DNA from: Hirudinaria manillensis
Taxonomy: Eukaryota > Annelida > Clitellata > Hirudinida > Hirudinidae
Length of the DNA: 64,000 nucleotides
Direction of reading: 5' to 3'
NCBI GenBank assembly: GCA_034509925.1
Contig: CM067533.1
Location: forward strand, 6,258,035 to 6,322,034
The translations under genes were made by a program, and so were the position numbers. Positions within the stretch are counted from its first letter, which is position 1. Each line of letters begins with the position of its first letter. Below the pieces are notes generated by a model, which saw nothing but the letters and a program-made list of their open reading frames with translations, did no database searches and was not told the DNA's origin. Positions 1-64,000 of this stretch are shown one piece after another.

Positions 1-181
1 ATTGTACATTGATTGTACATATGCTCATACATTTCCTCATGTAAAATTCTTGTTAATTTTATAACAAAACCACGTTTATGATGTTAATGAAGACTCTTAT
101 TAAGAGACAAAGAATTGAATTTGTTGTTTTTATGGTCCACGGGTGCCTTGCGTTAGTAGCAAAAACTCAGTCTATCGTCAC

Positions 182-331
182 CTGGTATCATAAGATTAAG
201 CAGACTCTCCCTGCCAATGTGGCTAATGGCAGAATAGGAATGAACCAAAGCCTCCCTTTCGACTGGCTCGGGATTGATTTTGCCTTCCTCAGCAACATCC
301 AGCAAAAATGGACTTCCTTCAAATGATAATG

Positions 332-391
<60 letters not shown>

Positions 392-3300
392 CATAAATAC
401 TCTTACAATCATGATGTAATTTCTAATTTTATTTATTATTCCTATCTATTTCAAACATGAGTTGATTTAAACTTCAAAATATTTCAATATCCTTCTAATT
501 CCAACCGATGACGTGTTCAGAAGAGAAGAGAACGGTGAGAATGTAGGTGCCAGGCTGTGCTGGAGTGAAGTGGACTTTACAAACTCCGTCCTTGTCCTCC
601 ATGCATTCCATGTCCACTTTGCTGGGTCCGTCGATACTGAGATTCAGGCCTCCAACTCCTATCAGGATGAGATCATAACAATGAAACAACATTAATGAAT
701 TAGATAATTATAAAGTAGCATAATTTACCAAGTAATCATTCATAATTCATACAAAATAGCATAATTTACCAAGTAAACACTCATCAAAAGCTCCCAATAC
801 CTCAAAAATGTTCGAAAGAAATAGACCAACTTAAAAATCATGAGAACAAACAATTACCAGCTTTCTTGTAGTCAATGAAAAATTCATTCGGTGATCCGGT
901 CTTAGGATTTTTGAGTCCGTTGCCGTAAACTCTGACGGTGTCGACGTTTGAACATTGGCTCGAGGAAATAAACTTTTTAATAGGAGATCCTCTGATCAAA
1001 GAGCCATTTTTGAACAGCTCAAACGAATAGTTGCCGGGTTCCTTGGCATCGAAAATGACTCCTGATAAGAAATTTAATCAAATTAAAATAAATTAAATTA
1101 AATTCATGAAACATATTGCAAAATATTTTACATGGTTAAATCCCAAATTGCTGCTGCAATCATAATTATATAAGACGAATTAACATCTATAATTTAATAA
1201 TAGGATAATATTATGCAAATTCTACTAGCCCAGCTTATGCCCTTCCAGTATTCTTAGCATGGCAGTGTTGCTAGAACCCGAGGGGGTGTGAACGACGCAA
1301 GTCATCCTTGGAAGATCACCGGCAGATGCTTCGATTCCCAGGTTCAAAGGTTCCGCATGGTTGGAGCCGATCGTCATCTGTGCCAGGGTTAAGTCCTTAA
1401 CTGTTGGAGATGAATTATGAATTACAAATTGCATTGGTGATTTCATCCTCTGAATTCTTTTTTTCCAAATATTAAAATAATTTCCCCTTATAATTATTTA
1501 TGCTAATAAATATTTACTACTCTTGTAGATATGTGTCCAGGCTGGTTGTAAGTAATAATAATAATAATAATAATAATAATTTAATATGAATTTTATTATG
1601 TGACATAAAATTCTATCTTCATTATAATTGCAAATATTTTATATTTTACAACATTTCACAACAAGTTTGTTAACATACACAGAGGAAGTATTTTTGGAGT
1701 GAATGGTGACCCCTTGATATGTTGATGAGAGTGAAGTATTGATAGAACATAATCTCCTGGCACTGTTGGCTTATAATAAACATTTACTGAATCATTTCCA
1801 GCATCTTCCAGGTCTATGTGCACTTTTGATGGACCCTCTATTGATATTGCCATGTCACCTGGTGAAGATAATAAAAACTTTGTGACCAGTTCTTAACCAC
1901 TCTAACTTCCCTATTCTAGACAACATGCCATCTCAAAGTTTAACCATGACCTATGATCTAATGAGTCAAAATCATCTATATCATTTTAACCATTTTCTCA
2001 AGCTCTGACTTGCAACCATAAACTTAATAGGTATGATAATTTAGTAATTGCTGGTATTATAGAATTATTACTACACCCTACTATAACAATGAATGTAAAA
2101 ACAAAAAAAAATAATAAAACAAGACTTTCCACATTTATGCTGAAAAGTGTAACTCACTGAAATCAGAGTCACAGAAGGCAACATTAAAACTGCTCATCGA
2201 GTTGCAGATCCCAGTGGTGAGGCCCGGTCCAGTGGCCTTTATTTTCCCAGCCATGCTGGAAGGATCCACCTGGAAAATGAGGGGTGAATAGCCCTCTACC
2301 GGGCTGCCGTTGCACAAGACGTTCAGTAAGTGTTGACCTCCTTGACTGGGGAGATATTTGACGGTGACGGTGCCATCAGGATTGTTCAGCACTTCGGGTA
2401 CCTCTAAGGTGCCATTTGGAGTTGTTACTTCAGCTGTTGACATGTGATTAGAAAATTGGTGATAATCTCATTATACATGTGAACAACATATTTATCTTAA
2501 AGATATTTATTCTTATATAGATAATTTTTGCTTGTTTTATTTAATTCAGTAAAAATAATTTCAAATAATAATCCTTTCACCTTTCATGAAGCCAAACACA
2601 GATCCAATGGGAACATTAAAGAAGAAATGCCTGAATGCAGTTCCATTTAAGGCATCCAAGCTGTCAAAGCCATTTGTAAAAGCCTGAGATTTTGACTTTA
2701 TCTAAATTAGAAATATTCTTCTGGTTAACAACATAAAAATATTCATGCAACTGTAAAAACATTGTAACCTCATCCTCCCACTCTTCATAGATTTGTCTTG
2801 GTACTGCCTTAACACAAGCAATTCATGATGATTAGTTATTTTTTGTTAATTATCATTTGGGGAAATATTCAATAACAACAATAATCATAAAAAAAATGAA
2901 ACAATAATTCAATATTATATCTTATGACCACATAATACAATATAATATGAAACAATACATCATCTTAAAGACACCAAAAACATACTCACCTCTTGCTGGA
3001 AGCTTCCACCTGGCACCTCCCTCCCACCAAACAGTATCCTGATGTTGTACGTCCCCACTTCGCTCGGAAGGTAAACAACTTCGGATCCCTCTCCGTCCTC
3101 GGACACCTGGACTTGGACTTTCCCGAGTTTGTCGCCGTCCACGGTGCACTTGAACCTGCCGACCCCCGCTTCGGCACTTGAGAGGCGAATCCTGACTTCT
3201 CTGCCGACAAGCACCTTTGAATCATTGCCACCTGGGTGGGCATTATGAATTTCTTAGGAATGCTTGATTTAGGATTGAGGAGAAGACTGATTAAATAATT

Positions 3301-6300
3301 GTAAATTTACACTTTCTGAAAATAAACAGCTAGAATTAAGAATAATGAAAAGTTATTCAAAAGAACTTAAATATATTATATGTTAATGCCTTTAGGCTCA
3401 GAAAAGTCGAGAATTCTAAATCGCATTTTGCATGATTAGCTTTTCTTCCAAGCTTTCATTTGAGCCATGATATCACCCCAACCCACCCAATATTCTGACT
3501 TTGGAGGCTTCACCAGATGGCACAACAGCCACCCTGACTGGGGAGGCAGAAACTTCGTCACCCCCGTAAAAAATCCTCGTCAGGCAATGTCCAACATCTT
3601 CGGGCTGAAACTTCACTTTAAAAATTCCATTCCCTTCTTTTGCGATGTCATGCCTTATAGAACAGCCCAAGTGATCCTTAAAATGTAAACATCGATTGTT
3701 GACAAAAAGAAAAAAATTGTTTGAGCATATTAAACTGAAAATGTTTTTACATCCATGTTTTCAGTTTTTATTTATTTATTATTTATTTCTTAAGTACAAA
3801 AAATTAATCCTACTAAAACTTCCACCTCAATTTTCACCACCAACTCAGCATCTCCAGCCTCCGAAGTGTCCACCTGGAACGACGTTTCCATGGAAGCAGG
3901 TACGTTTCCACTGACACCAGCTCCACTGATGACAACTTTTGAAGCATCAAAACTTGGATGAACTTGAACTTTACTGAAAGATTTGAAAGAAAAAAAAATT
4001 CTTGAGGATTTCATTTATTTAACAAGAAAATTTTTTTTAAATCCTTATTTTCCCTGGATATTACTTACAAAAACTTGTGAAAATGAGTAAAGAAAAGTGT
4101 TGATAACTGATTCTTTAGGTCCACATTTTAAATTTTAGGTTTAAGCGTGAATCCATTCAAATAACTCAATCTTGAATTTCCTTTGCTTTTGTGTGGCAAG
4201 TTGAATGTTAATGAACAATGGAGAAACACCACTTAATATACAGTCTGTCCAATAAAGATTGGTAAAATTGATTTTTTTTATGATAACTCACGTTATATTT
4301 CACAAAAATTACTCAAATTTTAGAATGTTATGTAAATAGTGTTTATAAATGTGAAATGCCTATCATTATTTGGCAGACTGTATTAATAAAGAATACATTA
4401 AAATGTTCTGTTTAGTTTTAATTACGTTTTTATTTTAATTCAATCCAAAATTATTCTTTAATTCAATAATAATGGATAATAACATTTCATACAATTAATA
4501 CAAACCTGGTTTTCACCTTTTCACCACCAAACCAAACTTCAATTGAATACAATCCTTCGCTGAGAGGCAAAAAGCAGATGTCATGAATCCCATCACCATC
4601 TGAAACCACTGCCAGTTCTTTTGAACCTCCTTATAATACAATTCAAGAATACTTAATAGAAATTTTGTGCCCAAGTCAGACCCTTTTAAAAGAAATCCAA
4701 GCTTTACCGTGAGGATCAGAAGCGAGGACTTTCAAATCCGAATGACCGGCAAGTCTTGTGTCAATCTTAAACTTTGACTCGTGACCTTTCTTGGCAACAA
4801 TCCTTTCCAGGTCATCGAATCTTATTTTCGACGGATTGATGTCATCTTTTATCTCCACTTTAAAAGGACTTTCTGGATTTGATAAAACATTGAGTATGTT
4901 ACATGTATTGTATTATATTTTAAGATGGAATATCAATAATAAATTGATGTGATTAACTGCTAAAACTCAGTTTAACTACTTTAAGATGTATTTAGTGATG
5001 TGATGTGATATATATTAAATCATGTAAAAATGAAGTTCTTTAATATGATGTTTCTTAGAATGGATTTAAGATTTTCCAAAACTCACTTTTTAAATTCAAA
5101 TTACCTGGAATGTGGCACTCCCCAAATAGCACAGATACTTCATAGAGACCCCTCACTACAGGGAGATATTCAACCCTGTACTTTCCATCTCCATTGTCTC
5201 TGCATGTCACCCTGGCATCTCTTGGTCCATTGACTGAGACTTTCAAATCACCTGTTCCAGCACCTTTTGTAAAAACTTCAAATGCTTGAAGATTGTTGCT
5301 GATGCCTGACTTTACACCTTCAATGGATCGTAGTAACACTCGTTTCTAACTGTTTTGTTTGTTCATTTTATTTATATTAAAATCTTATATTAATAAAATT
5401 AAATTCCAGATTAACAGCAAAACAGTCTAGCATTTCTATAATGTCTCAAAGATTACCCCAATGAAAATCTTTCTGCTACGTATTTGTAAAAGAAATGCAG
5501 TTTAAAATCTGAGAGCCCTCTAAAACAAAAAACAGCCAATCGATCATAAACTCAAAGACAAACCATAAACTTTGACCCGAGAGGGGTCGCATCCGGACTT
5601 CCCGAAGATGACTCTGGGAGTGTTGGTGAGAGGTATTTCATTGCAGAGAATCACCATTGCATGGGGACCTAAATGTCATTAATTGAATTATTATTATTTA
5701 TTATTATTTATTAATTTGTAATCATTTCACCTATTGAATGTATTAACTTGTGTTTCAGAAATAAGCAGGTGCAAAGGCTATTTATTTTAATGTACAGAAT
5801 GAACCACACAGATGCTCAACATGTTAAACAAATAAGCATGTGTCACATCACTTGTTGCAATAATACAATTAATAACAAAGTCTTGTTTTTCCGTCTGTAT
5901 TAGTTAAAACAGAAAAAAGCACATAGTAAAGTTATTAAATATAATAATAATAATAATAATTTTAATAATAATAATAATGATGATTATTATGGCATAATAA
6001 TAATAATATCTGTGATTAACAATATTAACCAAAAACTATCCATAACTGAAGTTTTCTTAATTTAAATCTCAGAACCCATAGCTACTACCTTCCTCGTGCA
6101 TGGTTAGGATGCCACTGTAAGTTCCATCGCGGTTGTTACGGAGAGGAATGTCCACCTCTTTTCCCGAAGGAGTCGTTGCTTTCGCCTCCATGCTTTCAAT
6201 TCCGTTGACGTTCTTTGCATCTATCAAGAACTCCATCGGAGAATCGAGGAAGTTCTCTGGCATTAAAGTGATTTAAATTAATAATGATAATATTAAAGTT

Positions 6301-9300
6301 ATTATTAAAAGTGGTCCTTAACCTAGTGAAGCATGAACAAAGTCATGCTTTGTGACTTTAAACATCATTAATTCAATCTGATTAAGCTGCATGTTTAAAT
6401 AACAGAAACAATCAGTGAATTATCAACAAAAAATAGTCAAAGCATAAGACAGATGGTCAACTCAAAATCAGCATAACTGTACTAGATAATCAAGTATTGA
6501 CTTGAAAAAGAAGGAAGCTAAAAATAACGTCCACGACATTTGTCAATACCAGTTATTGACTTACAACAATTAGCATTTACAACGTAAAGTATAATCTAAC
6601 GATTTTCAAGACCCCGGAGATGAATCTTGGTGACATCAACAGATGGCTTCACTACGATGGTGAACGGACTCGAAGGAATCTCTCGATCGGCAAAGTAAAC
6701 TTTCCCTTCGATGAGACCCGCGCGGGTCGGCTTGAAGTTGACCCTGAAGGAACTCGTTCCGTATTCTTCCGTTTCCATGGGAACGTCCGCTCCTCGATCG
6801 TCGCTCAACATTATGGCTACATCACCTGTGTCATAACATGTAGGTGGGTTTTTTTTTTTATAGTCATTTGGGAATTCTGAGGAGTCAAGAATCCATGTAA
6901 CTATGTGCTGTATAGATGTATGGCCATAAATATACTTAGTTTTTGTTAATGCGAGTGTCTCCATTTTGCTATGATGGAAATGTTGTCATACTGATAGCCT
7001 GAGTTTTTAGTAATAATTTTTTTAATAATATTAGTAGTTTCCCATAAATGAAGATAGTTCTATACTAGAGGCAATTTATAATTAAACTATCTCTAGATCT
7101 CTGATTATAATCACTAAACAAACAACTCTACAAGTGAGCAATTAAACTCTGATTTATTAGAAGGCCAAAATCCAACCTGGGCCAGCCTTGGAACAATCCA
7201 CGAGCAAATAAGTAGCCTCAGAAGTAAAGACATTGTTTTCCAAGGCAGGACCTTTGAGAAGAACCTTACTTGGATCTGAAGGATCGCTAACAGTGAACTG
7301 AAATCATCATTAAACACTGGTTAAGGTCTAAGTCATTTATTGTATAAACATATAACATAAAAATCCTATTTTAAATATGATGAAAGAAATTATTTGAAAA
7401 GGATTATATGAAAGGATTGATTTAAGTTAAATGTATATAATACAGAACTTGTTATAATCAATTTAATTATTATAATTATTATAATATATTAATATAATTA
7501 TTTAATATAAAATTAAAGTATAATTTTATTATTGCATCCATTGTTCATCCCCAATGAGAATTATATAAAATATACTATATACCCAAACACTTCAAACCTT
7601 AAAAGGACTTCCAGGTACCATAATTCCACCATAAGACACAAGGAGACAATGCCTGACTGCCTCTTTGGGTATGACTTCAAATTCTGAGACAAAATGATTT
7701 TCATTCGGTGCTGTTATCTCCAGCTATTTCTCTTCTTCATCTTCACAGATTATTTAAAGCCATCTTTTTTGTTTCTTTTAAAATTAAATTTGAAATTCTA
7801 ACTTCTTATTTCGTTCCTATTTTCGAGTGCAAGAATCCCGACGGGATCTCCCCTAGAATCCCTGACGGAAGTTTCCAGAACGGCTCTGCCGGCACCTTTC
7901 AAGTCGATCTCAAAATGAGATGGAACTCCGATGGTTAAGACTTCGCCTCTCGTCATAGGACCCGCTACTTTCACCTGCAATTTAAATCATGTTTTATTAA
8001 AAAAAAATCTTAAATGTTAAATGGTTTTATGACAACAATAACAATAATATTAATAATAACAATAATGACAAAAACAACAACAACAATATTTAGAAATGGA
8101 AAAAGAGGAATGAAAGTTCTAGTGGCATGATAAAGACCTACAATGTCTGAGATATTTTTTTTTATAAATAATTGTGCTCATATTTTTATATATTTTGAAA
8201 CAAAATCAAGAAATATAATATTCAATTTGAAATAATTTACTACTTAAAGTTTAAAACACTCCCATAAAACCTTTGATGGATCGAAGAATTCCAAGGGTGG
8301 TTCAGTTATGGTGGCAATGAAAGGTGAGTCTATGATGTCCTCATCATTGCAGAGAATGTGAACTGCATACTCCCCGGAGTGGATTGGGTGGTAAGTGATG
8401 AGGGCTGATCCATCCTCATTGTCCAGGCAATCTATTTCAGCCTTTGAGGGACCCTCAATCGAGAATGCTGGATGCAAAATCCAAAATTCCATTATTTAAA
8501 CAGATTAAGCAAACAAAGCTTTAAATTGTAATGTGAGTATTGTAATGGCCATTTTAAATATTCATTTGTGATAACTTTAAAATGGAATTGAGTAAATAAC
8601 AAGTCATTGCTACATTTAAAAAAATCTAACCAAATCAAAATACCATTGGCTCAAAGAATTGTGTGGGCTTGTAGCATTTTACAACAAATACAGTTAAAAT
8701 GTTGAAGAGCCCTTAAAAGACACCCAAGATTGTGTAAACAGGCTATGCAAACATGTCCACCCACAGATAGAGACAAGTCTCGTGTTTAATTAAGCCCTAT
8801 GTTTGATTAAGTCCATTAGTTTTTCAAAAAGTGAGTGCAGGGTTTATAACTGCTTTCTCTGCCTTCCTAAATGAATGCCAAACACTTTGATTAAACCCTA
8901 ATCAAATAAACATGTGGGAAGGACTGAATTGCCTTATTAAATAAATATTTATTGAAATCCAAATCAATGATATGTAAACATTTTAGATAAATCAGGTATT
9001 AATCTAGCTAATATACTTCTAATTAGATGCAAGTCTTGTTGAGCAAAAATGTTAAAGTCTTGCAATAAAGGAAAGTTCCCTTCATATAAAATAAAATACA
9101 TTAACAGTTTTGAAACAAAAACTTCTACAAGCACACTAGCAAAATTTTGCATCCATTTTCTTAGGTGTCCAAACACTCAAACATTCATCCAACCAAGATA
9201 CTTCAGTTAGAAAATAAAAAAAACTCATATTTTATCAGGTGAATCAGGTAACATCTGAAGGCATTACAAAGATGCAATATATAAGTCAAACACTATTTTT

Positions 9301-12300
9301 AAACCTCATGCAATGAATCATCCACTATACAGAAAAAAAATAATAAATTAAAATAAATACTCTTTCAAGTTCATATCAAAGCTTGTTCCAAGAACAAAGA
9401 ATGTGCTAACCCAGAGAACCACTATCTCCATTGGTTTCAAGGCAAAAGGATGCAGGATACCCAACAAATCCACTACTCAGTCCAGGCCCAAAAGCCTTCA
9501 CAGAACAAGAGGTGGCCTCCTTGACCTCCACGACGTAAGGACTTTTACCGACATGTTTGTCCCTGGAAGTCACTGAAATGCTATAAATGCTTGGCTTCAA
9601 AGGGAGGTATTCACAGACGTGCTCTGTTTCCGATATCTGAAAGACATCACCAACTTATCCTTGATTACTTTGATTAATCATTATTACTAGTAACAGTTAA
9701 TTAGATAAAAGTCTTGTGACTTAAAGAGATTTAAGCAAAATGAAGGGTTGAACAAAATGAAATGCATAATTAAGCCACATGAATAATTAGGTCCAAGTAA
9801 AGATTCAAACCCTCTTAAGACTGAACATCTGCTTTGTTCCGTTACCATCCGTTATTTCAACATTCGGGTCACAATTCACATCGGGGGTCAGAATTTTGAA
9901 CTGAACTCGACTTCCAACCCTTAGTCCGGTCCTTTGGATGCCCCTGCCATTCACAGACCACTTGGAAACATCAGCATCTGGAAGATCAACATTTCATTCT
10001 GCAATTCTGAGAAGCCATTAAACTCTTACAATGTCAATTGTAGATCATCAAAAAGGGGTGGGAAATGGATTAAAAAGCTGCCAAAGAATCTGAATAACAA
10101 ATGTTAAAAAAATTAGAATTACTTGGAGCAATGCCAACTGAAAATGGAACTTTTGAGATGGTATGACCAGCATATTTTATATCCACTGAATGAATTCCTT
10201 CAATCAAAGGAATGTAACTGACAAGCAACTCCTCATCTGAAATCCTCACTATTGTTGCTTTAACTGAATCCTGGTTGCCATTTGGATCAGTTATGGCAAC
10301 CTTTATGTCGTCTGGCTTTATATCTACAGAAGCATTCAACCATTAGCTCGTTCATTACATCAACTGTTCAAATCCAATCCAGGTTCACAAGTCAATCAAC
10401 TAATAACCCTTTAATGGATCCATTAATGTATTTATTCAAGATCATGATAATAATAATTAATAATAACAAATTAACTGCAAATACAACAACTACAAGGACC
10501 AACGTTTGGCTTGGATGGTGAAAGATGTTTCAATATTTGACAGATTTCCAGCCTTCTGGAGTCCTAGACCACTGGCAGTAATCCTTGCAACTCTCTCAAC
10601 TTCTCCAGCAACTTCAACTGGAAATGGACTTTTGGGAATTTCAAGGCCAGCATAGAAAACTTTTATCTGATGCATTCCTTCTTGCTCTGGCACGTAACTG
10701 CACGTGTAAGATGCATATTTGTCGTTGTTGAAAACGGCATCAACCTGAATGTTATGACATTGGCTTCAGTTTTTTGGGGGGACAAGTGAATTCTCAATAT
10801 CTAGTTTAAATTCATTGTCAGCACTCATAACAGCAACAGTAGCAATAGTAATAGATTATATTAAAATTATATTAAATTAAGTTGTTAAATTGTTAGAAAT
10901 AATAATATTTAACTACTATCATTATCATTATCATTATTATTATTATCATTATCATTATTATTACAAGCTGACCTGTTTCCTATTCATTCCAGGATCAACC
11001 AATTCAACAAATAAATTTCCCTCTCCTGCATGGAATGTCTCCACAGTGAACTCTGCCTGCTCACCGACTTTAATACCCTTGTTTTTCAGTCCTGTGCATC
11101 AAAATTTAAAACGAAAGAAATATTATAAAATGCTTAAACCACACAGCGAATAATAATAATAATTTCCAATAATCACAACAAACCGAATACTCTGATTCTC
11201 GAACGATTGGTTCTGGGTTTAAGAGGAGCGCCGGGTTTTAGCTTGGCATTTGGGAATTGGGACAAATAAGTCATGATACTCATCTCATCGACTCTGGGGT
11301 TGCACATCTCCTCAGGTTTGATTAGCTTGAGGTTTGCATTAATAATTAATCAGATGTTTTATAGATGTTTATTGGTAAGATAATTTAACAATTATTATAG
11401 TTGTGTAGAAGCACACATTGATATTGTGAGCTGTATATATAATTGTGTATCTCATAAATAATAATAACTAACATATGCATATAATCTTTCAAATTATAAT
11501 ACAATCATGCAAAAGCAAGACAATTAAATTCGATCGTTGTCATTAAAAAAAACTTAATAGAATTTAAATAGAATCGTTAAGATTAAGATAATCCTAAACA
11601 TGGATTCCTAACTAAGCAATGCACATAAAATAATAATCTAAAAATAACAAAATAATCCTAAACATGAATTCCTAACCAATAAGCAATCTAATCAATAGCG
11701 TAAATAATCCAAAAATACCTGTGGAACATCCAACCAATTTTCAGCCAAAGTCATGGCTTCCCTTGAATTCTTGATAGCATCTTCTGCTTTCCAAAATTCC
11801 CAATCAGGACAAAGACCTAAGAAATTAGATCTCATAACATCATCATCAGGTTATCAATGGGAATTTTATTAAAACAAATTATTTATTATTAATATGGTTA
11901 ATAATGTAGATGCAAGTCATTGCCATTACATTTGTAATTAAACAACTGAAAATAAAAATAACATAAGAAACATAATTAATATGAACAAAACATTGAAAGC
12001 CTCCCATTAAATACTTAATTGCAATATTATCAATTATAAAATTATTACTAATTGATGGTTGCCTGGTTCAATATTCAACTCATCAATTTATTTATTTATT
12101 TATTAATATTTATTTATTTATTTATTCATTCATTCAAACCTGGTGCAACTCCATCAACAAGTGCACCGATGGCTCGGCCATTGTTCCAATCAGAAGTGAA
12201 ATTTTTTATCTCAATTTCCATGATTTTGCTTCTGATCCACTGAAGCAGTCTCTGCTTTGGACTCAAATCCTCTCTTTGTTGCCCGGTATTTGCTTCCATT

Positions 12301-12930
12301 TCCTCGTAATTACTCAACTCAAAATTTGGAGCAGAGATTGCATAATGAAGGATGAGCATCCAAACTAAACCTAATATTAACTTGGTGTTGTGATCGACAA
12401 TGTCTGAGCTGTCTGAAATTATTTGATCAAATTCACTAAATAAACATACTGAAATTAAAAATTAGAATTTTGATCAAAGTCAGGACAAATTTTTACCTAT
12501 GTTCACAATTTTAATCTTTTCACTGATTTGCAGGAATTTTAATGCCATGGTAATGTTTTCAAGTTTTTGAGTTCTCACTAATGGCTTTTTGGTGTATCTC
12601 TGGAACTTTTTACCTGAGAGAACTTCAAGCAAGGATATCAAGTTCAATCCATCTGATAAATCAGTCTCTATGTTTTCAATGTGCTTATTGACAAGCTAGA
12701 CAAAAGCAAAAAGATTACTGCCAGATGTTATCAACTATGACTTGTTAATACATTTATAAATAATAATAATAATAACAGAAATAATCCCCTACTTTTAATC
12801 TTTCATTAATCCAACGAGTGAAGGTATTTTTTTGTATGACTTTCCATTCTGCATCCTCAGCCAGTCTGTGTTTTGCTGATGATTCCGCCTCCTCTTCTGG
12901 CGTTCTCATTCCATGATGGAAAGCAGACAT
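182..12930 (-). CDS. FLN: Filamin, 5' part of gene (30 exons in window, 3' end missing)
   Basis: Filamin is an actin cross-linking and scaffold protein of the cytoplasm and cell cortex. Thirty exons joined by splice signals and matching phases give about 1,733 residues with no stop. An N-terminal actin-binding region of two calponin-homology domains is followed by 15 complete filamin-type Ig repeats and the start of a 16th. Each repeat shows the family pattern IEGPSK, DNxDGT, YxPxxxGxY and a closing GSPF-like motif. I chose the ATG at 12930 because [14 protein letters not shown] precedes the first CH domain directly and the few codons upstream have no in-frame ATG. Animal filamins run to about 2,600 residues or more, so the C-terminal repeats and dimerisation repeat should lie left of position 182. 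Almost every intron after exon 4 is phase 1. Exon coordinates are in the two block entries. Confidence 0.95.
324..389. repeat. ATA/AAT trinucleotide microsatellite
   Basis: About 22 trinucleotide units, nearly pure. On the minus strand the tract ends only a few bases before the splice acceptor of filamin exon 30, so it forms the T-rich stretch next to that acceptor. Confidence 0.95.
4241..4380. mobile_element. Mariner-like MITE in filamin intron
   Basis: A 140-bp element with terminal inverted repeats: the left end starts CAGTCTGTCCAATAAAG and the right end, read inward, starts CAGTCTGCCAAATAATG. About 18 of the first 22 bases match. TA dinucleotides at 4239-4240 and 4381-4382 fit a TA target-site duplication, as made by Tc1/mariner transposases. 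There is no coding capacity. It sits in the intron between filamin exons 20 and 21. Confidence 0.65.
5939..6009. repeat. Imperfect AAT microsatellite in filamin intron
   Basis: Runs of ATA/AAT units broken by a TGATGATTATTATGGC segment, inside the intron between filamin exons 16 and 17. Confidence 0.85.
10917..10963. repeat. ATT/ATC microsatellite in filamin intron
   Basis: Alternating TATCAT and TATTAT units. In the gene's orientation the tract starts about ten bases after the 5' splice site of filamin exon 6. Confidence 0.85.
11184..12930 (-). other. FLN: Filamin exons 1-5: actin-binding domain (CH1-CH2)
   Basis: Exons: 12793-12930, 12497-12695, 12140-12412, 11719-11816, 11184-11325. CH1 begins at about residue 17 with [18 protein letters not shown] and carries the conserved [19 protein letters not shown]. 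It continues to [15 protein letters not shown], the usual end of CH1. CH2 starts near [14 protein letters not shown], with the conserved [20 protein letters not shown], and ends with [20 protein letters not shown] at about residue 265. These are the F-actin contact modules shared by filamin, alpha-actinin and spectrin. The short linker before the first Ig repeat is as in other filamins. Confidence 0.95.
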
Positions 12931-12973
12931 GACTGCAAGCTCCACAAATTACAAGATAAGTCTAATAATCGGC

Positions 12974-12982
12974 TTTTTATAT
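12974..12982 (-). promoter_or_regulatory. Possible TATA box for filamin
   Basis: On the minus strand ATATAAAAAG lies about 45 bases upstream of the filamin ATG, and a TTTATG-containing AT stretch lies further up near 13060. The 5' leader would be very short. The sequence just before the ATG (GGAGCTTGCAG) also resembles a splice acceptor, so a non-coding first exon upstream is equally possible. Confidence 0.3.
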
Positions 12983-14039
12983 TATCTGAAATATGCTGAC
13001 TCTCTTAAAACCCCAGACCGACAACCGCGAAGAGAGCTCTCAACTTTTCCTGATTCGCATAAATACTGGTCACCGCGAATCATGAAAATCAAGGTGTGCC
13101 GGTGGGCAGAAAAAATATTTCATTCATTTTCAACCCACATGGATTGTAATTTAATGGTTTTAATTTGATTTGAATATTAGATATCAAATGCTTATAAATT
13201 GCGTAAGTCGTCTAACAGAATAGTTTGCATAACGAATTGTGTAAAGATATGCAAATATAAATTTAAAAAAAAAAGAAAATGAGCCTATTTTCGATGTAAA
13301 TGAATATTTATGAATTTTAGTCATAATTCTTACACCCAACACTTTTATTAGTGATTTCTCAAGACAACTTAATCGTTTCATAATACTCCCAAAAAAAACA
13401 TCATGTATTTGTGTATAATTCCAGTAAATTGACTATAAAGTGCTTCTTATAAAGCAGGCTCTTCAATAAAAATTTAATGGTTTATAAGCTAATTGGCAGA
13501 AAACTACAATAATTTCTGGAATTTTATGAACATAAGCAACATTCTACAACCCTATTACCAAGCACAGAACACAATGACGACCGCACAAAAACTTATAATC
13601 GATCAGAGGGCAAATATGGTTTTATGTTTAGGTATTCATGTTTTGTTGTTTTGAAAGAATTCATCCAACATGTTAATAGCAATACACTGTTGACACTAGC
13701 GAGTTAATATTTAACAGCATGCTACAGCAGTCAAGGCCAATGCCATCTTAAATTGTTTTCGGTGATGACTTGGAGCACACTGCCAACTCACAGTGACTGT
13801 AGAAAAAGTCTTCCAGTTTTGTAGAAAAAAAACTTAAGAGCGCAGGTAATCAGAGATTCAGCCACCAATAAACTGATGTCTAATGTTAAGCCAGATAAGG
13901 CTATAATGATTTAAGCTTGAAACTCGTTCATTTGAGAGCGTGGTTTCTGTGCAAGTAACCCCCATTTTCAAGCAAAAAGGTGAATGTAAATTTCGAGCAT
14001 GTTTAATACGATATTAGCAATAAGCTAATATCCGACAAC

Positions 14040-14240
14040 TCCCAATATCTTTGTAAGAACGAGCACGCCATCCAGACCGGAACAGCAACGAGGCCGCAGA
14101 TCCGCCATGTTTGCCGAAATCATTTCGACGCCCCATGCGAAACCTAAGTCGCCAATCAAAAAAAAACGCCCAAAACTCGATGAAGACGAACACGCAGACC
14201 CTCCCCGTGCAAACCACCGACCACGAGACAACTATTTGAA
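14040..14240. other. GC- and CpG-richer island between filamin and H1
   Basis: This 200-bp stretch is clearly richer in G, C and CpG than its AT-rich surroundings and lies between the filamin start and the H1 stop. Read on the minus strand it could be a promoter or non-coding first exon of filamin (an AACATGGCGG context occurs). Read on the plus strand it is the start of a 104-codon ORF. I cannot decide between them from sequence. Confidence 0.4.
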
Positions 14241-14421
14241 CGATTTTTATTGCAAACCAAAGAAAACTTTTTACATTGCTTGCTGCCATAGAAGAAAGGC
14301 TATCTCCAAATCGAATATTAAACAAATTCTACTCACCACATACTGCCTCCACCAAGACAGTAGAAAGCAAGCCTCACCATTAGACTGCAAACTTTGTGAT
14401 CCCACAAAAAACAGCAGTTAG
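14107..14421 (+). CDS. Possible small hypothetical protein (104 codons), doubtful
   Basis: The ORF starts MFAEIISTPHAKPKSP in a reasonable start context (CGCCATG). It has a basic, nuclear-signal-like PIKKKRPK followed by an acidic DEDEH patch, then becomes AT-rich and Cys/Lys-rich without a recognisable fold. I do not recognise it. It overlaps antisense a probable 3'UTR of histone H1. It may be the first exon of an unseen plus-strand gene or a chance ORF in a CpG-rich promoter. Confidence 0.2.
   Translation: MFAEIISTPHAKPKSPIKKKRPKLDEDEHADPPRANHRPRDNYLNDFYCKPKKTFYIACCHRRKAISKSNIKQILLTTYCLHQDSRKQASPLDCKLCDPTKNSS
14246..14251 (-). terminator. Candidate poly(A) signal of histone H1
   Basis: AATAAA on the minus strand about 280 bases downstream of the H1 stop codon. 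It is the first canonical hexamer I find in that direction. There is no GGCTCTTTTCAGAGCC-type stem-loop nearer the stop. Confidence 0.4.
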
Positions 14422-14532
14422 AAATGAATTCAAGGTTGAAACAATTTTATGTCAGGGGAAAATAAAAGTATGAAAGATCTCCTTCCATGCAACAGTCAGT
14501 AATGCAGTCCACAATCACCTCAAAAGAACCGG

Positions 14533-15484
14533 TCACTTCTTCGACGCCGCTTTGGTAACTCTCTTCGGTTTAGCGGGAGATTTGGCCTTTTTGGTTGCCT
14601 TGGGGCTTGCAGATGCCTTGACTTTCTTGGGCTTTGGTGGGGCTTTTTTGACCTCCTTTTTAGGGGACTTGGCCTTTGGTGACTGGACAGCAATCTTTGG
14701 TTTGGCAGGAGACTTAGTCTTTTTGGCTGCACCTGGTTTTGGCTTCTTTGCCTTGGACTCTGCTTCGGCCTTTGCCTTCTTGACCGGCTTTGCAGGCTTC
14801 TTGGCAGCTTCGGCAGCTGGCTTGGCTTTCTTGGTCGCAGGAGGTTCGGGCTTCACCGGAACGGCCTTGGCTTTCGGGGCCTTTTCAGCTGCTTTAGCTT
14901 TTGGCTTGGCTTCCTTGACGTCCTTGTCATTTCCCAATTTGAAGCTTCCAGAAGCACCAACACCTTTTGACTGCTTGAGAGTTTTGTTCTGAACCCCAAC
15001 CCTCAGAGCAATTTTAAGATGGGCATTTATGCCTTTCTCATCATTTCCCAATTTGTAGTTGTTTATGATATATTTGAGGATGGCTTGCCTGGATGATCCG
15101 CCACGTTCCTGCAAATTTAGATCGATTTTTATCTATCATGTGACCCTATAATCACGCTAGCCTCGAGCTGAATCGCGATGGTAAAAAACCAATCGAGTAC
15201 AAACGACGCGAGTTTTTCTAGAGCTCGATCATCGAAATCACGAGTTAAGACGAACCGAAAATAAATTCCCCGCAGATCGAAACCCGCGCCGACAGGAAAT
15301 TCGAATTCAAAGCGGTCCTCACCTTGAGAACTCCGAGGGCTTCTTTGATCATCTCGGAATATTTCGGATGATCGGCAACCTTCTTGGCCCTTGCGGCAGG
15401 GGAGGCCTTCTTCTTAGCGGCCTTACCCTTTTCGTTCGGGGCAACGGCGGAGGCGGGTTGTTCGACTTGGTTGTTGTCCGTCAT
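14533..15484 (-). CDS. H1: Linker histone H1, intron-containing
   Basis: H1 binds linker DNA and the nucleosome dyad and compacts chromatin. Two exons, 15323-15484 and 14533-15108, join in phase 0 across a 214-bp intron (AAG|GTGAGG to TTTGCAG|GAA) to give 245 residues. The ATG at 15484 begins MTDNNQVEQPAS. The winged-helix globular domain spans about residues 35-112: HPKYSEMIKEALGVLKERGG, then SSRQAILKYIINNYKLG and the closing KGVGASGSFKLG. The C-terminal tail is Lys/Ala/Pro-rich with repeated SPAK and SPKK motifs, the usual DNA-binding and CDK phosphorylation sites. The intron, and the lack of a histone stem-loop after the stop, point to a polyadenylated, replication-independent H1. It stands alone, without core histone neighbours. 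Confidence 0.96.
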
Positions 15485-15588
15485 TCTTGGAAAACTGTGG
15501 ATCCTGATGTGAGACTCAATAAAATTCCGACAACAGCTACCAAGCGGGAAGAAAAGCAAACGTGTAGTACCGCTTCTCGGTTGGAGGG

Positions 15589-15594
15589 TTTATA
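15589..15594 (-). promoter_or_regulatory. TATA box of histone H1
   Basis: TATAAA in CTTATAAACC on the minus strand lies about 105 bases upstream of the H1 ATG, within a locally GC-rich segment (15590-15640). A start site about 30 bases downstream would give a leader of roughly 75 nt. Confidence 0.6.
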
Positions 15595-15599
15595 AGCTC

Positions 15600-18500
15600 G
15601 ACGCGCCGACCTGGTTGAAGACGCCGCGGACTCTCAAGCGATAAAATTTTCTTTGCAAGGTTCCGAAGGTTTTGCTGTGCTTACACTGGTCGATATTTTG
15701 CCCGATTTTAAATTAATTTTAAGTTTTTACGGGATTGCTTGTGTTCCATGTTGTAGGCCAATAAAAACTATGTAAGAATATATAATTTGTTTCTTTTTTA
15801 ACGCCCTTTTGGGGAGTAAAAGTGCAGATAAATTGACACTGGTCTCATCACCGATGCTCATAATTCGATATTTTTAAGAATTTCTTGCTAGAAATTATTT
15901 AAAATATGTTGAATTTACATTCAAATCATAGCAAAATCTTTCCCCAAGAGAATGCAATAGTTGTATTTTATTAAAACTTTGCCAAAACAATTATTTTCAA
16001 TAAGAAAGTAGCATCGCCAAGCACAGTTTCGGTTGGTCGATTCATCATGTTAAAGTGTAGGACGTGGAAAACATCAAAATTATGGATTAAATTGAAGGTT
16101 AATCAAAACATTTTGATTGCCATCGTTTAGAATAATTAATAAATCATCCATTTTGACCAAATATGTACATGTTTTGCCGATTTTTCCTCAAAAATCTCCT
16201 AATCTAGTTCGGTAAGGCTGCCTTAATGCGTTCTCAGTGTTGGGCTTAAATGATGTTCTGAGATGGACTTGAAACGAATATTATTTGCTATTTAATCACT
16301 TATATCGATAACCTTATGAATGGTTTTAAGCTAATTTGACACTCTCGGTGGAAATTCCTATGTAAAGTCATCGAAGTCATAAGGGAGACTCCACGGGAAG
16401 AATTATACGGTGGTCATCGGATATCAATGGATGTGCTCGCTTGAATATTAAACAAAATCCAGTTAAATAATTATAACTGAACAACACATCTCGTATTAAT
16501 CAGTAGTTTCTGTGATTTCTAAGACACTTGCTTTCATGATTTAGTTTGAAGATGACATAACATGGGTGATACATTCTCGCCAGACCTCTTATGACGTCAC
16601 ATGTCAAAATGGCAAGTGCTGACATCAGAATGTTTCTCAAAGAATCATTTACCGTTTTTAACGTGTTTGATTGGAGCCAACTGATGTAACATTTACGTAA
16701 AGTTTACTTTAATTACAAATCTCTCGATCAAACATTATATCATATTATGTTTAATTGAATATATCGCTTAAAATGCTAAATAGTTTAGTACCAAAACATG
16801 TTTTCTTACAATTTTCTGTTGCTAATGCAATACAAGCCCATAATAATTTCTGCTCATAGGCGAAGGTTATTGTAGGCATCAAGGTCGATCATTGCTGACG
16901 ATGAAAACGTTTGAGTAATCGTAATTGTTGAAGCAAATCTGTAAGCCCTGGAAGAGTTTGAAGTTCATGAACTTCTGAACTGCCGAATGTCTGACGAATT
17001 TTCACTTGAGTTGAAGTGTTTGGGAGGGGTTTTTTTGAGGAGGGGGGTTGGATTTGGAATTAATAATTAAAATTTTAGATTTCGGTAGTTTTGTGTACAT
17101 AATCTATTTATGGGAAGATTTATTACATCACTGGAATACAAATCAATTGAAATTTCCGAATTAAGTATTAAGTGAAATTGTGATATCAATTTTTTGAAAC
17201 ATTTCAGATTAACTTTTCATTTTCAACCCATTGTTGAGGATGTGGGGATCGGAGCTCGTGATTACGAAATTTATTGCCCAATCAATCAACAAATTAATTT
17301 TATCTATGATAGTATGATTATATTTCAAATATCTTAATAATTGTTGCCGTAATTACTTAGTAAATTATTGATTAACTAATTTTTAGCATTCATTTTGTTT
17401 ATTATGCAATTAAGAAGTTGGACGGAAATAAATATCTCAAAAAGCTTAAAATTCCAGTTAAGTCCATAAACCGATTTTAAAAGTTCGATTTTACTACTTG
17501 CCCTTGGCTTGGTGAAATCGTTTTGTCGGATTAAATTAATTAATATGTTAATTATCAAATATTACAAACATTGACAAGGCAACAATTGATTAATAATTAA
17601 TATTAAACCGTCAGATTTTTAAATTTAAAAAAAATAGGATTAAAGAGTTCTGTAATTTTAGCTCAAAACAGTAAAATAAATATGGTTAATGAAATGTTGC
17701 AATGGGTGTATTACATAAACAATTAAATTCGTCTTTATTTCTGTTTTTTTTTCGATGTTTTCCCACTTAAATGTTAACAGTAATTTGTCGTGGTAAAATA
17801 TAATATTTAATTCATTTGAGACAGAATTTGTTGACAGGGATTGGAAGAAAACTCTACCACTGTACCTTCTTTACAGCTTGACTCACAAATGTTTACTGGA
17901 GATAATAATCCTATCTTTCTTTACCCAATATTTTGTTGTGTTGTTCTGACATAACAACCAATTCAGATCAATTTAACTAAATAAGCATCTAGTTTAGCAA
18001 ATAATATAACTAGCCATTATTTGGAACATAAGAATCGAACATATGAGGTAAGGAGTCGGGAAAGATTGTGTCAAAGTGTTGAAACGATAAAAAGCGTACT
18101 ATTGAATTGATCTCAAGTACAGAATAAAATGTTTTTTGTTTTGCGAGAAAAACACTCCTGGTTGAACAATCTCATGGTAAAAACAATCGCATAATAAATA
18201 CTTAGGGCAGATAACGTCACCATTGTGGACGCTCCATGTTGATATGCATTCATGTCGAAGCGATTAGTTTATTTGACCCTCTGTCCAATGTTCTTGACGA
18301 CTTTGTCACGATTTAAATTCCAAAATGTTATAATATGGATTGTCACTCGTCACCGTTAAATTTATTATTCAGCGTTATTCAAATTTATTATTTAAATTTA
18401 TTGTTATTCGTACAATTTCTATAAAAAAATGCTATATTTTATTTTCAGGCTTAGTTCTTTAATTTAGATTGATTTGATAAATGATAAAATAAGTTTGCCG

Positions 18501-20768
18501 AATAGACAATTACTTATGTGCGCCATGAAATAATTGTATTTAATAATTAATGCAAATATTTATCAAAGAATGATAGGCATTATTATCAACTAAACAAGAA
18601 TAAGTGAGCACAGAAACTCATGTAAGATATTTAAATATTTTTTATATTAAAAGCTATTTCAGAAATAAATCGCCTTATTTAAATTTAATATATGTTTGCT
18701 AAAAAAAATTTGAAAATTCTATTAATTCGGAAGCAAATTCTTTGATATCAGTGCCCCATATAATTCTTTCGCCCTTAAATATGTTATATATTAGCATTTA
18801 ATTTGATTAATTTGAAATTAATTATGAAATAATAAATACGAAATTCTTGATAATTTCTTGAAATATCGGAAAATAATTTAACATTACTAATTATGAAGTA
18901 TTTAGACGGAAATTAAATGGGAGCAGACAAAATAAAAGAATCTGAGTTCAATTACATCGCAAATTCTAAGTGAAGTGTTTATTTAATAATTTATTTTATT
19001 AATATATATCGCAAATTACGCCAATTACTAAGTCTATTATATTTTGTGGAACGTTTCTTTGGACACATGGATGTTTCCAATTGGTTGATCTCTTGATCAT
19101 AATTATAATTATTGCTAGATATAACCCAACTCCTTTGAGTTCATCGTGTCCTTACGGACAAGATATTAATTATTATATTACAAAAATAAGCTTTATTTAT
19201 CGCATGTTTATAAATGAACAATAGGACTAACTTCTAGCACTAAATGCCACTTAATGACTATAGTATTGAGTTGCAAGTATTTTCGTAATGATAAATATTT
19301 GTAATATAATATGGTTAATAATTATTTTACTGCATTCAATTATTTATTACATGCTTATAATTTTTCCCCCGATCCACGAGTCATGCCCTTTTGGAGTTTG
19401 GAACTCTCTGAGAATATTACATCACTCGGGTGACGATTAATTGATTTTAAATGATAATTTACAAATCAATATTTAATATACGCATATAAAATACGCAGTC
19501 TTATGTCTAAACATGAGATAAAGGGTAAAGCTTTGGTAAGGTGTGATTATATAACATTCTCTAAAATTATTCTATATCTATTTAAATGTTTGATAATCAA
19601 ACACACATTAGCCAATCGGCCAACTTGTAACGTAATACAGTTTTTAATTTATCAAGCGTCTTGATTACTTGTTATTTGTTAATGAATTACATATACTAAT
19701 GCACGTTCGTTTTGTAACATTTCCTCGGATATGTTTTTGCCGGTACATCCATATTGACTTAGTTCACTTTAGTAAATAATAATTAGTAAGCAGTGAGGTG
19801 ATATCGACATGTCTTTCAGTTATAAATGCAGGTTTCTAAGCAAAGATTTACAACGACTTGATCCTATTTTAAAGTTCAAACAATATTGAAAATGTTGATA
19901 TTTTGCCAATAAGCATCAATTTGAATTCGAATTCAAATTTCGCGGTTTAAAGAATCATCTTAAGAGCGGAGATTTCCAACCAATCAGAACTTGTCTTCTA
20001 TGAATAAGCTTAAGGGGTCATTCCGAATTGGAGAAACGAATTAGACCAACAACGAAATAACGGCTAAACAAAGCTTGGATTAGGATTATTTTCCATAATA
20101 AATTCAGTAGAATTAACCCATAAAAATATCGATGTAGTCAGTGGCATATCAACTGTTTTTGTACCTATTTCCCGGTGATATCCCGGTGATGAGCTTCAAA
20201 ATTCCCTCGCATTATTTATTTTCGTGGAACTACACTAAAAGATCTAAATTTAGGTGGTGACTATTAATAGCTTGAACATTTCATTAACATGGTTGAACTG
20301 TAAGCTCGAGAAGCGCAATTTTTTTAAACTTTAAGAAACCAATTTCAGAATTTTTAATTTTTTTTTTATTTTCACTCCCTCAAAATGCTGCCCCCTTGAC
20401 ATGGATATAGTGAATAATGTTTAAAAAATGAGAACTTTGCTATCTTGGTCTGCATCCGAGCTTAAAATACAAACCATCAGATTTTGACTGATTTTAATTT
20501 TAGAGTTGTAAAAAGACGAAACGAAATCGCTTCGAAATACACGCGATGAAATTCGCGTACTTATTTTGTTTCGATGAATGTACCAAATGTGTCTCGAGTG
20601 CATCACTTATGTCGTCAGAGAATAAATTGCTTCTATTTCTCATTCCAATTAATTCTAAAATAAAAAAAACTGGCTTCAAGTTTAAAGTACTTTTTTGGGA
20701 CACTATTGAGTACTATTATAACCAGCTATTTATTAATACTATTAACATAGTCCATGTTACAGGGATTT
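15600..20768. other. Intergenic, AT-rich, no gene recognised
   Basis: No exon-like open frame with splice signals, no RNA gene and no recognisable transposon ORF was seen on either strand. The stretch holds scattered AT-rich simple sequence and a perfect 22-bp palindrome at 19918-19939 (halves AATTTGAATTC and GAATTCAAATT). Confidence 0.5.
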
Positions 20769-21556
20769 AAATATATTAGCCAGAAGTTATTTACAATCAT
20801 ACATGTCGACAGAAATCCTCAATGGCCTTGGGCGAGTCTGCCAACGAGTCAGGTTCAACATTCGCATGATTTATTGTAAGATGTAAGTTAACAGAAAGCC
20901 TTTTCAAGGTCACGCTAGTTTTGGTACGTGAGAATTCGACATTATTCTCTAAACTAAAAATTTATAGGCGGGTCACAAGGACTCGATGGGCAGATAAATA
21001 TTTTGCATTTCTGATGTCTGCAGTGCGATTTCTTGTAGCGGACCACATCTTCGATTGACATAATTTCTACAGAAACCACTCCAGAATAATTGTTAATTTG
21101 TTATTTTAGTAGGAGCCAGTTAATCAGTAACCTCTCCAAGTACGTTTTCGTCGGTATTCAGCGTCATGTTGAATGTATGAAAATTGGAACAACCATCAAG
21201 ATCGGATCACCTAGTTCCAAAAATTAACAAAATTTAACTACATTTTTTAGTCATATCAAACCAGCTGTTCGTTATGGCAGTAACAAAATTTCATTCTTTA
21301 GCAATTCGTCAATTAAGTTCTTGGCCATACAAGTTGGTTAATGCATAAATTAGAAACTTAATCAGTGTTATTAATCACAAAAATAAGGCCAGTTCAAGGA
21401 AATAAGTTCAGAGAAAATATTGATGAGCACCTCAAAACTGAACAAGTTCATGAGAGGTCAATGCCTATTCATTAAGACAATTGAGTAACATTTCAGTGTT
21501 GCATCTTAACATCGTCATGCCTTTTCCACACATCTAAAATCATTTTCACTATGATG
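20769..21556. repeat. 3' flank of mucin copy 1, duplicated at about 48016-48766
   Basis: The sequence from ATTAGCCAGAAGTTATTTAC at about 20775 reappears at about 48022. Further matches follow, including CAAGGTCACGCTAGTTTTGG versus CAGGGTCACGCTAGTTTTGG. Similarity is intermittent up to the stop codon. It marks the left edge of the duplicated mucin segment and contains no coding sequence. Confidence 0.7.
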
Positions 21557-22679
21557 TCAAAATATCTTAGAAGGAAAAAATCCTTTCAAGAAATTCAGCC
21601 CAAAAATGATTGAGAAGGATGCACAGGTGAGTGAAGAAAATACAATTGGAAAGATGATGGCTGTGATAACTGCAGCTGTAAATAAATAAGCTTTTAAGTG
21701 AATTAATTAAATGTATAACTTAAGAAAAAATTATACTTACGAGCTAATTCAGCAGTGACATTCATTGGGGAAGTAGTTGCAGGGTTTGCTGAGGGTAAGG
21801 AAGATGTCTTACTAGAAGTGAACTGTGTTTCTGCTGGAATGTAAATATCCACAGTAATCCGCAATAAGAGAAATGGCTAAAAATGGCTATTCCAATTCAA
21901 ATAGTTACATTTCCAATTCAAAAAATGTCTCAACAATTACAAAGTTAATCACAAAAGTACCTGAGCTGGATTGAATTATAGCAGTGGTTGATTTGGTAGA
22001 GATATTGGCTTGAGTTGGATTTGAAGCTTCAAAATAAAGATGGATCTCATAACTCAACTATTAAGTTCATATTAAAAGTTGCACTTTACCTAATACATTA
22101 ACTTTATAAGTAAAATTTATAAGGTGTTCTCCATTCTGAACAATGCCCTTACTCAGATAAAATGATTACAATTTTGAAGTTAACAATGGAGGTTGTGTTT
22201 GAAGATGAAATTAACAAAGGTTCATTTTTTTTTTAAATTAAATGACTTTTAAAGAAGTTTTCTTAAAAAAACGAATTACTTTCAGATTTGCAAAAAAATC
22301 CTTTTTCAAATTTTTTGATATTTTGCACTTATATAAATCCATTAAAATCAAGCCACATTTCCTAGCTTATAAAGTATGATCACAGATATCTTATACTTAT
22401 AAGATATACTTATGTCAGATAATCTGTATTATACCTGTTGTTGATTGAACAGTAGTGACAGTCATTTTGGAAGAACTAGGACTTGCTGTACTGGTGCCAG
22501 TATAAGTGAAAGTTGAACCTGCAAGAATCATACATTCATTCAAAACTTAATAATGAAAACAAAAGTCAAAAAGTATTTTTAATATAATAAAAAATAAATT
22601 GGGGGATGATAAAGAAATTTAAAAAAATCACCTGTGGAGGTAACCATAGTAGCTGTAGTCATTTCTTCCACTGTAGGAG
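21557..22679 (-). other. Mucin copy 1 exons 22-26: Ser/Thr stalk, transmembrane helix, tail
   Basis: Exons: 22632-22679, 22435-22518, 21961-22026, 21741-21833, 21557-21675. The first four are short phase 1-1 exons encoding Ser/Thr-rich stalk peptides (for example [15 protein letters not shown] and [17 protein letters not shown]). The last encodes [20 protein letters not shown] and a second hydrophobic stretch (SIIFGLNFL), and ends KGFFPSKIF before TGA at 21557-21559. The tail after the membrane is about ten residues, far shorter than in vertebrate MUC4. Confidence 0.87.
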
Positions 22680-25600
22680 CTTTAAAAGAAATAAATATTG
22701 ACATGAAAAAAATAATTGATTATGTATCAGATAACTCAATGAAGGTTTAAAATTGTGCAATACCATATTCACAATGAGGTCCTGAATATCCAATGGGGCA
22801 CTGACATTCATAACCATTAACTTTGTCAATGCATATTCCACCATGATCACATGGATTTGGTATGCAGTCATTAATATCTATGGTGAGATATAAATGATTG
22901 ATGTTAGGATAAAAATAATAAAATACCAAATTATTCATAAATATGTGCATATTTTAACCTTCTTCACATAATGTCCCATTATAGCCTGCCAGACACGTGC
23001 AATCAAAAGATCCGGGCTTTGATAAATTCGTCCCATTTGAACATAAACCACCATTTTGGCAAGGTGGTCCAGACCTCAAGTTATTAGCACTATCAGTAAC
23101 ACATGCATCAAGAACTGCAAAATAAAAAAACAATCTTATAAAAGCACTGCCCCTCAACTTTCTTATTAATTAACTATTGCTACAAATTTCCTACTTTCGC
23201 AACGGACTCCTCCAGAAAATGTAAACCAAGGTTCACAAGTGCAAATGTATGATCCATTTGTGTTTGTGCAGTTTCCATTTCCACACGTAGTACTATTTAT
23301 GGCGCATTCGTCGATGTCCTCTGTACAAAAAGGTATCTTCCAACCTTTTGAGTCACATGACGTGCATCCGTTGACATAAGAACATTTCTCTAAAAGGCAG
23401 TTACATTTCTCCATGCAGTTGATTCCAAAGAAACCTGCTTCACATGCTGCAAAGAATTTACGAAGGTTTGGAAATATTTCAGAAGAATATCAAAAGTATC
23501 GATCATCACTGATCTTTAAGAAGATAACGCAACAAGTCTGAATGTCAAGAGATATCAAATCGATGAAATGGCATGTATGTAGAAATAGGCATTTTTCAAT
23601 AAATTCATTTTAAAAAAAATTTGTTTAGTAGTCATTGGCATACTAACGTTGACAGAAGTCAAAGCCTTCTCTTCTATAATATCCAACTTTGCAATCACAA
23701 GAATAGGAGCCATTTTTATTCACACAGGTGCTGCTTGTCTGATTACAAGGTGGAGTTAATGGTGTTTGTGGATTGCATTCATCGATATCTAAAGTGTTTT
23801 CAAGAAGTTAAAATTCTTCGATTAAGGTGTTTGATATCAAACTAATAAACACTGTCCAAGAAATTTCAAAAAACATAAGCATAACATAAAAGCATAAATA
23901 AAAAACATAAAAGATAAATAAATAATAGGATCAAAATGTTTTATGCTTACCAACACATTTGTTTTGACTGGCACTATAACCTGGTTTGCATAGGCAGGTG
24001 GAGTTTGCAGTACAATAGTCACAATCTGGAGGCACTGAACAGTTTGCTAAAAGAAAGAAAAAGAAATACTTATTTATAACATTTTAGAATCAACAAATTA
24101 CAAAAATATGATTCAAACTCAAGGCAAAACAACTAGAATGAAAGATTTATCACTCACAATTTTTTAAGCATAAGTTGTTTGGCTGCATGATATATCCCTC
24201 AAAACAAGAGCAAATGAATGAACCTTCTGTGTTGGCACAAATTTGGTCACAACTGCTAGTACCCAATCTACACTCATCAATATCTGAATTAATTCAACAC
24301 TAAATTAGAGAATGAAACAATCCATGAAATGGCTGCTTGAAACTTGCCTTCACAAGGTGATGTCTGGCTAGATCTGGTGAAGCCTGCCTTACATATGCAT
24401 TCATAAGAAAACTCCAAATTATGGCAGTTTTCTCTTGTTGCATTACAAACTGGGGTGCTAGAATTCAGGCATTCATCAACATCTACAAAGCATATTATTA
24501 GATTTAAATGCTATTTCTAAAGAAACCATGGCATAATTACAATAACAAATATATAATAATTTAATATACCTATGCAACGGTCCATTGAGTCCTTCTGGGA
24601 GCCATTTGGGCAATCACCACAAACATACCCCTTGAATGGTTTGGAAATGTTCAAATTCGATGAACCATTAGTGGCTTCAATTAAAGTAATTAATTCACTC
24701 TCATTTAAGCTCGAGCAAGATCTGTTAAAGGAGCAGGGATTATTTGTGCAGTAATTAACAATTTCTTCGCACCTCTCCCCTAAAAATGTAATAAGATATT
24801 ATAATTATTACAATAGAGTTGTATGCATAAAATATTCTTACCTAAGTACACACCCCTTCTACATAGGCACTCCACTCGTTTAAAATCAGTATTGTTCGTT
24901 TTTATGGTCTGGTTCCACATGCAAGTACCTCTTCCAGTGCAGTCACACATGAGAACGGAAAGTGATGCTGGCTTAGCCTCTTTGCCATTAGTGTCGTTGC
25001 CATACAATCTGTTAAATTTATTTAATTGTAAATTAATATAGTCTCACGGTTCCTGAAAGTATTGTGAATTCTGTCGATTAGCAGTTTTCACAGCAAAAAT
25101 GCTAAAACTTTGCAAATGTAAATATAAATATATAGTATAAATGTAGTATCCATCATTTTCACTCAGTTTCGGAACCAATACAAATAATAACACAACGTAA
25201 GTATAATTAAAAGATTATTAATTTAATTAATTCATAGCAAGAGTCAAAACGGGTACGTTAGATTGAATTCCTCCGATGTTTTCGGTTTGGCCTGTAGTTC
25301 CCACAGTTTACAAAAGGGCGGATTCAAACAAATAAGTTTCGTCTGCAAAGATGAACTGCTCTCTGCCCTCAGTTGAAAGTCGTATTCCGTAGAGTTAATG
25401 CTGATAGTAATATTTGTTGTAACATTTACAGTAAATTGTTGGTATTCCAGTGGAACTATTATGAGAGGAACGTAATTATCTGTAATAATTACATAGTTGA
25501 AGAAATTAAACCATGTAACAGAGATGAAGTTAATAAAAAATCTTTAATTCTAACCTTTAAGAGATGTTTGGGTATCCTGAATCTCTTGCGAGCTTGTCTT

Positions 25601-28600
25601 AGTCGCGTCAGCGAAGGTTTTGCTACCGGTGACACAATAATCGTAGACGCAATTGTTATCCGTGACATTCTTTGTAGAGCAGCTTCTCACAGCTTCTGTT
25701 TTGTCCACTTTGCATGATCCACCGATATCGTCGGAGAATATTGGAACAAAATCCAAATGCTGGAATGTGTCAAAAGTTTCATTATTGCTCACGTTGTACC
25801 AAAACAGGGAATCTTCAGCATTAGATATAGCCCCTGGAGAAATAAGAGTTTGTTTTATGTCTTTAAAAGACTTCAGAAACAGCCATTTGCATAGACTAAC
25901 AGCTCTGTCCAAATTGGAATATTTGCCTCTCAGAGGATGTTATAGGGATAACCGTACCATCTAGAAAAGTCAAATCATTATCTGTGTTTCCATCAAAAGT
26001 TCCGTATAATCCTTTAAATTTCAAGTCTTTTGCCGAGGCGGGAACATTTAAAGTGAGTTTTAAAGCTTTTTCTGCTATTTCAATAGTTGCTTGGATCCCT
26101 GAATATTTTCGTCAATTTAGTTTTATTTAGCAATTATTTATTTAACATTAATTCCAGATTAATAATTTGCTTACCTGAAGAAAATTTCATTATGAGAGCC
26201 GAATTATTGGTCATGATAGTTGCAGTTTGTATAAGTGGATATTTTGTTCCATTGGCAGAATCAGCGGAATACAACCAATTGGTTATCGCATCCGAATTAC
26301 CATTATCGTCTTTTATTATCAAGGCTAAAACGATATTTTTATAACAGTTAATTTAACTTCAAATTTTGTTAAGCATTTGCAAATGTCTGACTTGTTTGAT
26401 CTTGAGCCAGTAGGACACACATTCTCGGAGATGTATAGTTTACTGTGTAATCTTTGAATGCGAAACCCGTGAAAACCGTTGCATTTCCAAAAGTACCATC
26501 TGGAGCTATGTAGGGCGAGGTCCGGGCTTGAACTTTCAGAACATCGGAATAAATCATCCAATATTCTCCCCAGCCGTTGAAGGTATAAGAGAAACCATCC
26601 AATGTGGTAATGTGGGGATCGCCAAACAGGAAAGCTTGATTTATCAAAACGAAGCAACATGAACTATATTTAGTGGCATATTAACATTATCAATTTATTG
26701 TAACCGAAAAACGGCGGACGATATCCCCAGCAGTAATTTTTAGGTCGGACTTCGTAAAAGAGTTCACAGTTGTTCGATTCTAAACAGCACCATCTCTTCG
26801 GAAGAACATCTTCGTTATAATTCGAGTATGGGTACCAGTAAGGATGATATCTCAATAGGCTTCCAGAATCATAAGTTCGTGAAGTATCCAACCATGAGGA
26901 CGATATGAAGAACCAAGGGCTCCACCACCACCACCACCACGTCCAGTAAAATGAAGTGTAATAGTAACAACATTTCTGGAAATGATTTGTAGAATACTTT
27001 CTTAATTATTATAGAAAATTGATGGCTGGAAAAACCATTAACCTGCGCTGAAGTTGGATATTGTGGAAAATTAATAATGAAGCACAAAAGATTCGATCTC
27101 CATTCGTATGTATATATTCCGTAATTTGGATCAATCATGGCCTGCCACAGATTACAGGGACATTGAGGCATCCACCAGTAATACCAGTAATAGTAATAAT
27201 AAGATGTTATTTGTTGGTCATACCAGGCGTAACACTTATACGCCGAGAGATGTTGGAACTCGGCTTGTGGCAATGATAATTGGAAGAACCACTGTCCTGG
27301 TTTTCCTGAGTGTAGTTATTTCAAAAATATTTTACTGGTTATCTTTAATGATTCAAGGCAAAGTTTTCGTGAGTTTAAAAATAAAAGGTAGTGTATTAAA
27401 AGGTAATTTACATTACAAACGTAACACGAATTCCAAGGATAATTAAAAAAAAAAAATAATGATAATTCTAAGCTAAAAAGATAAAAAATTAAACGTCCTA
27501 ACATTTGATCTTAAGTTATTTCCAATAATTCTATTACCCTTTGGTCCAATAAGAAATGGTAGTTCGAAAGCGTTTGCTGATCCTGATGTTCGGAAATAAT
27601 ATTTGTATTTGTCTCCGAAATAACTTAAGCTATCGTCCATTTTGTAGCCTTGTGCATTGTTTCTATAATTCCAGCCCATGAATTCGTAAGAGGGGATGGC
27701 GTAACTGCGGCCGTTAGAATTATCATTTGTCAGCACTAGCTGGAATGTTGAAACCTTAAAACGATTGATTGATATGTTTATAAATCATTTGTGAAGATAA
27801 AATTCAAAAGGACTAATGTTTAATATTTGGTACAAATGCATTTATAAATTATCCAAACATTTTTAAATTATCCAAATAATAGAATCTTCAAATAACACCA
27901 ACTTCTTTTCGAGTATTGGGTCCAAATGGATAAGGTGATACATTCGCCCACGTAAAGACGCAGACCATGGTTGGTGAAAAACTGGCAGTGTAGTCAATAT
28001 ATTCAATAACATTCCTCTGAACTTTATCAAAAGCAACTTGGTCATTCCAGCTGACATAAGAATATTTGGTTCTTCGGGAAATGCAGCGATAGAAGATTTT
28101 TCCTGGATTCACGTAAGATCCAAAGTTGTTCAAATCGATATCCGCCCAAAATGGAGCAATAACGGCATTCGAAGTCATCCAACGGAGTGGATCTGAGAAA
28201 TAAGGTTGAACAGCAACTACAGGATTATCGAAAGAAATGAATCCGTTGACATTCACCTGAATATTTGGAACAGAAGGACGATATGAGAGATAGAAATGAT
28301 TATTATTTGCAATAAAAATGAGAACTGTGAAAATCGCGAAACCTACATAAGCCCTTCTGTGATATTTTGTGCCAAATAAAAAGTAATCGGGGAGATAAAC
28401 TTCAAAATATCCGTCGTTCAAGTCCCAAAAGTATCCGGAAGAATCGCCATTATTATTTCCATAGTCCATTAAAAGTTGACCACGTGCTGTCAATAGAAAT
28501 CACTTAAATATCGAGTTGTCAACGAGAATTAAAGATTATTAAAAGAAAAAAGAAATCGCAAACTTCCAAAGAATTAAGTCGTAATATACCTTGATATCTA

Positions 28601-31600
28601 GTTGTGGTTGAAGGAATTGTTGTCGTAGTTGTTATTGGAAATTTTGTCGTCATTTTAGTTGTTGTGGTTCTGGTGGTAGGGAGAGTTGTGAATTGTGTGC
28701 CGATGAGAGAGGTTTTGGAGGAGGTGGCGAGAAAAGAAATAGTGTTTGGGAATGATGAGGTTTCAAGAAAGGTGGAAGGAGCAAGGGAATATTTTGATGT
28801 TGAACTGGACGAAATATTTGAAGACGGGAAGTAAGTTGAAAATCCAGTCGTTTCAACTGTTCTGGTTGATTGCGTAGTTGTTGGAAATGTTGTGGTTAGT
28901 GGCTTACTTGTTAGAACTGTTGTAGTTGATTCGGTAGTTGTTGGAACTGTTGTTGTTGTTGATTGAGTGGTTGTTGGAACTGTTGTTGTTGATGATTGAG
29001 TGGTTGTTGGAACTGTTGTTGTTGATGATTGAGTGGTTGTTGGAAGTGTTGTTGAAACTGTTATCGTTGTTGATTGCGTGGTTGTTGGGAGTGTTGTTGT
29101 AGATTCCGTGGTTGTTGGAATTGTTGTTGATTCGGTAGTTGTTGGAACTGTTGTTGATTCCGTGGTTGTTGGAACTGTTGTTGATTCCGTGGTTGTTGGA
29201 ACTGTTGTTGATTCCGTGGTTGTTGGGAGTGTTGTTGTTGATACCGTGGTTGTTGGAATTGTTGTTGATTCCGTGGTTGTTGGAACTGTTGTTGACTCCG
29301 TGGTTGTTGGGAGTGATGTTGTTGATTCCGTGGTTGTTGGGAGTGTTGTTGTTGATTCCGTGGTTGTTGGAATTGTTGTTGATTCCGTGGTTGTTGGAAC
29401 TGTTGTCGACTCCGTGGTTGTTGGGAGTGATGTTGTTGATTCCGTGGTTGTTGGAACTGTTGTTGATTCCGTGGTTGTTGGAACTGTTGTTGTTGATTCG
29501 GTAGTTGTTGGAACTGTTGTTGTTGATTCCGTGGTTGTTGGAACTGTTGTTGTTGATTCCGTGGTTGTTGGAACTGTTGTTGTTGATTCCGTGGTTGTTG
29601 GAACTGTTGTTGATTCCGTGGTTGTTGGGAGTGTTGTTGTTGATTCCGTGGTTGTTGGAATTGTTGTTGATTCCGTGGTTGTTGGAACTGTTGTTGACTC
29701 CGTGGTTGTTGGGAGTGATGTTGTTGATTCCGTGGTTGTTGGAACTGTTGTTGATTCCGTGGTTGTTGGAACTGTTGTTGTTGATTCGGTAGTTGTTGGA
29801 ACTGTTGTTGTTGATTCCGTGGTTGTTGGAACTGTTGTTGTTGATTCCGTGGTTGCTGGAACTGTTATGGTAGATACAGTTGTGTTTGATTCAGTTGTTG
29901 TAGGAAATGTTACACATTCAGTTGTGGTCGAGATTGTTGTTGATTGAGTTGTAGATCCCGTAGATGTTTCTGTTGTGGTAGGAACTGTGGTTATGCATCC
30001 AGTAGACGATGAAATTCCAGCTACAGGAAGGCCATATGTTGAAGCCGGAATTGGAGTTGATGTCGAACTAATCGGTGTTGATGTCGAAGTAGTTGTAGTC
30101 GATGTAGATGTTGATGTTGTTGAATCAGTTGATGACGATTCACTTATTGTCGAAAGAAATCTTGGAATTGTTGACATTGAATATGTACTCGATTCTGTTG
30201 AAGTTTCAGTTGTTGATGATTCCGTAGAAGTCGAGGGAATCCATCCTGGGGTCCATGGGGGTGTTGTCGACGATGGTTCAGACCCATTTGAAGTGGTAGA
30301 TGTTGATTCCGTTGTGGATTCAGATGTGGTTGGAATTGTTCTTGATTCTGTTGTAGATTCAGTTGAGGTTGGAATTGTTGTTGATTCTGTTGTGGATTCA
30401 GTAGTCGTTGGAATTGTTGTTGATTCTGTTGTGGATTCAGATGTGGTTGGAATTGTTGTTGATTCTGTTGTGGATTCAGATGTGGTTGGAATTGTTGTTG
30501 ATTCTGTTGTGGATTCAGATGTGGTTGGAATTGTTGTTGATTCTGTTGTGGATTCAGTTGTGGTTGGAATTGTTGTTGATTCTGTTGTGGATTCAGTTGT
30601 GGTTGGAAATGTTGTTGATTCTGTTGTGGATTCAGTGGTCGATGGAATTGTTGTTGATTCTGTTGTGGATTCAGTAGTCGTTGGAATTGTTGTTGATTCT
30701 GTTGTGGATTCAGTGGTCGTTGGAATTGTTGTTGATTCTGTTGTGGTTTCAGTTGTCGTCAACGGTGTACTTGTTGATTCTGTTGTGGATTCAGTGGTCG
30801 CCGGAATCGTTGTTGATTCTGTTGTGGATTCAGATGTGGTTGGAATTGTTGTTGATTCTGTTGTGGATTCAGTTGTGGTTGGAATTGTTGTTGATTCTGT
30901 TGTGGTTTCAGTTGTGGTTGGAATTGTTGTTGATTCTGTTGTGGTTTCAGTGGTCGTTGGAACTGTTGTTGATTCCGTTGTGGATTCAGTGGTCGATGGA
31001 ATTGTTGTTGATTCTGTTGTGGATTCAATGGTCGATGGAATTGTTGTTGATTCCGTTGTGGATTCAGTTGTCGTTGGAATTGTTGTTGATTCCGTTGTTG
31101 ATTCAGTTGTCGTTGGAATTGTTGTTGATTCTGTTGTGGTTTCAGTTGTCGTCAACGGTGTACTTGTTGATTCTGTTGTGGATTCAGTGGTCGCCGGAAT
31201 CGTTGTTGATTCTGTTGTGGATTCAGATGTGGTTGGAATTGTTGTTGATTCTGTTGTGGATTCAGTTGTGGTTGGAATTGTTGTTGATTCTGTTGTGGTT
31301 TCAGTTGTGGTTGGAATTGTTGTTGATTCTGTTGTGGTTTCAGTGGTCGTTGGAACTGTTGTTGATTCCGTTGTGGATTCAGTGGTCGATGGAATTGTTG
31401 TTGATTCTGTTGTGGATTCAGTGGTCGATGGAATTGTTGTTGATTCTGTTGTGGATTCAGTTGTGGTTGGAATTGTTGTTGATTCCGTTGTGGATTCAGT
31501 TGTCGTCAACGGTGTACTTGTTGATTCTGTTGTGGATTCAGTTGTGGTTGGAAATGTTGTTGATTCTGTTGTAGTTTCAGTGGTCGTTGGAATTGTTGTT

Positions 31601-34600
31601 GATTCTGTTGTGGATTCAGATGTGGTTGGAATTGTTGTTGATTCTGTTGTGGATTCAGATGTGGTTGGAATTGTTGTTGATTCTGTTGTGGATTCAGATG
31701 TGGTTGGAATTGTTGTTGATTCTGTTGTAGATTCAGTTGTGGTTGGAATTGTTGTTGATTCTGTTGTGGTTTCAGTTTTCGTCAACGGTGTAGTCGTTGA
31801 TTCTGTTGTGGTTTCAGTGGTCGTTGGAATTGTTGTTGATTCTGTTGTGGATTCAGAGGTCGATGGAATTGTTGTTGATTCTGTTGTGGATTCAGTTGTG
31901 GTTGGAATTGTTGTTGATTCCGTTGTGGATTCAGTTGTCGTCAACGGTGTACTTGTTGATTCTGTTGTGGATTCAGTTGTGGTTGGAAATGTTGTTGATT
32001 CTGTTGTGGATTCAGTTGTGGTTGGAATTGTTGTTGATTCTGTTGTGGATTCAGATGTGGTTGGAATTGTTGTTGATTCCGTTGTGGATTCAGTGGTCGA
32101 TGGAATTGTTGTTGATTCTGTTGTGGATTCAGTGGTCGATGGAATTGTTGTTGATTCTGTTGTGGATTCAGTTGTGGTTGGAATTGTTGTTGATTCCGTT
32201 GTGGATTCAGTTGTCGTCAACGGTGTACTTGTTGATTCTGTTGTGGATTCAGTTGTGGTTGGAAATGTTGTTGATTCTGTTGTAGATTCAGTTGTGGTTG
32301 GAATTGTTGTTGATTCTGTTGTGGTTTCAGTTGTCGTCAACGGTGTAGTCGTTGATTCTGTTGTGGTTTCAGTGGTCGTTGGAATTGTTGTTGATTCTGT
32401 TGTGGATTCAGTGGTCGTTGGAATCGTTGTTGATTCTGTTGTGGATTCAGATGTGGTTGGAATTGTTGTTGATTCTGTTGTGGATTCAGTTGTGGTTGGA
32501 ATTGTTGTTGATTCTGTTGTGGATTCAGTTGTGGTTGGAATTGTTGTTGATTCTGTTGTGGATTCAGTTGTGGTTGGAATTGTTGTTGATTCTGTTGTGG
32601 ATTCAGTGGTCGATGGAATTGTTGTTGATTCTGTTGTGGATTCAGTGGTCGATGGAATTGTTGTTGATTCTGTTGTGGATTCAGTTGTGGTTGGAATTGT
32701 TGTTGATTCCGTTGTGGATTCAGTTGTCGTCAACGGTGTACTTGTTGATTCTGTTGTGGATTCAGTTGTGGTTGGAAATGTTGTTGATTCTGTTGTAGTT
32801 TCAGTGGTCGTTGGAATTGTTGTTGATTCTGTTGTGGATTCAGATGTGGTTGGAATTGTTGTTGATTCTGTTGTGGATTCAGATGTGGTTGGAATTGTTG
32901 TTGATTCTGTTGTGGATTCAGATGTGGTTGGAATTGTTGTTGATTCTGTTGTGGATTCAGTTGTGGTTGGAATTGTTGTTGATTCTGTTGTGGTTTCAGT
33001 GGTCGTTGGAACTGTTGTTGATTCCGTTGTGGATTCAGTGGTCGATGGAATTGTTGTTGATTCTGTTGTGGATTCTGTGGTCGATGGAATTGTTGTTGAT
33101 TCTGTTGTGGATTCAGTTGTGGTTGGAATTGTTGTTGATTCCGTTGTGGATTCAGTTGTCGTCAACGGTGTACTTGTTGATTCTGTTGTGGATTCAGTTG
33201 TGGTTGGAAACGTTGTTGATTCTGTTGTAGATTCAGTTGTGGTTGGAATTGTTGTTGATTCTGTTGTGGTTTCAGTTGTCGTCAAAGGTGTAGTGGTTGA
33301 TTCTGTTGTGGATTCAGTGGTCGCCGGAATCGTTGTTGATTCTGTTGTGGATTCAGATGTGGTTGGAATTGTTGTTGATTCTGTTGTGGATTCAGTTGTG
33401 GTTGGAATTGTTGTTGATTCTGTTGTGGTTTCAGTTGTGGTTGGAATTGTTGTTGATTCTGTTGTGGTTTCAGTGGTCGTTGGAACTGTTGTTGATTCCG
33501 TTGTGGATTCAGTGGTCGATGGAATTGTTGTTGATTCTGTTGTGGATTCAGTGGTCGATGGAATTGTTGTTGATTCTGTTGTGGATTCAGTTGTGGTTGG
33601 AATTGTTGTTGATTCCGTTGTGGATTCAGTTGTCGTCAACGGTGTACTTGTTGATTCCGTTGTTGATTCAGTTGTCGTTGGAATTGTTGTTGATTCTGTT
33701 GTGGTTTCAGTTGTCGTCAACGGTGTACTCGTTGATTCTGTTGTGGTTTCAGTGGTCGTTGGAATCGTTGTTGATTCTGTTGTGGATTCAGATGTGGTTG
33801 GAATTGTTGTTGATTCTGTTGTGGATTCAGTTGTGGTTGGAATTGTTGTTGATTCTGTTGTGGATTCAGTTGTGGTTGGAATTGTTGTTGATTCTGTTGT
33901 GGATTCAGTTGTGGTTGGAATTGTTGTTGATTCCGTTGTGGATTCAGTGGTCGATGGAATTGTTGTTGATTCTGTTGTGGATTCAGTTGTGGTCAAGGGT
34001 GTAGTTGTTGATTCTGTTGTGGATTCGGTGGTTGTTGGAATTGTTGTTGTTGATTCTGATGTAGATTCAGTTGTGGTCAAGGGTATAGTTGTTGATTCAG
34101 TTGTGGTCAAGGGTGTTGTTGATTCTGTTGTTGATTCAGTTGTGGTCAAGGGTGTTGTTGTTGATTCTGTTGTGGATTCGGTGGTTGTTGGAATTGTTGT
34201 TGTTGTTGATTCTGTTGTAGATTCAGTTGTGGTCAAGGGTATAGTTGTTGATTCTGTAGTCGTTGGATTTGTTGTTGTTGATTCTGTTGTAGATTCAGTT
34301 GTGGTTGGAATTGTTGTTGATTCCGTTGTGGATTCAGTGGTCGATGGAATTGTTGTTGATTCTGTTGTGGTTTCAGTTGTCGTCAACGGTGTACTCGTTG
34401 ATTCTGTTGTGGTTTCAGTGGTCGTTGGAATCGTTGTTGATTCTGTTGTGGATTCAGAGGTCGATGGAATTGTTGTTGATTCTGTTGTGGATTCAGTTGT
34501 GGTTGGAATTGTTGTGGATTCAGTTGTGGATTCAGTGGTCTTCAACGGAGTAGTTGTTGATTCGGTGGTGGATTCTGTTGTCGTTGAAATTGTTGTTGTT

Positions 34601-37600
34601 GATTCAGTAGTCGTTGGGTTTGTTGTTGTGGATATAGTTGTGGATTCAGTTGTGGTCAAGGGTATAGTTGTTGATTCTGTTGTGGATTCGGTGGTTGTTG
34701 GAATTGTTGTTGTTGATTCTGTTGTAGATTCAGTTGTGGTCAAGGGTGTAGTTGTTGATTCTGTTGTGGATTCAGTGGTCGATGGAATTGTTGTTGATTC
34801 TGTTGTGGATTCAGTTGTGGTTGGAATTGTTGTTGATTCCGTTGTGGATTCAGTTGTCGTCAACGGTGTACTTGTTGATTCTGTTGTGGATTCAGTTGTG
34901 GTTGGAAATGTTGTTGATTCTGTTGTAGATTCAGTTGTGGTTGGAATTGTTGTTGATTCTGTTGTGGTTTCAGTTGTCGTCAACGGTGTAGTCGTTGATT
35001 CTGTTGTGGTTTCAGTGGTCGTTGGAATTGTTGTTGATTCTGTTGTGGATTCAGTGGTCGATGGAATTGTTGTTGATTCTGTTGTGGATTCAGATGTGGT
35101 TGGAATTGTTGTTGATTCTGTTGTGGATTCAGTTGTGGTTGGAATTGTTGTTGATTCTGTTGTGGTTTCAGTTGTGGTTGGAATTGTTGTTGATTCTGTT
35201 GTGGTTTCAGTGGTCGTTGGAACTGTTGTTGATTCCGTTGTGGATTCAGTGGTCGATGGAATTGTTGTTGATTCTGTTGTGGATTCAGTGGTCAAGGGTA
35301 TTGTTGTTGATTCTGTTGTGGATTCAGTTGTGGTTGGATTTGTTGTTGATTCTGTTGTGGATTCAGTTGTGGTCAAGGGTGTACTTGTTGATTCTGTTGT
35401 GGATTCAGTTGTGGTTGGAAATGTTGTTGATTCTGTTGTAGATTCAGTGGTCGTTGGAATTGTTGTTGATTCTGTTGTGGATTCAGTTGTGGTTGGAATG
35501 TTGTTGATTCTGTTGTGGATTCAGATGTGGTTGGAATTGTTCTTGATTCTCTTCTTGATTCAGTTGTGGTTGGAATTGTTGTTGATTCTGTTGTAGATTC
35601 AGTTGTGGTTGGAATTGTTGTTGATTCTGTTGTGGATTCAGTTTTGGTCAAGGGTGTAGTTGTTGATTCTGTTGTGGATTCAGTGGTCGTTGGAATTGTT
35701 GTTGATTCTGTTGTGGATTCAGAGGTCGATGGAATTGTTGTTGATTCTGTTGTGGATTCAGTGGTGGTTGGAATTGTTGTTGATTCCGTTGTGGATTCAG
35801 TTGTCGTCAACGGTGTACTTGTTGATTCTGTTGTGGATTCAGTTGTGGTTGGAAATGTTGTTGATTCTGTTGTAGATTCAGTTGTGGTTGGAATTGTTGT
35901 TGATTCTGTTGTGGTTTCAGTGGTCGTTGGAACTGTTGTTGATTCCGTTGTGGATTCAGTGGTCGATGGAATTGTTGTTGATTCTGTTGTGGATTCAGTG
36001 GTCGATGGAATTGTTGTTGATTCTGTTGTGGATTCAGTTGTGGTTGGAATTGTTGTTGATTCCGTTGTGGATTCAGTTGTCGTCAACGGTGTACTTGTTG
36101 ATTCTGTTGTGGATTCAGTTGTGGTTGGAAATGTTGTTGATTCTGTTGTAGATTCAGTTGTGGTTGGAATTGTTGTTGATTCTGTTGTGGTTTCAGTTGT
36201 CGTCAACGGTGTAGTCGTTGATTCTGTTGTGGTTTCAGTGGTCGTTGGAATTGTTGTTGATTCTGTTGTGGATTCAGTGGTCGATGGAATTGTTGTTGAT
36301 TCTGTTGTGGATTCAGTTGTGGTTGGAATTGTTGTTGATTCTGTTGTGGATTCAGTTGTGGTTGGAATTGTTGTTGATTCTGTTGTGGTTTCAGTTGTGG
36401 TTGGAATTGTTGTTGATTCTGTTGTGGTTTCAGTGGTCGTTGGAACTGTTGTTGATTCCGTTGTGGATTCAGTGGTCGATGGAATTGTTGTTGATTCTGT
36501 TGTGGATTCAGTGGTCGATGGAATTGTTGTTGATTCTGTTGTGGATTCAGTTGTGGTTGGAATTGTTGTTGATTCCGTTGTGGATTCAGTTGTCGTCAAC
36601 GGTGTACTTGTTGATTCTGTTGTTGATTCAGTTGTGGTTGGGTTGTTGATTCTGTTGTAGTTTCAGTGGTCGTTGGAATTGTTGTTGATTCTGTTGTTGA
36701 TTCAGTTGTGGTTGGTGTTGTTGTTGATTCTGTTGTTGATTCAGATGTGGTTGGAATTGTTGTTGATTCTGTTGTGGATTCAGTTGTGGTTGGAATTGTT
36801 GTTGATTCTGTTGTGGATTCAGTTGTGGTAGGACGTGTAGTTGATTCCGTTGTGGATTCAGTGGTCGATGGACTTGTTGTTGATTCTGTTGTGGATTCAG
36901 TTGTGGTCAAGGGTGTAGTTGTTGATTCTGTTGTGGATTCAGTTGTGGTCGAGGGTGTTGTTGTTGATTCTGTTGTGGATTCAGTGGTGGTTGGAATTGT
37001 TGTTGATTCTGTTGTAGATTCAGTTGTGGTCAAGGGTGTAGTTGTTGAAAATGTTGTAGTTGATTAAGTTGTGGTTGGAAACGTTGTTGATTCTGTTGTG
37101 GATTCAGTTGTGGTTGGATTTGTTGTTGATTCTGTTGTGGATTCAGTCGTCGTCAAGGGTGTAGTTGTTGAAATTGTTGTTGTGGATTCAGTTGTGGTCA
37201 AGGGTGTTGTTGTTGATTCTGTTGTGGATTCGGTGGTCGTTGGAATTGTTGTTGTTGATTCTGTTGTAGATTCAGTTGTGGTCAAGGGTGTAGTTGTTGA
37301 AATTGTTGTTGTGGATTCAGTTGTGGTCAAGGGTGTAGTTGTTGAAATTGTTGTTGTGGATTCAGTGGTCGTTGGATTTGTTGTTGTGGATTCAGTCGTC
37401 GTCAAGGGTGTAGTTGTTGATTCAGTTGTGGTCAAGGGTGTTGTTGTTGATTCTGATGTAGATTCAGTTGTGGTCAAGGGTGTAGTTGTTGATTCTGTTG
37501 TCGTTGGATTTGTTGTTGTTGATTCTGTTGTTGATTCAGTTGTGGTCAAGGGTGTAGTTGTTGATTCTGTAGTCGTTGGATTTGTTGTTGTTGATTCTGT

Positions 37601-40600
37601 TGTTGATTCAGTTGTGGTCAAGGGTGTTGTTGTTGATTCTGTTGTTGATTCTGTAGTCGTTGGATTTGTTGTTGTTGATTCTGTTGTAGATTCAGTTGTG
37701 GTCAAGGGTGTAGTTGTTGAAATTGTTGTTGTGGATTCAGTGGTCGTTGGATTTGTTGTTGTGGATTCAGTTGTGGATTCAGTTGTGGTCAAGGGTGTAG
37801 TTGTTGATTCTGTAGTCGTTGGATTTGTTGTTGTTGATTCTGTTGTTGATTCAGTTGTGGTCAAGGGTGTAGTTGTTGATTCTGTAGTCGTTGGATTTGT
37901 TGTTGTTGATTCTGTTGTTGATTCAGTTGTGGTCAAGGGTGTTGTTGTTGATTCTGTTGTTGATTCTGTAGTCGTTGGATTTGTTGTTGTTGATTCTATT
38001 GTAGATTCAGTTGTGGTCAAGGGTGTAGTTGTTGAAATTGTTGTTGTGGATTCAGTGGTCGTTGGATTTGTTGTTGTGGATTCAGTTGTGGATTCAGTTG
38101 TGGTCAAGGGTATAGTTGTTGATTCGGTTGTCGTTGGATTTGTTGTTGTTGATTCTGTTGTTGATTCAGTTGTGGTCAAGGGTGTTGTTGTTGATTCTGT
38201 TGTGGATTCGGTGGTTGTTGGAATTGTTGTTGTTGATTCTGTTGTAGATTCAGTTGTGGTCAAGGGTGTAGTTGTTGAAATTGTTGTTGTGGATTCAGTG
38301 GTCGTTGGATTTGTTGTCGTGGATTCAGTCGTCGTCAAGGGTGTTGTTGTTGATTCTGTTGTGGATTCAGTTGTGGTCAAGGGTGTAGTTGTTGAAATTG
38401 TTGTTGTGGATTCAGTTGTGGTCAAGGGTGTTGTTGTTGATTCTGTTGTGGATTCGGTGGTCGTTGGAATTGTTGTTGTTGATTCTGTTGTAGATTCAGT
38501 TGTGGTCAAGGGTGTAGTTGTTGAAATTGTTGTTGTGGTCAAGGGTGTTGTTGTTGAAATTGTTGTTGTGGATTCAGTGGTCGTTGGATTTGTTGTTGTG
38601 GATTCAGTCGTCGTCAAGGGTGTAGTTGTTGAAATTGTTGTTGTGGATTCAGTTGTGGTCAAGGGTGTTGTTGTTGATTCTGTTGTGGATTCGGTGGTCG
38701 TTGGAATTGTTGTTGTTGATTCTGTTGTAGATTCAGTTGTGGTCAAGGGTGTAGTTGTTGAAATTGTTGTTGTGGATTCAGTTGTGGTCAAGGGTGTAGT
38801 TGTTGAAATTGTTGTTGTGGATTCAGTGGTCGTTGGATTTGTTGTTGTGGATTCAGTCGTCGTCAAGGGTGTAGTTGTTGATTCAGTTGTGGTCAAGGGT
38901 GTTGTTGTTGATTCTGATGTAGATTCAGTTGTGGTCAAGGGTGTAGTTGTTGATTCTGTTGTCGTTGGATTTGTTGTTGTTGATTCTGTTGTTGATTCAG
39001 TTGTGGTCAAGGGTGTAGTTGTTGATTCTGTTGTCGTTGGATTTGTTGTTGTTGATTCTGTTGTTGATTCAGTTGTGGTCAAGGGTGTAGTTGTTGAAAT
39101 TGTTGTGGTGGATTCTGTTGTGGATTCAGTTGTGGTCAAGGGTGTAGTTGTTGATTCTGTAGTCGTTGGAATTGTTGTTGTTGATTCTGTTGTTGATTCA
39201 GTTGTTGTCAACGGTGAAGTCGTCGAAATTGTTGTTGTGGACTCAGTGGTCGTTGGATTTGTTGTTGTAGATTCAGTTGTTGGTTCAGTTGTGGTGAAGG
39301 GTGTAGTTGTTGATTCTGTTGTGGATTCAGTCGTCGTTGAAATTGTTGTTGATTCAGTTGTTGTCGATTCCGTTGTTGTAGATTCTGTGTTCGTTGGAAC
39401 TGTGATGATAGATTTAAGATTTATTATTGTGTGTTTATTTGTTGTCATGATTTATCCTATTTGATCATTATTGTTTTGGTTTTTTTGTTTAATTGCTTTT
39501 AAGTTTGATTCACCTTTGCTTACAGTTTACTGTTTTATGTTATACACTCAAGTCTTGCTACTATGCCATCCATGCAAAAGTGGCATTGAAAGTGGCATAG
39601 TTTGTAAGAGTGGTCTTGTTTTATCATATAAAAACGGCTTTATTTTCTCAAGTCACCTATCAGCTCAGTCTAAAGCTCTCGTAATCGTTGGCTGCCGCAT
39701 CTCCTTTCGGCAGATCTCGTTGTTTAGCGGATCGCACTCTTGCATTACACCAGACTTGCGACCATCTCTTCAGCTTCACTCTACACTGTCTTGAACGTGA
39801 TGTCGTGGCTCTTATCGAAATTGTTTAACCAGCCGTTCGCTTGCGTTTCTGAGCTGACATATATTTTCTATATTAAATTTATACATTTATTATATATATT
39901 TCTATATTCTATACAGCCACATGGTCGTTATCTAAATTTTTCCTCTTTTTCGTGGTTAACAATTCTGCGATAATTACTGGTTATGTTTCACACTTAAATA
40001 TTTAATTTTGTTATAATTATCTGTGTGTTTTTATATGTATATCATAAATTCCCTTTAAGTTTTAAACTAATATTTATTATATCTTTTTAACGCTACCGAT
40101 GCAGATACTTTGAATTTTTTTATTAATTTATTTTATAAAGGTACAAGATAAAATAAAACAATATCTGTTCATGGTTAACAAAGGAATGAATTTAATAATC
40201 TACCTAATAATCGATTAACTAATTGCGTCTAATGATTTAACTATTAAGTTGTACGACTTTCGAATACTTTCTGGTGTTGAAGATTCACTTTCTTATTCAA
40301 TGTTGTGATGGATATGCATGAAGTTAGAAATACGTTTTCTACAGTTTAAAATATTTCACAAACATCAAATTTGTTTCGGAAAAGTACTAAAATGTTCGAA
40401 CATAATTCATAATTGTTGGTTACTGATGGCAACCATGTATTACTCATGCATAACGTGCCGGCAAAACATCAACATCATCACATGGTTTTGCCACATTGGA
40501 AAGAGGTTAATGAAGATTTTGGATATAATGGTACGTTAAAGAGGGGAAATGATTATAATCATTGGTCATTGCTTTGTCGCATTTTTGTATTGCAATGATT

Positions 40601-42562
40601 AACAATTCATCCGTTTTTTGAAATTAAATAAACTTGATACTTTGGCTTTTTTTCTTTTTACGATATTTGGAAGAAAATGTTTTGCTCTAAAAAGTTTTTA
40701 ATTCCATCTTTTTGTTAATTTTCAGGTCATAATCATAGGAATGTCAAGTGGACACAAATGAAGGTTTTGGACATCATCTGTTTTTCTCATTTAAGTTTTT
40801 AATTCCATCTTTTTGTTAATTTTCAGGTCATAATCATAGGAATGTCAAGTGGACACAAATGAAGGTTTTGGACATCATCTGTTTTTCTCATTTAAGTTTT
40901 TAATTCCATCTTTTTGTTAATTTTCAGGTCATAATCATAGGAATGTCAAGTGGACACAAATGAAGGTTTTGGACATCATCTGTTTTTCTCATTTAATATT
41001 CGAACTTAACACAGCAGAAACTTCTCCTGATATCGGTTCTGTGTATTTCGAAGGCAAAGTCTCAAAGTAGAGATAGGTTACTCGGTACTTGTACTCTAGT
41101 ACCGATTTTAGGTACTTGTACTTTTACTGAGTATTTGAACTTGTATTTGGACTTCTGGTACCTCTTTTCAAGTCATTAAAAAGCAAGTCAATTTGATCAA
41201 AAACCAAAGGATGCGCCTTTCATTAAAATTGCATAAATTACGCAATTGAGCAAATTTTAGCTTAGCAGTAATTGTATGGCCACTTTCTATTTTAGTCTTA
41301 ATTCATCTTGTTAAAAATGTAGTCAAGGGATCAAACATAAATTTACCATCGAGAAGGTTATATAATAAGGGTTAAAATTCAAAACTTCCTGTTTTTTAAA
41401 CACATTTTCATTATATTGGCACAATTCTGATTGGAAAGCTGCGGGAATAGTGTCCACTGAAAAGAAAATCACTTGAAAATAGATATCTGCGAAGTACTTG
41501 ACTTTAGTACTTGTTCTTGTCTTATCGGTACTTGTACTTGTAATTATACTCGTACTTGGGTCTCAAGTGCTTGCACTGGTACATGTACTTTGTCCTCCGA
41601 TACTTGTTCCCATCTCTATCTTAAAGCCTCACACCGATGAGTGAGGAATTTGGATCTGATGGCCTCAAACCGGTCGACCAATTGAGTAGAGATCGAGAGT
41701 TATTAATTCTTGACGAAAATTCATGTCACAAAACCAAAGAATTGGTGCCGCAGATTTGCGATAAAAAAAACTGTGGTAAGCCACCTTCATTGTAAAGAAC
41801 GTTAAGAAAATTGGAACCTGGATTTCATTTGCTTTGAAAGAAAAATCAGGGCTCCACTATCAGTGCTAACTCAGCATGATCACAAAGAACGCTTTATTTG
41901 CCACACTGGAGGTGAAAATGATTTCTTTAATGTACCTCGTGTCTGTTGCAACGCAAGATTCATCGCAAAATTAATAAATTTACTTTGAACCTAACACTAA
42001 CAATTCGGTCTCAATGTGAAATAATTAATTAATAATAATAATTGTTGACGTTTTTTTGTCGTTATTATTCTTTCATGGATCAGTGCTTCCAGAATTGGCA
42101 TCATGGTCGAATCCATTTATATTTTCAAACGACTAACAACTCACAAAATTAATTACAGCCGTTAACATAATTAACGAATAAAGAATAAAATAATCGATCT
42201 GAGCAAACAAGATTTATCATTATTCAATTACTAAATCCATCAAAAGATTTTAGCATGAGACAAAAAAGAAACAGAGTAGCCATGTAATTTACGATCATTA
42301 AAAAATCAATTTTATTTCCAGTAAAAAATACTGAATTGAACTTATTGCCAGTAACAAATTCTCAACTCTATTCGTCGACTTTATATTCGTCAAAAATGCA
42401 ATTTTTTTAAAATAATTAACTTCCTCAAACATTTCTTCAAATTAAAATTTTGCAACTAAAAGAAAAACTACTGTAAAATCAATTGAAACTTAAAGAAAAA
42501 AACTCACCACAATTGTTCATGACGAGGATGAACAAGAGTAGGCGGAATAATCGAAACTTCAT
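21557..42562 (-). CDS. MUC4-like transmembrane mucin, copy 1 (repeat exon disrupted)
   Basis: Twenty-six exons encode a cell-surface mucin of roughly 5,000 residues if the frame breaks are ignored. Order: signal peptide, Thr/Ser/Pro repeats, NIDO, AMOP, VWD, EGF-like modules, Ser/Thr stalk, transmembrane helix, short tail. This is the architecture of vertebrate MUC4. Proteins of this plan form glycosylated surface coats and are commonly cleaved in VWD. The start ATG at 42562 follows a TATA box by about 50 bases and opens a clean signal peptide. Exon 1 splices in phase 1 to the repeat exon. In that exon a TAA at 37064-37066 and frameshifts near 36640 and 35498 break the frame, so as sequenced the product would end at about 800 residues. 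The intact domain exons argue for recent inactivation or repeat assembly error. The paralog at 48767 onward is open. Confidence 0.85.
22764..24482 (-). other. Mucin copy 1 exons 15-21: EGF-like modules
   Basis: Exons: 24348-24482, 24158-24283, 23951-24046, 23648-23788, 23195-23446, 22959-23114, 22764-22877, all phase 1-1. Calcium-binding EGF signatures DVDEC, DIDEC (three times) and DINDC are followed by a Cys pattern ending CxCxxG(Y/F). Non-calcium EGF modules are [16 protein letters not shown] and PPCQNGGLCSNG. Eight EGF-like units in all. The donor of exon 15 is GC (GAAG|GCAAGT), required to keep phase 1 and shared with copy 2. Confidence 0.92.
24570..26324 (-). other. Mucin copy 1 exons 9-14: rest of VWD and cysteine-rich linker
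   Basis: Exons: 26175-26324, 25901-26098, 25555-25833, 25257-25479, 24842-25008, 24570-24779. The VWD core continues with [20 protein letters not shown] and [13 protein letters not shown] (the Trp codon is split across the exon 10/11 junction). It closes with [24 protein letters not shown] and a Cys cluster ([10 protein letters not shown]). Exon 12 is a beta-rich, N-glycosylation-rich segment ([13 protein letters not shown]). Exons 13-14 carry EGF-like or irregular Cys-rich modules ([23 protein letters not shown]). Confidence 0.85.
26392..28486 (-). other. Mucin copy 1 exons 3-8: NIDO, AMOP and start of VWD
   Basis: Exons: 28347-28486, 27903-28256, 27503-27754, 27043-27291 (or to 27305), 26705-26975, 26392-26634. 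NIDO (nidogen-like) runs over exons 3-5: [35 protein letters not shown], ending near NNLRSN. AMOP runs over exons 6-7: [24 protein letters not shown], then [32 protein letters not shown] and CWGYRPP, the usual end of AMOP. A tract [13 protein letters not shown] lies inside it. VWD starts in exon 8 with [23 protein letters not shown] is the autocleavage motif of MUC2, MUC5AC and MUC4. Keeping the exon 5 to 6 junction in frame needs the CAG|TGG acceptor at 27292. Confidence 0.88.
28590..39399 (-). other. Mucin copy 1 exon 2: 10.8-kb Thr/Ser/Pro repeat exon
   Basis: This exon is the O-glycosylation domain. From the N-terminus, 37067-39399 is built of TTTESTTESTTTNPTTTES and ISTTTPL modules. Then 30300-37060 consists mostly of a 39-bp unit encoding [13 protein letters not shown]-type repeats. 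A non-repetitive Ser/Thr/Pro linker follows at about 29950-30300 (contains PPWTPGWIPSTSTES and one GCITT cysteine). The C-terminal block at about 28860-29950 has TTVPTTTES repeats. It ends TTTRYQG at the donor CAAG|GTATATT. Breaks: TAA at 37064-37066 where the repeat expects GAA, a 4-bp loss near 36640 and a 1-bp loss near 35498. The coding strand is almost entirely A and C. Confidence 0.88.
30300..37060 (-). repeat. 39-bp (13-residue) coding tandem array of mucin copy 1
   Basis: The basic unit is 39 bp, [13 protein letters not shown] with I/V/F/P, T/S and S/T variants, in higher-order blocks that include PLTTTES insertions. It runs for nearly 7 kb with only two indels that are not multiples of three. 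Confidence 0.9.
40694..40996. repeat. Perfect tandem repeat, 3 x 101 bp
   Basis: Three copies of a 101-bp unit, identical as far as I can read, starting at about 40694, 40795 and 40896. Each unit contains, on the plus strand, TTTTTGTTAATTTTCAGGTC, a good-looking 3' splice site, followed by an open stretch reading HNHRNVKWTQMK. Confidence 0.92.
41068..41618. mobile_element. hAT-like MITE with 8-bp target duplication
   Basis: A 551-bp element with terminal inverted repeats TAGAGATAGG (left) and TAGAGATGGG (right, read inward). It is flanked by TCTCAAAG (41060-41067) and TCTTAAAG (41619-41626), an 8-bp duplication with one mismatch. Both ends are rich in GTACTTGTACTT motifs, which are frequent subterminal repeats of non-autonomous hAT elements. 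It has no transposase frame. Confidence 0.72.
42508..42562 (-). other. Mucin copy 1 exon 1: signal peptide
   Basis: The exon encodes MKFRLFRLLLFILVMNNC: a basic n-region, a Leu/Ile/Val core and a small polar end. It finishes in phase 1 at a consensus donor (TGTG|GTGAGTTT). Joined to the acceptor ATCACAG at 39400 it reads on as [12 protein letters not shown], directly into the repeat domain. Cleavage is likely around the Cys or just after it. Confidence 0.85.
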
Positions 42563-42609
42563 TTTCTTGGAGTCGAAAAAAATCGTAAAAATAATTGCGA
42601 ATAATTAAA

Positions 42610-42617
42610 TATTTATA
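42610..42617 (-). promoter_or_regulatory. TATA box of mucin copy 1
   Basis: TATAAATA on the minus strand lies about 50 bases upstream of the signal-peptide ATG. No other start codon intervenes. Confidence 0.55.
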
Positions 42618-42619
42618 GA

Positions 42620-45600
42620 AAATTGATGTCTCAAAACTGCTCGAAAACCTTACGAAACGTAGGCACTTCTCTTCAGTGCAACTCTTTTTAATTCAAGCGA
42701 GCTTTAGTAACTCAGGAGGGACGATGCACGATTGGCGATGACATATTTCGCGATGACAAAATGATATATGCCACCGACAAATTTTGCGGTCGATGATTTG
42801 CAATTTAAATAGTTATAAATCGGCAAATCGGCAATAAGCTCTGTATTTTTAATTCTTGTAAACTTTTTAATTATAATTGCAAAAGTCGTTTAATTTCGTA
42901 AAAGGCAGCGATTCCAATTTGAAAGTGTAAGCAACCATGCGTGACAGCATACACCCATAATTTTTATCGGTTCTAGTTTTGTTTACTTGTCCAAAAGTAA
43001 CCGAGATATTTTTCTACTTTGCGATATTTATGCAGAGCTTTGTAAAGCTCAAATGATAGAATTCGAATCACAAAGAAGCTTAAGCGCAAATTAATTAATT
43101 TAGAACACAGATAATAATTGACTAAATAAGTTATTAATAATAGTAATAAGTTGGGGGTTCATGAAAGTGTTTGTTGACAAAAACCGAAGCAAGTTGCTTC
43201 AAGCTATTGCAACGGAAGCAGAAGCAATAATTTATAGCGGAAATAATAAAATTAGACGCTCACAAAGTAAGCTCCGAAAATGTAGCTTGCGATACTTTTA
43301 CTTTTAGATTCATTTGTGTGGAATTCTGGAGAAGTGATATACAGAAACCAATTCCTAGTTAGGGACCTTCGGTTCGAATGTTGGATAAGTTACAGGCAAT
43401 GAAACTCACAGCCATCTAGTCAGGTTTTGCCAGTTACTTAATCAGATATCTTAGGTTCCTGTCCAGAACATACCCTAACCCATGACTCTGGAATTCCTTG
43501 AAATTCATCTTGTGCCAGAAGCTTTTCCAGGCACCTATTTTTTTTGTAATAGATAAATACGAAATCAGTCAGTTTGTGTAACTCACGGAATCACGTCTCT
43601 TTAATAAAATATTTATAATTTGATAATTTATGATCTCTAGCGAATTTATTCGGTCCAATAATTCGGTCGAATTTAAAGGACCCAATATTCCAACTTTCAC
43701 ACCATTTATCAAAAATTTTTCTCAGAGTTTTGAATAACATTTTTCTTGCAAGTAACTTTTCCCAGTGATTATATTCGAGCAGATACCTTATTAAAATGAT
43801 AACACTTTTTATTATTATATCCAAGTGCAATACAAACTTTAAATTTTAAACTTTAGCGTATTAAAGCACTAAAACTACCCTAAAATTAATTTGTAAAAAT
43901 TGAATAGAAAAATTCTTTATCGAATCGTCATTCCGGAGCGTTTCTTCAGAAAAAAAAACCCACTTCCTGAAACTCAAGTTAACCTGACTGCGTCTCTAAA
44001 GATCATCGTCCGTAGAGACGGGAGGCTTTAGTTAACTTTTTGTCCTAAAACTTTGAGATTTCCTTAGCGCTAAAGATTTCCTTTCCAAAATTCCATTCTG
44101 GTTTCTCAAATCTATTTTCTTTCACCCTTTCTCGTAGCATCTCTGGCAGCCTCAAATACCCAGATCCATGATCTATGAGCATTACCTTAATGCGTTTCTT
44201 TTTTAATGAAGTCATTTTATCTTAATTAACCTAGCCTCAGATTAAATTTTGTATCACATATATTTTAGAAGACATATTTCTCTCAGACGAATGCTGTTCT
44301 TGATGCGACATCTTTATTCGATATATTATTATTATATCGTATTAGAATATTTCTTATACCAACGATTAATATTATTCGTTTTCATTAAAAATTCTCTTTC
44401 GGTTTTTCGAAAATATAAAAAAAAAACATTTATTTATTTGTTAGAACGAAAGAACAGTAAGAAGGCGTATTAGTGCAATGGCATGTTGAAAACATACTTG
44501 TTTAAAAATAGATCAGTTCGACTGGCGAATGAACAATGCCGCGACATATCCTTTCAAGGTGTCAATAATTTATCGTCCTTTTGAATGAATACTCAAATTG
44601 GTCGATCGGAGAGAAACTTGTCCTAGAGCTCTAGCTATGCAAGAGAACATTAATACAATATTGCCGCTCATCTGACAAAAGAAATTGTGCTCGGGCGTTT
44701 GTTTAGACAGCTTTCTTTGTCATGCCTCAGGGCGTAGATCAATGAAAGACCAAATCTCGATCCTACCTCTAGTAAACAGTTTGATTCTTAACTCGCTATA
44801 TGAAAAGGCTTCTTCGTAAATGTCAGCAGTGTGAGGAGAATTGTCGGCTATTCGTAGGCTTACAATAATGTAACCTAGTTGCATGGATGCTGCGTAAATA
44901 ATCGAATGTAACACTTCTGACGAAAACCTGAGTTTAGAACTATTTAAAAGTTTAAAATTATCTAAATATGGGAAAATTAAAAGTTATAATAGAAATAAAT
45001 TTAATAGTTATAAATATATATATATAATAGTTATAAAAGAAATATAATGGAAATGGAAGTCTACTTGAGCTTACCACACTGAACTAGTGCAATCATAATA
45101 ATTCAATTTTAACTGATTATTAAACCGGTTTGTTAAAAATTTGTGATATATTTTTTTTTGTTCGATGATTATGAAAGTAGAAAGGAGGCGCAGTTTTAAA
45201 ATTGTCAGCAATTTTGCTTCTGACGAACTTCTTACGAACTTTTACCTGAGATTTAAGATTATTCACATTTTACGGACACAAAAAAAAATCAAGATCGAAA
45301 GAGTTAAATTTGGAATAAAAAATCCTCTAACTTTTGAATTTAGTTAAGTACGGGAAATGATGTCCATGAAAAACCGGTACTTTATTTGGGGATTAAGTCG
45401 AGTGAAATTTTTAAGAACTTTTTAAGCCCATAAGTTTGAATAATCTCAAAATGACTGCATGGCTGGTTATTTATCAATATTAATTTGATTTCGCGGCGTG
45501 ACTAGGGTTTTATTGAACATTATCAATGGCATGGTCACGACATGACATTATAAATGACATAGTCAAGGTATGAAAATTATTCAAAGTGGTATTGGAAAGC

Positions 45601-48015
45601 AAATTTTTTTATGTGTCACATTTTTATCCTAAAGGTTTCATGTCGTAGAGAGTGGATACATTTAAATATTTGAGTTGCAATGTCTAGGATCAACTCATTA
45701 ATTAAAGACTTTATGCTCTTTACGAGTAGGTAAATTAAAATTATTAACTTCCATTATTTAGGATTAATCCAATCAAATATAGCAACTTTTATTATCTTAA
45801 AAACATCTTTCTCAAAGGAATCGTTAAATCACTTTGGAGTGAACTTGTAATAAATTTAATTTACGGCCTCAACGAACAATAAAAGGCTTTCATTGTTCGA
45901 TGCGGTTAACAGAATGGTGATTTAGTTAAATTTCCCAAGCTTATTTGATGGCATTTTTAGAAGCTCGCCTCACCTGAATGTTTTCTTAAGAAATCTGTGA
46001 TATGTGATCTATAGTAAGTCTAAGAATATGAAACGAGAAGATCAAGTCGTTTACTACCTCAGCGTTTATAAGAGTGTGGCAAAGCCTTGCATTGGCAAGG
46101 TCTATCCGAAAGGGTTATGGAATATGGCAGGTTTCACGATGCTCGATGAGATTTTTTAAGTTGACCGAGGGTTCAGGTGACAGACCGGTTTCTATGTTGT
46201 TTTTGGAATGCTTAATCTTCTCTTTCTTTTTCGACATTCCACGAGGCATTTTTAATCGATCCCAGCTATCCGTGATGGGTGTTGGAAAGTGGTAAAAAAA
46301 CTGATTGAAGGCCCTTATTCGGGATATGACGGTCACCTCGTTTAGAGCGTCAGTCAGCGTTTTTGTTATTTGAGACATCATCGTCTGTTACGGCTGAGCG
46401 ATTAGGAGAGCTAAGACGAGAAATTGAGAAAAAAGACGGTAGATATGAATTTTGGAGGAGTAAAATGTAAAGGTGAATTTGAGATGTTAAAACTCGCGAC
46501 ATTACGACGAAGTATAAAAGGACGTAAGCATATAAAAGCATTTAACACCTTTTTGCAAATAACTCAAATTAAGATACGTTTAAATGCCAAGTAATTATTA
46601 ATTGCGATGTACTCTAAGTTAACTTTGTCTAAATAATTATATAACTAATAATCTGAATAACTCTCTAAATATTTCTCTAAAAGCTCAACTATAAAAACCT
46701 TCTTCAATGTCACAAACGCGGAGAAATAACAGCTTCCAAAATAATAGAGGAAATGAGGATCACCGAAGTGCAAAGTACCTTCCTTTCTTTGTATTGAAGC
46801 ATTGAAATAGTTTTTATTACCACGCTTCACGTTTATTCACATATTTCACTCAAAAGAATACATTCCTGCACGACGGAACGATAAAGCATGCAGTATTCGC
46901 AAACCATACAACCATAGAAGCAACTCCAATGTGGTTAGTTGATATGAAGATGACGCTTTATAAGCGAGATTTATAAATGAAGCAGCAGTAAAAATATCAA
47001 AAATCGATGCTCCAGCTACATATCAAGATTGAGCAATTCCAGTGGAAATTTGGATATGTTATTTGATACAGAAATTGCAGTTGATTCGTAAATTTATTTT
47101 ATATTCTAACGATGATTTATGGATGTAGGTTCTAAAATACATTTTAGTAACAAAAATCTATTTTTTTGTCATATCTTTAAATTTCCTGGAATGAAAGGCG
47201 ATAATAAGGATTTTAAAATATTTTATTTATTCAAAAAAGTGTCAATATGATTTGCATTGACCTTAGAATTTCTTCTTCCTTGGTGGGTCTCATTGTCACA
47301 ATAGACAATAAACTTGATGAAAAATAAAAAAATTGTGTTCTTTACTTAAAAAGTAAAATAATATATGAAATTAGGCAACACTAATGAAATTGAAAGAGGT
47401 GTTCAGTTATTTTAATAAATCAAAATCGTAACATATAAAGGTGGGCGGTGAGGTTCGCTCACCCCTGTGCCGGATATCTCGAGATGTTGATATAAGACTA
47501 ATTCCTTGTTCCATTCTATCCTTATATGCTTATCCCGGTGTTGCAGTAAAACTGGGAACGACTGGTTTAGATAGACTTGCCTCGTCCAAATAATGTAGTC
47601 ATTCAAAGGACCTTTATTCAATAACCAACAAGCCGCCGACCGGTCCACCCAAGGAGGGCATGTGACAGGGTGAGGTATTTTGAGGGACTGGGGTGGGGGT
47701 GGAAATAAAAAAATTAAAAAAGATTGAATGTTTATACTATAATGAGTTTTAAAGTTGAAATATAGCGATGTTTTTAGCGCTTACGGTTCAACCAAATTAA
47801 TAAATTGTATAAGAATTTGAATAAGCCGATAGTCTTTGAATAGTAGACACAATCTAAAGTTAGATCTTTGATTCTAGTCCTAGGAAAAATATCATCTGTT
47901 AGATATGTTATTGTATATCAGATGTATATTATATTATATCCACCTATCTGTTAATACTTAGCTCTTGTTACAGGAATTTTTAATATACTATTTTTTAAAA
48001 TATACTGTAAGTTAA
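42620..48015. other. Spacer between the two mucin genes, no gene recognised
   Basis: Open frames of 60-88 codons at 43591-43830, 44720-44914, 46115-46381 and 47412-47648 (all minus) have no recognisable family or splice partners. An imperfect inverted repeat at about 43975-44042 has 8-bp perfect arms CGTCTCTA/TAGAGACG and outer GTTAAC arms. Confidence 0.5.
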
Positions 48016-48766
48016 TTATATTAGCCAGAAGTTATTTACAATCACCGTTCTACAAATAAACTGAAATTCTTATTAGCCTGTGATCCATAGCCTTGGGGTG
48101 TAAGGTAACAGAAACCCTTTTCAGGGTCACGCTAGTTTTGGTGCGTGAGAGCTCGATAATATTCTATAAACATATAGGCAGCTCACAAGGACTTGACTAA
48201 CTCTGATTATATTTAACTTAGAATTCCTTAATACTCCTGAATATTTTGCTTTGTTAACGTCTATAGTATGTGCGGATCTTTCCAGATGAATTCATTTTTC
48301 TAGCATGTTATTTGATCCAAGTCTAGCTAGTTGCTAACATATCTAAACACGTTTTCGTCATTCTTAAATGTCATGAAGACACGAAAATTGGCAACCCACC
48401 CAGCAATGACTTTCATCGATCAGCTTCAAAGCAGTTGCAAAAAATAAATAACAAAAAAAAACAATTTAAAGTAAATTTTAGGTCAAATCAACGCTTTGTC
48501 ATGTTAATAAAAAATTATCCAATGAATAAATTAAAACCAAAATCAGTGCTATTAATAAAATAAAAATAAGGCCACTTCAAATGTGTAAATAAGCACCTCA
48601 AATAAGATTAAGTCCATCCTTATATTAAATAAATATTACCACTAAGATGAGAGGTCACTTTTGATTCATTAACCGATCAAGTATTAGTTTATTATCCATA
48701 CAATTATTATACTTATTGCATTCAAGATTAAGCCATTCTCCATCTAAAATCATTTTCACTATGATG
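48016..48766. repeat. 3' flank of mucin copy 2, counterpart of 20769-21556
   Basis: Intermittent match to the 3' flank of copy 1, beginning at the shared ATTAGCCAGAAGTTATTTAC. Divergence is visibly higher here than in the exons around 51550-57780. Confidence 0.7.
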
Positions 48767-51700
48767 TCAAAACAGCTTAGAAGGAAAAAATCCTCTCAAA
48801 AAGTTCAGCCCAAAAATGATTGAGAAGGATGCACAGGTGAGTGAAGAAAATACAATTGGAAAGATGATGGCCGTGATAACTGCAGCTGTAAATAAATAAG
48901 CTTTTAAGTGAATTCATTAAGTGTATAACTTAAGAAAAAAATATACGAACGGGCTAATTCAGTAACGTTTGTTGGAGAAGTAGTTGCTAGCAAGGGAGCA
49001 GAAGTGGACAGTTTTTCCGCTGGAATACAAATCACATAATTTATAATAATTTATAATTTAATCATCATCAATATTAAACCTATTTGCTAATCCTATTAGG
49101 TGAACACATATATTCAATATTTATATATTATGATAAATAAAAATATAATATTTTATTTAAATATATTAGGATTATTATTCATAAACTATAATAATTCATA
49201 TGCAATATGTTCATTATGATGCTTTGTGCTATAGATAGACTTTAAAGCATTGCTATAGATATCTTATACAATATATGCCATTAGCTTTTGATGATTTCAA
49301 ATTGGGAAATTTTTAAGATTTTTAAGCGAACAAAATTTTTATTTATCCGATAGATTACAATAATAATTTTTAATAACCAATATTGCCCAAATTTTGTTAA
49401 ACGACAGTATGCAATTTTACTCAGAAAATTATCAAAAATTATGTAAAAATCGAATCTAAATAACTAAATGGTAAACATAACATAATAACAATATCACCAG
49501 ATAGTATGAATGTTCTTATATTTTAAAAGAGTTGTAGCTGATTAAGAACAAGTTGGATATTAAGATATCTGCTAAGCATTATGGTGTCATTCAGTGTAAT
49601 GATTATTTATTTGTTGGTCTTAAAAAAGTAGTCAAGCGATGTCAATTATATTCAAGAAAATGTTAATCACTATTGACTTAGCATCTCATTTAACCTCCTT
49701 AAAAACTGCAATTTCCTCAAAAATAAATATTTATTTAAAAGGTAACAATATTGTAAAGAACACCAAACAATTTGGAGGGTGGGGAAAGGGGCAGAAAACG
49801 GACAATCACAACAACAGAAACTAATCAACATTTCTCAAATTTATAGCAGCAACCACGTTCAACTTATGGATTGCCAAAATGTATAGCTCACGCAAATATG
49901 TGAATATGTATGAATACATTTGCATAAATAAGACAGTGATTGCAGGTGAGACTTTCAGGTGAAAAGGTAATTTTGTTAATCAGATAAATATTTGGGAACT
50001 TAGAAAGCAGGAAAAACCGAAATCCTCTGAAATTCATTGACTTAAATTTTTTAACTGTTTTATGCAACATCTAGAAAATACACCTTTCAGGAATTTATAG
50101 GGAACGTAAGGCTCATCACTATAATTTTTCTTAAAAAGTAACATTTCCAAGAAACATATCTCAGTTTCTTTACTATTGGTCTTATTTTTTCATTTAATCC
50201 ATAATAAAAGAAATTAGTGTTAGATACAGTTATTCAAATTTGAACAGTTAGTGGTTAAATAATGGTACCTGAGCCAGACTGAGTTATGCCAGTGGTTGAT
50301 TTAGTAGAGATGCTGTCTTGAGCTGGATTTGATGGTGCAATAATATTAGTAAATGCAAAAATAATAATAATAATAATAAAAATTGTAAAAATAGTCTATT
50401 ATAAATATTTGGATCTTGTGCATGTATTGTTTCTTATTAGAAGTAATTATAAAAATAATGGCAAGCATGAATCTTTAAGGAGCCCAACATTTATTCTGAA
50501 ATTATCATTGTACAATATATATATATATATTGGTGTGTTAAAGAAAGCTGTTCAAATTTGAAGAATTAGTGGTTAAACAATGGGTACCTGAGACGGATTG
50601 AGTTGTGCCAGAAGTTGATTTGGTAGAGATGGTGGCTTGAGATGGATTTGAAGGTGCAGTAGCATTAGAAGCTTGCAAACAAAGTTTCTCATAATTATTC
50701 AGTTAATTAAAACTAAAAGTTGCACTTAAAAACACAATATGTGTTTTGTTTCCTGTTTCAAAGGCAAACAGAAATAATATTTGTGTAGTTTTAATTACAC
50801 TAGAAAATTACATTAAAGTACATTCATCCTGGAGATACTCAATAAAATGACTCTGTTGTTAAGGCTGGAAGTAAAAGAATTGACAATTAGTCAATAGTAT
50901 AAATAAATAGTATAAATCTGAACTTGTTATTTTGAATTATTTAATGTCAACCTAATATTTATTCTTGGAAATGTTACAATGTTGAAACATATATCTTACT
51001 ATAATAACTTGGGAGTCTAAAGTAGTAGTTGAAATTATCATATTTTATTACAAGTATTAAGTTATCATAACTGAGTATTTTAATATGAGAATCTTGTAAG
51101 TCTTAAGTGTTCAGGAACAATTTGTAATTGATAAATTATTGAGGCCTTTTATAATGAAAATTTCAATTTCACTCTGATTAATTACTTATAAAGTTAATTA
51201 AAGGCAACATAATAATAATTATTCAATTGCTTAAATGAATGGTTACAACAACTTAGTAGGGCAATTTAGACAATGTTCTCAGTCAAGTAATAATAGTTAC
51301 AATAATGCAGGTATTGTACTAGAGGAGGTGCAAGGTGAAACTAACCAAAGGTTATACTTTTTTTACAAAATGAAATGTAGGGCAAAAGATTTTAAGAAGG
51401 TGAATTACTTTTAGAAATACATAGCTCTTTTCTTTGCTTCAATTCTTCCATATTTCTCACTCACATAATCAGTAAAAATCGAGCCACATTTCCTAGCTTA
51501 TAAAATATGATCACAGATATCTACTTCTGTCAGATAATCTTCTACCATACCTGTTGTTGATTGAACAGTAGTGACAGTCATTTTGGAAGAACTAGGACTT
51601 GCTGTAGTAGTGCCAGTATAAGTGAAAGTTGAACCTGCAAGAATCATACATTCATTCAAAAATTAATAATGAAAATAAAAGTCAAAAAGTATTTTTAATA

Positions 51701-51795
51701 TAATAAAAACTAAATTGGGGGTTCATAAAGAAATTTTTAAAAATCACCTATGGAGTTTGCCGTAGTAGCAGTAGTCATTTCTTCCACTATAGGAG
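48767..51795 (-). other. Mucin copy 2: stalk, transmembrane and tail exons
   Basis: Exons: 51748-51795, 51551-51634, 50588-50671, 50269-50322 (probable), 48951-49019, 48767-48885. The third and fourth are duplicated versions of one copy 1 stalk exon. The fourth has lost the ancestral acceptor position but can use CCAG just inside, staying in phase 1. The last exon encodes the same [17 protein letters not shown] membrane segment and ends RGFFPSKLF before TGA. Confidence 0.82.
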
Positions 51796-54700
51796 CTTTA
51801 AAAGAAATAAATATTGACATGAAAAAAATAATTGATTATGTATCAGATAACTCAATGAAGGTTTAAAATTGTACAATACCATATTCACAAAGAGGTCCTG
51901 AATATCCAATGGGGCACTGACATTCATAACCATTAACTTTGTCAATGCATATTCCACCATGATAACATGGATTTGGTATGCAGTCATTAATATCTATGAT
52001 GAAATATAAATGATTGTTGTATGATAAAAATAATAAAATACCAAATTATTCATAAATATGTGCATATTTTAACCTTCTTCACATAATGTCCCATTATAGC
52101 CTGCCAGACATGTGCAATCAAAAGATCCTGGCTTTGATAAATTCGTCCCATTTGAACATGAACCACCATTTTGGCAAGGTGGTTCAGACCTCAAGTTATT
52201 AGCACTGTCAGTAAAACATGCATCAATAACTGCAACAAAAAAAAACAATCTTATAAAAGCACTGCCCCTCGAATTTCTTATTAATTAACTATTGCTACAA
52301 ATTTCCTACGTTCACAACGGACTCCTCTAGAAAACGTAAACCAAGGTTCACAAGTGCAAATGTATGATCCATTTGTGTTTGTGCAGTTTCCATTTCCACA
52401 CGTAGTACTATTTATGGCGCATTCGTCGATGTCCTCTGTACAAAAAGGTATCTTCCAACCTTTTGAGTCACATGACGTGCATCCGTTGACATAAGAACAT
52501 TTCTCTAAAAGGCAGTTACATTTCTCCATGCAGTTGATTCCAAAGAATCCTGCTTCACATGCTGCAAAGAATTTACGAAATTTATCAAATTGATGAAATG
52601 GCCGGTATGTAGAAATAGGCATTTTTCAATAAATTAATTTTAAAAAAAATTGTTTAGTAGTCATTGGCATACTAACGTTGACAGAAGTCAAAGCCTTCTC
52701 TTCTATAATATCCAACTTTGCAATCACAAGAATAGGAGCCATTTTTATTCACACAGGTGCTGCTTGTCTGATTACAAGGTGGAGTTAATGGTGTTTGTGG
52801 ATTGCATTCATCGATATCTAAAGTGTTTTCAAGAATTTCAAAATGTATGTTAAAATTCTTCGATTAAGGTGTTTGATATCAAACTAATAAACACTGTCCA
52901 AGAAATTTCAAAAAACATAAGCATAACATAAAAGCATAAATAAAAAACATAAAAGATAAATAAATAATTGGATCAAAAATGTTTTATGCTTACCAACACA
53001 TTTGTTTTGACTGGCACTATAACCTGGTTTGCATAGGCAGGTGGAGTTTGCAGTACAATAGTCACAATCTGGAGGCACTGAACAGTTTGCTAAAAGAAAG
53101 AAAAAGAAATAATTATTTATAACATTTTAGAATCAACAAATTACAAAAATATGATTCAAACTCAAGGCAAAACAACTAGAATGAAAGATTTATCACTCAC
53201 AATTTTTTAAGCATAAGTTGTTTGGCTGCATGATATATCCCTCAAAACAAGAGCAAATGAATGAACCTTCTGTGTTGGTACAAATTTGGTCACAACTGCT
53301 AGTACCCAATCTACACTCATCAATATCTGAATTAATTCAACACTAAATTAGAGAATGAAACAATCCATGAAATGGCTGCTTGAAACTTGCCTTCACAAGG
53401 TGATGTCTGGCTAGATCTGGTGAAGCCTGCTTTACATATGCATTCATAAGAAAACTCCAAATTATTGCAGTTTTCTCTTGTTGCATTACAAACTGGGGTG
53501 CTAGAATTCAGGCATTCGTCAACATCTACAAAGCATATTATTAGATTTAAATGCCGTTTCTAAAGAAACCATGGCATAATTACAATAACAAATATATAAT
53601 AATTTAATATACCTATGCAACGGTCCATTGAGTCCTTCTGGGAGCCATTTGGGCAATCGCCACACACATACCCCTTGAATGGTTTGGAAATGTTCAAATT
53701 CGATGAACCATTAGTGGCTTCAATTAAAGTAATTAATTCACTCTCATTTAAGCTCGAGCAAGATCTGTTAAAGGTGCAGGGATTATTTGTGCAGTAATTA
53801 ATAACGTTTTGGCATTTGTCCCCTGAAAATGTAATAGGATAATGTAATTCCTTTACAAGAGCTGGTATCCGAACAAATTACCTGAGTACAATGCCCTTTC
53901 ACACAGACACTCCACTCGTTTAAAATCAGTATTGTTCGTTTTTATGGTCTTGTTCCACATGCAAGTACCTCTTCCAGTGCAGTCACACATGAGAACGGAA
54001 ATTGTTGCTGGCTTAGCCTCTTTGCCATTAGTGTCGTTGCCATACAATCTGTTAAAAGTGACAATTTATCTAATTGTAAATTAATATAGTCTCACGGTTC
54101 CTGAAAGTATTGTGAATTCTGTCGATTAGCCGTTTTCACAGCAAAAATGCTAAAACTTTGCAAATGTAAATATATAGTATAAATGTAGCATCCATCTTTG
54201 CCGTTAGCGTCGCTACCATACAATCTGTTTAAAGTGATAATTTGATAACTGCAAACTAATACACTCTCATGGTTCTTGAAAGAGTTGTAAATTCTGTCCA
54301 CTAGCAGGTTTCATAGCAAGAATCCTAAAACTTTGTAAATATCGTTTCCATCAATTACCTTCGATTCGCATATAAGTAATAGCATGGCCTAAACCTAATT
54401 ATCAAACGCAATAATTGAATTAATTCCTAATAAGAGTCAAAATGGATACGTTATATTGAACTCCTCCGATGTTTTCGGCGTGGCATGTAGATCCCACACA
54501 TGACAAAGGGGCGGATTCGAACAAATAAGTGTTGTCTCTAAGTTTAAACTGCTCTCGACCCTCAGATGGAAGCCCTTCTCCGTTGAGTTAATGCTGATAG
54601 TAATATTTGTTGTGACATTTACAGTAAATTCTTGGTAATCCAATGGAACTATTATGAGAGGAACGTAATTATCTGTAATAATTACATAGTTAAAGAAATT

Positions 54701-57700
54701 TAAATTGTGAAATAGAGATCAAGTCAAAAAAAGTATTCCAATTCTTACCTGAGAGTGAAGTTTTGGTATCTTGAATCTCTTGGGAGCTTGTCTTAGTCGC
54801 GTCAGCGAAGGTTTTGCTACCGGTGACACAATAATCGTAGACGCAGCTGTTGTCCGTGGCATTCTTTGTAGAGCAGCTTCTCACAGCTTCTGTTTTGTCC
54901 ACTTTGCATGATCCACCGATATCGTCGGAGAATATTGGAACAAAATCCAAATGCTGGAATGTGTCAAAAGTTTCATTGTTGCTCACGTTGTACCAAAACA
55001 GGGAATCTTCAGCATTAGATATAGCCCCTGGAGAAATAAGAGTTTGTTTTATGTCTTTAAAAGACTTCAGAAACAGCCATTTGCATAGACTAACAGCTCT
55101 GTCCAAATTGGAATATTTGCCTCTCAGAGGATGTTGTAGGGATAACCGTACCATTTAAAAAAGTCAAATCATTATCTTTGTTTCCATCAAAAGTTCCGTA
55201 TAATCCTTTAAATTTCAAGTCTTTTGCCGAATCGGGAACATTCAAAGTTAATTTCAAAGCTTTTTCTACTATTTCAATAGTTGCTTGGATTCCTGAATAA
55301 TTTCACAAAATTAGTTTGTTTGGTAATATAAACTAATGAGAATTTAACATTATATCATTTATTTTTCAGATCAGTCATATGCTTGCCTGAAGGAAAACTC
55401 ATAATAAGAGCCGAATCATTGGCCATGATAGTTGCAGTTTGTATAAGTGGATATTTTGTTCCATTGGTGGAGTCAGCAGAATAGAACCATTTGGTTATCG
55501 CATCCGAATTACCATTATCGTCTTTTATTATCAAGGCTAAAACGATATTTTTATAACAGTTAATTTACCTTCAAATTTTGTTAAGTATTTGCAAATAACT
55601 GACTTGTTTGATCTTGAGCCAGTAAGACAGACATTCTCGGAGATGTATAGTTTACTGTGTAATCTTTGAATACGAAACCCGTGAAAATCGTTGCATTGCC
55701 AAAAGTACCATCAGGTGCAATGTAGAGCGAGGTCCGGGCTTGAACTTTCAGAACATCGGAATAAATCATCCAATATTCTCCCCAGCCGTTGAAGGTGTAA
55801 GAGAAACCATCCAATGTGGTAATGTGGGGATCGCCAAACAGGAAAGCTTGATTTGTCAAAACGAAGCAACATGAACTATATTTAGTGGCATATTAACTTA
55901 GCAATTTATCAATTTATTGTAACCGAAAAACGGCGGACGATATCCCCAGCAGTAATTTTTAGGTCGGACTTCGTAAAAGAGTTCACAGTTGTTTGATTCT
56001 AAACAGCACCATCTCTTCGGAAGAACATCTTCGATATAGTTCAGGTATGGGTACCAATATGGATGGTATCTCAATAGGCTCCCAGAATCATGAGTTCGTG
56101 AAGTATCCAACCACGAGGACGACATGAAGAACCAAGGGCTCCACCACCACCACCACCACGTCCAGTAAAATGATGTGTAATAGTAACAACATTTCTGGAA
56201 ATAATTTGTAGAAGACTTTCTTAATTATTATCGAAAATTGATGGCTGGAAAAGATTTCCATGCCTTTATTACAGTGTTATTGCTGAATTTTTTCAGATGT
56301 TTTATTATTTTATTATTTTCAATATATTATTTTGAGCTTGAATTAACCTGCGCTGAAGTTGGATATTGTGGAAAATTCACAACAAAGCACAAAAGATTCG
56401 AACTCCATTCGTATCTATATATTCCGTAAGTTGGATCAATCATGGCCTGCCACAGATTACAGGGACATTGAGGCATCCACCAGTAATACCAGTAATAGTA
56501 ACTGTAAGATGTTATTTGTTGGTCATACCAGGCGTAACACTTATACGCTGAGAGATGTTGGAACTCGGCTTGTGGCAATGATAATTGGAAGAACCACTGT
56601 CCTGGTTTTCCTGAGTGTAGTTATTTCAAAAATATTTTATTGGTTATCTTTAATGATTCAAGGCAAAGTTTTCGTGAGTTTAAAAATAAAAGGTAGTATA
56701 TTAAAAGGTAATTTACATTACTAAAGTAACACAAATTCCAAGGATAATAAAAAAAACAATGATAATTCTAAGCTAAAAAGATAAAAAATTAAACGTCCTA
56801 ACATTTGATCTTAAGTTATTTCCAATAATTCTATTACCCTTTGGTCCAATAAGAAATGGTAGTTCGAAAGCGTTTGCTGATCCTGATGTTCGGAAATAAT
56901 ATTTGTATTTGTCTCCGAAATAACTTAAGCTATCGTCCATTTTGTAGCCTTGTGCATTGTTTCTATAATTCCAGCCCATGAATTCGTAAGAGAAGATGGC
57001 GTAACTGCGGCCGTTAGAATTGTCATTTGTCAGCACTAGCTGGAATGTTGAAACCTTAAAACAATTGATTGATATATTTATAAATCATTTGAGACGATAA
57101 AATTCAAAAGGACAAAAGTTTATTATTTGTTACAAATGCATTTTTAAATTATCCAAACATTTTTAAATTATCCAAATAATAGAATCTTCAAATAACACCA
57201 ACTTCATTTTGAGTATTGGGTCCAAATGGATAAGGTGATACATTCGCCCACGTAAAGACGCAGACCATGGTTGGTGAAAAACTGGCAGTGTAGTCAATAT
57301 ATTCAATAACATTCCTCTGAACTTTATCAAAAGCAACTTGGTCATTCCAGCTGACATAAGAATATTTGGTTCTTCGGGAAATGCAGCGATAGAAGATTTT
57401 TCCTGGATTTACGTAGGATCCAAGGTCGTTCAAATCGATATCCGCCCAAAATGGAGCAATAACTGCATTCGAAGTCATCCAGCGGAGTGGATCTGAGAAA
57501 TAAGGTTGAACAGCAACTACAGGATTATCGAAAGAAATGAATCCGTTGACATTCACCTGAATATTTGGAACAGAAAGACGATATGAGAGATAGAAATGAT
57601 TATTATTTGAATATAAAAATGAGAACTGTGATAATCGCGAAACTTACATAAGCCCTTCTGTGATATTTTGTGCCAAATAAAAAGTAGTCGGGAAGATAAA

Positions 57701-60700
57701 CTTCAAAATATCCGTCGTTCAAGTCCCAAAAGTATCCGGAAGAATCGCCATTATTATTTCCATAGTCCATGAGAAGTTGACCACGTGCTGTCATTAAAAA
57801 TCTAATATGTATCGAGGGGTAGAATTAAACGGGAATTCAAAATTATTAATAAAACGAATGAAATCGCAAATTTCCAAAGAATTAAGACGTAATATACCTT
57901 GATATGGAGTTGTGGTCGAAGGAATTGTTGTCGTTGTTGTTATTTGAAATTTTGTCGTCATTTTAGTTGTTGTGGTTCTGGTGGTAGGGAGAGTTGTGAA
58001 TTGTGTGCTGATGAGAGAGGTTTTGGAGGAGGTGGGGAGAAAAGAAATAGTGTTTGGGAATGATGAGGTTTCAAGAAAGGTGGAAGGAGCAAGGGAATAT
58101 TTTGATGATGTTGAACTGGATGAAATATTTGAAGATGTGAAGTAAGTTGAAAATCCAGTCGTTCCAACTGTTCTGGTTGATTGCGTAGTTGTTGGAAATG
58201 TTGTGGTTAGTGGCTTACTTGTTAGAACTGTTGTAGTTGATTCGGTAGTTGTTGGAACTGTTGTTGTTGTTGATTGAGTGGTTGTTGGAACTGTTGTTGT
58301 TGTTGATTGAGTGGTTGTTGGAACTGTTGTTGTTGATGATTGAGTGGTTGTTGGAACTGTTGTTGTTGATGATTGAGTGGTTGTTGGAAGTGTTGTTGAA
58401 ACTGTTATCGTTGTTGATTGCGTGGTTGTTAGAACTGCTGTTGTTGATTCGGTAGTTGTTGGAACTCTTGTTGTTGATGGCGTGGTTGTCGGAACTTTTG
58501 TTGTTGATTTCGTGATTGTTGGAACTGTTGTTGTTGATGGCGTGGTTGTAGGAACTGTTGTTGTTGTTGATTGCATGGTTGTTGGAACTGCTGTTGTTGA
58601 TTCGGTAGTTGTTGTAACCGTAGAAGTGTTTGTTATCGAACCGGCTGATGTAACTGTTGTTGTTGATTTCGTAGTTGTTGGAACTGTTGTTGTTGATGGC
58701 GTGATTGTCGGTACTGTTGCTGTTGATTGCGTGGTTCTTGGAACTGTTGTTGTTGATTGCGTGGTTGTTGTAACCGTAGTTGTATATGCGTTGGTTGAAT
58801 GCGTACTCGATGCTGTTGAAGTTGCCAGCTGTCCACCGCCTATTGGGGTTGTTCCAGTTGTAAATGATAACGGTTCAGTGCCATTTGAAGTGTTTGTTAT
58901 CGAACCGGGTGATGTAACTATTGTTGTTGATTTCGTGGTTGTTGGAACTGTTGTTGTTGATGGCGTGATTGTCGGTACTGTTGCTGTTGATTGCGTGGTT
59001 GTAGATACATTGGTTGAATGCGTACTCGATGCTGTTGAAGTTGACAGTTGTCCACCGCCTATTGGGGTTGTTCCAGTTGTAGATGATAATGGTTCAGTGC
59101 CATTTGAATTGTTTGTTATCGATCCGGTTGGTGATGGAACTGTGGCTGTTGATTCGGTGGTTGTTGGAACTGTTGCTATGGATTCGGTTTTTGTTAACGT
59201 AGAGGTTGAAAGTGTTGTTGAGGAAAAAATAGTTGTGGGAACTGTTGTGGTAGATATAGTTGTGTTTGGTTCCGTTGTTGAAGGAAATGTTACACATTCA
59301 GTTGTAGTCGAGATTGTTGTTGATTGAGTTGTAGAGCCTGCTGTTGTTACCGTCGATGTTTCGGTGGTTGTAGGAATCGTAGTTATGCATCCAGTAGACG
59401 ATGAAATTCCAGCTACAGGAAGGATATATGTTGAAGGCGGAATTGGTGTTGATGTAGTTGTTGATGTAGAAGTAGTTGTAGATGTAGATGTAGATGTTGA
59501 TGTTGTTGAATCAGTTGATGACGATTCAATTATTGTCGAAAGAAATCTTGGAATTGTTGATATTGAATAAGTACTCGATTCTGTTGAAGATGAATATGTA
59601 CTCGACTCTGTTGAAGTTGTTCTGCAACATGTTGAAGTTTCAGTTGTTGATGATACCGTAGAAGTCGAGGGAATCCCTCCTGGGGTTAATGTCGACGATG
59701 GTTCAGTCCCATTTGAAGTGGTAGTTGTTGATTCTGTTATGGTGTTTGGTGACGTAGATGTTGTGGGAACAGTTGTTGTTGATTCAGTACTTCTCGGGAC
59801 ACTTGCTGTTGTAGTTGTGGGAAATGTTGTTGATTCAGTGGTTCCTGGAACTTTTGTAGTAGAAGTCGGTGAAGCTGATGTGGATTCAGTAGCTGTGAAA
59901 GTAGTCGTGGTTGACTTTGTAGTTGGAATTACTGTTGTTGATTCTGTGGTTATGGGAACTGTGCTGGTTGATTGCCAGGTTGTTGTAACTATTGTGGTCG
60001 ATTGCGTAGTTGTCGGAACTGTTGTTGTCGATTTGGTGGTTGTTAGAAAAGTTGTTGATCCCGTTGTTGTCGAAAGTGTTGTGGTTGATTGCGTAGTTGT
60101 CGGAACTGTTGCTGATTCCGTTGTAGTTAGAACTATTGTTGTTGATTGCGTAGTTGTCGATTCGGTAGTTGTTGGACCAGTTGCTGTTGAATCCGTTATT
60201 GTCGGAACTGTTGTGGTTGATCCCGTTGTTGTTGGAACTATTGTTGATTTGGTAGTTATCGGAACTGTTGTGGTTGGAAGTGTTGTTGATTCCGCGGTTG
60301 TTGGAACTGTTGTTGTTGATTCAGTACTTCTAGGGATACTTGCTGTTGTAGTTGTGGGAAATGTTGTTGATTCAGTGGTTCCTGGAACTGTTGTTGATTC
60401 AGTGGTTCCTGGAACTGTTGTTGATTCAGTGGTTCCTGGAACTGTTCTAGTAGAAGTCGGTGAAGCTGATGTGGATTCAGTAGCTGTGAAAGTAATCGTG
60501 GTTGACCTTGTAGTTGGAATTACTGTTGTTGATTCTGTAGTTATGGGAACTGTGCTGGTTGATTGCCAGGTTGACGGAACTGTTGTTGTCGATTCCGTGG
60601 ATGTTGCAATTATTGTTGTTGATTCCGTCGTTGTTGGAACTGTTGTTGATTCCTTGGATGTTGGAACTGTTGTTGTTGATTGCGTAGTTTTCGGAATTGT

Positions 60701-63700
60701 TGTTGTTGATTCCGTTGTAGTTGGAACTATTGTTGTCGATTCGGTAGTTGTTAGAACCGTTGTTGATTGCCTAGTTGTCGGAACTGTTGTTGATTCCGTT
60801 GTTGTTGGAACTATGGTTGATTCCGTGGTTGTTGGAAATGTTGTTGTTGATACGGTAGTTGTTGGGATCGTTGTTGATTCCGTGGTTGTTGGAACTGTTG
60901 TTGTTGATTGCGTAGTTGTCGGAACTGTTGTTGATTGGGAGGTTATTGGAACTGTTGTTGTTGATTGCGTAGTTGTCGGAACTGTTGTTGATTGGGAGGT
61001 TGTTGGAACTGTTGTTGTTGATTGCGTGGTTGTTGGAACTGTTGTTGTTGATTGCGTAGTTGTCGGAACTGTTGTTGATTCCGTGGTTGTTGGAGCTGTT
61101 GTTGTTGATTGCGTGGTTGTTGGAACTGTTGTTGTTGATTCGGTTGTTGTTGGAATTGTTGTTGATTCTGTGGTTGTTGGAACTGTTGTTGATTGCGTGG
61201 TTGTTGGAACTGTTGTTGTTGATTCCGTGGTTGTTGGAACTGTTGTTGATTGGGTGGTTGTTGGAACTGTTGTTGTTGATTGCGTAGTTGTCGGAACTGT
61301 TGTTGATTCCGTGGTTGTTGGAACTGTTGTTGATTGGGTGGTTGTTGGAACTGTTGTTGTTGATTGCGTGGTTGTTGTTGATTCGGTTGTTGTTGATTCT
61401 GTGGTTGTTGGAACTGTTGTTGATTGCGTGGTTGTTGGAACTGTTGTTGTTGATTCCGTGGTTGTTGGAACTGTTGTTGATTGGGTGGTTGTTGGAACTG
61501 TTGTTGTTGATTCCGTGGTTGTTGGAACTGTTGTTGATTGGGTGGTTGTTGGAACTGTTGTTGTTGATTGCGTGGTTGTTGGAACTGTTGTTGATTCCGT
61601 GGTTGTTGGAACTGTTGTTGTTGATTGCGTAGTTGTCGGAACTGTTGTTGATTCCGTGGTTGTTGGAACTGTTGTTGTTGATTGCGTAGTTGTCGGAACT
61701 GTTGTTGATTCCGTGGTTGTTGGAACTGTTGTTGTTGATTGCGTAGTTGTCGGAACTGTTGTTGATTGGGAGGTTATTGGAACTGTTGTTGTTGATTGCG
61801 TAGTTGTCGGAACTGTTGTTGATTGGGAGGTTGTTGGAACTGTTGTTGTTGATTGCGTGGTTGTTGGAACTGTTGTTGTTGATTGCGTAGTTGTCGGAAC
61901 TGTTGTTGATTCCGTGGTTGTTGGAGCTGTTGTTGTTGATTGCGTGGTTGTTGGAACTGTTGTTGTTGATTCGGTTGTTGTTGGAATTGTTGTTGATTGG
62001 GTTGTTGTTGGAACTGTTGTTGTTGATTGCGTGGTTGTTGTTGATTCGGTTGTTGTTGATTCTGTGGTTGTTGGAACTGTTGTTGATTGGGTGGTTGTTG
62101 GAACTGTTGTTGTTGATTGCGTAGTTGTCGGAACTGTTGTTGATTCCGTGGTTGTTGGAACTGTTGTTGATTGGGTTGTTGTTGGAACTGTTGTTGTTGA
62201 TTGCGTGGTTGTTGTTGATTCGGTTGTTGTTGATTCTGTGGTTGTTGGAACTGTTGTTGATTGGGTGGTTGTTGGAACTGTTGTTGTTGATTCCGTGGTT
62301 GTTGGAACTGTTGTTGATTGGGTGGTTGTTGGAACTGTTGTTGTTGATTGCGTGGTTGTTGGAACTGTTGTTGATTCCGTGGTTGTTGGAACTGTTGTTG
62401 TTGATTGCGTGGTTGTTGGAACTGTTGTTGTTGATTGCGTAGTTGTCGGAACTGTTGTTGATTCCGTGGTTGTTGGAACTGTTGTTGTTGATTGCGTAGT
62501 TGTCGGAACTGTTGTTGATTCCGTGGTTGTTGGAACTGTTGTTGTTGATTCCGTGGTTGTTGGAACTGTTGTTGATTGGGTGGTTGTCGGAACAGTTGTT
62601 GTTGATTCCGTGGTTGTTGGAACTGTTGTTGTTGATTCCGTGGTTGTTGGAACAGTTGTTGTTGATTGCGTAGTTGTTGGAACTGTTGTTGTTGATTCCG
62701 TGGTTGTTGGAACAGTTGTTGTTGATTCCGTGGTTGTTGGAACAGTTGTTGTTGATTCCGTGGTTGTTGGAACAGTTGTTGTTGATTCCGTGGTTGTTGG
62801 AACTGTTGTTGATTGCGTGGTTGTTGGAACTGTTGTTGATTGCGTGGTTGTTGGAACTGTTGTTGTTGATTCGGTTGTTGTTGGAATTGTTGTTGATTCT
62901 GTGGTTGTTGGAACTGTTGTTGATTGCGTGGTTGTTGGAACTGTTGTTGTTGTTGATTCCGTGGTTGTTGGAACTGTTGTTGTTGATTGCGTAGTTGTCG
63001 GAACTGTTGTTGATTCCGTGGTTGTTGGAACTGTTGTTGTTGATTGCGTGGTTGTCGGAACTGTTGTTGATTCCGTGGTTGTTGGAACTGTTGTTGTTGA
63101 TTCCGTGGTTGTTGGAACTGTTGTTGTTGATTCCGTGGTTGTTGGAACTGTTGTTGATTGCGTGGTTGTTGGAACTGTTGTTGTTGATTCCGTGGTTGTT
63201 GGAACTGTTGTTGATTGGGTGGTTGTTGGAACTGTTGTTGTTGATTGCGTGGTTGTTGGAACTGTTGTTGTTGATTCGGTTGTTGTTGGAATTGTTGTTG
63301 ATTCTGTGGTTGTTGGAACTGTTGTTGTTGATTGCGTGGTTGTTGGAACTGTTGTTGTTGATTGCGTAGTTGTCGGAACTGTTGTTGATTCCGTGGTTGT
63401 TGGAACTGTTGTTGATTCCGTGGTTGTTGGAACTGTTGTTGATTCCGTGGTTGTTGGAACTGTTGTTGTTGATTCGGTTGTTGTTGGAATCGTTGTTGAT
63501 TCCGTGGTTATTGGAACTGTTGTTGATTCCGTGGTTGTCAGAACTGTTGTTGATTCCGTGGTTGTTGGAACTGTTGTTGTTGATTGCGTAGTTGTCGGAA
63601 CTGTTGTTGATTCCGTGGTTGTCGGAACTGTTGTTGATTCCGTGGTTGTTGGAACTGTTGTTGTTGATTGCGTGGTTGTTGGAACTGTTGTTGTTGTTGA

Positions 63701-64000
63701 TTCCGTGGTTGTTAGAACTGTTGTTGTTGATTCCGTGGTTGTCGGAACTGTTGTTGATTCCGTGGTTGTTGGAACTGTTGTTGTTGATTGCGTAGTTGTC
63801 GGAACTGTTGTTGATTCCGTGGTTGTTGGAACTGTTGTTGTTGATTCGGTTGTTGTTGGTATCGTTGTTGATTCCGTGGTTGTTGGAACTGTTGTTGTTG
63901 ATTGCGTGGTTGTTGGAACTGTTGTTGTTGATTCCGTGGTTGTTGGAACTGTTGTTGTTGATTCCGTGGTTGTTGGAAACGTTGTTGTTGATTCGGTGGT
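48767..64000 (-). CDS. MUC4-like transmembrane mucin, copy 2 (5' end beyond window)
   Basis: Tandem paralog of the mucin at 21557-42562 with the same exon lengths from the NIDO exons to the EGF exons and the same terminal exon. The repeat exon (57898 to the window edge) has no in-frame stop in the part I translated (57898 to about 60950). The repeat register stays constant to at least 63795, so unlike copy 1 this gene looks intact. The signal peptide and promoter are not in the window. Order: Thr/Ser/Pro repeats, NIDO, AMOP, VWD with GDPH, cysteine-rich linker, eight EGF-like units, stalk, transmembrane segment, tail SKLF. Substitutions relative to copy 1 are scattered and mostly conservative. 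The stalk has one more exon than copy 1. Confidence 0.9.
51880..53525 (-). other. Mucin copy 2: EGF-like exons
   Basis: Exons: 53391-53525 (GC donor, as in copy 1), 53201-53326, 52994-53089, 52677-52817, 52310-52561, 52074-52229, 51880-51993. Cysteines and DxDEC calcium-binding signatures are kept. Introns are nearly as similar to copy 1 as the exons. Differences include NPCYHGG for NPCDHGG. Confidence 0.92.
53613..55536 (-). other. Mucin copy 2: rest of VWD and cysteine-rich linker exons
   Basis: Exons: 55387-55536, 55095-55292, 54749-55027, 54450-54672, 53882-54048, 53613-53822. The first has a GC donor (TCAG|GCAAGC) where copy 1 has GT. The split Trp codon of FGQSW is conserved. The intron between the fourth and fifth of these exons contains a degenerate duplicate of the fifth exon's 5' end (54196-54345). 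Confidence 0.87.
54196..54345 (-). pseudogene. Duplicated exon fragment in mucin copy 2 intron
   Basis: A diverged second copy of 54018-54175: the acceptor region and first codons of the exon at 53882-54048, reading [10 protein letters not shown] where the real exon has [10 protein letters not shown]. It is followed by stops and no donor, so it is a dead partial exon. Copy 1 lacks it. Confidence 0.75.
55604..57787 (-). other. Mucin copy 2: NIDO, AMOP and start of VWD exons
   Basis: Exons: 57648-57787, 57203-57556, 56803-57054, 56348-56596 (or to 56610), 55924-56194, 55604-55846. Lengths equal those of copy 1 exon for exon. The motifs [32 protein letters not shown], the poly-Trp tract, CWGYRPP and [11 protein letters not shown] are all retained. 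The same in-frame requirement applies at the NIDO/AMOP junction as in copy 1. Confidence 0.88.
58792..59229 (-). repeat. 219-bp internal duplication in mucin copy 2 repeat exon
   Basis: Two adjacent copies, starting at about 58792 and 59011, each encode a 73-residue segment with [18 protein letters not shown] and [10 protein letters not shown]. The offset is 219 bp, a multiple of three, so the frame is kept. Confidence 0.8.
60880..64000 (-). repeat. 27/30-bp coding tandem array of mucin copy 2
   Basis: Units alternate between 27 bp (VPTTTESTT) and 30 bp ([10 protein letters not shown]), with larger blocks repeated (for example around 61060-61640 and 61890-62440). The array continues past the window edge. 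Confidence 0.9.

Follow-up and report, generated by a model that had tools for sequence, protein, structure and literature searches.

In the window, by which we mean the whole stretch of 64,000 nucleotides analysed, and its immediate flank lie two genes, A and B, that we regard with good confidence as tandem duplicates of one gene for a MUC4-type membrane-tethered mucin, a confidence that extends to the proposed explanation as a whole. The MUC4-type label denotes domain plan and features rather than a sequence tree with vertebrate MUC4. Both genes lie in tandem on the minus strand, the same-strand arrangement given in the preliminary description, with 26 modelled exons apiece and a common layout: a signal peptide, a giant Thr/Ser repeat exon, NIDO, a divergent AMOP-like block, VWD with GDPH, C8-3, about 10 EGF-like modules, a Ser/Thr-rich stem, a single transmembrane segment and a tail of about 12 residues, in keeping with the earlier remark that a cytoplasmic tail is almost missing. 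The features, in window coordinates, are:

Gene A, 42562-21557, minus strand: 26 exons
Gene A exon 1, 42508..42562, minus strand: ATG and signal peptide (MKFRLFRLLLFILVMNNC); phase 1, donor GTGAGT
Gene A exon 2, 28590..39399, minus strand: giant Thr/Ser/Pro repeat exon of 10,810 bp, main unit 39 nt
Damaged patch of gene A, 35470..37066, minus strand: all three frame breaks and 7 of the array's 10 unusual codons
Gene A exons 3-5, 27538..28486 (with introns), minus strand: NIDO (Pfam 76 bits, cut-off 25)
Gene A exons 6-7, 26705..27305, minus strand: divergent AMOP-like block, from profile comparison, without a Pfam match
Gene A exons 8-11, 25555..26634, minus strand: VWD with GDPH, then C8-3_MUC4 (Pfam)
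Gene A exons 12-21, 22764..25479, minus strand: linker and about 10 EGF-like modules (spliced model and Pfam)
Gene A exons 22-25, 21741..22679, minus strand: Ser/Thr-rich stem (spliced model)
Gene A exon 26, 21557..21675, minus strand: transmembrane segment, tail NFLKGFFPSKIF and stop (spliced model)
Gene B, 66382-48767, minus strand: 26 exons; 2382 bp lie beyond the window's end at 64000 and were read from flanking sequence
Gene B exon 1, 66382-66331, minus strand: outside the window
Gene B exon 2, 57898..64000 and on to 65859 outside the window, minus strand: repeat exon of 30/57-nt units, open throughout
Gene B exons 3-5, 56838..57787, minus strand: NIDO (Pfam 82 bits)
Gene B exons 6-7, 55924..56610, minus strand: AMOP-like block, from profile comparison, without a Pfam match at E<=10
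Gene B exons 8-11, 54749..55846, minus strand: VWD (GDPH at residue 3091) and C8-3_MUC4 (Pfam)
Gene B exons 12-21, 51880..54672, minus strand: linker and EGF-like modules (62 Cys per 465 aa)
Gene B exons 22-25, 48951..51795, minus strand: Ser/Thr-rich stem (S+T 46%)
Gene B exon 26, 48767..48885, minus strand: transmembrane segment and short tail (window-19 hydropathy up to 2.13)

The exon models were drawn by hand and from A-B homology and are predictions from DNA alone; the signal peptides were likewise read by inspection. An AG acceptor is present at 25 of 25 modelled introns in both genes, and donors are GT except for GC at exon 15 of A and B and at exon 9 of B only. Exon 1 of gene A, flank included, is 90% identical over 219 bp to its counterpart in B. 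The spliced model of gene B runs to 4050 aa with zero internal stops, and its window-19 hydropathy exceeds 1.6 in two regions only, which fits a signal peptide and one transmembrane segment. As judged from its predicted reading frame, gene B is intact.

A Pfam search of the spliced models, suggested earlier as a check, recovered most of the expected domains. NIDO scored above its cut-off of 25 bits in both, C8-3_MUC4 reached 26.9 bits in A and 28.4 in B (cut-off 25), and EGF_CA was found in four stretches of each gene, together with EGF and hEGF. At E<=0.01 VWD is not among the domains listed when the full-length models are searched, but the spliced block searched by itself did match (33.1 bits in A and 32.9 in B, against a cut-off of 22.9). 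In gene A the opening exon of VWD reached 20.6 bits on its own. The VWD of each gene carries GDPH; it has no cysteine in gene B and one in gene A, so that B alone is cysteine-free. No SEA, TIG, Sushi, CUB, ZP or FN3 appears for A and B in the Pfam listing at E<=0.01. AMOP is the part of the claimed MUC4 order that Pfam did not bear out, with no match in A, B or two further genes of the same plan, C and D (0 of 4 copies), and a genome-wide AMOP search matched three other loci only. Compared as profiles, however, the AMOP-like block and the AMOP region of those three loci scored 34.6 over 55 columns (probability 67%), against a maximum of 21.2 among 200 column shuffles. This supports a putative AMOP domain in A and B that is recognisable by profile comparison alone, being too divergent for Pfam. 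A search of solved structures returned no close relative, and no credible match for the AMOP-like block; the VWD block had distant matches, best to FCGBP (E 2e-8), then to a designed protein (E 1e-5) and weakly to gel-forming mucins.

Beyond what had been described, the A/B pair is accompanied by another such pair, genes C and D, at 7.92 and 7.98 Mb on the same contig, 1.6 Mb from A/B. They share the overall plan and giant repeat exons of A and B, but read GEPH where A and B have GDPH, and carry SSISSASIGSTES-type repeats and a longer tail. Both were spliced with a home-made aligner and are reliable only to about the C8-3 region, with internal stops in C, a number of them before that region, and stops from the linker onward in D. 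In gene D, Pfam gave NIDO 83 bits, VWD 28.5 bits and C8-3 17.6 bits (below the cut-off of 25), and its AMOP-VWD region is 37% identical to that of B. The same genome also encodes, at C5:9.034 Mb and C3:12.966 Mb, two NIDO-TIG-AMOP-VWD proteins in long single frames, which we take to be of the Mesh/SUSD2 type. TIG is present in both, and one has a weak Sushi match (17.4 bits, cut-off 20.7); no repeat domain or EGF match was found in the scanned frames. One of them carries C8-3_MUC4 at 26.5 bits, so this domain is not exclusive to the MUC4 plan.

The repeat units nearly all differ between A and B, bearing out the earlier report of different repeat domains. ESTTEST is present in 158 copies in A but in a single copy in B, whereas PTTT[EQ]STT(T)V has 16 copies in A and 139 in B; counts and composition for gene A were read in pieces, excluding short stretches at frame breaks. 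Composition is T 53%, S 16% and P 8% in the repeat exon of A and T 52%, S 13% and P 9% in the 2654-aa repeat domain of B, which has 0 stops in 2654 codons. Among the 126 39-nt units of A, differences at codon positions 1, 2 and 3 number 90, 40 and 245, an excess at the third position.

Once the repeats are set aside, 352 of 6342 ungapped columns (5.6%) differ between A and B, and these differences are very unevenly spread, in blocks ranging from nearly identical to about 15% diverged. Variance/mean per 100 columns is 7.96 (maximum 1.68 over 2000 permutations), and the longest identical run, 319 bp with an intron included, was matched in 0 of 5000 permutations. This mosaic suggests that gene conversion may have acted between the copies. 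Across exons 3-23, dN is 0.032 and dS 0.097 (73 synonymous and 95 non-synonymous differences), a ratio of 0.32. The pair had been called fresh; tandem duplication stands, but a dS of about 0.10 is an average over mosaic blocks and does not date the event.

The single-gene reading has to be weighed against two alternatives at the level of gene structure. That each locus yields separate transcripts, for a secreted repeat protein and a distinct NIDO-to-transmembrane protein, is highly improbable: in gene B the exon phases from signal peptide through repeat to NIDO exons give one 4050-residue frame, and gene A has the same exon boundaries. Much more serious, and only a little short of an even chance, is the possibility that A was disabled recently and is now a pseudogene with genuine lesions, leaving B as the sole source of full-length mucin. 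The repeat exon of A does not read through in this assembly, a point missing from the preliminary description: within 10.8 kb it has one stop in frame, at 37064-37066, and its frame changes twice, near 36.65 kb and near 35.48 kb. No stop, by contrast, occurs in the repeat exon of B (8.0 kb), nor in the SSISS-type repeats of C, which span at least 14.4 kb, or of D, which span about 14.2 kb. Amino-acid changes polarised against C and D also fall more often on A (15) than on B (7; 61 unpolarised), or 12 against 6 without the poorly aligned part beyond residue 1240 (3 A-side and 1 B-side changes), although this imbalance is weak. Decay would be expected to spread, yet all three breaks sit together with most of the unusual codons in one patch; the 24 exons after the repeat exon are all open, and the dN/dS ratio, averaged over both copies, indicates constraint. 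Elsewhere in this assembly, upstream of D, a TTES-type array contains 7 in-frame stops and holds no steady frame over about 5.5 kb (runs of less than 60 bases were discarded before frames were listed), so such arrays can be badly called here. Because of that array, we dropped lesions per kb as proof that the breaks in A are real. The clustering of the breaks within 1.6 kb and the corrupt-looking second array make assembly error no less likely than a pseudogene, and we favour the reading that gene A is probably working too, with its repeat exon miscalled over about 1.6 kb.

A third alternative concerns origin, namely that the repeat exon and EGF stalk were added to a Mesh/SUSD2-like NIDO-AMOP-VWD surface protein, so that the likeness to vertebrate MUC4 would be convergent. 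In its favour, mucin repeats are known to arise repeatedly, and the genome holds the two NIDO-TIG-AMOP-VWD proteins as well, one with a weak Sushi match and one sharing C8-3_MUC4 with A and B. The Mesh/SUSD2 type has NIDO, AMOP (AMOP-like in A and B), VWD and a C8-3-like domain in common with A and B, but places TIG between NIDO and AMOP and Sushi near the membrane; neither is listed for A and B at E<=0.01, nor for the scanned blocks of D. What A and B have in common with MUC4 is NIDO, AMOP (AMOP-like here) and VWD in direct succession, an EGF stalk and, for B alone, a VWD free of cysteine, and we consider such convergence unlikely.

Taking A and B as duplicates of one MUC4-type gene, the signal peptide would route the protein into the secretory pathway, and the product of the giant Thr/Ser/Pro exon is predicted to form a dense O-glycosylated rod. 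Anchored by a single transmembrane helix, the NIDO/AMOP-like/VWD/C8-3 block and EGF stalk would lift this rod above an epithelial surface, with a tail so short that it would leave little room for intrinsic signalling. By analogy with MUC4, a cut at GDPH could split the protein into a repeat-bearing outer subunit and a membrane-anchored inner subunit that are separable, allowing the coat to be shed; the VWD of gene B would have no cysteine to hold the cleaved halves together inside that domain. After duplication, constraint and gene conversion may have kept the domain core alike while most of the repeat array was replaced through expansion of a different unit. More tentatively, and as a reading we hold to be somewhat doubtful, the MUC4 plan may have been tandem-duplicated at least twice, with conversion keeping the anchor core of A and B alike as most of the repeat rod was replaced, and with the C/D branch missing GDPH, the canonical cleavage motif, and reading GEPH instead. 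If true, this would be a two-speed gene, able to alter the chemistry of its coat while the anchor stays untouched. The genes offer a within-genome comparison of repeat-domain turnover with that of the anchored domains in a membrane mucin.

Mitochondrial evidence points to an annelid host, in agreement with the invertebrate genome proposed earlier. The genes run on one strand in the order cox1-N-cox2-D-G-cox3-Q-nad6-cob ... nad1-I-K-nad3-S-nad2, presumably the annelid order, as in Lumbricus. Reading AGR as Ser scores above reading it as Gly for 5 of 5 mitochondrial proteins, and cox3 scores 371.6 bits with code 5, 362.1 with code 9 and 354.4 with code 4. A tunicate (ascidian) origin, which additional mitochondrial tRNA calls and translation table 13 had suggested, was rejected on the AGR result. 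Calls were made by Pfam for cox1-3, nad1 and nad3, by Proton_antipo_M for nad2, by a sub-threshold match for nad6 and by eye for cob; misfitting tRNA calls, two on the opposite strand and one within nad1, were treated as false.

Vertebrate MUC4 and A/B are alike in their signal peptide, long Thr/Ser repeats, NIDO, AMOP (AMOP-like in A and B), VWD with GDPH, EGF-like domains, single transmembrane segment and lack of SEA. Gene B further shares a cysteine-free VWD with human and chicken MUC4, as reported in an excerpt of PMC1552070. A and B depart from vertebrate MUC4 in an AMOP too divergent for Pfam and in their tail of about 12 residues, and they have, as described earlier, many more EGF-like modules: about 10, counted by eye, against the three given for MUC4 in an excerpt of PMC8660890. 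The earlier statement that such proteins occur in non-vertebrates agrees with an excerpt of PMC9080433, which describes mucin4-like proteins in Actinia tenebrosa and other cnidarians. These have, like A and B, a signal peptide, low-complexity stretches rich in Thr/Ser and variable in length, NIDO-AMOP-VWD (with AMOP-like in A and B) and a transmembrane segment; some carry CUB, ZP, FN3 or SEA according to that excerpt, whereas A and B have EGF_CA and, at E<=0.01, none of those. Among the open-access PubMed Central matches listed, by title and start of abstract, no paper concerns annelid MUC4-type mucins. By the mitochondrial evidence, our findings place full MUC4-plan genes in an annelid: the MUC4-like kind is already known from vertebrates and cnidarians, and A and B add annelid members to it.

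Genes A and B, the tandem mucin pair, both lie on the minus strand of the window, which is C8:6258035-6322034 of a 148.4-Mb assembly in 23 contigs. B translates as a single frame of 4050 residues (4051 codons including the stop); its first exon and the beginning of its second lie in the flank beyond the window. Introns end in AG in 25 of 25 cases in each model, and their donors are GT, save for GC at exon 15 in both genes and at exon 9 in B only. Within intron 1 of A (40692-40996) a 101-bp unit stands in three perfect head-to-tail copies. Outside the B model, a partial second copy of the start of exon 13 and its flank (54195-54340) is 80% identical to the corresponding stretch of A. By eye, further filamin-like frames occur at 2-11 kb of the window. 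Between the two mucin genes sit three small ORFs, none of which matches Pfam at E<=0.01.

Features of the window and the second mucin pair
42562 (ATG) to 21557 (end of TGA), minus strand: gene A, 26 exons; hand reading of the sequence, script-checked
66382 to 48767, minus strand: gene B, 26 exons; A's exons mapped onto the second locus
9406-9654, minus strand: Filamin repeat (Pfam)
12126-12461, minus strand: CH domain (Pfam)
14533-15132, minus strand: linker histone H1 (Pfam)
C8:7.908-7.992 Mb (L028-L031, L036, L037): tandem pair C/D; SSISSASIGSTES repeats, GEPH for GDPH, longer tail

The spliced parts downstream of the repeat exon, scanned with Pfam, contain NIDO (76 bits in A, 82 in B; cut-off 25), C8-3_MUC4 (26.9 and 28.4 bits; cut-off 25) and, in both genes, EGF_CA in four stretches plus hEGF, cEGF and EGF. 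VWD is absent from that list; the block scanned alone scores 33.1 bits in A and 32.9 in B (cut-off 22.9). In B, GDPH falls at residue 3091, the VWD stretch has no cysteines, the EGF region has 62 in 465 residues, the stem is 46% Ser+Thr and a single hydrophobic segment lies at the C-terminal end. AMOP, named outright in the preliminary description, gave no Pfam match in A, B or the related genes C and D. Aligned across the four genes, this block matched the AMOP regions of three further loci in the genome with 67% probability and a score of 34.6 over 55 columns, against at most 21.2 in 200 column shuffles of the alignment of those AMOP regions and 16.4 when that alignment is reversed. All three source loci exceeded the AMOP cut-off in the genome search, and two scanned as proteins scored 23.6 and 38.3 bits (cut-off 25). 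We call the block between NIDO and VWD AMOP-like.

Exon-level genome matches numbered at least ten for NIDO, at least seven for the VWD exon and at least three for AMOP. The plan of A and B recurs in C (C8:7.92 Mb) and in D (C8:7.98 Mb), whose mutual identity is 92-97% in four of the five stretches aligned and 81% in the fifth; they are a second, independent pair. Their VWD starts with FGEPH rather than FGDPH, so no cut would be expected there. A long array with a signal-peptide-like start, the TTES array, lies upstream of D (C8:7936570-7962155; L029 from 8570, L040, L041) and runs across 200 N into D's own array; it may be the N-terminus of D itself. Part of it has many stops and an unsteady frame, resembling uncorrected reads. 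Directly downstream of D, tandem Glutathione-S-transferase-like exons were seen by eye (L031 3161-8347). Of the comparators at C5:9.03 and C3:12.97 Mb, both contain TIG and one shows a weak Sushi as well; the scanned frame of each lacks a repeat domain. Three NIDO-AMOP-VWD loci (L032, L033, L034) are of Mesh/SUSD2 type, two being long single frames; the Mesh/SUSD2-type locus at C5:8.59 Mb is split over two frames about 4 kb apart.

Over exons 3-23, the differences between A and B are 73 synonymous and 95 non-synonymous (dS 0.097, dN 0.032, ratio 0.32), and dS is strongly uneven, from 0.035 in exons 15-19 to 0.148 in exons 12-14. With introns included, 352 of 6342 ungapped columns differ; differences per 100 columns have a variance/mean ratio of 7.96, where 2000 permutations reach no more than 1.68, and one identical run of 319 bases, intron sequence among them, exceeds every run in 5000 permutations. 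The simplest reading of this mosaic is gene conversion; selection on the protein would not hold introns identical.

The repeat exons measure 10,810 bp in A and 7,962 bp in B, with main units of 39 nt in A and of 30 and 57 nt in B. A carries 158 copies of ESTTEST against one in B; for PTTT[EQ]STT(T)V the counts are 16 in A and 139 in B, and for QSTT 3 and 83; a B-like unit is kept in the NIDO-proximal part of A's exon. These counts and that remnant indicate that the bulk of the array was swapped out in one or both copies after duplication. Third codon positions are the most variable in A's 39-nt units in all four segments, which argues that the array evolved as coding sequence.

A's repeat exon passes through three successive reading frames: a stop interrupts the frame at 37064-37066, and the frame shifts near 36.65 kb and again near 35.48 kb. 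B's has no stops. We lean slightly towards an assembly fault, since all three breaks and seven of the array's ten unusual codons (one, at 36640, possibly an edge effect of frame choice) fall within about 1.6 kb, and A's 24 exons downstream are open. The TTES array of the same assembly, scanned over 7936601-7948000 and 7952001-7962000, likewise has seven in-frame stops and one clear frame change in its first part; in the second, 21 of 34 runs listed have no clear repeat frame, and 7952001 to about 7957550 is a string of short frame runs, about 4 kb from the 200 N. Those breaks could also be real decay. That the breaks in A are real we consider plausible, at somewhat under an even chance: C and D have unbroken SSISS arrays, each of about 14 kb in the extent retrieved, and polarised A/B changes tilt to A (15 against 7, or 12 against 6 minus the poorly aligned end, with 61 unpolarised).

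The 15.6-kb contig C23, partly N, represents a mitochondrial genome, and along one strand its genes follow the annelid order. AGR read as Ser beats Gly in five of five proteins (gains in bits: cox1 +0.8, cox2 +6.2, cox3 +8.5, nad1 +3.2, nad2 +5.1). A full COX1 match on C9 (3026446-3027786; L021), scoring equal to that of C23, is either mitochondrial DNA copied into the nucleus or the product of a misjoin.

Among the matches listed, no title or abstract opening described MUC4-type proteins of tunicates or annelids, and passages of a Ciona gut barrier paper deal with gel-forming mucins and leave MUC4 unmentioned (PMC6109156). Human MUC4, as outlined in passages of two papers, has a putative cleavage at GDPH and three EGF-like domains (PMC8660890) and a VWD without cysteines (PMC1552070). 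Cnidarian mucin4-like proteins with NIDO, AMOP, VWD, SP and TM already appear in a passage of PMC9080433. The MUC4-type plan is known already, and A and B add a new instance of it.
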